Of a stretch of 49,250 nt of DNA, positions 1 to 49,250 are shown in pieces. Source of the stretch: Acidobacteriota bacterium. GTDB lineage: Bacteria; Acidobacteriota; Vicinamibacteria; Vicinamibacterales; SCN-69-37. The notes under the pieces were generated by a model. It worked only from the letters and a program-made list of their open reading frames with translations, was not told the origin of the DNA and ran no database searches. Position 1 is the stretch's first letter; every line of letters begins with the position of its first letter. The stretch covers positions 1 through 49,250 of the forward strand of contig JABMNV010000225.1 in NCBI GenBank assembly GCA_013203475.1. The letters run 5' to 3'. Both the position numbers and the translations under genes were made by a program.

Positions 1-1901
1 CTCGACGGCGAACCCTACACGGTGATTGGCCGGGCGCCACAAGACTTCGCATTCCCCAATGGCAGCGACCTGTGGACCCCTGAAATCCTGACGCCGGAGG
101 ATCTGGCCACGCGCGACCAGCGGTATCTCACCGTGATCGGAGAACTGGCATCCGGCGCCACCCTCGAACAGGCGCAGGCGCACTTTGGCACTGTGTACTC
201 CCGCCTGAAGACGGAATACCCGGCCGACAACCGGGAGTACGAACTCATCGTCCGCACGTTCACCAAGGGCATGGTCGACTTTGGGATGCCCCAGGTGCTG
301 CTGCTCTTTCAGGCTGCGGCCCTCTTGCTCCTCATCATCGCGGGCACCAATATCGCCAACCTGCTGCTGGCGCGCGGAGCGGAACGGCAGCGCGAGTTGG
401 CACTGCGACTGGCGATTGGGGCCGGTCGCGGTCGCCTCATCCGACAAATGCTCGTGGAGAGTGCGGTCCTTGCGCTGGCCGCCGTCCCGGCGGCACTGCT
501 CGTCGCATGGGTGGCGCTGGCTGCGCTGCGCAGCCTGATTCCGGCGGAGATCCTGCGCTACATTCCCGGTTGGTCCACCATGAGTCTGACCCCTCGGATG
601 GCTCTCGTCACCGGCCTCGCCGCCCTGCTGACCTCAGTCCTGTTCGGGTTGATTCCAGCATTCCAGTCATCGAGACTGTCGCTCACGTCGTCGCTCAAAG
701 ACGGCGGACGGTCTTCGACCGCCGGCACCGGTCGCAGCCGGTTGCGACGCGGGTTGGTCGTCGCCGAGATCGCCATTGCGCTTCCACTGCTGGTGTCCTC
801 GGGCCTGGCGGCGATGGGCGGATATCGGATGGCCAGCGGGCCGCAAGGCTTCGACCCGGACGGAGTGGTGGTGCTCAGGGTCAGCCTGCCGGACACGACC
901 TACGCCAACGCAGGCAGTCGGCGCGCCTTCGTCAACCAACTGGCCAGCGCACACCAGGCATTTCCCACATGGCGACGTCAACGGTGTCTCCCTCAAGCTC
1001 AAACAACCAGCGACGTCCCTTCATCGTGGACGGTCTGACCGTAGACGCCGCCCAGGCTCGCGCAGTGAACTACCGCGCCGTCTCAGCTGGATTCTTCGAT
1101 GTGCTGCGCATTCCCATTCAGGACGGACGCGGGATCGGGCCTCACGATGGTGACGGCACTGAACTCGTGGCGGTCGTCAGTCGTTCCCTGGCCGAGGCGT
1201 ATTGGCCGGAGGCCTCGCCCCTTGGTAAACGCGTGAAGTTCGACAAGGACGATACCGAGTGGGCGACCGTGGTCGGCGTGTCAGGCAATGTCCTTGATGA
1301 TTGGTTCATGTCACGCAATGCCCCCACGGTCTATGTGCCGGTGCTGCAACGCCCCAGCACTCAAGTCAACATCCTCGCGCGTGGATCGGGCGTCGTCGCC
1401 GACCAGCTATCGGGACTCCGCGCCGCGATCGCACGAGTGGACGCCGCGCTGCCGGCCTATGACACCAAAACGATGGGCGAGGTGATTCACCTCCGTACCT
1501 CGGGGCTTCGCATGATCAGTCAACTCATGGCGGCGTTCGGCCTGCTCGCGCTCCTGCTCTCCGCCGCGGGTATCTACAGCGTCATGGCGCACTCCGTGGC
1601 ACAACGGCGTCATGAGATCGGCGTGCGCATGGCGTTTGGCGCAACCACTCGCGACGTGCTCAACCTGACCGTCGGTCAGGGCTTGAAGCTGGCCGGCCTC
1701 GGCATCGTCATCGGTCTGGCGATGGCGTTTGGCCTGGCGCGCGTGATCGAAAGCGCCCTGTCCGGAGTGGTTGCGGTCGAGCCAGCCCTGTTTGTCGCGA
1801 TCACTGCGGTGCTGACAATGGTGGCGCTCATGGCGACGCTGCTGCCAGCGCGCCATGCTGCGGCCGTGGACCCTGCGTCGGCGTTGCGGGGAGGTTCGTG
1901 A
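1..1901 (+). pseudogene. ADOP/MacB-like ABC transporter permease, 5' truncated by window edge and frameshifted near 960-970
   Basis: Frame 1 (ORF 22..1038) carries FtsX-like TM text (NIANLLLARGAERQRELALRLAIGAGRGRLIRQMLVES); frame 3 (ORF 507..1901) continues the family (FIVDG...VSAGFFDVLRIPI...GIYSVMAHSVAQRRHEIGVRMAFGA...DPASALRGG). Neither frame alone is complete. Confidence 0.85.
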
Positions 1902-1933
1902 CCAAGAGCCCCAATGCGAGGTACCATTGAGGG

Positions 1934-3100
1934 ATGCGTGGTGAGTCTGACCCTCCGGCAGACGGGAAACCGACGTTTCGGTCGCTGCCGCTGCCTCAAC
2001 GCGAGATCTCCCTCCTCATTGTCCTCTGTGTTCTCTGCGCCATCACGTTCGGGGCCACGCGTCGGATGGCCAGTTGGTCGCGCGGTCGCCGCGCCGAAGC
2101 CGCAGCAGAGTGGTTCGCTCGAGGAGAAGCGCTCACACAAGCGGGCCAACTCGACGCCGGTATCGCTGCGCTGCGGGAAGCCATGGCTGAAGAGCGACAG
2201 AATCCTATCTACGTGCTTGGACTCGCTCGAAGGCTGACCGAAGCCAAACGCCACGACGAGGCCACCCAGCTTTTACTGCAACTGCGACGAGGCCAGCCCG
2301 ATGACGTGGAGGTCAATTACGGACTCGCTCGTCTGGCCGCACTCAACGGCGACGAAGCCGAGGCAGTCCGGTATTACAACTATGCGATGTACGGACTGGT
2401 GCGCATTGGCGTGGACTACAACCGCCGAGAGATTCGGACTGAGTTGATCAACTTCCTGCTCGATGAAGGTGCCCAGCAGGAAGCCCGCATCGAGTTGGAG
2501 GCCCTCGGGCGGGAATTACCTGACGAGCCTGAGGCGAACTTGCAGGCGGCGCAACTCGCCGACCGTGCAGGAGACACTCGCCGGTCCCTTGAATTTTATG
2601 GACGAACGGCAGCCCTGGACCCGACACACGCGGGCGCGGCGGCAGGAGTTGGCAACGCCGCCTTTGTGTTGCGTGACTTCACCACGGCGTCTCGAGAGAT
2701 GGCCCGCGCGATCAGCCTGGGGGCCGATGCACCGAGACTCGCGACGCGCCTGGAAGTCTCCCAACTGGTTCAAAACAGCGACCCTCTGGCGCCAAGGGTC
2801 GCATCAGCGGTACGGGCCAGACGCCTCCGGGCCGGACTGGTGAACGCGGCCTCTGGTTATGACGCGTGTGTAGCCGAGTCAGACGCCGATCAGGAATCGC
2901 CGGACGCGACGCAGGTCGAGCTTCGGGCTCTCACCCGGGGGCGGCAGTCCTCGCTTCAGGATCCCGACGTGCTTGCACGAGGGGTGACCTTGATTGGCGA
3001 GGTGACGGCTGCGATTCAGGCGCGTTGTCCGACCCGCCTGACCCCTCTTGACCAAGCGTGGCAACTCATCGCCGAACTCCATCCGGGTGGAGACCGATGA
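1934..3100 (+). CDS. membrane-anchored tetratricopeptide repeat protein
   Basis: 388 aa ORF, N-terminal TM segment (ISLLIVLCVLCAITFGA) followed by TPR-like helices; stop overlaps the ClC start (ATGA). Confidence 0.75.
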   Translation: MRGESDPPADGKPTFRSLPLPQREISLLIVLCVLCAITFGATRRMASWSRGRRAEAAAEWFARGEALTQAGQLDAGIAALREAMAEERQNPIYVLGLARRLTEAKRHDEATQLLLQLRRGQPDDVEVNYGLARLAALNGDEAEAVRYYNYAMYGLVRIGVDYNRREIRTELINFLLDEGAQQEARIELEALGRELPDEPEANLQAAQLADRAGDTRRSLEFYGRTAALDPTHAGAAAGVGNAAFVLRDFTTASREMARAISLGADAPRLATRLEVSQLVQNSDPLAPRVASAVRARRLRAGLVNAASGYDACVAESDADQESPDATQVELRALTRGRQSSLQDPDVLARGVTLIGEVTAAIQARCPTRLTPLDQAWQLIAELHPGGDR

Positions 3101-4407
3101 AGGTACCCTGGCGGCAAGAGTGGCGGCTGACCGGCGGCCAGCTTTTCTTCGCGCTCACGGTCGTGATTGGCATTCTGGCCGGACTGGCGGCCGTGCTCTT
3201 CGCACTGACCATCGACGCCGCGCGCGAGGGGTTTTTTGGCATCGCCCCGTCGCCGTGGCGTCGGTTTCTGATTCCGTCGGTCGTCAGCATCTTCACCGGT
3301 ATTCTGCTCGCGAAGTTCTTCAACGACGCGCGCGGCAGCGGCGTACCCCAGACGACGGTCGCCTACCAGTTACGCGATGGTGTGATTTCACCTCGTGTGA
3401 CGATCGGAAAATTTCTCACGGGCGTCCTCTGCATCGGGTCGGGACATTCGATGGGCCGAGAGGGTCCGTCGGTCCAGATTGGCGCGGGCCTGGCCTCGTG
3501 GGCCGGACAGTGGCTGCGCCTGTCACCAAGCCAGATGCGCAACATCGTTCCGGTCGGTGCGTCGGCGGCGCTGGCGGCCGCGTTCAACACACCGATTGCT
3601 GCGGTGTTGTTTTCGCTTGAGGAAGTCATTGGCGACATGAACGCGCCGCTCTTGGGGTCGACCGTCGTCGCCTCAGTTTCGGCCGTGATCGTCGAGCGGT
3701 CGATTCTCGGGAACGAACCGCTATTTCACGTCCCCGGGTACCAAATGGTGCATCCCAGTGAATTGGCGGCATACGCGGCGCTGGGCATCATTGGTGGCGT
3801 GGCGTCGGTCGCTTTCTGCAAGGGGTTGCTCTCCTTGCGCCTGAGGTTTCAAAAACTTCCCGAGACCACGCGGATGTGGCAACCCGCGATGGGCGGACTC
3901 GCCATCGGCCTCATCCTGATCTTCTTTCCTCAAGTGGCCGGGGTCGGCTATCAACACATCGACCAGGCCCTCAACGGCGGCCTGCTGTGGCCGACGATGG
4001 CGATGCTGGGTGTCGTCAAGTTGGGCGCGACGATAATTTCGTATTCGAGCGGAAACGCGGGCGGCATTTTTGCCCCGAGCCTTTATATCGGCGCGATGCT
4101 TGGCGGCACGGTCGGAATACTGGCGCAGTACATTGCGCCGTTTCCGATTGCTGAGCCCGGCGCCTATGCGCTCGTCGGCATGGGCGCGCTGTTCGCTGGC
4201 ATCATCCGCGCGCCGCTGACCTCAGTGTTCATGATTTTCGAGATTACACAGGACTACCAGATTCTGGTGCCGCTGATGGTGGCGAATATGCTGAGCCTGG
4301 CTATTTCCCGTCGCTATCAGCCTGAGCCCATCTACCGGGCGCTGCTCCGACAAGACGGCATCGTCCTCAAATCTGGTGGCACGAACAAGGCGTCGTCGCC
4401 AGCCTAG
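3097..4407 (+). CDS. ClC-family chloride channel / antiporter
   Basis: GSGVPQTTVAYQLRDG, GREGPSVQIGAG and GNAGGIFAPSLYIGAMLGG motifs; start ATG at 3097 overlaps the upstream TGA. Confidence 0.93.
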   Translation: MKVPWRQEWRLTGGQLFFALTVVIGILAGLAAVLFALTIDAAREGFFGIAPSPWRRFLIPSVVSIFTGILLAKFFNDARGSGVPQTTVAYQLRDGVISPRVTIGKFLTGVLCIGSGHSMGREGPSVQIGAGLASWAGQWLRLSPSQMRNIVPVGASAALAAAFNTPIAAVLFSLEEVIGDMNAPLLGSTVVASVSAVIVERSILGNEPLFHVPGYQMVHPSELAAYAALGIIGGVASVAFCKGLLSLRLRFQKLPETTRMWQPAMGGLAIGLILIFFPQVAGVGYQHIDQALNGGLLWPTMAMLGVVKLGATIISYSSGNAGGIFAPSLYIGAMLGGTVGILAQYIAPFPIAEPGAYALVGMGALFAGIIRAPLTSVFMIFEITQDYQILVPLMVANMLSLAISRRYQPEPIYRALLRQDGIVLKSGGTNKASSPA

Positions 4408-4441
4408 GACGCGGGCCTTCTGCGGCTTGGGCTTCTCGGCC

Positions 4442-5737
4442 CTACCGGCTCAGGTACTGCAGCACGACACTCGCCATCGCTTTCATGCCGATGCGCAGGG
4501 CGTCTTCATCGATGTCGAAGTATTCGGTGTGCCACATGGCCGTGATGCCTTTGTCAGGGTTGGCGACGCCGAGGAAGAAGTAGAAGCCGGGAATCTTCTT
4601 CTGATAGAACGCGAAATCTTCTGCCACCATCTGCGCCGGCGGCGACACCAGATTCTCGGCACCCACGGCCGCTTCCAGCGCCGGCAGCGAGGCCGTCACG
4701 AGGGCAGGATTGTTGAACGTGACCGGCGCGGTCTCGACGTATTCGAGCTCAAACGTCGCGCCAGACGCCGAAGTGATGCCCTGCAGTAGCTGGGTCATCT
4801 TGGCCTTCACCGTGCTCGGGCCATCTTCACTCAACGACCGCACCGTCCCGGTCATCGTCACGCTGTCGGCAATGATGTTGAACCGACTGCCACCCGAGAT
4901 GGTGCCGACACTGACCACGGTCGGCTTCTGGGCATCGATTTGACGCGCCGGAATCATCTGCAAGGCTTCGACCACCTGCGCGGCGATTGGCACCGGATCA
5001 ATGCCCGTGTGCGGCATCGCGCCGTGGGTACTCTTGCCAATGATTTTGATCGTGAATCGGTCGGCACTGGCCATGGCACCGCCCGAGTTGTAGCCAATCT
5101 TGCCGACGTGCAGAGTGGGCATGACGTGCAGGCCAAAAATCGCCGCGGGGGTCGGGTTTGTCAGTGGCCAGTCGTCAAGCACTTTCAGTGCTCCTGTGGG
5201 TCCGCCGTCAGGGTCCCCCTCCTCAGCAGGCTGAAATAGAAACACCACGGTGCCAGGCAGATCCACGCGCATTCGGGCAAATATTTCCGCAACACCGAGG
5301 GCCATCGCGGTATGCCCATCATGCCCACACGCGTGTTTCACGTTGGGGACGATGGATTTGTAGGGCACGTCGATTAGTTCCGGCACCGGCAGCGCATCCA
5401 TGTCGGCGCGCACGGCCACCACGGGCCCGGGACGGGCGCCTTTGAGCACCCCGACCACGCCGGTGCCGCCCACACCGGTCCGTACCTCGTCGAATTTCAG
5501 GGCCCGCAACCGATCGGCCACCAGTGCGGCGGTGCGAGTCTCACGAAAGCCGAGTTCCGGATTGCGATGAATGTCGCGGCGGATTTCTATAATGGCGGGA
5601 TGGAGTTCAGTGGCCAGCGCGTCCACGCGGGCACGCAGGTCTTCCGGCGTACGCCCACTCTGCGCCCCTGCCTGAGAGCCGACGACCCCGGCTGTCACCA
5701 GCGTGAGGCCGACAATGAGAATCATCCGTGACTGCAT
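4442..5737 (-). CDS. M20-family amidohydrolase / peptidase (hippurate hydrolase-like), exported
   Basis: [53 protein letters not shown] motifs; N-terminal signal-like sequence. Confidence 0.93.
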
Positions 5738-5743
5738 GGGCTG

Positions 5744-5751
5744 ACTATAAT
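5744..5751. promoter_or_regulatory. overlapping divergent -10 elements (minus TATAGT 5749-5744; plus TATAAT 5746-5751)
   Basis: Sequence ACTATAAT in a 20-bp divergent intergenic gap; each hexamer lies exactly 6 nt from its start codon (5737 minus, 5758 plus). Confidence 0.6.
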
Positions 5752-5757
5752 CGCTCT

Positions 5758-6897
5758 ATGCGACTCTTAGGACTCTTCTTCTGTGTCATCTGTGTCATGG
5801 GCGCGGCCAGCCCGACGGCCCAACAGCCAGACCCGATGGTGGAACGCGCACGACGCCTGCTTCGGGACGTGCCGGTCTTTGATGGTCACAACGACTATCC
5901 ATGGGCCATCCGTGAGAAAGCCAACGGCGATTTGGCGAACCTCGACCTTCGGCAGCCACAGCCAACGATCCACACAGACTTCGCCCGACTCGCCAAAGGC
6001 GGAGTAGGCGCGCAATTCTGGTCGGTCTATGTGCCGGTCGAACTGCAAGGACAGACGGCTGTCACGGCCACGCTCGAGCAAATCGACGTCGTCCACCGCA
6101 TGGTCGCGCGGTATCCCGACAGACTGGAACTGGCGCTGACTGCGGCCGACGTTGAACGCATCCAGAAGGCTGGCAAGATCGCGTCGCTCATCGGCATGGA
6201 GGGCGGCCATTCGATTGACTCGTCGTTGGGGACGCTGCGGATGATGTATCGACTCGGCGCTCGCTACATGACGTTGACGCACAGCCTCAACACCCCCTGG
6301 GCGGACTCCTCGACCGACGTCGCCGTGCACAATGGACTGTCAGCCTTTGGCGAGGACGTGGTCCGCGAGATGAATCGCCTGGGCATGCTCGTGGATCTGA
6401 GTCACGTGTCGCCGGACACCATGGCGGACGCGCTCGGTGTGACATCGGCACCGGTCATTTTTTCTCATTCATCGGCCCGCGCGTTGACCGACGTCCCTCG
6501 TGATGTGCCAGACGCGATCCTGAGGCAGTTGCCAAAAAATGGCGGCGTCGTGATGGTGACCTTCGTGCCGGGGTTCATTTCCCAGGAAGTGGCAGACTTC
6601 AACGCCCTGCCAGCCGAAGCGAGGGTGGGCAAAGAAGCGCCACGGGCCACCATCATCCAGGTGGCCGACCACATCGACCACATCAAGGCCGTCGCGGGCA
6701 TTAACCACATCGGCCTCGGGGGCGACTTTGACGGCATTACCCAGGTCGTGCTGGGACTGGAAGATACGTCCACCTACCCCGACCTGATGGCCGAACTCCT
6801 GCGCCGAGGTTACTCGGATGAAGACGTCAGGAAGATCGCGGGGAAGAACATCCTGCGCGTCCTGAAGAAAGCCGAGGACGTCGCCAGAAAACAGTGA
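5758..6897 (+). CDS. membrane dipeptidase (renal dipeptidase, M19 family)
   Basis: [64 protein letters not shown] motifs; signal peptide if ATG 5758 is used. Confidence 0.93.
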
Positions 6898-6904
6898 GCG
6901 ATGA

Positions 6905-7576
6905 ATGGTTGACTCCAACACGACAGCGGCGAGACATCAGGACACGACTCCTGTGGTGATCGTGGCGCTTGGCGATTCAACGACCGCGGGAACGCCGCAG
7001 TTCAAGTCGCCACTGGAAGCCCCACCCGACGGTGCGGGTCACCGGGAAAGTCAATTCTCGTACTGGTTGATGCGCGCACATCCTGGCTGGACGGTGCTGA
7101 ACCGGGGAGTGAACGGCGAACGCAGCGACGAGATCGCGGCACGATTCGACCGAGACGTCGTGGCCGTCAAGCCGAGCGTGGTCATCATCATCGCAGGCGT
7201 GAACGACGTCTACCAGGGCCGCCCGGCCTCACACGTGACCGCACAGTTGCGCGCGATGTACGACCGTGCGGCTGCGGCAGGCATCCCGGTGGTGGCGGGG
7301 TCGATCGTTCCGTTCAACACCGCCACTGACGAGCAGAACGCCCGCATGCACACGATCAACGCGTGGATCGAGGCAGAGGCAGCCGGCGACACACACATTG
7401 GGTTTGTTGATACCCGATCCGCGACGGCGGCAGCGGATAACGCCGACCGACTTGCCGGGTCGCCGGATGGCCTGCATCCAGACGTCGACGGTTATCGCAA
7501 GATGGCCGACGTCATCAGGACGACGATTGAGGCGGTCCTGGAGTCCTACTGTCCCGAATCTGCGCTGGGGCCGTAG
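6905..7576 (+). CDS. SGNH/GDSL-family hydrolase
   Basis: GDSTTAG block I, NRGVNGE, GVND and DGLHPDVDGY catalytic blocks. Confidence 0.88.
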   Translation: MVDSNTTAARHQDTTPVVIVALGDSTTAGTPQFKSPLEAPPDGAGHRESQFSYWLMRAHPGWTVLNRGVNGERSDEIAARFDRDVVAVKPSVVIIIAGVNDVYQGRPASHVTAQLRAMYDRAAAAGIPVVAGSIVPFNTATDEQNARMHTINAWIEAEAAGDTHIGFVDTRSATAAADNADRLAGSPDGLHPDVDGYRKMADVIRTTIEAVLESYCPESALGP

Positions 7577-7990
7577 AGGTCAGGCACCTTCGATCCGAGT
7601 GCGCGCAGATAGGCCGCCAGTTGACCGCGATGGTGGATGCTGTGATTGTTCGCCAGCCCAAGGAACGAGACAGCGGGCAACTGCATCATCCCGAAGTAGT
7701 CCACGGCCCGCGTCAGATCCTCGGCTGACATCGCCTTGACCGCCGCCAGCGTGGCGGGCAGTTCTCTTTCATAAAACGCCACGACTTCAGCCACGGTCTT
7801 GAACTGAGCCTCGGCGGCTTTCTGTCGTTCCGCGTCGTGCCACATCCCACGCGGACCGCGACTTCGGGTCCGGCTTGTAGTCACGGGTGTCGTCTTTCAC
7901 CGCGGCGATCACTTTGCACGTCGCGGGGAATTCACCCTGCATCAAGTTCACCATCTGATCTGCCAAAAACGTTGCCTGGTCCCCGGTCAT
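7546..7990 (-). pseudogene. DinB-family protein, frameshifted/internally deleted near 7845-7865
   Basis: N-terminal part in one frame ([49 protein letters not shown]), C-terminal part in another (FKTVAEVVAFYERELPATLAAV...NHSIHHRGQLAAYLRALG); the expected middle HIA.SD.WF segment is absent. Confidence 0.75.
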
Positions 7991-8724
7991 TGCTGGTTTC
8001 CTCCTGTGGCAAGACGACGATTCACTTCGGTCCAATTGATCACATTCCAGAACGCCGCCACGTAGTCGGCGCGGCGATTCTGATACGTCAAATAGTAGGC
8101 ATGCTCCCAGACATCCAGGCCAAAGATGGGCTTGCGTCCGTCGGCCAGCGGTGTGTCCTGATTGCCTGAGCTATGAATGACCAGCGTGCCGCTGTCATCG
8201 CTCAACCACGCCCAGCCGCTCCCGAATCGTGACCCGGCGGCTTGGGCGAACTGTTGCTTGAACGTGTCGAAGTCGCCAAAGGCTCCCGTAATCGCCGCGG
8301 CGGCGGCGCCCGTGGGGGCTCCCCCCCCACTGGGCGACATCAACGTCCAGAACTGCGTGTGGTTGTAATGCCCGCCGCCCGAGTTCTGAACGGCCGTGCG
8401 AATGCCCTCTGGCACAGCACCGAGATTGCTCAGCATGTCGTCGAGTGAACGTCCCGCCACTGATGGCTCTTTGGCCAGCGCGGCATTGAGACCATTGACG
8501 TACCCCTGATGATGCCGGTCGTGATGAATAGTCATCGTTTGCGCATCGATATGTGGTTCGAGCGCGGCCACCGGATACGGCAACGGCGGCAGCGTGAACG
8601 GGCCGGTCGCTGCCTGCGGTGGCGCGAACGCCGTCAGCGGCGCGGCGGCGTGGAGTCGGGGACCTGCGACTGCGGCCAGAGCTGCGCCTCCGGCCGTGGA
8701 TAGAAGTTCACGTCGTGTCAGCAT
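7987..8724 (-). CDS. Fe/Mn superoxide dismutase with twin-arginine-like signal
   Basis: [54 protein letters not shown] motifs; N-terminus [21 protein letters not shown]. The longer ORF start (8790) is translation of the tandem repeat. Confidence 0.93.
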
Positions 8725-8743
8725 GGTCAATACTCTAGCACCC

Positions 8744-8803
8744 AGCACGCAGCACGCAGCACGCAGCACGCAGCACGCAGCACGCAGCACGCAGCGCGCA
8801 GCG
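8744..8803. repeat. tandem heptamer repeat (AGCACGC)x7 + AGCGCGC + AGCG
   Basis: Counted directly: seven perfect AGCACGC units from 8744 to 8792, a variant AGCGCGC at 8793-8799, partial AGCG to 8803. Confidence 0.97.
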
Positions 8804-8816
8804 TTAAGATAGTCAC

Positions 8817-9782
8817 GTGCTGGTCAACTGTGTGGCGTACAAAGCGGGGCGGAAGGTCGCTGACATCCCCATCGGAGCCATTCGGGAATATCTGACTGAT
8901 CCGGAGTGTTTTGTCTGGATCGCGTTGATGGACCCGGATTCGACTGAGTTAACCACGCTTCAAACCGAGTTCGACTGGCACGAACTGGCGGTCGAAGACG
9001 CCCACCATGGACATCAGCGCCCTAAGATCGAGGAATACGACGGGTCGTTGTTTGTGGTCCTTCACATGATCGAAGCGCAGGACCGCGAGCTGCGCGTGGG
9101 CGAAGTCGCGTTATTTGTCGGACCGCAATACATCGTCTCGGTGCGGCGCAATGCGGGGCGAGGCTTCGCTGAAGTCAGACGCCGCTGTGAACAGGAACCC
9201 GACCTCTTGCGCCACGGCCCGGGGTACGTGATGTATGAGTTGATGGACACCGTGGTCGATCGCTATTTTCCCTTGATCGATGAACTGACACGCGAGATTG
9301 AAGAAATCGAAGAACGAGTCTTTGCCGGTGAGACCACGCGTGCACAAATTGAGGCCCTGTATACGTATAAACAGCGACTGATGGTGCTCGACCATGCGAT
9401 CGCTCCCTTGCTTGAGGTCACCGCCAGGTTGCACGGGGGACGAGTGCCGCCGATGTGCGCCGGACTCCAAAATTATTTTCGTGATGTCTACGACCATCTG
9501 CACCGGCTGAGGCACGCCACGGAAAACCTCCGCGACATGGTCAACACCGCCCTGTCGGTGACGCTGTCGCTCATCACCTTGCAGGAGAGTCAAGTGACCA
9601 AGCGGCTCGCCGCCTACGCGGCCATTGTCGCGGTACCGACGATGATCGCTGGCGTGTACGGGATGAACTTCAAGCACATGCCGGAACTCGACTCCGTTTA
9701 TGGTTACCCTGTGGCGCTGAGTGTCATGGCAATCATCGACGCGTACCTCGTCTATCGTTTGAGGAAGGCGAAGTGGCTCTAG
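8817..9782 (+). CDS. corA: CorA-family magnesium/divalent cation transporter
   Basis: C-terminal [10 protein letters not shown] (GMN motif) with two TM helices; CorA N-terminal domain; GTG start. Confidence 0.92.
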
Positions 9783-10888
9783 TGGACTCTCACTTTCGCA
9801 AGACGTTCCTGCTGGTGCTGGTCTCCACCGTCACCATCGCTCTGATGGTTCTGCTTTGGACGTTTCTGCTGACCATCGTTGTGGCAGCGATCATGGCGGG
9901 ACTGCTGTATCCCGTCTACGTCTGGCTTGGTGCACGTCTGGGCGGGCGCACGGGATTGGCGGCCGGCCTGACCCTGCTGGCCACCTTTCTCCTCATCATC
10001 GGCCCCCTGCTCGGCATCGTCAGTCTGGTCGTGAGTCAGGCGGTCGCCGTCACCGGAAATATCCGGCCCGTTGTTGAACGATTCGTGTCGGAACCGACCT
10101 ACCTCGACGAGCAACTTCAGCGGCTGCCAGGATACGACTTGCTGGAACCACACCGAGGAGAGATCTTGCGAACGACCGGCGAGATGGTGAAGTCGGCCGG
10201 CAGTTTCCTAGTGTCGTCGTTGTCAAACACCACCAAGGGCACAGTGGCGTTTGTCTTTCACTTCTTCATCGCGCTGTATACGATGTTTTTTTTCCTGATC
10301 GACGGACCAGCACTGCTTGGCGCCGTACTCGATCACATCCCGCTTCAGCGCAACGAGAAACAACTACTGACAGAGCGGTTCATGTCAGTCACGCGCGCCA
10401 CGATCAAGGGCACGATCGTGATCGGCGTGATTCAGGGCGCCATGGCAGGCGTGGCGTTCTGGCTGGTCGGCATTCCCAACGCCGTCTTCTGGACGGTGCT
10501 GATGACGGCCTTGTCTATTCTGCCTCTGATTGGAAGCGCCCTGGTGTGGGTGCCTGCCAGCATTATCCTGTTCGCCACCGGCGCGGTGACTCAAGCCATC
10601 GTGCTGGTGCTGTTCTGCGCACTGATTGTCGGGTCGGTTGACAACGTACTGCGTCCACGCTTGGTGGGACACGACACGAAGATGCACGACTTGATGATCT
10701 TGTTCTCGACCCTGGGCGGCATTCTTGTTTTCGGGCCGATCGGGTTCATCATCGGCCCGGTGCTGGCCGGTCTGTTCGTGACGTCATGGCAGATCTTCGG
10801 CATTGCGTACCATGACCAGCTCGACGACGGCACCCCGAGAATTTTGGATGCCGGCGGCGAGGTGGCAGGATTCGAAGACGGCGACTAG
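9773..10888 (+). CDS. AI-2E/PerM-family transporter
   Basis: Multi-TM protein with GVIQGAMAGVAFWLVGIPNAVFWTVLMTALSILPLIGSALVWVPA and DNVLRPRLVG typical of the family; overlaps the corA stop. Confidence 0.88.
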   Translation: MALVDSHFRKTFLLVLVSTVTIALMVLLWTFLLTIVVAAIMAGLLYPVYVWLGARLGGRTGLAAGLTLLATFLLIIGPLLGIVSLVVSQAVAVTGNIRPVVERFVSEPTYLDEQLQRLPGYDLLEPHRGEILRTTGEMVKSAGSFLVSSLSNTTKGTVAFVFHFFIALYTMFFFLIDGPALLGAVLDHIPLQRNEKQLLTERFMSVTRATIKGTIVIGVIQGAMAGVAFWLVGIPNAVFWTVLMTALSILPLIGSALVWVPASIILFATGAVTQAIVLVLFCALIVGSVDNVLRPRLVGHDTKMHDLMILFSTLGGILVFGPIGFIIGPVLAGLFVTSWQIFGIAYHDQLDDGTPRILDAGGEVAGFEDGD

Positions 10889-12957
10889 CCGCCGCAGACG
10901 TAGGCGCGCCCACCTCTGCTGGATGCCGTCGTTGGCCACACGTTGTCGTCCGGGTCGCGGTCAGGGAAACGGCACATCGGATCGAGTGTGACTGATTCGA
11001 TCGACCGTCCACCAAAGTCCAGTACGGCTTCAAATGTTCGACGTCCATCGAACCAGACGTCCACGGGCCAGGTGACGATCGCCGTCCGTGCGTCTGTCAT
11101 CGTCGCGTTAGCCATCGCCTTGACCGCCGGACCGGTCGCGGCCAGTGTCACCTTCAACACGATCGGCGACGGCATCGCGCCGTCCTGTCGCACGAACACC
11201 TTCGTGCCTCCGGCATCAGCAGACACGCCGTCGATCCGCCCGTCGACCGATTCAGTGGTCCACAGCCAGTAGTACCAGAACCAGTTCAGGTCCTGCTTGA
11301 GCGCGGTGTTCATGAAGAAGATGTAGTCCCACGGAGACGGATGTTTGAACGCCCAGGCCTTGGTGTAGTCACTCATGGCACGTTGCACGGCTTCGTCGCC
11401 CACAATGCCGCCGAGCATCGACAACATCAGCGGCGTCTTTGAGTAGGTCTGAAAGCCGTACATCGGGCCGGCGTTGTTGGCGGCCCACATCATGGCCGCT
11501 TCGTCTTCGTTGCCGCTTGTACGCCCGTAGTTCTGCCCCGGACCATTCAGGTTCGGCGCGTCCCCTCTCCGGTCAGCACCGGACAGGATGTTCATGTACT
11601 GATTGAAGCCTTCATCCATCCACCCGTAGTAGGTCTCGTTGGCACCCACCATCATCGGCCACCACTGGTGCCCCGTCTCATGGTCGGCAGCGCCTTGGTT
11701 CGAGTTGATGACCATCGGATACTCCATGCCGGCGCTGGGGCCATCCTGCAAGGTCAATTGGGGAAACGGGTACGGCGCCCACAACTTCGAATAGAACTCG
11801 AGGGCGTGGCGCGTGATCGGTCCGGCATTGGCAAATAGCCCGGCGCGATCGGGGAGAAACACCATGTGGATCGGCACAGGCCCCTTGGTGGGAATGGTCG
11901 CGCGCGTCGCTTGCCACACGAACTTCTTCGCCGTCGCCCAGGCGAAGTCGTTCACTTTGTCTGCAACGAAATGCCATACCAGACGATCACCGGCAGCCGT
12001 GGCCTGACCCGGTCCAATCTCGTCAGGACCAACGATCGTCACCACGGCATCAGAGTCAAGCACGGTGGACAATCGCTGCCGGGCCGTTGCCGTGAGCACC
12101 TGTTCGGGGTTCTGCAACACGCCGGTTCCGCTGACGATCCACCCTGCCGGCACATCAATGCGCACATCGAACTTGCCGAAGTTGTTATAGAACTCGGCGG
12201 GTCCCAGGTAGATCTGGGTATCCCAGCCGCGCAAATCGTCGTATTTGGCGAGCCGAGGGAACCACTGTGTGGGCTGAAACAAGGTGTCGTCCCACCGCTG
12301 CGTCATGCGGTGGCCTTGGCCGGCGGAGCCCCCCGGCAACTTGGTGTGCCACGCCACTTCGAGCGTCGCCGTCGATTGTGGAGCGATTGGCGAGGCGAGC
12401 GAAATACGTGCAGCCGTCTGGTCGAGTCCTGACACCGAGAGTTGTCTGGGCGCACTGGTACCACCACGACGTCCACCACCACCACCACCACCGGCGGGCG
12501 CGTCAAGATTCACCTCGGCGCCATTGACCGCCAGACGCGTGACAATCATCCCTTCCGTGTTCTCAGCCGGCACAGACGTACCGCGCGGCACCAAGCCCCG
12601 GAAAATATTGTGATCAAGACGCATCACGATTTCGTTGAGTGCGGCCGTGCTGTTGTTGTGAATCAGGATAGTTTCAGTCCCGGTCAGGACCTGAGTGGCT
12701 GGGTCAAGGCGGGCCTGAATCGTGAAATCCGTCTCCAACTGCCAGTAGCTGGGTCCGGGACTCCCGCTCAAGTCGCGGGTGCCGGCATCAAAAGCCCGTC
12801 TAATCGCATTCGTGAGCGGCACATCGCGCCGAATCGCTCGGGGATAGCTGTTCTGCATCTGCAGCGCCGCCGCCGCCGCCTTTTGAGCCACAACCGGCGT
12901 GGAATCGACGACCATCATGCCAACGAAGAGAAGGAAAAGAAGAAGGCGAGAAGTCAT
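10885..12957 (-). CDS. M1-family zinc metallopeptidase, exported
   Basis: HETGHQWWP zinc motif with downstream Glu (WMDEGFNQYMN); signal-like N-terminus; poly-Gly stretch GGGGGGGRRGG. Confidence 0.88.
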   Translation of the reverse strand: MTSRLLLFLLFVGMMVVDSTPVVAQKAAAAALQMQNSYPRAIRRDVPLTNAIRRAFDAGTRDLSGSPGPSYWQLETDFTIQARLDPATQVLTGTETILIHNNSTAALNEIVMRLDHNIFRGLVPRGTSVPAENTEGMIVTRLAVNGAEVNLDAPAGGGGGGGRRGGTSAPRQLSVSGLDQTAARISLASPIAPQSTATLEVAWHTKLPGGSAGQGHRMTQRWDDTLFQPTQWFPRLAKYDDLRGWDTQIYLGPAEFYNNFGKFDVRIDVPAGWIVSGTGVLQNPEQVLTATARQRLSTVLDSDAVVTIVGPDEIGPGQATAAGDRLVWHFVADKVNDFAWATAKKFVWQATRATIPTKGPVPIHMVFLPDRAGLFANAGPITRHALEFYSKLWAPYPFPQLTLQDGPSAGMEYPMVINSNQGAADHETGHQWWPMMVGANETYYGWMDEGFNQYMNILSGADRRGDAPNLNGPGQNYGRTSGNEDEAAMMWAANNAGPMYGFQTYSKTPLMLSMLGGIVGDEAVQRAMSDYTKAWAFKHPSPWDYIFFMNTALKQDLNWFWYYWLWTTESVDGRIDGVSADAGGTKVFVRQDGAMPSPIVLKVTLAATGPAVKAMANATMTDARTAIVTWPVDVWFDGRRTFEAVLDFGGRSIESVTLDPMCRFPDRDPDDNVWPTTASSRGGRAYVCGG

Positions 12958-12997
12958 GGATGGATTCTAGACATTTATCGGCTAGTATCCCACCACC

Positions 12998-13888
12998 ATG
13001 CTCACACCCCTTCTTGGACTTCAAACGGCCCTGGCAGCGCTGACGGCAACCTACATCTTCTCGTGGTGGCGGGGTGCGGCGTCCGCGGCGCCTGTCAGTG
13101 GCGGAGCGGCAGAGGCACTTGATCGCGGCGCCCCATCGGCAGTGCAACTAATCACGGGTGCCGTCACCAACTTCTTCGACACGCTCGGCATCGGGTCGTT
13201 CGCGCCGACGACGGCCGTCTTCAAGTTCCTGAAGATGGTGCCCGACCGACTGATGCCAGGCACACTCAACGTCGGACACACACTGCCCGCCATTGCGCAG
13301 GCGTTTATTTACACGCTGGTCATCGAAGTGGATCCCCTCACCCTGATTCTGATGATCGCAGCGGCGGTCGCCGGGTCTTGGATCGGCGCCGGCATTGTGG
13401 CCGGCTGGCCGAAACGCTACATCCAGATCGGCATGGGCCTGGCGTTGCTCGTCGCCGGGGCGCTCTTTGCCTGGAGCAATCTCGGTGGTGGAGCCACAGA
13501 CGTCGGTACGCTCGGCCTGCAGGGCACCAGACTCGCGCTGGGCATGGTGGGCAATTTTGTCCTCGGCGCCCTGATGTCGCTCGGGATTGGGCTCTATGCG
13601 CCCTGCATGATCCTGGTCGGACTCCTGGGCATGAACGCGTCCGCCGCGTTCCCCATCATGATGGGTTCGTGCGCGTTCCTCATGCCCATCGGGAGCACGC
13701 GGTTTGTCCTGAAGCAGGCGTATTCGCTCAAGCCGGCCCTCGGCCTCACGCTGGGCGGCATCCCTGCCGTGCTCGTGGCCGCCTTCATCGTCAAATCGAT
13801 GGATGTCACGACGATGAAGTGGTTGGTGGTGGTCGTCGTGGTCATTGCCGCCGCCATGATGTTGCGAAGCGCGGCGAAGAACGAATAG
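12998..13888 (+). CDS. TSUP (TauE/SafE) family membrane permease
   Basis: Multi-TM; two-part repeat-like architecture (TNFFDTLGIGSFAPTTAVFK..., GNFVLGALMSLGIGLYAPCMILVGLLGMN). Confidence 0.8.
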   Translation: MLTPLLGLQTALAALTATYIFSWWRGAASAAPVSGGAAEALDRGAPSAVQLITGAVTNFFDTLGIGSFAPTTAVFKFLKMVPDRLMPGTLNVGHTLPAIAQAFIYTLVIEVDPLTLILMIAAAVAGSWIGAGIVAGWPKRYIQIGMGLALLVAGALFAWSNLGGGATDVGTLGLQGTRLALGMVGNFVLGALMSLGIGLYAPCMILVGLLGMNASAAFPIMMGSCAFLMPIGSTRFVLKQAYSLKPALGLTLGGIPAVLVAAFIVKSMDVTTMKWLVVVVVVIAAAMMLRSAAKNE

Positions 13889-13904
13889 ACACTACACTGG
13901 GGCC

Positions 13905-15791
13905 ATGACGCCCTCAGCCCTGAAACGTTCAGCCCTCGTCATCTGTTGCGCGGTCGCGGCAGCGACTGGGTGTGGCGGTGAAAGCGAGCCCCCCATGCAC
14001 AGTGTCTCTGCCGACGCCTCATCGTACGCAAACGTCTCCGCGTTTGTCACGACCCACCTGACGCTGGACCTGACGGCCAACTTTGAACAGGAAACGCTGG
14101 CTGGCACCGCGGAGTTGACAGTTGACCGCCGCGACCCGGCGGCGACTGAGCTTGTGCTCGACACCAGAGATCTGACGATTCAGAACGCCGAGGCGGCGAT
14201 GGCAACCGGCGATTGGGTGCCGACGTCGTTCACATTGGACGCCGCTACGCCCGCATTCGGCAGCGCGCTTCGCATTGTGATGCCCCCTGGCGCTGACCGC
14301 GTCCGCGTGACATATGCCACGTCGCCCGCTGCACGCGGCTTGCAATGGCTGTCCCCATCGCAGACGGCAGGGCGAGAGCAGCCATTCCTGTTCACGCAGG
14401 CTCAGGCCATTCAGGCGCGGTCGTTCATTCCGTTGCAGGACTTGCCAGGTGTCCGGATCACCTACGACGCGACCATTCGCACGCCGAAGGCACTGGTCGC
14501 TGTGATGGCGGCAGAGATGACTCCGGGCGGTGAAGGCACCGGAGTGTTCACCTTCAAGATGCCGCAGCCGATTCCGTCGTATCTCATCGCGCTGGCCATC
14601 GGCGATCTCGCATTCACGCCCATGGGCACTCGCACGGGCGTCTGGGCCGAGCCCTCAATGGTCGAGGCAGCGGCCAGGGAGTTTGAAGATACCGAGCAAA
14701 TGATTGCGGCGACGGAAGGCTTGTATGGTCCGTACCGGTGGGGCCGGTACGACCTGCTGGTCTTGCCGCCGTCGTTTCCCTTTGGCGGCATGGAAAACCC
14801 GCGACTGACGTTTGCGACCCCCACCGTCATCGCCGGCGACAAGTCTCTGGTCTCGTTGGTAGCCCACGAGTTGGCACACTCGTGGTCAGGCAATCTGGTG
14901 ACCAATGCCACGTGGCCTGACTTCTGGCTCAACGAAGGATTCACGACGTACCTCGAACGTCGCATCATCGAAGCCGTGTACGGCAAGGCCCGGGCCGACA
15001 TGGAGGCCATGATCGGTGTCAGTGATCTCGAAGACTCACGGTCGACAATCGAAATCGCCCAGGACAAGACGTTGCTTCCCGACATGACCGGACGGGACCC
15101 AGATGACGCGTATTCCACGGTGCCGTATGAGCAGGGCGCGTTGTTCCTGGCGTTCCTGGAAGCGAAATTCGGACGGGACACATTTGATGCGTTCCTCCGA
15201 CTCTGGTTCGACACCCACGCGTTCCGCGGTGCGACCACGGACGACTTTCTCACGTTCCTCCGAACTGAACTCATGGACCAGTCTCCCGGCGTCGTCACCG
15301 AGGCTCAGGTTCAGGAGTGGCTGCACACCGAAGGGATCCCGAGCTTTGCCGTACTGCCGCAGTCGGACGCGTTCGTGAAGGTCGAGCAGGCACGTGACGC
15401 CTTTGTTACCGGCGGCTCGGCGCAGACGTTGGCCCAAGCCTCCAGGGCCTGGTCGACGCACGAGTGGATGCACTTTGTCGACGCCCTGCCTCGCGACCTG
15501 TCGCTGGATCACATGCGCGCACTGGACGACCAGGTCGGCTTCACGAAGTCAACCAACTCGGAAATCGCCCATGTCTGGTTCCGCCTCGCGATCGCCGCGA
15601 ACTACGCCGCCGCCGACTCGGAAATGGAGGCGTACATGATCCGGATCGGACGCCGAAAGCTCATCCTGCCGCTCTATCGGGACTTGGCGGCGACGCCTGC
15701 GGGCAAAATCCGCGCAGCCACCATCTTCGCGAAAGCAAGAGACGGCTATCACCCAATGGCCGTCACAAGTGTGGCAGACATTGTGAGATAG
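13905..15791 (+). CDS. M1-family metallopeptidase lipoprotein
   Basis: Lipobox-like AATGCGGES; GGMENPRLTF (GxMEN), HELAHSWSGN, LNEGFTTYLERR motifs. Confidence 0.93.
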   Translation: MTPSALKRSALVICCAVAAATGCGGESEPPMHSVSADASSYANVSAFVTTHLTLDLTANFEQETLAGTAELTVDRRDPAATELVLDTRDLTIQNAEAAMATGDWVPTSFTLDAATPAFGSALRIVMPPGADRVRVTYATSPAARGLQWLSPSQTAGREQPFLFTQAQAIQARSFIPLQDLPGVRITYDATIRTPKALVAVMAAEMTPGGEGTGVFTFKMPQPIPSYLIALAIGDLAFTPMGTRTGVWAEPSMVEAAAREFEDTEQMIAATEGLYGPYRWGRYDLLVLPPSFPFGGMENPRLTFATPTVIAGDKSLVSLVAHELAHSWSGNLVTNATWPDFWLNEGFTTYLERRIIEAVYGKARADMEAMIGVSDLEDSRSTIEIAQDKTLLPDMTGRDPDDAYSTVPYEQGALFLAFLEAKFGRDTFDAFLRLWFDTHAFRGATTDDFLTFLRTELMDQSPGVVTEAQVQEWLHTEGIPSFAVLPQSDAFVKVEQARDAFVTGGSAQTLAQASRAWSTHEWMHFVDALPRDLSLDHMRALDDQVGFTKSTNSEIAHVWFRLAIAANYAAADSEMEAYMIRIGRRKLILPLYRDLAATPAGKIRAATIFAKARDGYHPMAVTSVADIVR

Positions 15792-15968
15792 GCTGCACGA
15801 GGGGACATCACCCGAGTCCGGGCGACGCGTACGGCGATGGCACGTCGCTCGTCACCCGCAGCAACCGGCCGTCATCAACTTGACCTCGGCACCCGATCAT
15901 GAAGAATAGGGGCTGCGATCGCACCGTGGGCAAGCGGTCCCGGGGCGACGAATGAGGGAGGCCCCACC

Positions 15969-17204
15969 ATGGCAGTGATTCGAAGTTTAGAAGGCGGCGA
16001 CATCAACGTTGACGACATAAGCACTCAGAAACTTGGCGCGAGCCTCGAGGGAGCACTGCTCTTTCCAGACGATGCCGGGTTTGACGAAGCGCGAACGGTC
16101 TGGAACGGCATGGTGGATCGCCGTCCCGCCCTGGTGGCCCGTTGCGTCTCCTCGGCTGACGTGGTGAAGGCCGTCACCTTCGCGCGCCAACACGGCACGC
16201 TGGTCTCCATCCGCGGTGCCGGTCACCACATTGCCGGCAATTCAGTGGCGGATGGTGGTTTTTTGATTGACCTTTCCTCGATGCGCGATGTCAAGCTCGA
16301 CTCCCACACAGGCGTCGTCACGGCGTCAGGCGACGTACTGACCGCCAGCGCGACCAAGAACCCGGATCTCTTCTGGGCCCTGCGCGGAGGCGGCGGCAAC
16401 TTCGGTGTGGTGACCAGCTTTCGCTTTCAGGCCCACCGCGTGGGCCCCGATGTCTTGGCAGGATTGATCGTGCACCCTGTCTCGGCGGCTCGGGAAGCGC
16501 TCGCCTTCTATCGCGACTTCACTGCGGCGGCGCCGGACGAACTCACGGTCTGGATGGTGCTGCGGAAGGCGCCGCCATTGCCGTTCCTGCCTGCCGACGT
16601 GCACGGCAAGGAGGTTGTCATCTTCGCACTGGCGTATTGCGGAGCCCCGGCCGAGGGTCAGCAGGCCATTGCGCCCCTGCAGGCGTTCGGCGTGCCGGTT
16701 GGCGCGCACATCGGCGTCCAGCCGTTCGCCGCCTGGCAACAGGCGTTCGATCCGCTGCTCACGCCCGGTGCTCGCAACTACTGGAAATCACATAACTTCA
16801 CGGCGGTCGATGACGGCCTCCTCGATCAGTTGATTGCGGCCGTCGGTGCACTGCCGTCAGACGACACTGAGATCTTCGTGGCCCACCTCGGTGGCGCCCA
16901 GGGACGCATCGCTGGCGACGCCACAGCGTATCCTCACCGGGACACCCGTTACGTCATGAACATCCACACGCGGTGGGACGCGGCCGACGACGACAACCGA
17001 TGTATCGCCTGGGCGCGCGCACAGTTCGCGGCGACGGCTCCGTTCGCGACTGGTGGCTCCTACAGCAACTTCATGCCGGACGATGGTGAAGATCCCGTGG
17101 CCGCGGCGTACGGCGCGAATGCCGGGCGTCTTGCTGAGATCAAGGCACAGTTCGATCCCGGCAACTTGTTCCGCATGAATCACAACGTACGGCCGCGCGG
17201 CTGA
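15969..17204 (+). CDS. FAD-binding (BBE-type) oxidoreductase with apparent in-frame internal deletion
   Basis: SIRGAGHHIAGNSVADGGFLIDLSSM then directly TASGDVLTASATKNPDLFWALRGGGGNFGVVTSF; C-terminal FDPGNLFRMNHNVRP. The usual intervening PGGV..TGxAGLTLGGGxGWL segment is missing. Confidence 0.85.
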   Translation: MAVIRSLEGGDINVDDISTQKLGASLEGALLFPDDAGFDEARTVWNGMVDRRPALVARCVSSADVVKAVTFARQHGTLVSIRGAGHHIAGNSVADGGFLIDLSSMRDVKLDSHTGVVTASGDVLTASATKNPDLFWALRGGGGNFGVVTSFRFQAHRVGPDVLAGLIVHPVSAAREALAFYRDFTAAAPDELTVWMVLRKAPPLPFLPADVHGKEVVIFALAYCGAPAEGQQAIAPLQAFGVPVGAHIGVQPFAAWQQAFDPLLTPGARNYWKSHNFTAVDDGLLDQLIAAVGALPSDDTEIFVAHLGGAQGRIAGDATAYPHRDTRYVMNIHTRWDAADDDNRCIAWARAQFAATAPFATGGSYSNFMPDDGEDPVAAAYGANAGRLAEIKAQFDPGNLFRMNHNVRPRG

Positions 17205-17225
17205 CGTCGGCCAGGCGAAGACGCT

Positions 17226-18299
17226 GTGACCACCATCATCCCGGCACCGACGGGCTCGGGACGCGTCTACTTCGTCGACGCGCTTCGCCTCATCGCCTCG
17301 TTTCAAATGATCAATGGGCACACGCTGGATGCAGTGATGTTGATGTCCATTCGAGGGGGCGCATTCTATGGTGACTACCTCTGGTTCCGCGGACTCGTAT
17401 CCGTGGCGTTCCTCGTGGTCGCCGGCATTGCGTTTCATCTTTCAACCTTGTGCCGATTCGACAAGCACAAGGCGGACCAGGCGGCGGTCCGGCATCGATT
17501 CACACGCGCCGGACTCATCATTCTTGTGGGCTACTTCCTGCGAATCCCATGGGGGCTCTTCGGCAGCAACGCGGCAGGGTCGCTCGATCGGGCACAACAG
17601 ACCGATATCCTGCATTGCATCGGCATGACACTGCTCATGCTGGAAGGCATCACCCTCTTGAGCCGAAGGCCATCGCAAGTACAAAGACTGGCCGTGATCG
17701 GAATGTTCGTCTTCCTGCTTGCCGCCCCGTGGGCCGACACCCTCATCCAGGACGGGCAGGCTCACTTTGTCTTGAACTGGTTTTCCCACCAAGGTGGCTC
17801 ACTGTTCCCCCTCTTCCCCTGGTCTGGCTTCGTCTTCGCCGGTGTCGTCATCGGCACTGTCGCATTCCCGATGGGCGGGCATACCAGCTTCAGGCGAATC
17901 ATCGCTGCCCTGGTCTTGCTGAGCTTGGCATCGTTCGCGGTCACGTTCCTGGACGGGTCCCTGGGCGCTCGTCTGTTCGACACCGCCCGCCATCATGCGT
18001 CAACCAACCCACTCTTTTCGTTCGAGAAGCTCTCGGCCGTCCTGGCATTTCTGACGGTGCTGGCCGTGCTGTGCAGGCCGATGGTAAGGCTTCCGCGCGT
18101 TCTCGCGACCTTGTCACGGGAGACGTTGGCCATCTACGCCATTCACTTGATGCTGCTCTACTACCCAGGGGTAGCCATCGCGCGACGATTCGACCACAGC
18201 CTGGACCTGGCCGGGTCCTTCACGGCCTCGCTCTTCATGCTGCCCACAACGATCGTCCTGACGCTACTCTGGCACCGGTTCAAGGTCGGTCGGTCCTGA
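17226..18299 (+). CDS. multi-TM acyltransferase-like protein (heparan-alpha-glucosaminide N-acetyltransferase / OpgC-like)
   Basis: VYFVDALRLIASFQMINGHTLDAVM N-terminus and about 10 hydrophobic segments. Confidence 0.65.
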   Translation: MTTIIPAPTGSGRVYFVDALRLIASFQMINGHTLDAVMLMSIRGGAFYGDYLWFRGLVSVAFLVVAGIAFHLSTLCRFDKHKADQAAVRHRFTRAGLIILVGYFLRIPWGLFGSNAAGSLDRAQQTDILHCIGMTLLMLEGITLLSRRPSQVQRLAVIGMFVFLLAAPWADTLIQDGQAHFVLNWFSHQGGSLFPLFPWSGFVFAGVVIGTVAFPMGGHTSFRRIIAALVLLSLASFAVTFLDGSLGARLFDTARHHASTNPLFSFEKLSAVLAFLTVLAVLCRPMVRLPRVLATLSRETLAIYAIHLMLLYYPGVAIARRFDHSLDLAGSFTASLFMLPTTIVLTLLWHRFKVGRS

Positions 18300-18324
18300 G
18301 GTCCTGGGGTCCTGAGGGTCTTGG
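18292..18324. repeat. short tandem octamer GGTCCTG(A/G) x3 plus degenerate fourth unit
   Basis: ggtcctga ggtcctgg ggtcctga gggtcttgg read directly; spans the stop codon of the upstream gene. Confidence 0.7.
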
Positions 18325-18342
18325 ACCCCCGGCCCCCCTGGA

Positions 18343-19164
18343 CTACTTGGTTCTAATCTCGTACACCCTCGGCCACTGCTTGCCCGTCACGAAGATGCGC
18401 TTGGTGCTCGGGTCGTAGGCAATGCCATTGAGGACGTCAGCGGGAGGCATCCGGCGGGACAGGGGCCACAGCAGGGAGAGGTCCACCCACGCGTTCACGT
18501 TCCCCGTTGCCGGGTTGATGCGGGCGATGCGATCGGTCTGCCAGACGTTGGCCCAAATCTCGCCCTCAATCCATTCCAGCTCGTTCAGATCGCGAATGGG
18601 CCGACCAGCATCAGACACGTTGATGGTCTTGGTCACGGCGTAGGTTTCGGGGTTGAGAAAAAACAGCTGGGCCGATCCATCACTCATCACCAATCCGCCC
18701 TTGGCGTCGTAGGTGATGCCCCACCCTTCGGTCGGGTACTTGAACGTCCCTTTCGGCGCAAACGTCTTCCGGTCGTAGACGAACCCAATGTTGTGCTGCC
18801 ACGTCAGTTGCACCAGCACGTCGCCAACCAACGCCAGGCCTTCTGCGAAGTACTGTGAGTCGACCGCCCGACGCTGCAGCACCTTCCCGGTGGCGATCTC
18901 AACACGGCGCAACGACGACTGACCATTGAGGCCCGTGCTCTCCAGGAACTCGCCATCGGCATAGACCAGCCCCTGCGTGAACGCCGACGGGTCGTGCGGG
19001 AACGACTGCACGACGGTGAAACTCTGGATCGGCGCACCGGCTTGCTGTGGGAACCGTGCGGCCGGCGCTGCGCCGGAGCCAGCCCCCCACACGATGCCGA
19101 GAAACACGATGCCGAAAGACGCAACCGTGCCAACAAGAGTTCGAGCGATGACCTGTCGGTTCAT
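18343..19164 (-). CDS. glutaminyl-peptide cyclotransferase (plant/bacterial beta-propeller type)
   Basis: SFPHDPSAFTQGLVYADGEFLESTGLNGQSSLRRVEIATGKVLQ...YFAEGLALVGDVLVQLTWQ...LNELEWIEGEIWANVWQTDRIARI...LNGIAYDPSTKRIFVTGKQWPRVYEI. Confidence 0.93.
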   Translation of the reverse strand: MNRQVIARTLVGTVASFGIVFLGIVWGAGSGAAPAARFPQQAGAPIQSFTVVQSFPHDPSAFTQGLVYADGEFLESTGLNGQSSLRRVEIATGKVLQRRAVDSQYFAEGLALVGDVLVQLTWQHNIGFVYDRKTFAPKGTFKYPTEGWGITYDAKGGLVMSDGSAQLFFLNPETYAVTKTINVSDAGRPIRDLNELEWIEGEIWANVWQTDRIARINPATGNVNAWVDLSLLWPLSRRMPPADVLNGIAYDPSTKRIFVTGKQWPRVYEIRTK

Positions 19165-19214
19165 GGCTGCCAGCATCGCACATCTGCCGGGCGACTCACC
19201 ACCAGGTGGGCCCG

Positions 19215-20201
19215 TCACCACCCAAGGACGCGGGCGAAGATCAGGGGCGCGACGATGGTGGCATCGGATTCGATGAGGTAAGACGGCGTGTCCGGGCCGA
19301 GTTTGCCCCAGGTGATCTTTTCATTGGGCACCGCACCCGAGTACGACCCGTAACTCGTGGTTGAGTCGCTGATCTGGCAAAAGTATCCCCAGAGCCTGGT
19401 GTTGGTCCGGCCCAGGTCCTGGGTCAGGAGCGGCACCACACAAATCGGAAAGTCGCCCGCGATGCCGCCGCCAATCTGAAAGAACCCGACCGACCGATCG
19501 GTGGTGACTCGCTCGTACCAGCCGACCATCTCAGTCATGTAGTCGATGCCACCTCGCACGACGCTCGCTTCCTTGATGCGTCCCGACAACACGTGGGCCG
19601 CGAACACATTACCCAGCGTGGAGTCTTCCCAGCCCGGCACGAACATGGGCAGGTCCGCCTCCGCCGCGGCCACCATCCAGGAATCTGCCGGATCGATTTC
19701 GTACAGCGACGTCAGTACGCCAGAGCGAATCACTTCATACAAGAACTCATGGGGGAGGCGCTGCTCGCCGATCGCCTCAGCCGCACGCCAGCGCTCGGCC
19801 ACAAGATGCTCAAGGCGCCGCATCGCGGCCTGTTCAGGAATGCACGTGTCGGTCACACGATTCATCTGGCGCTTGAGCAACGCCAACTCATCAGCAGGGG
19901 TCAGGTCCCGGTAGTTGGGAATGCGTTCGTACTGCTTGTGGGCCACCAGATTGAACACATCTTCTTCAAGATTGGCACCGGTGCAGGAAATCGCGTGCAC
20001 CTTCCCAGCTCGAATCATCTCGGCCAGTGACAGGCCCAACTCCGCCGTGCTCATCGCGCCGGCCACCGTAACCATCATCAGGCCACCGGCGTCCACGTGA
20101 CGCACATACCCTTCGGCCGCTTCCTTGACGACCGCCGCGTTGAAGTGACGATAGTGGCGGTCGATGAAGCGCGAGACTGGGCCTGACATTCTGCCGACCA
20201 T
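19215..20201 (-). CDS. deoxyhypusine synthase-family protein (possible homospermidine synthase)
   Basis: SCTGANLEEDVFNLV, SWMVAAAEADLPMFVPGWEDSTLGN, GGGIAGDFPICVVPLL, NEKITWGKLGPD (WGK catalytic-lysine block). ATG 20201 has GGTGGAG upstream. Confidence 0.9.
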   Translation of the reverse strand: MVGRMSGPVSRFIDRHYRHFNAAVVKEAAEGYVRHVDAGGLMMVTVAGAMSTAELGLSLAEMIRAGKVHAISCTGANLEEDVFNLVAHKQYERIPNYRDLTPADELALLKRQMNRVTDTCIPEQAAMRRLEHLVAERWRAAEAIGEQRLPHEFLYEVIRSGVLTSLYEIDPADSWMVAAAEADLPMFVPGWEDSTLGNVFAAHVLSGRIKEASVVRGGIDYMTEMVGWYERVTTDRSVGFFQIGGGIAGDFPICVVPLLTQDLGRTNTRLWGYFCQISDSTTSYGSYSGAVPNEKITWGKLGPDTPSYLIESDATIVAPLIFARVLGW

Positions 20202-20249
20202 TTTATCTCCACCCCCGACGGGCGGCAGGAATCGGTCCACACCGCGCAC

Positions 20250-20912
20250 TCAGGGACGCCTGATCCACGCGTCGATCACACCGGCGACGTCGTGGCTCGT
20301 CTCAGCGATCCACTCGTCCCCTCGTAGGGCCAGGTCACCGCGAGCGTTCCCAAATCCGTACTTCGCGACGCAGATGGCGGTCTCCGCCCGCCGTGCGGTC
20401 TCCACGTCCACCATTGAATCGCCGACCAGCATCGTCTCGGCTGCCGACGCGCCAGCCAGTTCCATCAACTCCTGCAGACCGGTCGGGTCCGGTTTACGAG
20501 GCGCCGGACCATCGCCTCCGATGACCCGAAGGAAATGTGACGACCAGCCGAACGCTTCCACCAACTGCTCGGACGGGACCAGGGGTTTGTTCGTCAGCAT
20601 CGCCAGCGTGGCGTGCGCCCCGACGGTGATCAACATCTCGTTGATCCCGGGATACGGCCGGGTCGTCACCAACAGGCGGGGTCCATAGCTGGCTTGAAAT
20701 CGCCCAAGGGCCTCGTCGAGGTCGGCCATGACGCCGGATGCCTCAAGGGCGCGTGCGACCAGCACCCGCGCGCCCTCGCCCACCATCATGACCACGCGGT
20801 CGCGCGGCAGGGGGGCCGCGCCATACGACTCCAGGACATCGTTCGTGCTGTCCGCCAAATCCTGCCGTGAGTCCACCAGCGTGCCATCAAGATCAAACAC
20901 CACAAGTCTCAT
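20250..20912 (-). CDS. HAD-superfamily hydrolase (phosphoglycolate phosphatase-like)
   Basis: MRLVVFDLDGTLVDSRQDL, AMLTNKP, KPDPTGLQELM, VGDSMVDVETARRA HAD motifs I-IV. Confidence 0.93.
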   Translation of the reverse strand: MRLVVFDLDGTLVDSRQDLADSTNDVLESYGAAPLPRDRVVMMVGEGARVLVARALEASGVMADLDEALGRFQASYGPRLLVTTRPYPGINEMLITVGAHATLAMLTNKPLVPSEQLVEAFGWSSHFLRVIGGDGPAPRKPDPTGLQELMELAGASAAETMLVGDSMVDVETARRAETAICVAKYGFGNARGDLALRGDEWIAETSHDVAGVIDAWIRRP

Positions 20913-20945
20913 GTGCTCGGCCTCATTATTGCTTAGGATACTTGT

Positions 20946-21854
20946 ATGGTCGCCCGACGCCCCCTGTGGATGACACTCGCTGCCGTCATCGTGTGCGCCG
21001 TGGCATCGCTGCGAGTCACGGGCGATGAGCCCGAGCAACAGCGCCCCACGTTCACGTCCTCAGCACGAACAGTGCCGATCTACGCCACGGTCACGGACGC
21101 CGCTGGTCGGCTCGTGCCCGATCTCGTGAAAGCAGACTTCGAGGTGTACGACGACGGCAAGAAAGTGGAAGTGTCGCTGTTTGAAAACGCCGTCCAGCCC
21201 ATCACGGTCGTGGTGATGCTCGACACGAGCGGCAGCATGACGATGAATCTGGAACTCCTCAAACAGGCGGCCACGCAGTTCGTCATTCGTCTGCTTCCAG
21301 ACGATCGCGCCAAGGTGGGCAGCTTCAGCGACAAGATCATCGTGGGCCCTGACGAGTTCACTGGCGATCGCGATGAACTGATGCGCATCCTTCGAGAAGA
21401 CATCCAATTCGGAAACCCGACGGCGCTCTGGGACGCAACGGATGCAGGCATGGACGCCCTTGACGGCACGGTAGGCCGACGCGTCGTGCTCGTATTCACC
21501 GATGGCGCTGACACCTACAGCCGCAAGAAACAGCGCGACATCCTGGATCGCGCGCGCGCCGATGAGTTCATGATTTACGCCATTGGCCTGCGGTCAGTGA
21601 TGCGCGGACAGGGCGTCAGTCGCCCGGACCCTGGCCTGAGGAAGGTTGCCGAAGAAACCGGTGGCGGCTATTTCGAACTGCGGCGCACCGATGAACTCAA
21701 TGCCACGTTTACACGCGTGGCGTCGGAGTTACATAGCCAGTACGTGCTCGGTTTTACACCACAGGCGCTCGACGGCAAAATCCACAAACTCGAAGTCAAG
21801 ATCACCAGGCCGGGACTGGTATCTCGCGCCAGAAAGAGTTACGTTGCCAAATGA
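20946..21854 (+). CDS. VWFA-related (Acidobacteria-type) exported protein 1
   Basis: TVPIYATVTDAAGRLVPDLVKADFEVYDDGK..., intact MIDAS DTSGSM, SQYVLGFTPQALDGKIHKLEVK C-terminus. Confidence 0.9.
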   Translation: MVARRPLWMTLAAVIVCAVASLRVTGDEPEQQRPTFTSSARTVPIYATVTDAAGRLVPDLVKADFEVYDDGKKVEVSLFENAVQPITVVVMLDTSGSMTMNLELLKQAATQFVIRLLPDDRAKVGSFSDKIIVGPDEFTGDRDELMRILREDIQFGNPTALWDATDAGMDALDGTVGRRVVLVFTDGADTYSRKKQRDILDRARADEFMIYAIGLRSVMRGQGVSRPDPGLRKVAEETGGGYFELRRTDELNATFTRVASELHSQYVLGFTPQALDGKIHKLEVKITRPGLVSRARKSYVAK

Positions 21855-22771
21855 ATCGTTCTTTCCTTGTCGCCACTCTCGCGGTCTCGACCGCCTTATT
21901 CAGCGTCTCAGCGAAGCCGACTGCAACGGCTCCCACGACCTCGGCCCAGCAGCAGCCGACGTTCCGGTCCGGCACCCGGACCGTTCCTGTCTATGCCACG
22001 GTCATGGACGACGACGGACGCCTGGTCACGGACCTGGAGCAAGCCGACTTCGAGATCTACGACAACGGCAAGAAACAAGACATCACGATCTTCGACAACC
22101 AGACGGTGCCCTTCTCGGCCGTGCTGACACTCGACTCGAGCATCAGCATGACGATGAATCTTTCACGGGTGCAGGACGCGGCCGTGCAATTCGTCACCCG
22201 AATGTTGCCAGTCGACCAGGGGATGATCTGTTACTTCAATTCCAAGATCCAATTCAGCCCGGAACTCACGTCCAACCGCGACAGCTTGATTAGCCACATT
22301 CGCAACAACATGCAGTTTGGCAACTCCACCCGCGTGTGGGACGCCATCAACAGCTCAATGGATCAGCTCGCGGAGGTGCCTGGACGCCGCGTGGTGGTGG
22401 CCTTAACCGACGGTGAGGATTTTGCCAGCAACCTCGGCAATGGTGAAGTCCTCGATCGGGCGCAACTTGACGACGTCATGATTTACGGCATCGGCCTCGA
22501 GTCCAACTACTTCAACGGGGAACGCCAGACCACCAGTCGTCCTGGCCGCGCCTTCAAGAACATGGCGGCAGACACCGGCGGCGGCTATTTTGAACTGAAG
22601 GAATCGGCCGACCTCAACTCAACATTCACCCGCGTCGTGGAGGAACTGCACAGCCAGTACGTTCTGGGGTTCTCGCCACAGGCGTTGGACGGCAAGACCC
22701 ACAAGCTCGAAGTCAAGATGGTCAAACGCGGGTTCAAGGCGCGCGCGCGAAAAAATTACCTCGCAAAATAG
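21851..22771 (+). CDS. VWFA-related (Acidobacteria-type) exported protein 2, tandem paralog
   Basis: Parallel to preceding gene throughout (RTVPVYATVMDDDGRLVTDLEQADFEIYDNGKK, DSSISM MIDAS, SQYVLGFSPQALDGKTHKLEVK); ATGA overlap. Confidence 0.9.
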   Translation: MNRSFLVATLAVSTALFSVSAKPTATAPTTSAQQQPTFRSGTRTVPVYATVMDDDGRLVTDLEQADFEIYDNGKKQDITIFDNQTVPFSAVLTLDSSISMTMNLSRVQDAAVQFVTRMLPVDQGMICYFNSKIQFSPELTSNRDSLISHIRNNMQFGNSTRVWDAINSSMDQLAEVPGRRVVVALTDGEDFASNLGNGEVLDRAQLDDVMIYGIGLESNYFNGERQTTSRPGRAFKNMAADTGGGYFELKESADLNSTFTRVVEELHSQYVLGFSPQALDGKTHKLEVKMVKRGFKARARKNYLAK

Positions 22772-22786
22772 CAGATCGAATCTGCT
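22770..22786. promoter_or_regulatory. 17-bp perfect inverted repeat AGCAGAT-CGA-ATCTGCT next to a possible extended -10 (TGCTATGGT)
   Basis: Symmetric sequence read directly between the VWFA stop and the M24 gene. Confidence 0.45.
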
Positions 22787-22807
22787 ATGGTGTGCGCGGA
22801 GGTTACC

Positions 22808-24079
22808 GTGCCCATCAGTCGACGCCGATTTCTGGAAACCACTGCCCTTGGCGCTGGAGCGCTTGCGGCAGGTTGTGCTGCATCACCCACGCCGTCAACA
22901 TCTGACGAGACGCCCGCGTTTCTCAGAGGCGTCACACCGATGACGTCGGGCGTCGTCCCCATCAGCGACGATGAGCGCCGGGCCCGGATCGCCAAGGCGC
23001 AGCGACTCATGGAGGAGGAGAAGCTCGACGCCATCTTCCTGGAAGGCACCGCGGCCTGTTTCTATTTCGCCAACATGCGATGGGGACAGAGCGAGCGTAC
23101 GTTCGGTGTGGTCATTCCGGCACAGGGCGAACTCGCGTACGTCTGCCCCGGGTTTGAGGAAGACCGCGCGCGCGAACTGATCACATTTGGCACTGACGTC
23201 CGGGTCTGGCAGGAACACGAAAGCCCGTACACACTCATCGCCGACATCATCAAGGACCGCGGCGTGCGACATGGTCGCGTCGGCATTGAGGAACGCGTAC
23301 GCTTTTTCATCGCGGACGGCATCCGCAAAGCCTCGTCCCTCGAACTGGCCGATGCCACACCAGTGACCGCAGGTTGTCGAGTGATCAAGACGGCGGCGGA
23401 AATCGCGCTGATGCAGCGCGCCAACGACGTCACGATTGAAGCCTATCGCCTCGCGCTGACGACACTGCAGCCAGGGATGACGCAAGGCGACCTGAGCAAC
23501 AATATCTCCGCAGCGTTCACCGCGCTGGGATACGACGGCGGTGCAAGCGCACAATTCGGCATCTATACGGCGTTCCCCCACGGCAGCCGAACACCACAGT
23601 CCCTCAAAGAAGGCGATGTCGTCATGATCGATGGCGGAACCGGCTGTGAAGGATACCGCTCAGACATCACCCGAACGGTGGTCATGGGCCAGGCGACCCA
23701 ACGCCAGACGGACATCTGGAACCTCGAAAAACGCGCACAGGACGCCGGTTTCGCCGCCGCTGAGATTGGTGCTCCCTGCGAAAACGTCGACATCGCCGCC
23801 AGAAAGGTGATTATTGACGCCGGCTTTGGGCCGGGATACCAGGTGCCAGGATTGCCGCATCGCACCGGACATGGCATCGGCATCGAGGGTCACGAGTGGA
23901 CCAACTTCGTGTTGGGCAACAAGACTCCGCTAGCCGCCGGCATGTGTTTCAGCGACGAGCCCATGATCGCCATCTATGGCGAGTTCGGCATCCGGCTCGA
24001 AGATTGCCTCTACATGACCGACGACGGCCCCAGGTTCTTCACCAAGCAGAGTGTGGCGATCGATCAGCCGTTTGGCTGA
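22808..24079 (+). CDS. M24-family Xaa-Pro peptidase with Tat-type lipoprotein-like signal
   Basis: SRRRFLETTALGAGALAAGCA signal; DGGTGCEGYRSDITRTVVMG, PGLPHRTGHGIGIEGHE, SDEPMIAIYGEFGIRLED metal-binding motifs; GTG start with GGAGG 5 nt upstream. Confidence 0.92.
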   Translation: MPISRRRFLETTALGAGALAAGCAASPTPSTSDETPAFLRGVTPMTSGVVPISDDERRARIAKAQRLMEEEKLDAIFLEGTAACFYFANMRWGQSERTFGVVIPAQGELAYVCPGFEEDRARELITFGTDVRVWQEHESPYTLIADIIKDRGVRHGRVGIEERVRFFIADGIRKASSLELADATPVTAGCRVIKTAAEIALMQRANDVTIEAYRLALTTLQPGMTQGDLSNNISAAFTALGYDGGASAQFGIYTAFPHGSRTPQSLKEGDVVMIDGGTGCEGYRSDITRTVVMGQATQRQTDIWNLEKRAQDAGFAAAEIGAPCENVDIAARKVIIDAGFGPGYQVPGLPHRTGHGIGIEGHEWTNFVLGNKTPLAAGMCFSDEPMIAIYGEFGIRLEDCLYMTDDGPRFFTKQSVAIDQPFG

Positions 24080-24091
24080 GCCGTCGAAACA

Positions 24092-24628
24092 ATGACAAAG
24101 GCAGTCTTGGTGACCGTCGCGATCGCAATCGCCACTGTGGGCTGCGGCCGGGCGGAAGAACCCGCGTCGGTTCCACCTGACGCGGTCGACGCCAGCGGGC
24201 CAGTGTTGGTCAGCTTGGCTGACTTGCGCGCATCGGTGCCGCACCTGGACGGCTGGACGCGCGGCAACATCGTCGCGGAGTCGGCGACGGCGCCCGATCC
24301 GTCGACCCATGCGGTCGTGACATTTACGAGTGCCTCTGGTGCGCTGGAGTTGGAGATCGCTGACACGGGCGGTGCCGAGCGCGTATTCGAATCACTCGAA
24401 CACATGGCTGGATCCGAGGTCAATCGGGTCGTCGACAACGGGTATTTCAAGGGAACAACGATCCTGGGGTTTCCTGCTGTGGAATCGTGGAACACGGTCG
24501 ACAAGCTGGGAGAACTCAGCGTACTCATCAAACGCCGGTACATCATTCACGTGACCGGAACGGGCCTGGCCGATGCGGCCCCCATGCGGGCGCTGGCCGA
24601 AGCCGTCGATACGTCGCGGCTACGATAG
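24092..24628 (+). CDS. hypothetical lipoprotein
   Basis: 178 aa ORF with lipobox-like TVGCG; no recognised domain. Confidence 0.6.
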   Translation: MTKAVLVTVAIAIATVGCGRAEEPASVPPDAVDASGPVLVSLADLRASVPHLDGWTRGNIVAESATAPDPSTHAVVTFTSASGALELEIADTGGAERVFESLEHMAGSEVNRVVDNGYFKGTTILGFPAVESWNTVDKLGELSVLIKRRYIIHVTGTGLADAAPMRALAEAVDTSRLR

Positions 24629-24632
24629 CGAG

Positions 24633-25631
24633 TTAAAGCCGGAACCCCTCGGGCAACACATCGTCGGCGCCGACCACAAATGAATGGTCGCCCGTGATTG
24701 ATGCCGACCCGGTCAGTTCCGGCACGATGGCTGCGTGGTCGCCCACGGATGTCCGTTCCATGACCCGAGCGCTGAATGTGGTGCCGATGATGCTCTCGTG
24801 CACAAACGGCTCGTCGTCGTTGACCAGTCCCATCGCATCGAGCACAGCCAGCACGGCACAGGTGCCAGTACCGCATGGCGAGCGATCCACCTCATGGTTG
24901 GCAAAGACCGTCACGTTGCGAAGGTGTGCGTCGGGCACGGAGGGGGGGCCGGTGAAAATCGTCCCATAGATGCCCGCGAGCCCTGGCTCAAGCGGATGCA
25001 CCACGGTCATGATCCGATCCACCTCGCGGGCGATGGCCATGCCCACGGCCTTGAGGTCATCGAGCCGCTCGGGCACGACGGCAAGTCCGATGCTTTCGGC
25101 ATCCACGACTGCATAGAATGCCCCACCGAATGCCACGTCGACGGGGACGTCGCGGCCACCGATTTTCACCACGAGGCCGGCAGCGAGCACAAATGACGGC
25201 ACGTTCACGAAGGACACACGCGTCACGCGTGTGCCCTCCATTTCCGCCGTAGCGCGAATCTGCCCGGCGGGGGCGTCCAGGACCAGCGTCCGCCGACCGT
25301 CGACATGGGTGATCAGTCCTCGTTCGAACGCGATGGTCGTGACGGCGATGATGCCGTGGCCACACATGGTGCTGTACCCGTCGTTGTGCATGAACAAGAC
25401 ACCCGCATCCGAGTCGCCACGCTCGGGCGCCGTCAGCAGCGCGCCGTACATGTCGGCATGTCCGCGGGGCTCCTGAATGAGGACTCTGCGAAGATGGTCC
25501 TGATGATCAAGGGCCCACGCCCGGCGCTCAAGCATGGTGGTGCCCTCCGGGGCTGGCCACCCGGCGGTGATGAGGCGGAGCGGTTCTCCTGCCGTATGCG
25601 CGTCAATCGTGCGTAAGATGGGGGACGACAT
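24633..25631 (-). CDS. proline racemase-family enzyme (4-hydroxyproline 2-epimerase / proline racemase type)
   Basis: TIDAHTAGEPLRLI, STMCGHGIIAVTT, DRSPCGTGTCAVLAVL: both catalytic Cys positions present; IIGTTFSARVMERTSVGDHAAIVPELTGSASITGDHSFVVGADD. Confidence 0.92.
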   Translation of the reverse strand: MSSPILRTIDAHTAGEPLRLITAGWPAPEGTTMLERRAWALDHQDHLRRVLIQEPRGHADMYGALLTAPERGDSDAGVLFMHNDGYSTMCGHGIIAVTTIAFERGLITHVDGRRTLVLDAPAGQIRATAEMEGTRVTRVSFVNVPSFVLAAGLVVKIGGRDVPVDVAFGGAFYAVVDAESIGLAVVPERLDDLKAVGMAIAREVDRIMTVVHPLEPGLAGIYGTIFTGPPSVPDAHLRNVTVFANHEVDRSPCGTGTCAVLAVLDAMGLVNDDEPFVHESIIGTTFSARVMERTSVGDHAAIVPELTGSASITGDHSFVVGADDVLPEGFRL

Positions 25632-26613
25632 GCCCCTATTGTTATCGGAACACGATGTACGGCGCGTGCTGCCCATGCAGGACTTGATTGAGGCGATGGC
25701 GTCTGCGCTGTCGGAGTACTCGGCTCGCCGTGTGGCGCAGCCTGTGCGCACGGTGCTCGAGGTGGGCCCCGAGCGATCGTACTTCGGAGTCATGCCGGCC
25801 GTGATCGACCGTCCGGCAGCCATGGGCGCCAAACTGGTGACCGTCTACGCCGCCAACCATGCCCTGGGCCTGACGTCGCACTTGGCGACGATCATCCTGA
25901 TGGATCCAGCGACTGGCGCGCTGGTCGCGCTGCTGGACGGCCGCTACATTACCGAAGCCCGCACGGCTGCGGTGTCGGCGGTGTCGGTGGACCGGCTCGC
26001 GAGAGCCGGTGCCCATCGGCTCGCGATTCTGGGGAGCGGCGTCCAGGCCCGCAGCCATCTGGACGCCATCCGCCACGTACGCGCCATTGACGATGTGCGG
26101 GTGTGGAGCCCGAAGGCGGCAAGCCGAGAGGCATTCGCCTCGTCCGCAGGGGCCGAGACCGGCCTGAGCGTGCGCGCGATGGCCGATGCCGCGTCGGCCA
26201 CTGCCGACGCCGACATTGTCGTGATCGTAACGGCCTCACCGACTGCCGTCGTCCGTGACGAAGACATCGCCCCGGGCACGCACATCTGTGCAGTCGGGGC
26301 TTGTCGGCCGACGCAACGGGAGATGCCGACCGGCTTGATGGCTCGCGCCAGGCTCTATGTCGACTCGCGCGAAGCGGCGATCGTCGAAGCGGGTGACATC
26401 GTGCTGCCACTGGCCGAGGGAGCCTTTGGCGTAGAGCACATTGTGGGAGAGCTTGGCGCGCTGGTGCTCGGGCACTGCGAGGGCCGGCAATCTGACGAAG
26501 ACATCACGATCTTCAAGTCACTCGGCATGGCAGTGGAAGACGTGGTCGCGGCGCAACTGGCAGTGGAGCGCGCACACGCTGCCGGCCTGGGGACGAGGTT
26601 CTCATTGTCGTGA
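25630..26613 (+). CDS. ornithine cyclodeaminase / mu-crystallin family (delta1-pyrroline-2-carboxylate reductase-like)
   Basis: PMQDLIEAMASALSEYSARRVAQPVRTVLE, GAKLVTVYAANHALGLTSHLATIILMDPATGALVALLDGRYITEARTAAVSAVSVDRLA, LGSGVQARSHLDAI. Confidence 0.92.
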   Translation: MPLLLSEHDVRRVLPMQDLIEAMASALSEYSARRVAQPVRTVLEVGPERSYFGVMPAVIDRPAAMGAKLVTVYAANHALGLTSHLATIILMDPATGALVALLDGRYITEARTAAVSAVSVDRLARAGAHRLAILGSGVQARSHLDAIRHVRAIDDVRVWSPKAASREAFASSAGAETGLSVRAMADAASATADADIVVIVTASPTAVVRDEDIAPGTHICAVGACRPTQREMPTGLMARARLYVDSREAAIVEAGDIVLPLAEGAFGVEHIVGELGALVLGHCEGRQSDEDITIFKSLGMAVEDVVAAQLAVERAHAAGLGTRFSLS

Positions 26614-27827
26614 AGGGACCAGTGCTGACGCTCGTCTTCCTGCTCGTGGCCTCACCGCTCAGGGTCGGCGGGGTCGCACCGCAGGAGGCCGAGTCTGCCA
26701 CAGCGTACGTCGCCGCCTACAACCTCAACTATGACGAGGCGTTGCGAATCGCGCGGTTGGGCGTCAACGCGCAGCCAGACGAGCCTGTCGCGCATCGAAC
26801 ACTGGCGACCATCGTGTGGATGCATATGCTGTTCACCCGTGGTGGCGCCACGATCGACCACTACCTTGGTGGCCTGACGTCGTCTCAGATCACACTGCCT
26901 CCTCCGCCAGCGCAACAAGATGCTGAGTTTCGCGAACATCTGCAGAAAGCCATCACATTGTCGGAGGCGGCAGTGCGGCGTAACTCAGGGGATGTCTCCG
27001 CCCGTTACAACCTTGGCGCGACGTATGGGCTGCAGGCCTCGTATATCGCAACCGTCGAAGGAAGGGTCACTGCGGCATTTGGAGCGGCCAAACGCGCCTA
27101 CAACGCGCATGAGTGGGTACTCGACCGCGCACCAGACCGTCAGGAAGCGGGCCTGGTCGTAGGCACGTATCGTTATGCCGTGGCCGCGCTGTCCATGCCC
27201 AAACGTCTGGTGGCGTACCTGGCGGGGTTTGGGGGCGGCAAAGAACGGGGCCTCAAGCAAATTGAAGCCGCCGCCACTCGCCCGTTGACCCGGCCTGATG
27301 CCCTGATTGCTCTGGCGCTGATGTACAGCCGGGAGGCGCGGCAGACCGACGCACTCGGCATTCTCAAAGAATTGGCCGCCCAGTTCCCGGAGAATCGGCT
27401 GCTTCAACTGGAAATTGGATCGGCCGCCTGGCGGGCGGGGCTGGCCTCCGAGGCCGAGGCCGTGCTGACCGCCGGACTCGCATGGCACGATCGTGATCCT
27501 CAGCCCAAGACGCCGGGCGAACGGGCCCTGTGGCTGTACAAACGGGGCATGGCTCGTGTCTCGCTGAACCATCTCGATGCGGCCGTCGGCGACCTGGACC
27601 TGGCTCTCACGAACGATCCGACCGGGTGGGTGCGTGGGCGCATCCACCTTGAACTGGGAAAAGTCGCCGATCTGCGCGGGCAACGCGCCGCCGCACTCAC
27701 CGAATACCTCAGCGCCAGCGCTCTGTGTCAGACCCACCAGGACCCCTGGTGCATCGAGCAGGCAGGACAGTGGCGGAAAGAGCCATTTCGGTTCTCAAAA
27801 GAATCAGACGGCACGGACTTCTCGTAG
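26610..27827 (+). CDS. exported TPR protein of unknown function
   Basis: 405 aa, signal-like N-terminus, repeated TPR-like helical pairs; GTGA overlap with upstream stop. Confidence 0.65.
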   Translation: MKGPVLTLVFLLVASPLRVGGVAPQEAESATAYVAAYNLNYDEALRIARLGVNAQPDEPVAHRTLATIVWMHMLFTRGGATIDHYLGGLTSSQITLPPPPAQQDAEFREHLQKAITLSEAAVRRNSGDVSARYNLGATYGLQASYIATVEGRVTAAFGAAKRAYNAHEWVLDRAPDRQEAGLVVGTYRYAVAALSMPKRLVAYLAGFGGGKERGLKQIEAAATRPLTRPDALIALALMYSREARQTDALGILKELAAQFPENRLLQLEIGSAAWRAGLASEAEAVLTAGLAWHDRDPQPKTPGERALWLYKRGMARVSLNHLDAAVGDLDLALTNDPTGWVRGRIHLELGKVADLRGQRAAALTEYLSASALCQTHQDPWCIEQAGQWRKEPFRFSKESDGTDFS

Positions 27828-27852
27828 ACTCATAGCAGGACCTATATTCTTC

Positions 27853-28353
27853 ATGTCATCTGCCAAGAGCTGGCTCAAGATCGTTCTCGTCCTCATCGTG
27901 CTGCTGATGCTGGGGATGTGTGCGATCGCGGGAGCCGGCGTCTATTTCGTTTCTCAGCACGTCAGCACATCGACAGTCTCGAGTGGCAGTGCTCTGAAGC
28001 AGTTTGACGAGATGAAGGCCCAATTCAAGGGCCAGATGCCCCTCCTTGAGATCGACAGCCGTGATCGCGTCAAGCGCCTACGGGACCTGAGCGAGCTACC
28101 CAGTGCGCCCACCAGAGCCACGACCTTGGGGATCATGATCTGGGACCCAGATGATGAACGTCTGGTAAATCTCAAGCTGCCGCTCTGGATTCTCGAGATG
28201 GGACGACAGCACGTTGACATCGGCACGGGACCTGACGGCTTTGATCTCCGTCGGTTGCAATTGGACGTCAAAGAGATTGCGCGCGTGGGGCCACTCCTGA
28301 TTGCCGATGTCCACACGGACTCTGGCGAGCGCGTGCTTCTTTGGACTCAATAG
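27853..28353 (+). CDS. small single-pass membrane protein, unknown function
   Basis: MSSAKSWLKIVLVLIVLLMLGMCAIAGAGVYFV TM then soluble domain; start taken at 27853 rather than the upstream ORF extension. Confidence 0.6.
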   Translation: MSSAKSWLKIVLVLIVLLMLGMCAIAGAGVYFVSQHVSTSTVSSGSALKQFDEMKAQFKGQMPLLEIDSRDRVKRLRDLSELPSAPTRATTLGIMIWDPDDERLVNLKLPLWILEMGRQHVDIGTGPDGFDLRRLQLDVKEIARVGPLLIADVHTDSGERVLLWTQ

Positions 28354-28356
28354 AAG

Positions 28357-28431
28357 TGGTAGCGGTACGGGGACTTGAACCCCGGTTCCGTGGTTGAGAA
28401 CCACGTGTCCTAACCCCTAGACGATACCGCC
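28357..28431 (-). tRNA. tRNA-Glu (anticodon CTC), CCA encoded
   Basis: Minus strand GGCGGTA TCGTCTAGGGGTTAGGAC ACGTGG TTCTCAA CCACG ... CGGGGTTCAAGTCCCCG TACCGCT A CCA; 7-nt anticodon loop TTCTCAA gives CTC; acceptor and T-stem pair. Confidence 0.95.
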
Positions 28432-28506
28432 ATGTGGCAACAAGAACATTGAAAGTAGCACCGTGGCAAGGAGGCGGTCAAGTCAGCGATAATGGACGGG
28501 ATAGCC

Positions 28507-29280
28507 ATGACTGAATTCCGCTGCTCCGTTCTTCTCTTGATTCTGACTCTCGCCATCTCCACCACGGGAGCGGCCTGCGGGTCGGCGTCGTCACCACCCA
28601 CACCCGCCGTGACGGAAGCGAAAATGGTTGACCAGGCCACCGCCGGTTCCATCAGCGGACGCGTCAACTTCACCGGCGAGGCTCCGCGACCGGAACTCCT
28701 GCGAATGGGAACCGATGCCGCCTGCGTGGCGGGCTCAGGTCCGAATCCTCAAAGCCAGGCCGTCTTGATCGGGACCGATGGCGGACTGAAGAACACGTTC
28801 GTCTACATCAAAGACTCATTCGACGAGTACACGTTCGAGATGCCGACGGGCGCCGTGACCATGGACCAGCAGGGCTGCGTCTACGTCCCTCGGGTCTTCG
28901 GGGTACGTGTCGGCCAGCCCATCGAGATTCTGAACAGTGACGCCACGGTGCACAACGTACACGCGCTCCCCATGATGAATCAGGAATTCAACGAGAGCCA
29001 GCCACGCCAGGGCATGCGCACATCGAAAATTTTTACGGTTCCCGAGGTGATGGTACGTTTCAAGTGTGACTTCCACGGCTGGATGGCCGCGCACGTCGGC
29101 GTGATGAGCCACCCGTTTTTCGCCGTCACCGATGCGATCGGCCGCTTCGACATCGGGGGCCTGCCGCCGGGCACGTACACGCTTGAGGCATGGCACGAAA
29201 CGTTCGGTACGCGTACACAACAAGTCACAATCGGCGCGAGCAGCCAGCAGACTGTGGCGCTGACGTTCAACGCATCGTGA
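28507..29280 (+). CDS. cupredoxin / carboxypeptidase-regulatory-like lipoprotein
   Basis: Lipobox TGAACGS; cupredoxin-like copper ligands ...DATVHNVHAL...FKCDFHGWMAAHVGVM; C-terminal GRFDIGGLPPGTYTLEAWHE. Confidence 0.8.
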   Translation: MTEFRCSVLLLILTLAISTTGAACGSASSPPTPAVTEAKMVDQATAGSISGRVNFTGEAPRPELLRMGTDAACVAGSGPNPQSQAVLIGTDGGLKNTFVYIKDSFDEYTFEMPTGAVTMDQQGCVYVPRVFGVRVGQPIEILNSDATVHNVHALPMMNQEFNESQPRQGMRTSKIFTVPEVMVRFKCDFHGWMAAHVGVMSHPFFAVTDAIGRFDIGGLPPGTYTLEAWHETFGTRTQQVTIGASSQQTVALTFNAS

Positions 29281-30158
29281 GTACCACCATCGCCGCCTCG
29301 CCGTCACGAGTGGCCGACTGGATCACGCTGGCAAAGATCCGCGTGAACGCCTTGGTGGTGGCCACTACCGGCGGCGGGTACTACATGGCGGCCCAGGGAG
29401 ACGTGGACCTGATCCGCCTGGCGGTCACCTGCGCGGGCACGGCGCTGGTGGCCGGAGGCGCTGCCGCATTCAATCAGGTCTCCGAGCGCGATACCGACGC
29501 CCTGATGGAGCGCACCAAACGTCGACCCGTGGCTGGGCAGCGCATGTCCCCACAGGAGGGCCGGGTGGTCAGCGCGATTCTCTCTGCTGCTGGTCTCGGC
29601 ATCCTGGGTGGCGCGGTGAGCCTGCTGGCCGCCGGCGTCGCGCTTGCCACGTTGTTCAGCTACGTCCTCTGCTATACACCTCTGAAACGGTATACGTCAC
29701 TGGCCACCATCGTCGGCGCCGTTCCCGGTGCGCTTCCTCCCATGATCGGGTGGGCCGCCGGACGGGGGTCGATCGATGAAGTGGCCGGATGGTCACTGTT
29801 CTTCATCATGTTCATCTGGCAGTTGCCGCACTTCCTGGCCATTGCCTGGATCTACCGAGAGGACTACGGCCGCGCAGGGCTCCCGATGTTGCCGGTCATT
29901 GATCACTCGGGAATCATGACTGGTCGTCAATCGGTGCTCTGGGCCGCCACGCTGCTGCCGGTCAGCGTGCTGCCCACAGTGGCCGGGTTGGCCAGTCAGA
30001 CGTACGGGATCGGCGTGCTCATCCTCGGCCTGTTCCAGTTCGGCCTCACCATCAAGTTCGCCTTCTCGCGCACACAGGGCAATGCCCGACTGGTGTTCTA
30101 CGCGTCGATCATCTACCTGCCACTGCTGTGGGCGCTGATGGCGTTCGCCAAGACGTAA
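29277..30158 (+). CDS. ctaB: protoheme IX farnesyltransferase (heme O synthase)
   Basis: NQVSERDTDALMERTKRRPVAGQRM (N-x-x-x-D-x-x-x-D) and TPLKRYTSLATIVGAVPGALPPMIGWAAGRG, WQLPHFLAIAWIYREDY motifs; GTGA overlap. Confidence 0.95.
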   Translation: MSTTIAASPSRVADWITLAKIRVNALVVATTGGGYYMAAQGDVDLIRLAVTCAGTALVAGGAAAFNQVSERDTDALMERTKRRPVAGQRMSPQEGRVVSAILSAAGLGILGGAVSLLAAGVALATLFSYVLCYTPLKRYTSLATIVGAVPGALPPMIGWAAGRGSIDEVAGWSLFFIMFIWQLPHFLAIAWIYREDYGRAGLPMLPVIDHSGIMTGRQSVLWAATLLPVSVLPTVAGLASQTYGIGVLILGLFQFGLTIKFAFSRTQGNARLVFYASIIYLPLLWALMAFAKT

Positions 30159-30174
30159 GGAGTCGGCACATCCC

Positions 30175-30600
30175 ATGTTTTCTGTCACCGACCTGCCCGC
30201 GCTCAACGCATCACTCAACGCCCTGTGCACGGTGCTGTTGGTCATCGCGGTCATGCACGTGAAGGCGGGACGTATCGAACAACATCGCCGCACGATGTTG
30301 ATGGCGTTCACCACGTCGGTCCTGTTCCTGGTGTCGTATGTCGCGTATCACGCGCAGGTGGGCTCGAAACCGTTTCTCGGGACGGGCCTGATCCGCACCG
30401 TCTATTTCGCCATCCTGATCCCGCATGTGATCCTGGCCGCCGCAGTGGTCCCGCTCGCGCTCGTGACCTTGCGACGGGGACTGCGGCGCGACGACGCGCG
30501 TCACCGCGCGATCGCGAAGTGGACGTTTCCGATCTGGCTCTTCGTCTCGGTCACCGGAGTCATCGTCTATCTGATGTTGTACTGGCTACCGACGTCCTGA
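30175..30600 (+). CDS. DUF420 family membrane protein (cytochrome oxidase-assembly associated)
   Basis: MFSVTDLPALNASLNALCTVLLVIAVMHVKAGRIEQHRRTMLMAFTTSVLFLVSYVAYHAQVG; AAGGAG SD; adjacent to ctaB. Confidence 0.85.
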   Translation: MFSVTDLPALNASLNALCTVLLVIAVMHVKAGRIEQHRRTMLMAFTTSVLFLVSYVAYHAQVGSKPFLGTGLIRTVYFAILIPHVILAAAVVPLALVTLRRGLRRDDARHRAIAKWTFPIWLFVSVTGVIVYLMLYWLPTS

Positions 30601-31993
30601 GATTCGCGATCGTCAGCGCGGTGTTGTTGAGCGTCCGCCGGTTGTCGGCATCGCAACCCGTGTCCAGATTACCCGGGCCACAGTCCGTTCGGGTGCCTTC
30701 GACCACACCGAGCGGTGGAGGCACGCCCGGCAGGAACCACAGCTGTGGCAGACACCGGAAGGCGCCGCCAAGGCACGGCGTCGTCAGGCGATTCTCAGGA
30801 TTCGACCACGCCAGGAGTCGACTGCACGAGAATCCCTGCACCGAACACTGATCGTTGTACGACATGATCGTCCGCCAACGCGCGCCCACGGCAGGATTGG
30901 CATACCCGTGCGCGTAGGTGAACGGACGGGTGGCCGTGCTGACATACCAATCGTGCTGCGCCCCCATGTTGTGCCCAAGTTCATGCGCGAAGGTGTAGTT
31001 CGGGCTGAGACACGCGGTGTCGGTCACGCTATATCCAAATGGCTCAAAGGCTGTGGAGACCGTGGTCATCACGTACGCGATGCCGCACGCGCTTGGGGAT
31101 GTTGGATGAATCAGCATCGCGACCAGGTCCGCTCCGTACTGGTTCCGCAATGCCTCCACACCACCGAGTCCGGTGCCGGAGCCTGACCTGACACGGGACA
31201 GGTTGGTGCCAAACGAACTGACTTCGGTATAGGTGACAGGCGCGGTGTGGACCAACCGCAGACGCTGGACCACGTCACTGTTGGCGTAGGACGTGTTGGT
31301 TTCGCTGATCGACAGGTTGATCAGGTTCAACATCGCGGCCTGACTCCCGGCGTGGAGTTGTGCGGTGGCTGTATAGATCACCATCACATCAATCACACCG
31401 GCCGAGTCGGCCATCGTGGCCGCGTCTGCCGTGGACAAACCATCGGCGTCAGGCAGCACCACCTCCACGGGTTCGGCTTCGGGCGGCAATTGGGACGTGT
31501 CGATCTGCGTGATGAGGTGCATTTGCCCCGAGGCCTGCGGATTGGCGAGCCGTGCCGCTTCTGACGCGGGGCGAATCTGAAACTGGCCGTCAGGCGTCGA
31601 CAACGTCCCGGCCAATAGGCCGCCCCCGTAGACGAGCGTGACCGCACTGAGCGGTGCGCCCGACACGTGGCCGACCCAGGTGACCCCGTCGGCATTGGCG
31701 TCAAATCGATCAAACACGGCGTCAACAAACGCATCCGGGAACAATTCGAGCGTCAGGCCCGGTTCCCGAGCGAGTTGCGCACGGACGCGGGGGTCAGGAA
31801 GCGTCGCCACGTCGATCGCCACCGCCCGCGACCGGATCGCCCCCGCCACGCCTGACGCCACCGATTGCAGCGTGGCATCAGTCGAGAGTGGACTGAGCGG
31901 AGCCGCCGCCGGACCTTTCAAGAACACGCCCAGCGCCACGAACAGGGCCACGGCCGTCACCGGCACACGAGCTGAGATCAAGTTGTTGCGCAT
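30560..31993 (-). CDS. secreted metzincin-type zinc metalloprotease (reprolysin/M12-like)
   Basis: HELGHNMGAQHD (HExxHxxGxxH) and Met-turn TIMSYND; signal-like N-terminus; GGAGGAG SD on the minus strand. Confidence 0.9.
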   Translation of the reverse strand: MRNNLISARVPVTAVALFVALGVFLKGPAAAPLSPLSTDATLQSVASGVAGAIRSRAVAIDVATLPDPRVRAQLAREPGLTLELFPDAFVDAVFDRFDANADGVTWVGHVSGAPLSAVTLVYGGGLLAGTLSTPDGQFQIRPASEAARLANPQASGQMHLITQIDTSQLPPEAEPVEVVLPDADGLSTADAATMADSAGVIDVMVIYTATAQLHAGSQAAMLNLINLSISETNTSYANSDVVQRLRLVHTAPVTYTEVSSFGTNLSRVRSGSGTGLGGVEALRNQYGADLVAMLIHPTSPSACGIAYVMTTVSTAFEPFGYSVTDTACLSPNYTFAHELGHNMGAQHDWYVSTATRPFTYAHGYANPAVGARWRTIMSYNDQCSVQGFSCSRLLAWSNPENRLTTPCLGGAFRCLPQLWFLPGVPPPLGVVEGTRTDCGPGNLDTGCDADNRRTLNNTALTIANLRTSVASTTSDRR

Positions 31994-32031
31994 GACGCTC
32001 CTCCAGCCGCTACTATAACCGCGGACTCCCT

Positions 32032-33168
32032 ATGGTTCGAAGGATGCACATGCGAACTGTTTCAAGCTATTCCTGCGCGGCGTCGCTCGTGGCCCTGCTG
32101 GCTGTCCTGCTGGTGCCCCAGCCCGGTTGGGCCCAGACCACGTCGGGCCAACCGCAGAGCAGTCGCTGGACATTCGAAGTCTACGGCGGCGGGGCGGCAC
32201 CAACGATATCCACCAGCGGCAGTCCGTTGACCACTTTTCCCATCGGCCCCTCCTTCACGACGGACGCCGGTCGCCCCAGTCGGCTTCAATCATCCTGGTA
32301 CTTCGGCGACGGTGCCAGGATGCTCAACGACGCCCTGGCTGAGTTCGCGCGCCTCAACGGCACGTCGTTCGCACGCGTGGTTTCCCTTGATGCCGCACTG
32401 ACGGCCAACGCGCTCAGCAAGTCTGGCGGCGCGACCTTCGGGGCCCGACTCGGACGTTCCCTGTCGCCGAAACTTGGGATTGAGATTGGCGTCGAACGTA
32501 GCAAGACGCCGCTCGCGTTCACAAACGCATTCACGAATGCACTCGAGGCATCGAGCAACAGTTTCCAGGCCGCGTTCCAGGACCTGCTCAACAGTGCGCC
32601 GGCCAGCGGCGTCGACGTGACCTCAACGCTCGACGTCTCCGGAGTCTCCGGCCGCGAGACGAGAGTGACCGGAGCCCTCAGGTATACCCTCGTCCAGAAC
32701 GGCAAGACGACGGCCTATGCCACCGTCGGCGGCGGACTGGCCATGGCGGACGGCGACGGGCCGGAAGCGACCCTGGTCGGCTCCTATGCCTTCAGGTACT
32801 TCGGCGCGTTTCCCATCCGCGAACGTGACCGCACCTTCATCCGGGTCGATCAGCCGGGCAAGACTGCCATGGCCATGGTCGGTGGAGGAATCACCTACGA
32901 CATGACTCCCCGGGTTGGTGTTCGGGTAGACGTCCGCATGTCACTGAGTGGCAACAAGGCGTCACTTCTGGTGAGCGGGTCGCCGGACATCACGGAACAG
33001 ACCACCGCTGCGGTGCTCAGTTCCGCGACAACGCCTGGCCTTCAGTTCAGCAGCCGCGCGGGCACTTTGTCCTCGCTCGGCGGCGCGAATTCGACGCTGA
33101 CGACATTTGTCGGCAGCGGGCGGAACCGGCACGGCAGCTTCACGATCGGACTCTTCCGGAGATTCTGA
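32032..33168 (+). CDS. putative outer-membrane / exported protein of unknown function
   Basis: 378 aa; signal peptide (LVALLAVLLVPQPGWAQ); C-terminal GRNRHGSFTIGLFRRF beta-barrel-like ending in aromatic residue. Confidence 0.6.
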   Translation: MVRRMHMRTVSSYSCAASLVALLAVLLVPQPGWAQTTSGQPQSSRWTFEVYGGGAAPTISTSGSPLTTFPIGPSFTTDAGRPSRLQSSWYFGDGARMLNDALAEFARLNGTSFARVVSLDAALTANALSKSGGATFGARLGRSLSPKLGIEIGVERSKTPLAFTNAFTNALEASSNSFQAAFQDLLNSAPASGVDVTSTLDVSGVSGRETRVTGALRYTLVQNGKTTAYATVGGGLAMADGDGPEATLVGSYAFRYFGAFPIRERDRTFIRVDQPGKTAMAMVGGGITYDMTPRVGVRVDVRMSLSGNKASLLVSGSPDITEQTTAAVLSSATTPGLQFSSRAGTLSSLGGANSTLTTFVGSGRNRHGSFTIGLFRRF

Positions 33169-33175
33169 GCACAGG

Positions 33176-33661
33176 ATGGAACACGTAACACAACTGTCGC
33201 TGAGACATTGCCTCGCCGCAGTGGCGTACCGCGGAGGAAAGGTCCTCCGGGATGTGCCGCGCGACTTCAGCCACTTCGCGCTGGACCCCCACGACGAGTC
33301 GTTTCGCACACCGGGTCAACTTCTCAGCCACCTCTGCGACTTGTACGACTGGGCCTTGTGCATGGCGAACGGTGAGTATCGCTGGAAGGACACGCCCCAG
33401 GGGGAATGGCCGGACGACGTGGCGCGGTTTTTTGCTGCGCTTGAACGACTCGACGCCGTGCTGGCGTCGGACGATGGCTTCAAGGGGTCACCGGAACGCA
33501 TCTTCCAGGGACCGATCGCCGACTCACTCACCCATATCGGCCAACTCGCCCTGCTCCGCCGAGCGGCAGGCGCCCCGATCAAGGGCGAAAACTACTATCG
33601 CGCCGAGATCGAAGCCGGCCGGGTCGGCGCGGAGCAGGCGACGCCGATTCGTGAATTCTGA
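33176..33661 (+). CDS. DinB/YfiT-like protein
   Basis: RTPGQLLSHLCDLYDWALCMANGEYRW...DSLTHIGQLALLRRAAGAPIKGENYYRAEI; His residues in DinB-like positions. Confidence 0.7.
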   Translation: MEHVTQLSLRHCLAAVAYRGGKVLRDVPRDFSHFALDPHDESFRTPGQLLSHLCDLYDWALCMANGEYRWKDTPQGEWPDDVARFFAALERLDAVLASDDGFKGSPERIFQGPIADSLTHIGQLALLRRAAGAPIKGENYYRAEIEAGRVGAEQATPIREF

Positions 33662-36073
33662 TCAGTACAACAGATACTTTGCCCTGAGTCGGCGCCAGCG
33701 GGCCTCCGCGCCGCTCCAAGACGAGGCAATCGCTGCCGGATCGTCGCCGGACGTGAGTCGCGCCAGCCCGGACGCGGATCCAAACAGGCGCGTTGCCGAC
33801 TCAATCTCGAACTGCCCCGGAAAGAGCGTCAACAGCGCCGACGCCATCTCCACGCCTACACGTACGGGCCGGACCACATCGCGATCGGTGACCACGACAA
33901 ACACGCCCTGGCAGAGTTCGTTCGCAAACTTGCTCGCCACTGGCGTGAACTGTTCCGGATAGAAGCGCACACCCGGTATCGCCCGCGCGTTGAGCGCGGC
34001 CGCGAGGCGGACCCCATCAATCCACGGCGCACCGATGTGCTCAAACGGCGTATCGGTGCCGCGTCCGACGGAAAGATTCGTGCTCTCGAACGACGCGATG
34101 CCCGTGTAGAGCGTGGCCGCGTACAGGTTCCGCATGTTCGGCGATGGGCCGATCCACATCAGCCCGGTCTCGTCAAACCAGGCGTCGCGACGCCAGTGCC
34201 GCATGGCGACCACGGTCAGGTCCGCGCCGATCTTCTTCTCCGCGTTGAACAGCGACGCCAGTTCCCCAAGCGTCATCCCGTGGCGGGTGGGCATGGCGGG
34301 CAGATACCCGATGAAGCTGACGGCGTCAGGATCCAACGACGGTCCTTCGATCGACACGCCCCCGATCGGGTTCGGTCGGTCCAACACAAAGACCTTGATC
34401 TTGCGCGGCGCGGCCTCCTCCATCACATAGGCCATGGTGGTCATGTAGGTGTAGAAGCGCGCGCCCACATCCTGCAGGTCGATCACGATCGCGTCGAGAC
34501 CGGCAAGCATGTCAGCGGTGGGGCGGCGGGTCTCGCCATAGAGCGAGTAAATCGGCAGGCCTGTCGTCTCGTCGCGTGCCGAAGGGACAGTCGCGTCGAG
34601 TACGCCACGGATGCCGTGTTCGGGACTAAAGAGCGCGACAAGTGTCACGTCAGGTGCGGCCGCCAGCACATCAATCGTCGGAACGCCGTCGCTGGCGCGC
34701 CCGGTGTGATTGGTGAGCACTCCCACGCGAAGCCCCTTGAGGGCCGAAAAATCTGTCGCGCGTAACACGTCGATACCGGTCTGCACTGGCCGGTACGTCG
34801 GCGCAGGCACCGCCCGCGTCTGCGAATCAAACGTCCTCCGCGTCGCGGGAAAGCCGGTGGCCGGCAACGCGGTGAAGGCCGATGCCGCGATGGTCGCCAC
34901 TCGAGCCCGCACGGGAGTGACGTCTCCTTTGCCGTCGGGGTGCACCCGATTCGACATGAAGACCACGAACACCTGTGTGGCTGGATCCACCCAGATGGAC
35001 GTTCCTGTGAAACCCGTATGTCCGAAGGACCCGGTCGGAAGCAGCTCTCCCCGGTTACTCGAAAATGCCGAGTCGATATCCCAACCAAGTCCACGGACAT
35101 TGCTTTCGTCCACGGGCGTTGAAGGACTGGTCATCCGTGCCACGGTCAGCGGCGAGAGGATGCGCACGCCGTCAAGCTCTCCTCCGCGCAACAGCATGCG
35201 GGCGAAGCGGGCCGTGTCATCCGCCGTGCTGAAGAGTCCTGCGTGACCCGCCACGCCACCCATGCGCCTCGAGGTGGGGTCATGCACCGTCCCTCGGAGC
35301 ATCTCGGCACCAGGGCCGGCACATGGCCAGCCGTACGGCGTGCAGACTTCTGTCGGCGCAATGCGCGCACCCAGGCCGGCTGACGGCTTGAACATCGTGT
35401 CGTGCATTCCGAGCGGATCGAACAGGCGTGACGCGACGAATGCCTCAAACGGCTGTCCACTGACGCGCGCGACGATCTCGGCCAGGAGGAAGAAGCCAAT
35501 GTCGCTGTAGACAAATCGGCTCCCGGGTACCGCGGTCAACACCTCTTCGGTGGCCAACTCGATGCCGGCGTCATAACCCACCCAGGGATCACCCAGATCC
35601 ACGTCAGGCCGCAGACCGGACATGTGCGTCATCAAGTGACGCACGGTCACGCGGCCTTTGCCGTACTTGGCGAAGTCAGGAATGAACGACGCCACGGAAT
35701 CGTTGAGGCGAATCTTGCCGTCCTCCACGAGCATCATGACGGCGGTGGTGGTCGCCATCACCTTGGTCAGTGACGCCATGTCGAAAATGGTGTCGAGCGT
35801 CATCGGCTCCACAGTCGGAACGAGCGCACGATTCCCATAGGCCTTGCGAAAGACGATTGCGTCCCCGCGGCCCACGAGAACTACCGCGCCCGGGAGCTTC
35901 TGATCGGCAATCGCCTCAGCGACCACCTCGTCAATCTTCTCCAACCGCGCGGCGTCGAGGCCGTCGCTGGCAGAGCCAACCGCCTGAGCGAGGGGCACCC
36001 GGTGGGCATGGAGGGCCACGAGGGCCGAAAACAGACACCAAACTAGCCGGCGAGAGGTCGTGGCACGGATCAT
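33662..36073 (-). CDS. fusion: serine beta-lactamase-fold amidase (AmiE/YbbE-like) + DUF1343 exo-beta-N-acetylmuramidase (NamZ-like)
   Basis: N-terminal DMASLTKVMATTTAVMML (SxxK), YSDIGFF, FGHTGFTG; C-terminal LKGLRVGVLTNHTG...LFSPEHGIRG...DLQDVGARFYTYMTTM...VLDRPNPIGG...GMTLGELASLFN...LSVGRGTDTPFEHIGAPW. Confidence 0.9.
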   Translation of the reverse strand: MIRATTSRRLVWCLFSALVALHAHRVPLAQAVGSASDGLDAARLEKIDEVVAEAIADQKLPGAVVLVGRGDAIVFRKAYGNRALVPTVEPMTLDTIFDMASLTKVMATTTAVMMLVEDGKIRLNDSVASFIPDFAKYGKGRVTVRHLMTHMSGLRPDVDLGDPWVGYDAGIELATEEVLTAVPGSRFVYSDIGFFLLAEIVARVSGQPFEAFVASRLFDPLGMHDTMFKPSAGLGARIAPTEVCTPYGWPCAGPGAEMLRGTVHDPTSRRMGGVAGHAGLFSTADDTARFARMLLRGGELDGVRILSPLTVARMTSPSTPVDESNVRGLGWDIDSAFSSNRGELLPTGSFGHTGFTGTSIWVDPATQVFVVFMSNRVHPDGKGDVTPVRARVATIAASAFTALPATGFPATRRTFDSQTRAVPAPTYRPVQTGIDVLRATDFSALKGLRVGVLTNHTGRASDGVPTIDVLAAAPDVTLVALFSPEHGIRGVLDATVPSARDETTGLPIYSLYGETRRPTADMLAGLDAIVIDLQDVGARFYTYMTTMAYVMEEAAPRKIKVFVLDRPNPIGGVSIEGPSLDPDAVSFIGYLPAMPTRHGMTLGELASLFNAEKKIGADLTVVAMRHWRRDAWFDETGLMWIGPSPNMRNLYAATLYTGIASFESTNLSVGRGTDTPFEHIGAPWIDGVRLAAALNARAIPGVRFYPEQFTPVASKFANELCQGVFVVVTDRDVVRPVRVGVEMASALLTLFPGQFEIESATRLFGSASGLARLTSGDDPAAIASSWSGAEARWRRLRAKYLLY

Positions 36074-36112
36074 GAGCGAATGTTATCCTGACGCTGGAGG
36101 TCACGACACACG

Positions 36113-37048
36113 ATGAAAACGTTTTCGATCCGTTCCCGGACGCTGGTTCCCCTCGCGAGCCTGATTGGGCTGGCTGTCATTTTTGCGCCACTGCTGTCTG
36201 CAACGGTTCAGGACGAAAAGACCTTATACCTGTCTGCTCTCGACACAGACGGTCAGTCAGTGACGAATCTGACGTTAGGCGACATCCTCATTCGTGAGGA
36301 CAATCAAGACCGTGAGGTCGTGAGCGTCACGCGAGCGACAGAGCCGATGGCGATCGTCATCCTGGCGGACACGACAAAAGAATCCGGCACTACCGGACTG
36401 ATGTCTCGACAGGACACGATCTCGGGCTCGGCCGAACTGATCCGCGATATTCGGACCGCGCTGACGGGCTTCGTGAACGCGATCTCGGTCGGGAGTCCTG
36501 AATCGACGATGGAGTTGATGGAGTTTGGGCAGGCCGCGATCACGGTGACCCGGATGACGTCTGACGTCGCTGATCTCGAAAAGGGCATCAAGCGACTGTA
36601 TCCAAAGATCGACGCGGCGTCCGTCCTGCTGGAAGGCATCGTGGAGGCAAGCAAGACGCTCGCGAAAGTCAAGACGCCTCGTCGGGTGATCATGATTCTC
36701 AACATCGAACCTGGCGACGAACAAAGCCGGCAGGATCCCAGAAAGATGAGCGACGAGATGGCCAAGGGAGGCGCCTCACTCTGGGCCGTCTCGCTGCAGA
36801 AGGGCACGCTGAAGAATGAACTCCGTGGCGTCGTGCTCGCTGACCTGGCGAAGAACACGGGGGGGCGACGTGAGTTCATTGTCGGCCAGTCGGCACTCAA
36901 GGACGTCTTCGAGGAATATGCCGACAATCTGCTGTCGCAGTACGCGGTCACATACCTGCGTCCCGCGGGCCAGACGCCACGCCTGGTGCAGGTCGGCGTC
37001 ATGCGCCAGGGCCTGAGTCTGCACGCCAACATCTTCGCGCCCAAATAG
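36113..37048 (+). CDS. VWFA-related exported protein with degenerate MIDAS
   Basis: Signal peptide; DTDGQSVTNLTLGDILIREDNQDREVVSV; ADTTKES at the MIDAS position; YADNLLSQYAVTYLRPAGQTPRLVQVGVMRQGLS. Confidence 0.8.
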   Translation: MKTFSIRSRTLVPLASLIGLAVIFAPLLSATVQDEKTLYLSALDTDGQSVTNLTLGDILIREDNQDREVVSVTRATEPMAIVILADTTKESGTTGLMSRQDTISGSAELIRDIRTALTGFVNAISVGSPESTMELMEFGQAAITVTRMTSDVADLEKGIKRLYPKIDAASVLLEGIVEASKTLAKVKTPRRVIMILNIEPGDEQSRQDPRKMSDEMAKGGASLWAVSLQKGTLKNELRGVVLADLAKNTGGRREFIVGQSALKDVFEEYADNLLSQYAVTYLRPAGQTPRLVQVGVMRQGLSLHANIFAPK

Positions 37049-37063
37049 CTGGCGCGACAACAG

Positions 37064-39181
37064 GTGGGTTCGAAGAACAGCGGCACGGCAGCCGGTCTCG
37101 CGGCCATCGCCGTCATTGGCGTCACAGGGTGGTGGTGGTTCACGCGCGGGCCGGTGTACACCCTCGTACAGGACGCCAATCAGAACGTCCTGCTCATCAC
37201 CATCGATACGCTCCGAGGCGACGCCCTGGGCGCGGATGGCGGGCAAGCGGCCACACCGAACCTCGACCGACTGGCGGCCGGGGGCGCGCGCTTCACGTTT
37301 GCGCACGCCCATGCGGTCGTCACTCTTCCTTCTCACACGTCCATCCTGACGGGACAGTTGCCGTACGAACACGGGATGCGCGACAACAGCGGATTCCGCG
37401 TCAAGGACGGCACCGAGACGCTCGCAACCAGGCTCAAACGCCTCGGCTTCGCTACCGGGGCGTTTGTGGGCGGCTTTCCACTCACCAAACGATTCGGACT
37501 CTCGCCGGGCTTTGACATCTACGACGATCAAATCCCTGAGCTCAAGGGCGACGTCACGTTCACGATGCCTGAGCGGCCGGCGAACGAAGTGGTCGAGCGC
37601 GCGCTGGCGTGGATCGACCGAACACCGGACAAATTTTTTGGCTGGGTGCATGTCTTTGATGCGCACTCGCCGTACACGCCACCGGCCGAGTTCGCGGGGC
37701 AGTATGCGCGACCGTACGACGGCGAAGTCGCCTGGGTCGACTCAGCCCTGGGGCCCCTCCTCGACCGGCTCTCCACGCTCTCGCGGCCGACGCTGGTCAT
37801 CGTGACCGCGGACCACGGCGAGAGCCTCGGCGAACACGGCGAAGCCACCCACGGCATGTTCGCCTACGAGGCCACGCTTCACGTGCCGCTCATCATGGCG
37901 ACGGTGACACCAGGTGGGCGCTCGCAGGGCCGCGTCATTACCTCACCGGTCCGGCATATCGACATCGCTCCGACCGTCATGGACGCTGTCGGAGAGCCCG
38001 CCGACCCGGCGTGGTTGGGCGCCTCCCTCCGATCGGTCATCGCGCAAGGCGACGGCCCCGACCGGCCCAGTTATTTTGAGTCGATGACCTACAACCTCGT
38101 GCGCGGCTGGGCACCACTCCGAGGTGTCCTCCAGGACCGCACGAAGTACGTTGACCAGCCAATCCCGGAAGTCTATGACCTGGCGACCGACCCAACCGAA
38201 CTCCGGAATCTGGCCTCGGCAGACACCCAGCGGCTGCAGGTGCTGACCAACCTGCTGGGCACATTCAACACCGCACCACCAGACAGGCCCGGCGCCGAAA
38301 CGGTGGAGGTGTCTGCAGCCTTGCGATCACTTGGCTACGCCTCGGGCAGTGCCCCCGCACGCGACGTCTACACCGAAGCCGACGATCTCAAGAATCTGGT
38401 GGGGATTGATCAGGCATTGCATCGAGCGTCAGAACTGTTCAAGACGGGTCAGACGGCCGACGGCATCGCCCTGTTGCAAAGCGCCATCGAGCGCCGACCG
38501 GATACGGCAGACGCGTACATCTCTCTCGCCTACGCGTTCTGGGAATCTGGCCAGTTGGCGCCTGCGATTCAGACGCTGGAAGACGGACTCAACAGCAGCG
38601 CGCCCGATCGCGACATTCGCATCCGCCTGGGGATCTACCTCGCCGAGAGCGGTACGAACATCCCCAAGGCCATCGCGCTCCTGGAAACGTTGCCCGACAC
38701 GGACGTCGAAGGCTTGAACGGCCTGGGTTTAGCCTACGGTGGGGCCGGTCGATACCAGGACGCCATCGCCACGTTCAAGAAGATCCTGATCCTCGATTCC
38801 ACAAACGGACTCGCCAATCAGAACATTGCGGCGATGCTGATGCAGGAAGCGGAGCGAACGCCCGCACTGCGCGGGACACGACTACGCGAAGCGGAAGGGT
38901 ATGCACGACAGGCCCTCGACAACGACCCGTCGCTCGCCAAAGGGTTCACCACACTGGGCGTCATTCTCGCGCAGACCAATCGTCAGGCAGACGCGATCGA
39001 GAGTTTGAAGCGCGCCGTGCAGCTCGACCCGTCAGAATTCGACGCGCTCTACAACCTTGTGGTCCTTCTGGCCGAATCGGGCCGCATCGACGAGGCGCGG
39101 CCCTACGCCCGCCAGTTCGTCGCGACGGCGACGCCCTCGTTCTACGGCGAGGCCATCGAGCAGCTGCGCAACATTAGATAG
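37064..39181 (+). CDS. membrane-anchored alkaline-phosphatase-superfamily ('sulfatase-like') protein with C-terminal TPRs, paralog 1
   Basis: TM WWWFTRGP; NVLLITIDTLRGDALG, VVTLPSHTSILTG, TADHGESLGEHGE; TPR repeats from about aa 460. GTG start. Confidence 0.9.
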   Translation: MGSKNSGTAAGLAAIAVIGVTGWWWFTRGPVYTLVQDANQNVLLITIDTLRGDALGADGGQAATPNLDRLAAGGARFTFAHAHAVVTLPSHTSILTGQLPYEHGMRDNSGFRVKDGTETLATRLKRLGFATGAFVGGFPLTKRFGLSPGFDIYDDQIPELKGDVTFTMPERPANEVVERALAWIDRTPDKFFGWVHVFDAHSPYTPPAEFAGQYARPYDGEVAWVDSALGPLLDRLSTLSRPTLVIVTADHGESLGEHGEATHGMFAYEATLHVPLIMATVTPGGRSQGRVITSPVRHIDIAPTVMDAVGEPADPAWLGASLRSVIAQGDGPDRPSYFESMTYNLVRGWAPLRGVLQDRTKYVDQPIPEVYDLATDPTELRNLASADTQRLQVLTNLLGTFNTAPPDRPGAETVEVSAALRSLGYASGSAPARDVYTEADDLKNLVGIDQALHRASELFKTGQTADGIALLQSAIERRPDTADAYISLAYAFWESGQLAPAIQTLEDGLNSSAPDRDIRIRLGIYLAESGTNIPKAIALLETLPDTDVEGLNGLGLAYGGAGRYQDAIATFKKILILDSTNGLANQNIAAMLMQEAERTPALRGTRLREAEGYARQALDNDPSLAKGFTTLGVILAQTNRQADAIESLKRAVQLDPSEFDALYNLVVLLAESGRIDEARPYARQFVATATPSFYGEAIEQLRNIR

Positions 39182-39186
39182 GTTCG

Positions 39187-41313
39187 TCAGATCACGCCCG
39201 GTTTCACCTGAAACGTCTTCTGGAGTGTGCCCAAGACCGTCTCGCCCAGGCGAACGGTGGCTCGAATCGTATAGGACCCAGGTTCCAACAGGTCAGTGGA
39301 AAACTCGGCGCCGGCGCGTTGAATGCCGTTCATGTTCTGCGCCACCACTTCCCGCTCGTCGACGGGCTCGGTTTCTCCGGCCCTGGAGATGGTCCACGCC
39401 ACAAAGATGTCTCCTGCCGGAGTGGTCTCTCCAGCTGGATAGAGCTCCATGCTCGCAATCAAGCTCGTCGTCCCGGCCGGCAGCGCCTCGAGTGTGAGCG
39501 GATGGGCCTGGCCGCGTTCATCAACCCAGGCCGCCAGCACATCGCTCGAGACAAACGGGCCGAGTGTCGGCAGGGCGGCGTCGAGCGGAACTTCGATCGA
39601 GCCCAGGTTGCCCTCAGCATCGGCTGCGGCAAACCGAAGACGATAGGCCCCGGAAGCCACGGGCAACACAAACGAGATCGTGAACGGTTGCCCACTGGGC
39701 TGGGCGGGAAGCTCGCGACGGCCGTTGGTGAGCTGGCCGGATCCATCGACAAGGCCGTACATCGTGATCAGGGGACCGTTGATCGAGGCCGGAATCTCGA
39801 CGTCCACCACGACCTCGAGTGCCATCGCACCGCCCGGACGCGTCGAGACATTTTGCGAACGGCGGATCACCGTGCCGAGTTCAATCGGCACACCAAAGTG
39901 CGGAGTCCCGCTTCGGATGGCGCTTGCGAGTTGCTCGTCAATCGTCGGTGGCGCAATTTCCTTCGGGGCTTCGGGCTCGGGAACAACGGCAATGCGATTG
40001 GCCGCCACCGTCACGCCGCGGCGATTCTTCACTTTGGCCTCGACCTCAAACTCCCGGCCTACGGACGTCTCGGGCAGCGCCTGCACACCGAGGCGGTACA
40101 CCGCCGACCCCGCTCGAATGACGCGATCAAAGAACGGGTCGGGGTCACCAATGATGCGGTACAGCTGTCCTCCGGCCATTTCGGTGGCCGTCGCCGCGCC
40201 ATCCAAGAGCAGCTTGCCGTCCTCGCGACGACGTTGGGGCATGCCAAGGTCGGCCTGGACGGTCGCAGAGCCATCAAGGGCCATGACCCGACGCCCCTCG
40301 TCGCCCATGTTCAGGTCCGGCTCCTCCACCATGACGCTAATCCGCACGCCTGCGCGCGCGGCGGCCAACGCCACAGGTTTGAGTGGTGCCACTTCCGCAC
40401 CGACGGCCAGACCGTCGGTGATGACGACCAATTGCTTGAAGCCAGGCGCATCGCTCATGGACTCGATCACGGACGTCAACACCGAGGCCTGCTGAGCCAC
40501 AATCGCCTTGGTGAACGTGGCGGTCCGTCGAGCCTGTCGCACCACTGCCGTGACGCAGTCGTTCTCGCCCGTCAGGACACTGATGTTCTGGCTGTCTACC
40601 AGCGATCGGTCTCCGTTAAAACACTCCATCGCGATCACGTCCCTCAACATGCCCAGGTCACCATGGTCGATCGCGAGTGCCTGCGCCACGCCGACGGCAG
40701 AATCGGGTGTGCCATCATTCCGCCCTCCGGCTGGTTCGCTCGGCGAAAACGACCGCGGGTCCGTCGCACTCCCCACGGCTCGGCTGAGCGCGTCGAGCAC
40801 GACCGGACGGTCGAGCGTCGGATTGACGATGTGGGTACCACTGGACGTGGCAAACCCGATGTAGTCACGTGCCGGCAGACCTTTCACAAATCGTTGAGCC
40901 CCGTGTAACAAGGCACGACCGCGCGTGGGTGACATCGACAGGTCGTCGAGCAGGAACACAAAGACCCGCGGATCAGGCATCGGCACGCTCTCGTTGCTGA
41001 ACACGGGCCGCTCGGGGAAGACACCGTCGGCTGAAGCGGCTGCGGCCGGTGCGGCGAGTTCAGCGGGGCCAAGTTCGACGAAGGACACGATCTTCACCGG
41101 CTGCACCCGGCCGTCAAGCTTGATTTCGAAATCGTCGGCCGTCAGTCCTGGTACTGGACGGCTGTCGCTATCAAGCACCGTCACGTCGATCGTGACCAGA
41201 TCCACTGTGCCTCTAAATGTGGGCCGTTCTTGCTGCTGGGCGCCTTGCTGAGCACCGGAGACGGTCACGGCCAATCCCAGCATCACGCCGAGCACTCTCA
41301 ATAGTCTGTGCAT
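39187..41313 (-). CDS. VWFA-related exported protein, large form
   Basis: QQERPTFRGTVDLVTIDVTVLDSDSRPVPGLTADDFEIKLDGR; FLLDDLSMSPTRG (DLSMS MIDAS); long C-terminal beta-rich region. Confidence 0.88.
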   Translation of the reverse strand: MHRLLRVLGVMLGLAVTVSGAQQGAQQQERPTFRGTVDLVTIDVTVLDSDSRPVPGLTADDFEIKLDGRVQPVKIVSFVELGPAELAAPAAAASADGVFPERPVFSNESVPMPDPRVFVFLLDDLSMSPTRGRALLHGAQRFVKGLPARDYIGFATSSGTHIVNPTLDRPVVLDALSRAVGSATDPRSFSPSEPAGGRNDGTPDSAVGVAQALAIDHGDLGMLRDVIAMECFNGDRSLVDSQNISVLTGENDCVTAVVRQARRTATFTKAIVAQQASVLTSVIESMSDAPGFKQLVVITDGLAVGAEVAPLKPVALAAARAGVRISVMVEEPDLNMGDEGRRVMALDGSATVQADLGMPQRRREDGKLLLDGAATATEMAGGQLYRIIGDPDPFFDRVIRAGSAVYRLGVQALPETSVGREFEVEAKVKNRRGVTVAANRIAVVPEPEAPKEIAPPTIDEQLASAIRSGTPHFGVPIELGTVIRRSQNVSTRPGGAMALEVVVDVEIPASINGPLITMYGLVDGSGQLTNGRRELPAQPSGQPFTISFVLPVASGAYRLRFAAADAEGNLGSIEVPLDAALPTLGPFVSSDVLAAWVDERGQAHPLTLEALPAGTTSLIASMELYPAGETTPAGDIFVAWTISRAGETEPVDEREVVAQNMNGIQRAGAEFSTDLLEPGSYTIRATVRLGETVLGTLQKTFQVKPGVI

Positions 41314-41364
41314 AATCAACTCTCCCACAACCTGACCCAAGGGTCCTCTCGGTATAGTAAGCGC

Positions 41365-43512
41365 ATGGCCAAGAGACGACCAGTCGCCCCCGTCCCACAC
41401 AAGGCGTCCCCGGTCGAGGCGTCTGGCGCTCCTGCATCAGGGCCGAAGCGAATCGTTGCCGCGATCGTTGCCGTGGTCCTGTTGGCTGCCGGAGCGTGGT
41501 GGTGGATGCGAACTCCAATATTTACCCTCGAAGGCAGTGCCGATCGCAATGTGGTGCTGATCACGATCGACACCCTGCGGGCCGACGCCCTGGGCACGTA
41601 CGGCGGCCGTGCGGTCACGCCCAATCTCGATCGACTGGCGGCCCATGGCGCGCGCTTCGACTTTGCGCACGCCCACGCGGTGGTGACACTGCCATCGCAT
41701 ACCTCGATCCTGACCGGACGTTACCCCTATGACCACGGGGTGCGCGACAACACGGGCTACCGACTCGCGCCGGCAACGCCCACGCTCGCGACCTACCTCA
41801 AGGCTCAGGGATTTGCTACCGGCGCCTTTGTGGGCGGCTTCCCTCTCGACCACCGCTTCGGCCTGAATGTCGGCTTCGACACCTACGACGACAGGTTGGA
41901 CGGAGGCGAAGCGTCAGAGCGGGAACGACGTGCCGACGCGGTCGTGTCGTCGACCGTGGACTGGATCACTCAACAATCCGGCAAATGGTTTTCGTGGGTT
42001 CACGTCTACGACCCACACGCGGTGTACGACCCGCCCGACGAATGGAAGACACGCTTTCCGGCCGACCCGTATCTTGGCGAAGTGTCATGGACCGATCAGG
42101 CACTTGGGGTGTTACTCGACCATCTGGCGACGCTGTCTCGTCCCACGTTGGTGATCGTCACCGCCGATCACGGTGAAAGCCTCGGAGAACACGGGGAATT
42201 GACGCATGGCGTTTTTGCCTACGAACCTGTCCTGCGCGTCCCCCTGATTATCGCGCAGGTGGGAGGAGGAGGCGCGCGGCCATCGGGGCGCGTCATTGCG
42301 TCCCCTGCACGACACGTCGATCTGCTGCCGACCATCCTTGAGTCAACCGGCGACGCGATTCCGGTCGGCGCCGGGACGTCGCTGATTCCCGTCATCAATG
42401 CGGGCCGAGGCGACGACCGTCCGTCGTACTTCGAAGCAATGACGGCCACTGTGCAGCGCGGATGGGCGCCCCTGCGCGGCGTGGTTGTCGGTCAGGACAA
42501 ATTTATCGACCTGCCCATCAGCGAGTTGTATGACTTGGCGAACGACGCGGGAGAGTCGAGGAACATCGTGGGTGTCGAACCGACTCGCGCAGACGTGCTG
42601 CTGAACACGCTGCGCGGCTTCAACGTGGCGCCCCCGGGCCAACCGCAGCAGGAATCAGCGGAGAACATCGAGCGCATGCGTTCACTGGGCTACATCAGCG
42701 GCGGGTCCGCGACCGTGCGGGAACGGTATACGGACGCTGACGACCCGAAGCAGTTGATCGAACTCGACCAGATGCTGACCCGCGCCGGAGAGGCCCAGCG
42801 CGCAGGCCAGGCCGATGTCGCCATCACGCTCTACAAGAGCGTCATCGAGAAGCGCCCGGACACCGAAGACGCCTATCGCAAGCTCGCGCTGGTGTACTGG
42901 CGTGCGAGCCAACCGGCTGACGCCATCGCCACGCTTGAAGCGGCGCTCAACATTGGCGTCACGCAAAGCGAAGTTCGGATCAAACTCGCGCAGTACCTGG
43001 CTGAATCCGGGCAGCCCAAGCGGGCGATCGAACTCCTTGAAGAAATGACCGGGGACGATCCGGACGCGCTCATCGGTCTGGGCAACGCGTATCTCGCTGC
43101 CGGCCGCCCGAGCGACGCACTCGACACATTCACCCATCTCCTCGAAGTCGATCCATCCAATGGTCTCGCCTACGAAAACATCGGCATCACCCACCTGCGC
43201 AATGAGACACCGGGTCTGGCAGAATCGGCCCTGCGTCGCGCCGTGGCACTTGACCCTGGCTTGTCGGGTGCCTGGACGGCGCTCGGGGTGCTCCTCACCC
43301 AAACGAGTCGCGAGGCCGAGGGTATCGCGGCATGGCAGCAAGCCGTGAACGTCGATTCGACGGCCTTTGACGCGCTCTTCAATCTGACGATCAATCTGGG
43401 ACGCCTGGGACGTGCCGACGAGGCCCGTCAGTATGGCGAGCGATACCTGGCCACTGCCCCGGCCCAACTTTCTCAGGATGCGGAGACCATTCGTCGCCTT
43501 CTGGGCCGATAG
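41365..43512 (+). CDS. membrane-anchored alkaline-phosphatase-superfamily ('sulfatase-like') protein with C-terminal TPRs, paralog 2
   Basis: TM AGAWWWMRTPIFTL; NVVLITIDTLRADALGTYGG, VVTLPSHTSILTG, TADHGESLGEHGE; TPRs. Confidence 0.92.
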   Translation: MAKRRPVAPVPHKASPVEASGAPASGPKRIVAAIVAVVLLAAGAWWWMRTPIFTLEGSADRNVVLITIDTLRADALGTYGGRAVTPNLDRLAAHGARFDFAHAHAVVTLPSHTSILTGRYPYDHGVRDNTGYRLAPATPTLATYLKAQGFATGAFVGGFPLDHRFGLNVGFDTYDDRLDGGEASERERRADAVVSSTVDWITQQSGKWFSWVHVYDPHAVYDPPDEWKTRFPADPYLGEVSWTDQALGVLLDHLATLSRPTLVIVTADHGESLGEHGELTHGVFAYEPVLRVPLIIAQVGGGGARPSGRVIASPARHVDLLPTILESTGDAIPVGAGTSLIPVINAGRGDDRPSYFEAMTATVQRGWAPLRGVVVGQDKFIDLPISELYDLANDAGESRNIVGVEPTRADVLLNTLRGFNVAPPGQPQQESAENIERMRSLGYISGGSATVRERYTDADDPKQLIELDQMLTRAGEAQRAGQADVAITLYKSVIEKRPDTEDAYRKLALVYWRASQPADAIATLEAALNIGVTQSEVRIKLAQYLAESGQPKRAIELLEEMTGDDPDALIGLGNAYLAAGRPSDALDTFTHLLEVDPSNGLAYENIGITHLRNETPGLAESALRRAVALDPGLSGAWTALGVLLTQTSREAEGIAAWQQAVNVDSTAFDALFNLTINLGRLGRADEARQYGERYLATAPAQLSQDAETIRRLLGR

Positions 43513-43546
43513 CCCGTTATAATCTCGGGAGGGAGTATCCAAAGAA

Positions 43547-44869
43547 ATGCGATTCACACGACTCGTCTTTAGCGGCGTCGCAGGGCTCCTGCTGCTCGGA
43601 CCTGCCTCGCCACGCCCAGTGATGGACGGCCAACAGGCCGTGCCTGCTCAGACGGCCACGTCGGACACGCAGCAATTGACGTTTAAGTCGACCACGGCAC
43701 TCGTGGAAGTGGACGTCGTCGTCCACAACCGCAAGGGCGATTTCGTTCCCGGGTTGGTGGCCGAGGATCTCCAGATTTTTGAGGACGGCAAGCCACAAGA
43801 CATTCAGCAGTTCTATTTGGTCAGTCACGAACGCGGTGGCCAGCCGTTTTCAATGGCCGCCGACGACCAGCGCGGCATCCAACCGGACGCACTGTCTGAG
43901 GATCGCGCGCGCCGCATTTTCGTCATGATGTTTGACGAGGCGCATCTGGCGAACGATTCGTTGCTGCGCGCCAAAGCGGGCGCGGAAGAATTCATTCGCG
44001 AGAACATCGGCCCCGGAGACTTCGGGGGCATCTTCAGCGCGAACGGCATGTATCACGGACGCCTGACGACCAGCCCTTCCGAATTGCTGACCGGTGTCAG
44101 CACCGTCAAGGTCGGCTTTGAGAATCGGCAGTCGCTGCTGGCCCCCTTCCGAGAGTTCCCGATGATTCCCGGAGAAATCGACGCGGCCCGCATCGCGAGT
44201 GGTGGGCGTGAGGTGGCCCAAAGAATACGTGAGACGATCTGCGCTGCGGACCCTCTCTCGTGTCAATTCGCCGGCGGTGAAGACCAGGTCGAGAACCAGC
44301 TGCAACAGAAGGCGCGCATGTACGTGCGACAGGCGCGGATCCTGACGTCGAATACGCTCCATAATTTGCGCTACCTCGTCAATCGACTGACCCGGATTCC
44401 CGGCCGCAAGACGGTCGTGTTTATCAGTGAAGGGTTCTACGTCGAAGAGTCGCGAAGCGACATTGAAGCGATCGCCGCGGAGGCCGCCCGTGGCGGCACG
44501 ACGATTTATTCCATCGATGGACGAGGACTCATCGGAGGCTCCTCGGCGACACCCGACGTGCTGAGTGCCTCAGCAGGTCGCAGCACCACGTTTGATACCG
44601 GCGAAGATGGTCCGGTGATTCTGACCGCTGCCACCGGCGGCATTCGCGTACACAACGTGGACGATATTTCCAGAGCCTTCAACATGATCGTCCGCGACAC
44701 CAGCACCTACTACGTGATCGGGTACCAGCCCGACAACGCCGTGATGGACGGCAAGTTTCGCAAGATCGAAGTCAAGAGCCGCGTGTCAGGCCTGACGATC
44801 CGATCGCGAAAAGGCTATGCCGCAGTGAAGTTGCCGCCGATGGAAACCGTCAGAGGCGGGTGGCAGTAA
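43547..44869 (+). CDS. VWFA-related exported protein with degenerate MIDAS
   Basis: QQLTFKSTTALVEVDVVVHNRKGDFVPGLVAEDLQIFEDGKPQDIQQFYLV; FDEAHLANDS at MIDAS position; YYVIGYQPDNAVMDGKFRKIEVK; TATAAT and GGAGGGAG upstream. Confidence 0.88.
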   Translation: MRFTRLVFSGVAGLLLLGPASPRPVMDGQQAVPAQTATSDTQQLTFKSTTALVEVDVVVHNRKGDFVPGLVAEDLQIFEDGKPQDIQQFYLVSHERGGQPFSMAADDQRGIQPDALSEDRARRIFVMMFDEAHLANDSLLRAKAGAEEFIRENIGPGDFGGIFSANGMYHGRLTTSPSELLTGVSTVKVGFENRQSLLAPFREFPMIPGEIDAARIASGGREVAQRIRETICAADPLSCQFAGGEDQVENQLQQKARMYVRQARILTSNTLHNLRYLVNRLTRIPGRKTVVFISEGFYVEESRSDIEAIAAEAARGGTTIYSIDGRGLIGGSSATPDVLSASAGRSTTFDTGEDGPVILTAATGGIRVHNVDDISRAFNMIVRDTSTYYVIGYQPDNAVMDGKFRKIEVKSRVSGLTIRSRKGYAAVKLPPMETVRGGWQ

Positions 44870-44881
44870 GTAGTAGCGTCG

Positions 44882-46783
44882 GTGAAGGAACGGAAGGCGA
44901 AACACCAGTCAATCGCATGGATGACGGTGGCCCTCATGGCCGCCGTCATGATCACGTATTCAAACAGTCTCGATGGCCCGTTCGTGTTCGACGACCGCGG
45001 CACCATTCTGGACAACCAGACGATTGAGTCCCTGACGGACTCGGCCGTCCTGGCTGCTCCATTCGAAACTCCCGTGGCCGGTCGCCCACTGGTCAACCTT
45101 TCATTCGCGTTGAATTACGCCCTCGGGGGCCGTGACGTCACCGGGTACCACGTCGGCAACATCGCCATTCATCTGGCGTGTGTGCTGGTGCTGTTCGGAC
45201 TGGTACGTCGCGCCACAGGCGACCCTGAACACACGGAGTACACGGCTGTGGGCTTCGCGGTGGCGCTGCTCTGGGGCGTACATCCCCTCAACAGCGAAGC
45301 CGTGAACTACATCACCCAGCGGACAGAGTCGCTGATGGCACTGTGTCTCCTGCTGACGATGTACTGTTCCGTCCGCGCGTTGGATGGACGAAAACGCTTG
45401 AGGTGGGAATTGCTCGCGGTGGGCGCTTGTGTTGCCGGCATGGCGAGTAAAGAGACGATGGTGGTCGCACCGCTGCTGGTCGTGCTGTATGACCGCCTGG
45501 TGCGTTTTGAGTCGTGGTCTGCCGCCTGGCGCGAGCGTCGGCGACTGTATCTTGGCCTCGCCGCCACTTGGGTGGTCTTGGCCGGCCTCGTGATGACCGC
45601 GCCGAGGTCGTTGTCGGCCGGCTTCACCGCCCACGATGCCGATGTCTGGACCTACCTGCTGAACCAGACGGTCATGATCACGCACTATCTGGGGCTGGCC
45701 GTGTGGCCCCAGGCGCTGGCGGTCTACTATGGTTGGCCCCAGGCACTGACCATCACCGATGTCTGGCCTCAGGCGCTCCTGGTGACCAGTCTGCTGGCAG
45801 CCACCGGTGTGGCATGCGTGCGGTGGCCACGAGTCGGCTTTCTCGCCCTGTGTGTCTGGCTAGTGCTGGCACCGACGTCAAGCATCCTCCCCATCGCGAC
45901 CGAGGTCGGTGCCGAGCGGCGCATGTACCTGCCGCTGGCCGCTCTGCTGCTGCTGACGGTCGCCGGCTGGCGCCACGTGAGTATTCGACGCCAACTGGCA
46001 CCAGTCATCAGCATTGGCCTCCTGATCGTGGCCACGGTCGGCCTGTCGGCGCGGACGGTCGCCAGGAATCGTGATTACGCCTCGACCTTGCAGCTCGCGG
46101 AAACAACGTTGGCCCACTGGCCAACTCCCGCCGCCCATTCGATGCTGGGCACGGAGTTGGCGAATCTCGGCCGGTTTGACGAAGCAGAAACACACCTTCG
46201 GCAAGCGGCGGGTGTCTATCCACCGGCCCAGTACTACCTGGCGACCGTGCTCGACAGACTGGAACACACCTCAGAGGCCGTCATGTACTACCGGGCGTTT
46301 GTCGCCAGCCAGCCCGGCACCCTGGATCAGGTCAGGCTTGCCCGATCACTGTTGGCAGATATCTACATGAGCCGGCAGCAGTGGCCTGAAGCCATCGACC
46401 AATATCGGGCCATGCTGGCCGGGGCGCCAGACGACATCAACGTCCACGCCTCGTTAGGCAATGCCCTGGTGCGTCAGCAGGCCTTCGACGAAGCCATCCG
46501 GCACTACGAACAGTATCTCGCCGCGGTGCCCGATGACGACCGCGCGCTCTCGGGATTGGCCATCGCGCTGTCTGGCGTGGGCCGAACGGACGACAGCCTG
46601 CGCGCGTTTCGTCAGGTGGTGGGATTGATGCCTCAGGACAGCCGGGCCAGGCAGAATCTCGCACGGGCCTTGGCGAACGCAGGCAAACTCGACGAGGCCC
46701 TCCTCGAAGCGACCGAGGCCTTGCGGCTTGTGCCGGACGATCCGGCGGCCATCGATCTCTACGAGTCTTTGAAGCGGTCATGA
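44882..46783 (+). CDS. TMTC-like GT-C O-glycosyltransferase with C-terminal TPRs
   Basis: YSNSLDGPFVFDDRGTILDNQTI (DD motif), RPLVNLSFALNYALGG, VHPLNSEAVNYITQRTESLMAL, GAERRMYLPLAAL; TPRs after about aa 410. GTG start. Confidence 0.88.
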   Translation: MKERKAKHQSIAWMTVALMAAVMITYSNSLDGPFVFDDRGTILDNQTIESLTDSAVLAAPFETPVAGRPLVNLSFALNYALGGRDVTGYHVGNIAIHLACVLVLFGLVRRATGDPEHTEYTAVGFAVALLWGVHPLNSEAVNYITQRTESLMALCLLLTMYCSVRALDGRKRLRWELLAVGACVAGMASKETMVVAPLLVVLYDRLVRFESWSAAWRERRRLYLGLAATWVVLAGLVMTAPRSLSAGFTAHDADVWTYLLNQTVMITHYLGLAVWPQALAVYYGWPQALTITDVWPQALLVTSLLAATGVACVRWPRVGFLALCVWLVLAPTSSILPIATEVGAERRMYLPLAALLLLTVAGWRHVSIRRQLAPVISIGLLIVATVGLSARTVARNRDYASTLQLAETTLAHWPTPAAHSMLGTELANLGRFDEAETHLRQAAGVYPPAQYYLATVLDRLEHTSEAVMYYRAFVASQPGTLDQVRLARSLLADIYMSRQQWPEAIDQYRAMLAGAPDDINVHASLGNALVRQQAFDEAIRHYEQYLAAVPDDDRALSGLAIALSGVGRTDDSLRAFRQVVGLMPQDSRARQNLARALANAGKLDEALLEATEALRLVPDDPAAIDLYESLKRS

Positions 46784-46797
46784 AGCGGTAACGGATA

Positions 46798-48978
46798 GTG
46801 CCCAAACCGACAGCACGACAATCGACCCAGCAGAAACACCGCCCCATCCCTGCCCACGGGGCTGCTCGCGCAGCAGACGTTGCCCGGTCGGCGCCTCTGG
46901 CCCCTCTTGCCACGCTGGTCGCCGTGGCCGCGGTGCTGAAACTGATCGTGGTCTGGCAACTGGCAGATCACCCGATGGTGCAGCCCGGCGTGGGGCTCGA
47001 CACGACCGCGTACGCCGATCTGGCCCGCCGGGTCGTCAGTGGAGATCTGGGACTGGGTCCCGGACTCTACTACCTCTCGCCGCTTTACATTTATCTGCTG
47101 GCTTCCGGCCTGTGGGTCACCGACTCGTTCACGGCAGTTCGAGTGCTGCAGTCGCTCGTCGGCGCCCTGGCTGTCGGCGGCGTCTGGACGATGACGCGTG
47201 CGTGGGCCGGGACGCGAGCCGCCTGGTGTGCGGCGGCGCTCATGACGCTGACGGGACTCATGACGTTTTACGAGGCCATGATCCTGCAAGCGTCGGTTGA
47301 CGTCGCGCTCACCACGGCCGCCCTGTTGGCGCTCACGTGGGCACTGCATCACGGTCACCGCGCGGAAGGCGCCGGCTCGCGATGGCATGTGGCCTCGGGC
47401 ATCGTGTTTGGACTGGCGGCCCTCAATCGGCCCAACATGGCGCTGGCCGCGGCAGGACTCGTGGTCGTACTCGTTGGTGTCAAACGCTTCCGTCCGGCCG
47501 TCCTTCTCGTACTCGGGATCGCCGCGGGGATGGCGCCCGTGGTCGTGAGAAACGTGATCGTGGCAGATCAGTGGTCACTCGGATCTTCCCACGGTGGGCT
47601 CAATTTCTACATTGGCAACTCGGACACCGCGACGGGGTTCTATCATGTGGTCCCTGGCATTGCGCCAGACATCGCCGGCCAGTCACGTGATGCGCGACGC
47701 GTCGCCGAGCGGGCGCTCGGTCGGCCTGTTTCGGACACTGAAGCGTCAAACTATTTCTTTAGTCTCTCGTTAGATTGGGCGATCGCACACCCCGGTCAGG
47801 CCGTTAATTTATTCCTGAAGAAACTTGGATGGGTCTTCCACGCGCAACATATCGCGCTGCCGTATTCCTACCCGTTTTATGCGTACGATGCCCAGACGGC
47901 CCTTCGTTTCTACGTTGTCGGCCCATGGCTCCTGATTCCACTCGGCATCGTCGGTCTTGGCGTGTTCATTCGTCGCTACCCGGACCGTGCTGACGCACTG
48001 GTGTGGGCAACGTTCGTCCCGGCGTATGCCGCATCGGTCGCCCTCTTCTTCGTCGCCGAACGTTACCGGCTCCCCCTCCTTGTGCCGTTGTGCGTGGGCT
48101 CCGGCATCGCGCTGGACGCACTTGCCGGGACCATCACCAATCGGCACTGGCGCGCGCTGGTCCTGCCGATGATCGCGTTTGTCGTCATCCTTGGCCTGGC
48201 CAATTGGAAAACGACACTCAGCGACGGGCGATGGGACGAGGGCATTCGATTGGCGCAGCGCTACGCGATTCTTGGTCAGGACGCCGAGGCGAACCAGTGG
48301 GTTCAGCGGCTGGCCGTGACCGCGCCGAGACCTGGGTTGGCCCACTATTCCGTCGGCATGCAGTATTACGCGTCGAACAAGCCGGGCCAGGCGATTGAGT
48401 ATCTCAGTGAGGCCCTGCGCCTTGATTCCGGCCGGGCCAATACCGAGTACGGGTTGGGGCAGGCGTTGCTCAAAGCCGACCGCGCAGCCGAGGCCTTGCC
48501 TCACTTGCAGCGGGGTTTTGATGCGGGCGCAGACGTGCCAATGCCCGGCTACGATCTGGCGCTCGCATTGCGGGCGACCGGCGACGCCTCAGGGGCGGCG
48601 GCGATGATCCAGGGGATTACGCCGAGCCCTGCGGATGACCCTGAAGTGTGGATGAGCCTTGGCCGAATCGCTTCGTCAGTGCAGGCGTCTGACGTTGCCG
48701 AACCCTTCTTCCGACAGGCGGCGCTCCTCCAGCCCAGTTTGGCGAGCGCCCGATTGCAGTACGGACTCAACTTGTTGGTCCTCAATCGCATCGAAGATGC
48801 CCTGCGTGAACTCACTGAGGCGGTGCGCCTTGACCCGCGGGATCCGGACGCGCTGGCCCATCTTGGGTATTGCGAGCTCTTGCTCGGTCGAAGAGAAGAC
48901 GCGCTGCGTCACGCCGAAGCCGCGCTGGCGATTGACCCTGCCAACGACATGGCGTTCCAGGTTCGGGGCGCGAAGTAG
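46798..48978 (+). CDS. GT39/PMT-like GT-C glycosyltransferase with C-terminal TPRs
   Basis: GLDTTAYADLARRVVSGDLGLGPGLYYLSPLYIYLLAS, multi-TM, RYRLPLLVPLCVGSGIALDAL; TPRs in the C-terminal third. Confidence 0.85.
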   Translation: MPKPTARQSTQQKHRPIPAHGAARAADVARSAPLAPLATLVAVAAVLKLIVVWQLADHPMVQPGVGLDTTAYADLARRVVSGDLGLGPGLYYLSPLYIYLLASGLWVTDSFTAVRVLQSLVGALAVGGVWTMTRAWAGTRAAWCAAALMTLTGLMTFYEAMILQASVDVALTTAALLALTWALHHGHRAEGAGSRWHVASGIVFGLAALNRPNMALAAAGLVVVLVGVKRFRPAVLLVLGIAAGMAPVVVRNVIVADQWSLGSSHGGLNFYIGNSDTATGFYHVVPGIAPDIAGQSRDARRVAERALGRPVSDTEASNYFFSLSLDWAIAHPGQAVNLFLKKLGWVFHAQHIALPYSYPFYAYDAQTALRFYVVGPWLLIPLGIVGLGVFIRRYPDRADALVWATFVPAYAASVALFFVAERYRLPLLVPLCVGSGIALDALAGTITNRHWRALVLPMIAFVVILGLANWKTTLSDGRWDEGIRLAQRYAILGQDAEANQWVQRLAVTAPRPGLAHYSVGMQYYASNKPGQAIEYLSEALRLDSGRANTEYGLGQALLKADRAAEALPHLQRGFDAGADVPMPGYDLALALRATGDASGAAAMIQGITPSPADDPEVWMSLGRIASSVQASDVAEPFFRQAALLQPSLASARLQYGLNLLVLNRIEDALRELTEAVRLDPRDPDALAHLGYCELLLGRREDALRHAEAALAIDPANDMAFQVRGAK

Positions 48979-48986
48979 TCCGAACG

Positions 48987-49021
48987 AAAAACGGCCGCGG
49001 GGAGTAGAATCCCCGCGGCCG
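48987..49021 (-). terminator. intrinsic terminator for the minus-strand TonB receptor gene
   Basis: Perfect 12-bp stem CGGCCGCGGGGA (48992-49003) / TCCCCGCGGCCG (49010-49021), 6-nt loop, followed on the minus strand by TTTTT. Confidence 0.9.
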
Positions 49022-49045
49022 GTGTGTCTATGCGAATCGCCTTCG

Positions 49046-49250
49046 TTAGAAGTTGATTTGCGTGCCGACGCGGAACACACGTGCCGGCAGAATGCTGCTG
49101 ACCCGGCTCGAGTTCGCGATGCTCAGGTTGTTGCTGGAGTAACCACGCACCGTCGCCTGGTTCAAGACGTTGAACCCGTCCAGCATGAATTTGACGCGGT
49201 TCTGGCCGCCACGGAACGTGAACGTCTTCTGCAGACTCAGGTCCAGCAAC
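49046..49250 (-). CDS. TonB-dependent receptor, C-terminal end (truncated by window)
   Basis: LDLSLQKTFTFRGGQNRVKFMLDGFNVLNQATVRGYSSN...ARVFRVGTQINF; terminal Phe typical of OM beta barrels. Confidence 0.85.
   Translation of the reverse strand, partial: LLDLSLQKTFTFRGGQNRVKFMLDGFNVLNQATVRGYSSNNLSIANSSRVSSILPARVFRVGTQINF

Follow-up and report, generated by a model that had tools for sequence, protein, structure and literature searches.

A -10-like box beside start codons in a Vicinamibacteria genome: predicted leaderless genes and candidate boxes shared by divergent pairs

Start-adjacent boxes in the window

In the window, by which we mean the whole 49,250-nt stretch of acidobacterial DNA analysed, a TAnnnT hexamer recurs immediately ahead of start codons. 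This raises the question of whether such hexamers are -10 promoter elements that would give rise to leaderless mRNAs and, if so, how heavily the lineage uses them. The original prediction listed nine boxes, each exactly 6 nt before a start codon, and a tenth box (TAGAGT) with a 7-nt spacer ahead of the SOD gene (8724, minus strand). All hexamers and distances were correct on re-reading and are collected in Table 1. The accompanying claim that these genes lack a Shine-Dalgarno (SD) sequence holds overall, the exceptions being SOD, for which the mixture model described below favours an SD (0.67 versus 0.25 for a -10 box), and the gene at 41365, which is ambiguous. The further claim that all are probable first genes of transcription units is less secure. 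The genes at 1934 and 13905 closely trail co-directional genes, by 32 and 16 nt respectively, so first-in-unit status is not certain for all nine, and the box ahead of 1934 is possibly an internal promoter.

With about 106 candidate starts and a chance rate of 0.54%, 0.57 boxes at 6 nt would be expected in the window, and nine are seen (Poisson p ~1e-8). Seven of the nine are the earliest start codons possible, as the frame contains no other between them and the upstream stop, and in four the upstream in-frame stop is itself part of the box, as TAA (CorA and NamZ) or TAG (the minus-strand M1 gene and VWFA). The weakest case is 41365, which has one further in-frame start 19 codons upstream and for which the model divides its start assignment among several codons. 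By a strict count of boxes, the window might be an outlier, or a contaminating contig, with respect to this trait (9/38 genes versus 30/425 in the rest, Fisher p=0.002). The model posterior does not suggest this (0.27 versus 0.21, permutation p=0.13), and the reading was rejected.

Table 1. Boxes and associated genes in the window, with -10-class posteriors from the mixture model
Feature	Position	Strand	Details
TACCAT	1922..1927	+	6 nt before ATG 1934 (TPR protein); posterior 0.92
M20 peptidase gene	4442..5737	-	predicted leaderless; signal peptide; TATAGT 5744-5749, 6 nt to ATG 5737
M19 membrane dipeptidase gene	5758..6897	+	predicted leaderless; TATAAT 5746-5751, 6 nt to ATG
Symmetric core ACTATAAT common to M19/M20	5744..5751	both	posteriors 0.94/0.99
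Divergent SOD/CorA promoter region (putative)	8725..8816	both	TAGAGT (-), 7 nt to SOD ATG 8724
TAAGAT	8805-8810	+	6 nt before CorA GTG 8817
TAGAAT	12964..12969	-	6 nt before ATG 12957 (M1-like peptidase)
TACACT	13893..13898	+	6 nt before ATG 13905 (M1/LTA4H-type aminopeptidase, lipobox N-terminus)
TAGGAT	20934..20939	+	6 nt before ATG 20946 (VWA-domain protein, VWFA); posterior 0.84
TAACAT	36080..36085	-	6 nt before ATG 36073 (beta-lactamase-NamZ fusion); posterior 0.74
TATAGT	41353..41358	+	6 nt before ATG 41365 (sulfatase-TPR protein); leaderless posterior only 0.19

Exported products are frequent among the predicted leaderless genes of the window (M20, M19, the two M1 proteins, VWA and the NamZ fusion). 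The NamZ fusion is a single 803-aa protein (33662-36073, minus strand) in which a beta-lactamase-family domain is joined to a NamZ exo-muramidase that is complete, with both Pfam domains NamZ_N and NamZ_C, and it has a hydrophobic signal-like N-terminus. The space between the SOD and CorA -10 boxes is filled by a tandem array of AGCACGC in 9.4 copies (8737-8802).

Enrichment, motif and conservation of the box

We scanned for TAnnnT by distance from the start codon in a sample of 1.02 Mb, comprising the window and 80 further stretches of the 3.58-Mb genome (264 contigs, 95.8% complete; a search of the assembly found no 16S). By RpoB the genome falls in Acidobacteriota, the phylum of all eleven best matches (64-72%). 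Of the 80 stretches, twenty were drawn from contigs picked for carrying a pattern match, and the other 60 were nearly all picked regardless of the pattern. Genes were called with a simple dicodon caller of our own that uses no upstream signal, giving 891 genes, and the background was provided by 50 dinucleotide-preserving shuffles of the same upstream sequences. The scan yielded a sharp peak at 6-7 nt. At candidate start codons of genes that probably begin a transcription unit, their upstream neighbour being divergent or far away, 36 boxes were seen at 6 nt versus 7.2±2.0 in shuffles (z=14.5) and 31 at 7 nt versus 7.4±2.7 (z=8.9). Counts in the same gene set were 22 at 9 nt and 16 at 10 nt, and were near background outside approximately 6-10 nt. 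The predicted spacing of exactly 6 nt therefore describes the nine window genes, and not the genome in general, where the peak spans 6-7 nt and tails off towards 10. TAnnnT has no peak at 6-7 nt ahead of internal or out-of-frame start codons in the sample. The box at 6 nt is present at 2.3% of operon-internal genes versus 8-12% in other contexts, and at 7.1% of genes (30/425) in the 60 stretches picked nearly all regardless of the pattern.

A three-class mixture model (-10, SD or neither), fitted by EM with the -10 motif initialised at TATAAT, converged on T.79 A.89 n A.55 A.57 T.98, a sigma-70-type -10 box. The middle bases of the box thus match the -10 consensus, though the scan did not require them. 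Spacers are non-periodic and favour 6 nt (.36), followed by 7 (.18), 9 (.14), 8 (.11) and 10 (.07). The -10 class takes about 21% of genes, a share that depends on the model (strict TAnnnT at 6 nt covers only 7%), and the SD class (GGAGGA) about 51%. Adding the -10 class raises the log-likelihood by 157. From the same starting point, shuffled upstream sequences drift to an unrelated motif with a gain of 26, and internal in-frame start codons drift to a codon-periodic motif with a gain of 120. Codon structure lends the internal starts a periodic signal of their own, which makes them poorly suited as a control for the absolute gain, and this comparison was restricted to the shape of the motif and spacers. 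The share of the -10 class varies with context, from 33% among divergent genes through 21% among co-directional genes that have 60 nt or more of space upstream to 10% among operon-internal genes. The predicted heavy reliance of this lineage on leaderless transcription is supported by the 6-7 nt peak and by the share of genes with a sigma-70 -10 motif.

Of the two classical sigma-70 elements, the TATAAT -10 consensus was found and TTGACA at 16-18 nt was not. No enrichment of a -35 TTGACA was detected at any spacing in 87 high-confidence cases, which yielded no -35 consensus, and a conserved -35 at these promoters was rejected as a feature; only the -10 box is informative.

The box is also found in relatives, for which we sampled a congener (G038, 400 kb), a member of another family of the order (G029, 400 kb) and a member of another order (G004, 320 kb). 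The congener has the same box with a -10 share of 27%, G029 has a similar but weaker box with spacers of 6-7 nt, and the -10 motif recovered from G004 is weak. Class membership tends to be retained, since 8 of 12 genes in our -10 class have -10-class orthologues in G038, compared with 12 of 59 other genes (p=0.003). Orthologues of the M19 gene have TAnnnT 5-7 nt before a compatible start in 9 of 29 relatives, and at exactly 6 nt in eight of these 29, where the shuffled rate predicts about 0.5. The boxes at 6 nt, in orthologues of different families, read TATAAT, TAGTCT, TAAGAT, TACAAT, TAACAT and TATCCT.

From the motif, spacing, context and conservation computed here, we infer that the boxes are very probably -10 elements of housekeeping-sigma promoters, giving leaderless genes that would make up about one fifth of all genes, beside the SD genes. 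RNA polymerase would bind at the box, and transcription would begin at the start codon itself, on its first base or a few nucleotides away. The resulting mRNA would have no 5' UTR, and its 5'-terminal AUG or GUG would be bound by a ribosome carrying initiator tRNA, as in the leaderless route of translation. The arrangement would chiefly serve the first genes of transcription units. Boxes at 8-10 nt, which are common in the data, may give leaders of 1-4 nt rather than none.

Two other explanations apply to the boxes as a whole. They might have arisen by chance, or as a side effect of start regions that, being AT-rich and unstructured, aid ordinary translation from a 5' UTR. Start regions are AT-richer than coding sequence in many bacteria, and TAnnnT fixes only three bases; the raw genome-wide count of TAnnnTN6ATG is 280 versus 249 in the control, a comparison that is nearly uninformative because most matches are not gene starts. 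Such an origin is nonetheless extremely improbable given 36 boxes where dinucleotide shuffles give 7, an excess limited to approximately 6-10 nt, and middle bases that follow the -10 consensus unasked. The depletion at genes inside operons, which must be translated but can do without a promoter of their own, argues in the same direction. It is also very improbable that the -10 elements are genuine while translation begins further downstream on mRNAs with ordinary leaders. The coding-potential caller did sometimes favour later starts (13995, 41473 and 36019), but homologues align from residue 1-2 (CorA), 8-10 (the LTA4H-type M1 protein, 13905) and 1-3 (M19), and signal peptides or a lipobox begin at several of the proposed N-termini. 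Start codons at box-bearing candidates (ATG 26, GTG 9, TTG 1, with the box at 6 nt) moreover resemble true starts and not random candidates.

Relation to known leaderless systems

Leaderless -10 elements at the starts of genes are thus the favoured reading, and systems of this kind have been described. Zheng et al. (2011) predicted leaderless genes in three of three Acidobacteria genomes, with a mean of 13.3% and a range of 9.7-19.4 (PMC3160421, Table 2), so the kind of system is already known. The present genome belongs to the same phylum and has a comparable TA-like signal, located about 12 nt ahead of the start; it differs in being a MAG from the Vicinamibacteria, and its share, obtained by a different method, equals or slightly exceeds the upper end of that range. 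A 2024 survey reported 41% SD usage in Vicinamibacteria (PMC10783764), which is compatible with a large non-SD share.

In Deinococcus-Thermus, an ORF-adjacent -10 box lies approximately 6-7 bp upstream of nearly one third of D. radiodurans genes (PMC12340547). Both systems place TANNNT 6-7 nt before the start, beside a second, GGAG-type class of ribosome-binding site (PMC12340547; PMC3160421). The genome studied here is from another phylum, with a share of about 21% rather than one third and central bases nearer to TATAAT, and our evidence is drawn from sequence. M. tuberculosis and Streptomyces (PMC3898074 and others) are similar in having TANNNT right before the ORF, a high-GC genome and mixed SD and leaderless usage; transcription start sites (TSSs) have been mapped there, in contrast to the statistics presented here.

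Leaderless expression has so far mostly been studied in Actinobacteria and Deinococcus, and genome-wide statistics would extend it to a large soil phylum, Acidobacteriota, for which there are little experimental transcription data so far; our literature search found no dRNA-seq start-site maps of acidobacteria. The order of box, 6-7 nt and start may also provide a practical rule by which the start codons annotated in acidobacterial MAGs could be corrected.

Candidate boxes shared by divergent genes

What was least expected is that a single -10 box appears, repeatedly, to be shared by a pair of back-to-back leaderless genes. The divergent M20 and M19 genes are separated by a 20-nt gap that reads GGGCTG-ACTATAAT-CGCTCT and, with the two start codons, forms a 26-bp site (5735-5760). 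The core ACTATAAT gives TATAAT on the M19 strand and TATAGT on the M20 strand, so that -10 elements on both strands overlap, with 6 nt to an ATG on either side. The TSS distance would be 21 nt, as implied by the start codons only. No -35 element was found at the site. M20-M19 was rejected as a conserved gene pair, as M20 was not found upstream of M19 in the relatives examined.

Similar sites recur elsewhere. The 20-nt form, CATN6ANTATANTN6ATG, has 16 sites in 193 genomes of the class versus 1 for the reversed control, and outside the class 24 versus 11. Across the class, a 17-nt form, CATN5TANNNTAN5ATG, has approximately 60 sites versus 20 in the control. These counts are not all independent because related genomes have some sites in common. 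Some matches, though not all of them, have two long frames. Long ORFs lie on both sides, for example, at L205, where fumarate hydratase is paired with a 228-aa frame, and at L088, where a NagZ-like protein is paired with a GHMP-kinase-like one (these last two proteins named from sequence by eye). One 17-nt-form site is kept in five of seven genomes of the genus, with both reading frames kept in four; at this palindromic site (L276-L280, position 1501), a gene for a 100-aa protein diverges from one for a carboxypeptidase-regulatory-like protein. A different arrangement occurs at lexA (named by eye; L034:9263-9275), which is predicted to be leaderless and whose box overlaps the start codon of a divergent sugar-kinase-like gene. 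Its gap is 11 nt, and the arrangement is conserved in G038 (G038:C11:69936-69948), and hence in two species.

Both leaderless genes of some divergent pairs would probably be fired by one quasi-palindromic -10 element that can be read on either strand, with RNA polymerase holding one orientation at a time. In such pairs the 17- or 20-nt intergenic region contains the shared box alone; in the variant seen at lexA, the box overlaps the start codon of the opposite gene. We judge the chances to be even that back-to-back leaderless pairs driven by a single palindromic -10 element recur in this acidobacterial class as an architecture under selection. If so, further promoter contacts would fall inside the coding sequence of the partner, and polymerase would serve only one gene of the pair per firing, making the two mutually exclusive.

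It is less likely, although a real prospect, that the M20/M19 box is used by one gene only and that its symmetry is incidental. The consensus TATAAT is itself partly symmetric (TATA), and in another genome (G062) the symmetric box is retained beside a plus-side frame of just 44 aa (L208), so a box can be symmetric with no partner gene. Against use by a single gene stand the distance of exactly 6 nt between the box and each ATG and the signal peptides at both starts. The 16-fold excess of the combined pattern over the reversed control in the class, the several sites with two long ORFs and the one site conserved in the genus likewise point to use by both genes.

Joint use of one box would have a parallel in the bidirectional promoters described by Warman, Grainger and co-workers, in which a symmetric -10 is shared and the preferred TSS distance is 18, with 10 and 23 also represented (PMC12825309). 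Here too one -10 is readable on both strands, with implied TSS distances of 18 and 21 nt, and the 17-nt form has the geometry of the common 18-nt E. coli bidirectional promoters (PMC12825309). Unlike in those promoters, both predicted TSSs coincide with start codons, and therefore the whole intergenic region would consist of the shared -10 box and two spacers. The pairs would unite two known phenomena in one very compact promoter. We found no description, in open-licence papers, of one -10 box shared by two back-to-back leaderless genes.

Two further observations concern individual sites. The 100-aa protein at the conserved 17-nt site is itself conserved in the genus, matches no Pfam family and has a CPCC motif near its N-terminus. 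Outside the class, one genus from another family of the phylum repeatedly has a shared-box site of the form CATNNNNTCACTATACTGNNNNNATG, in genomes G278, G312, G320, G349, G438, G473 and G543.
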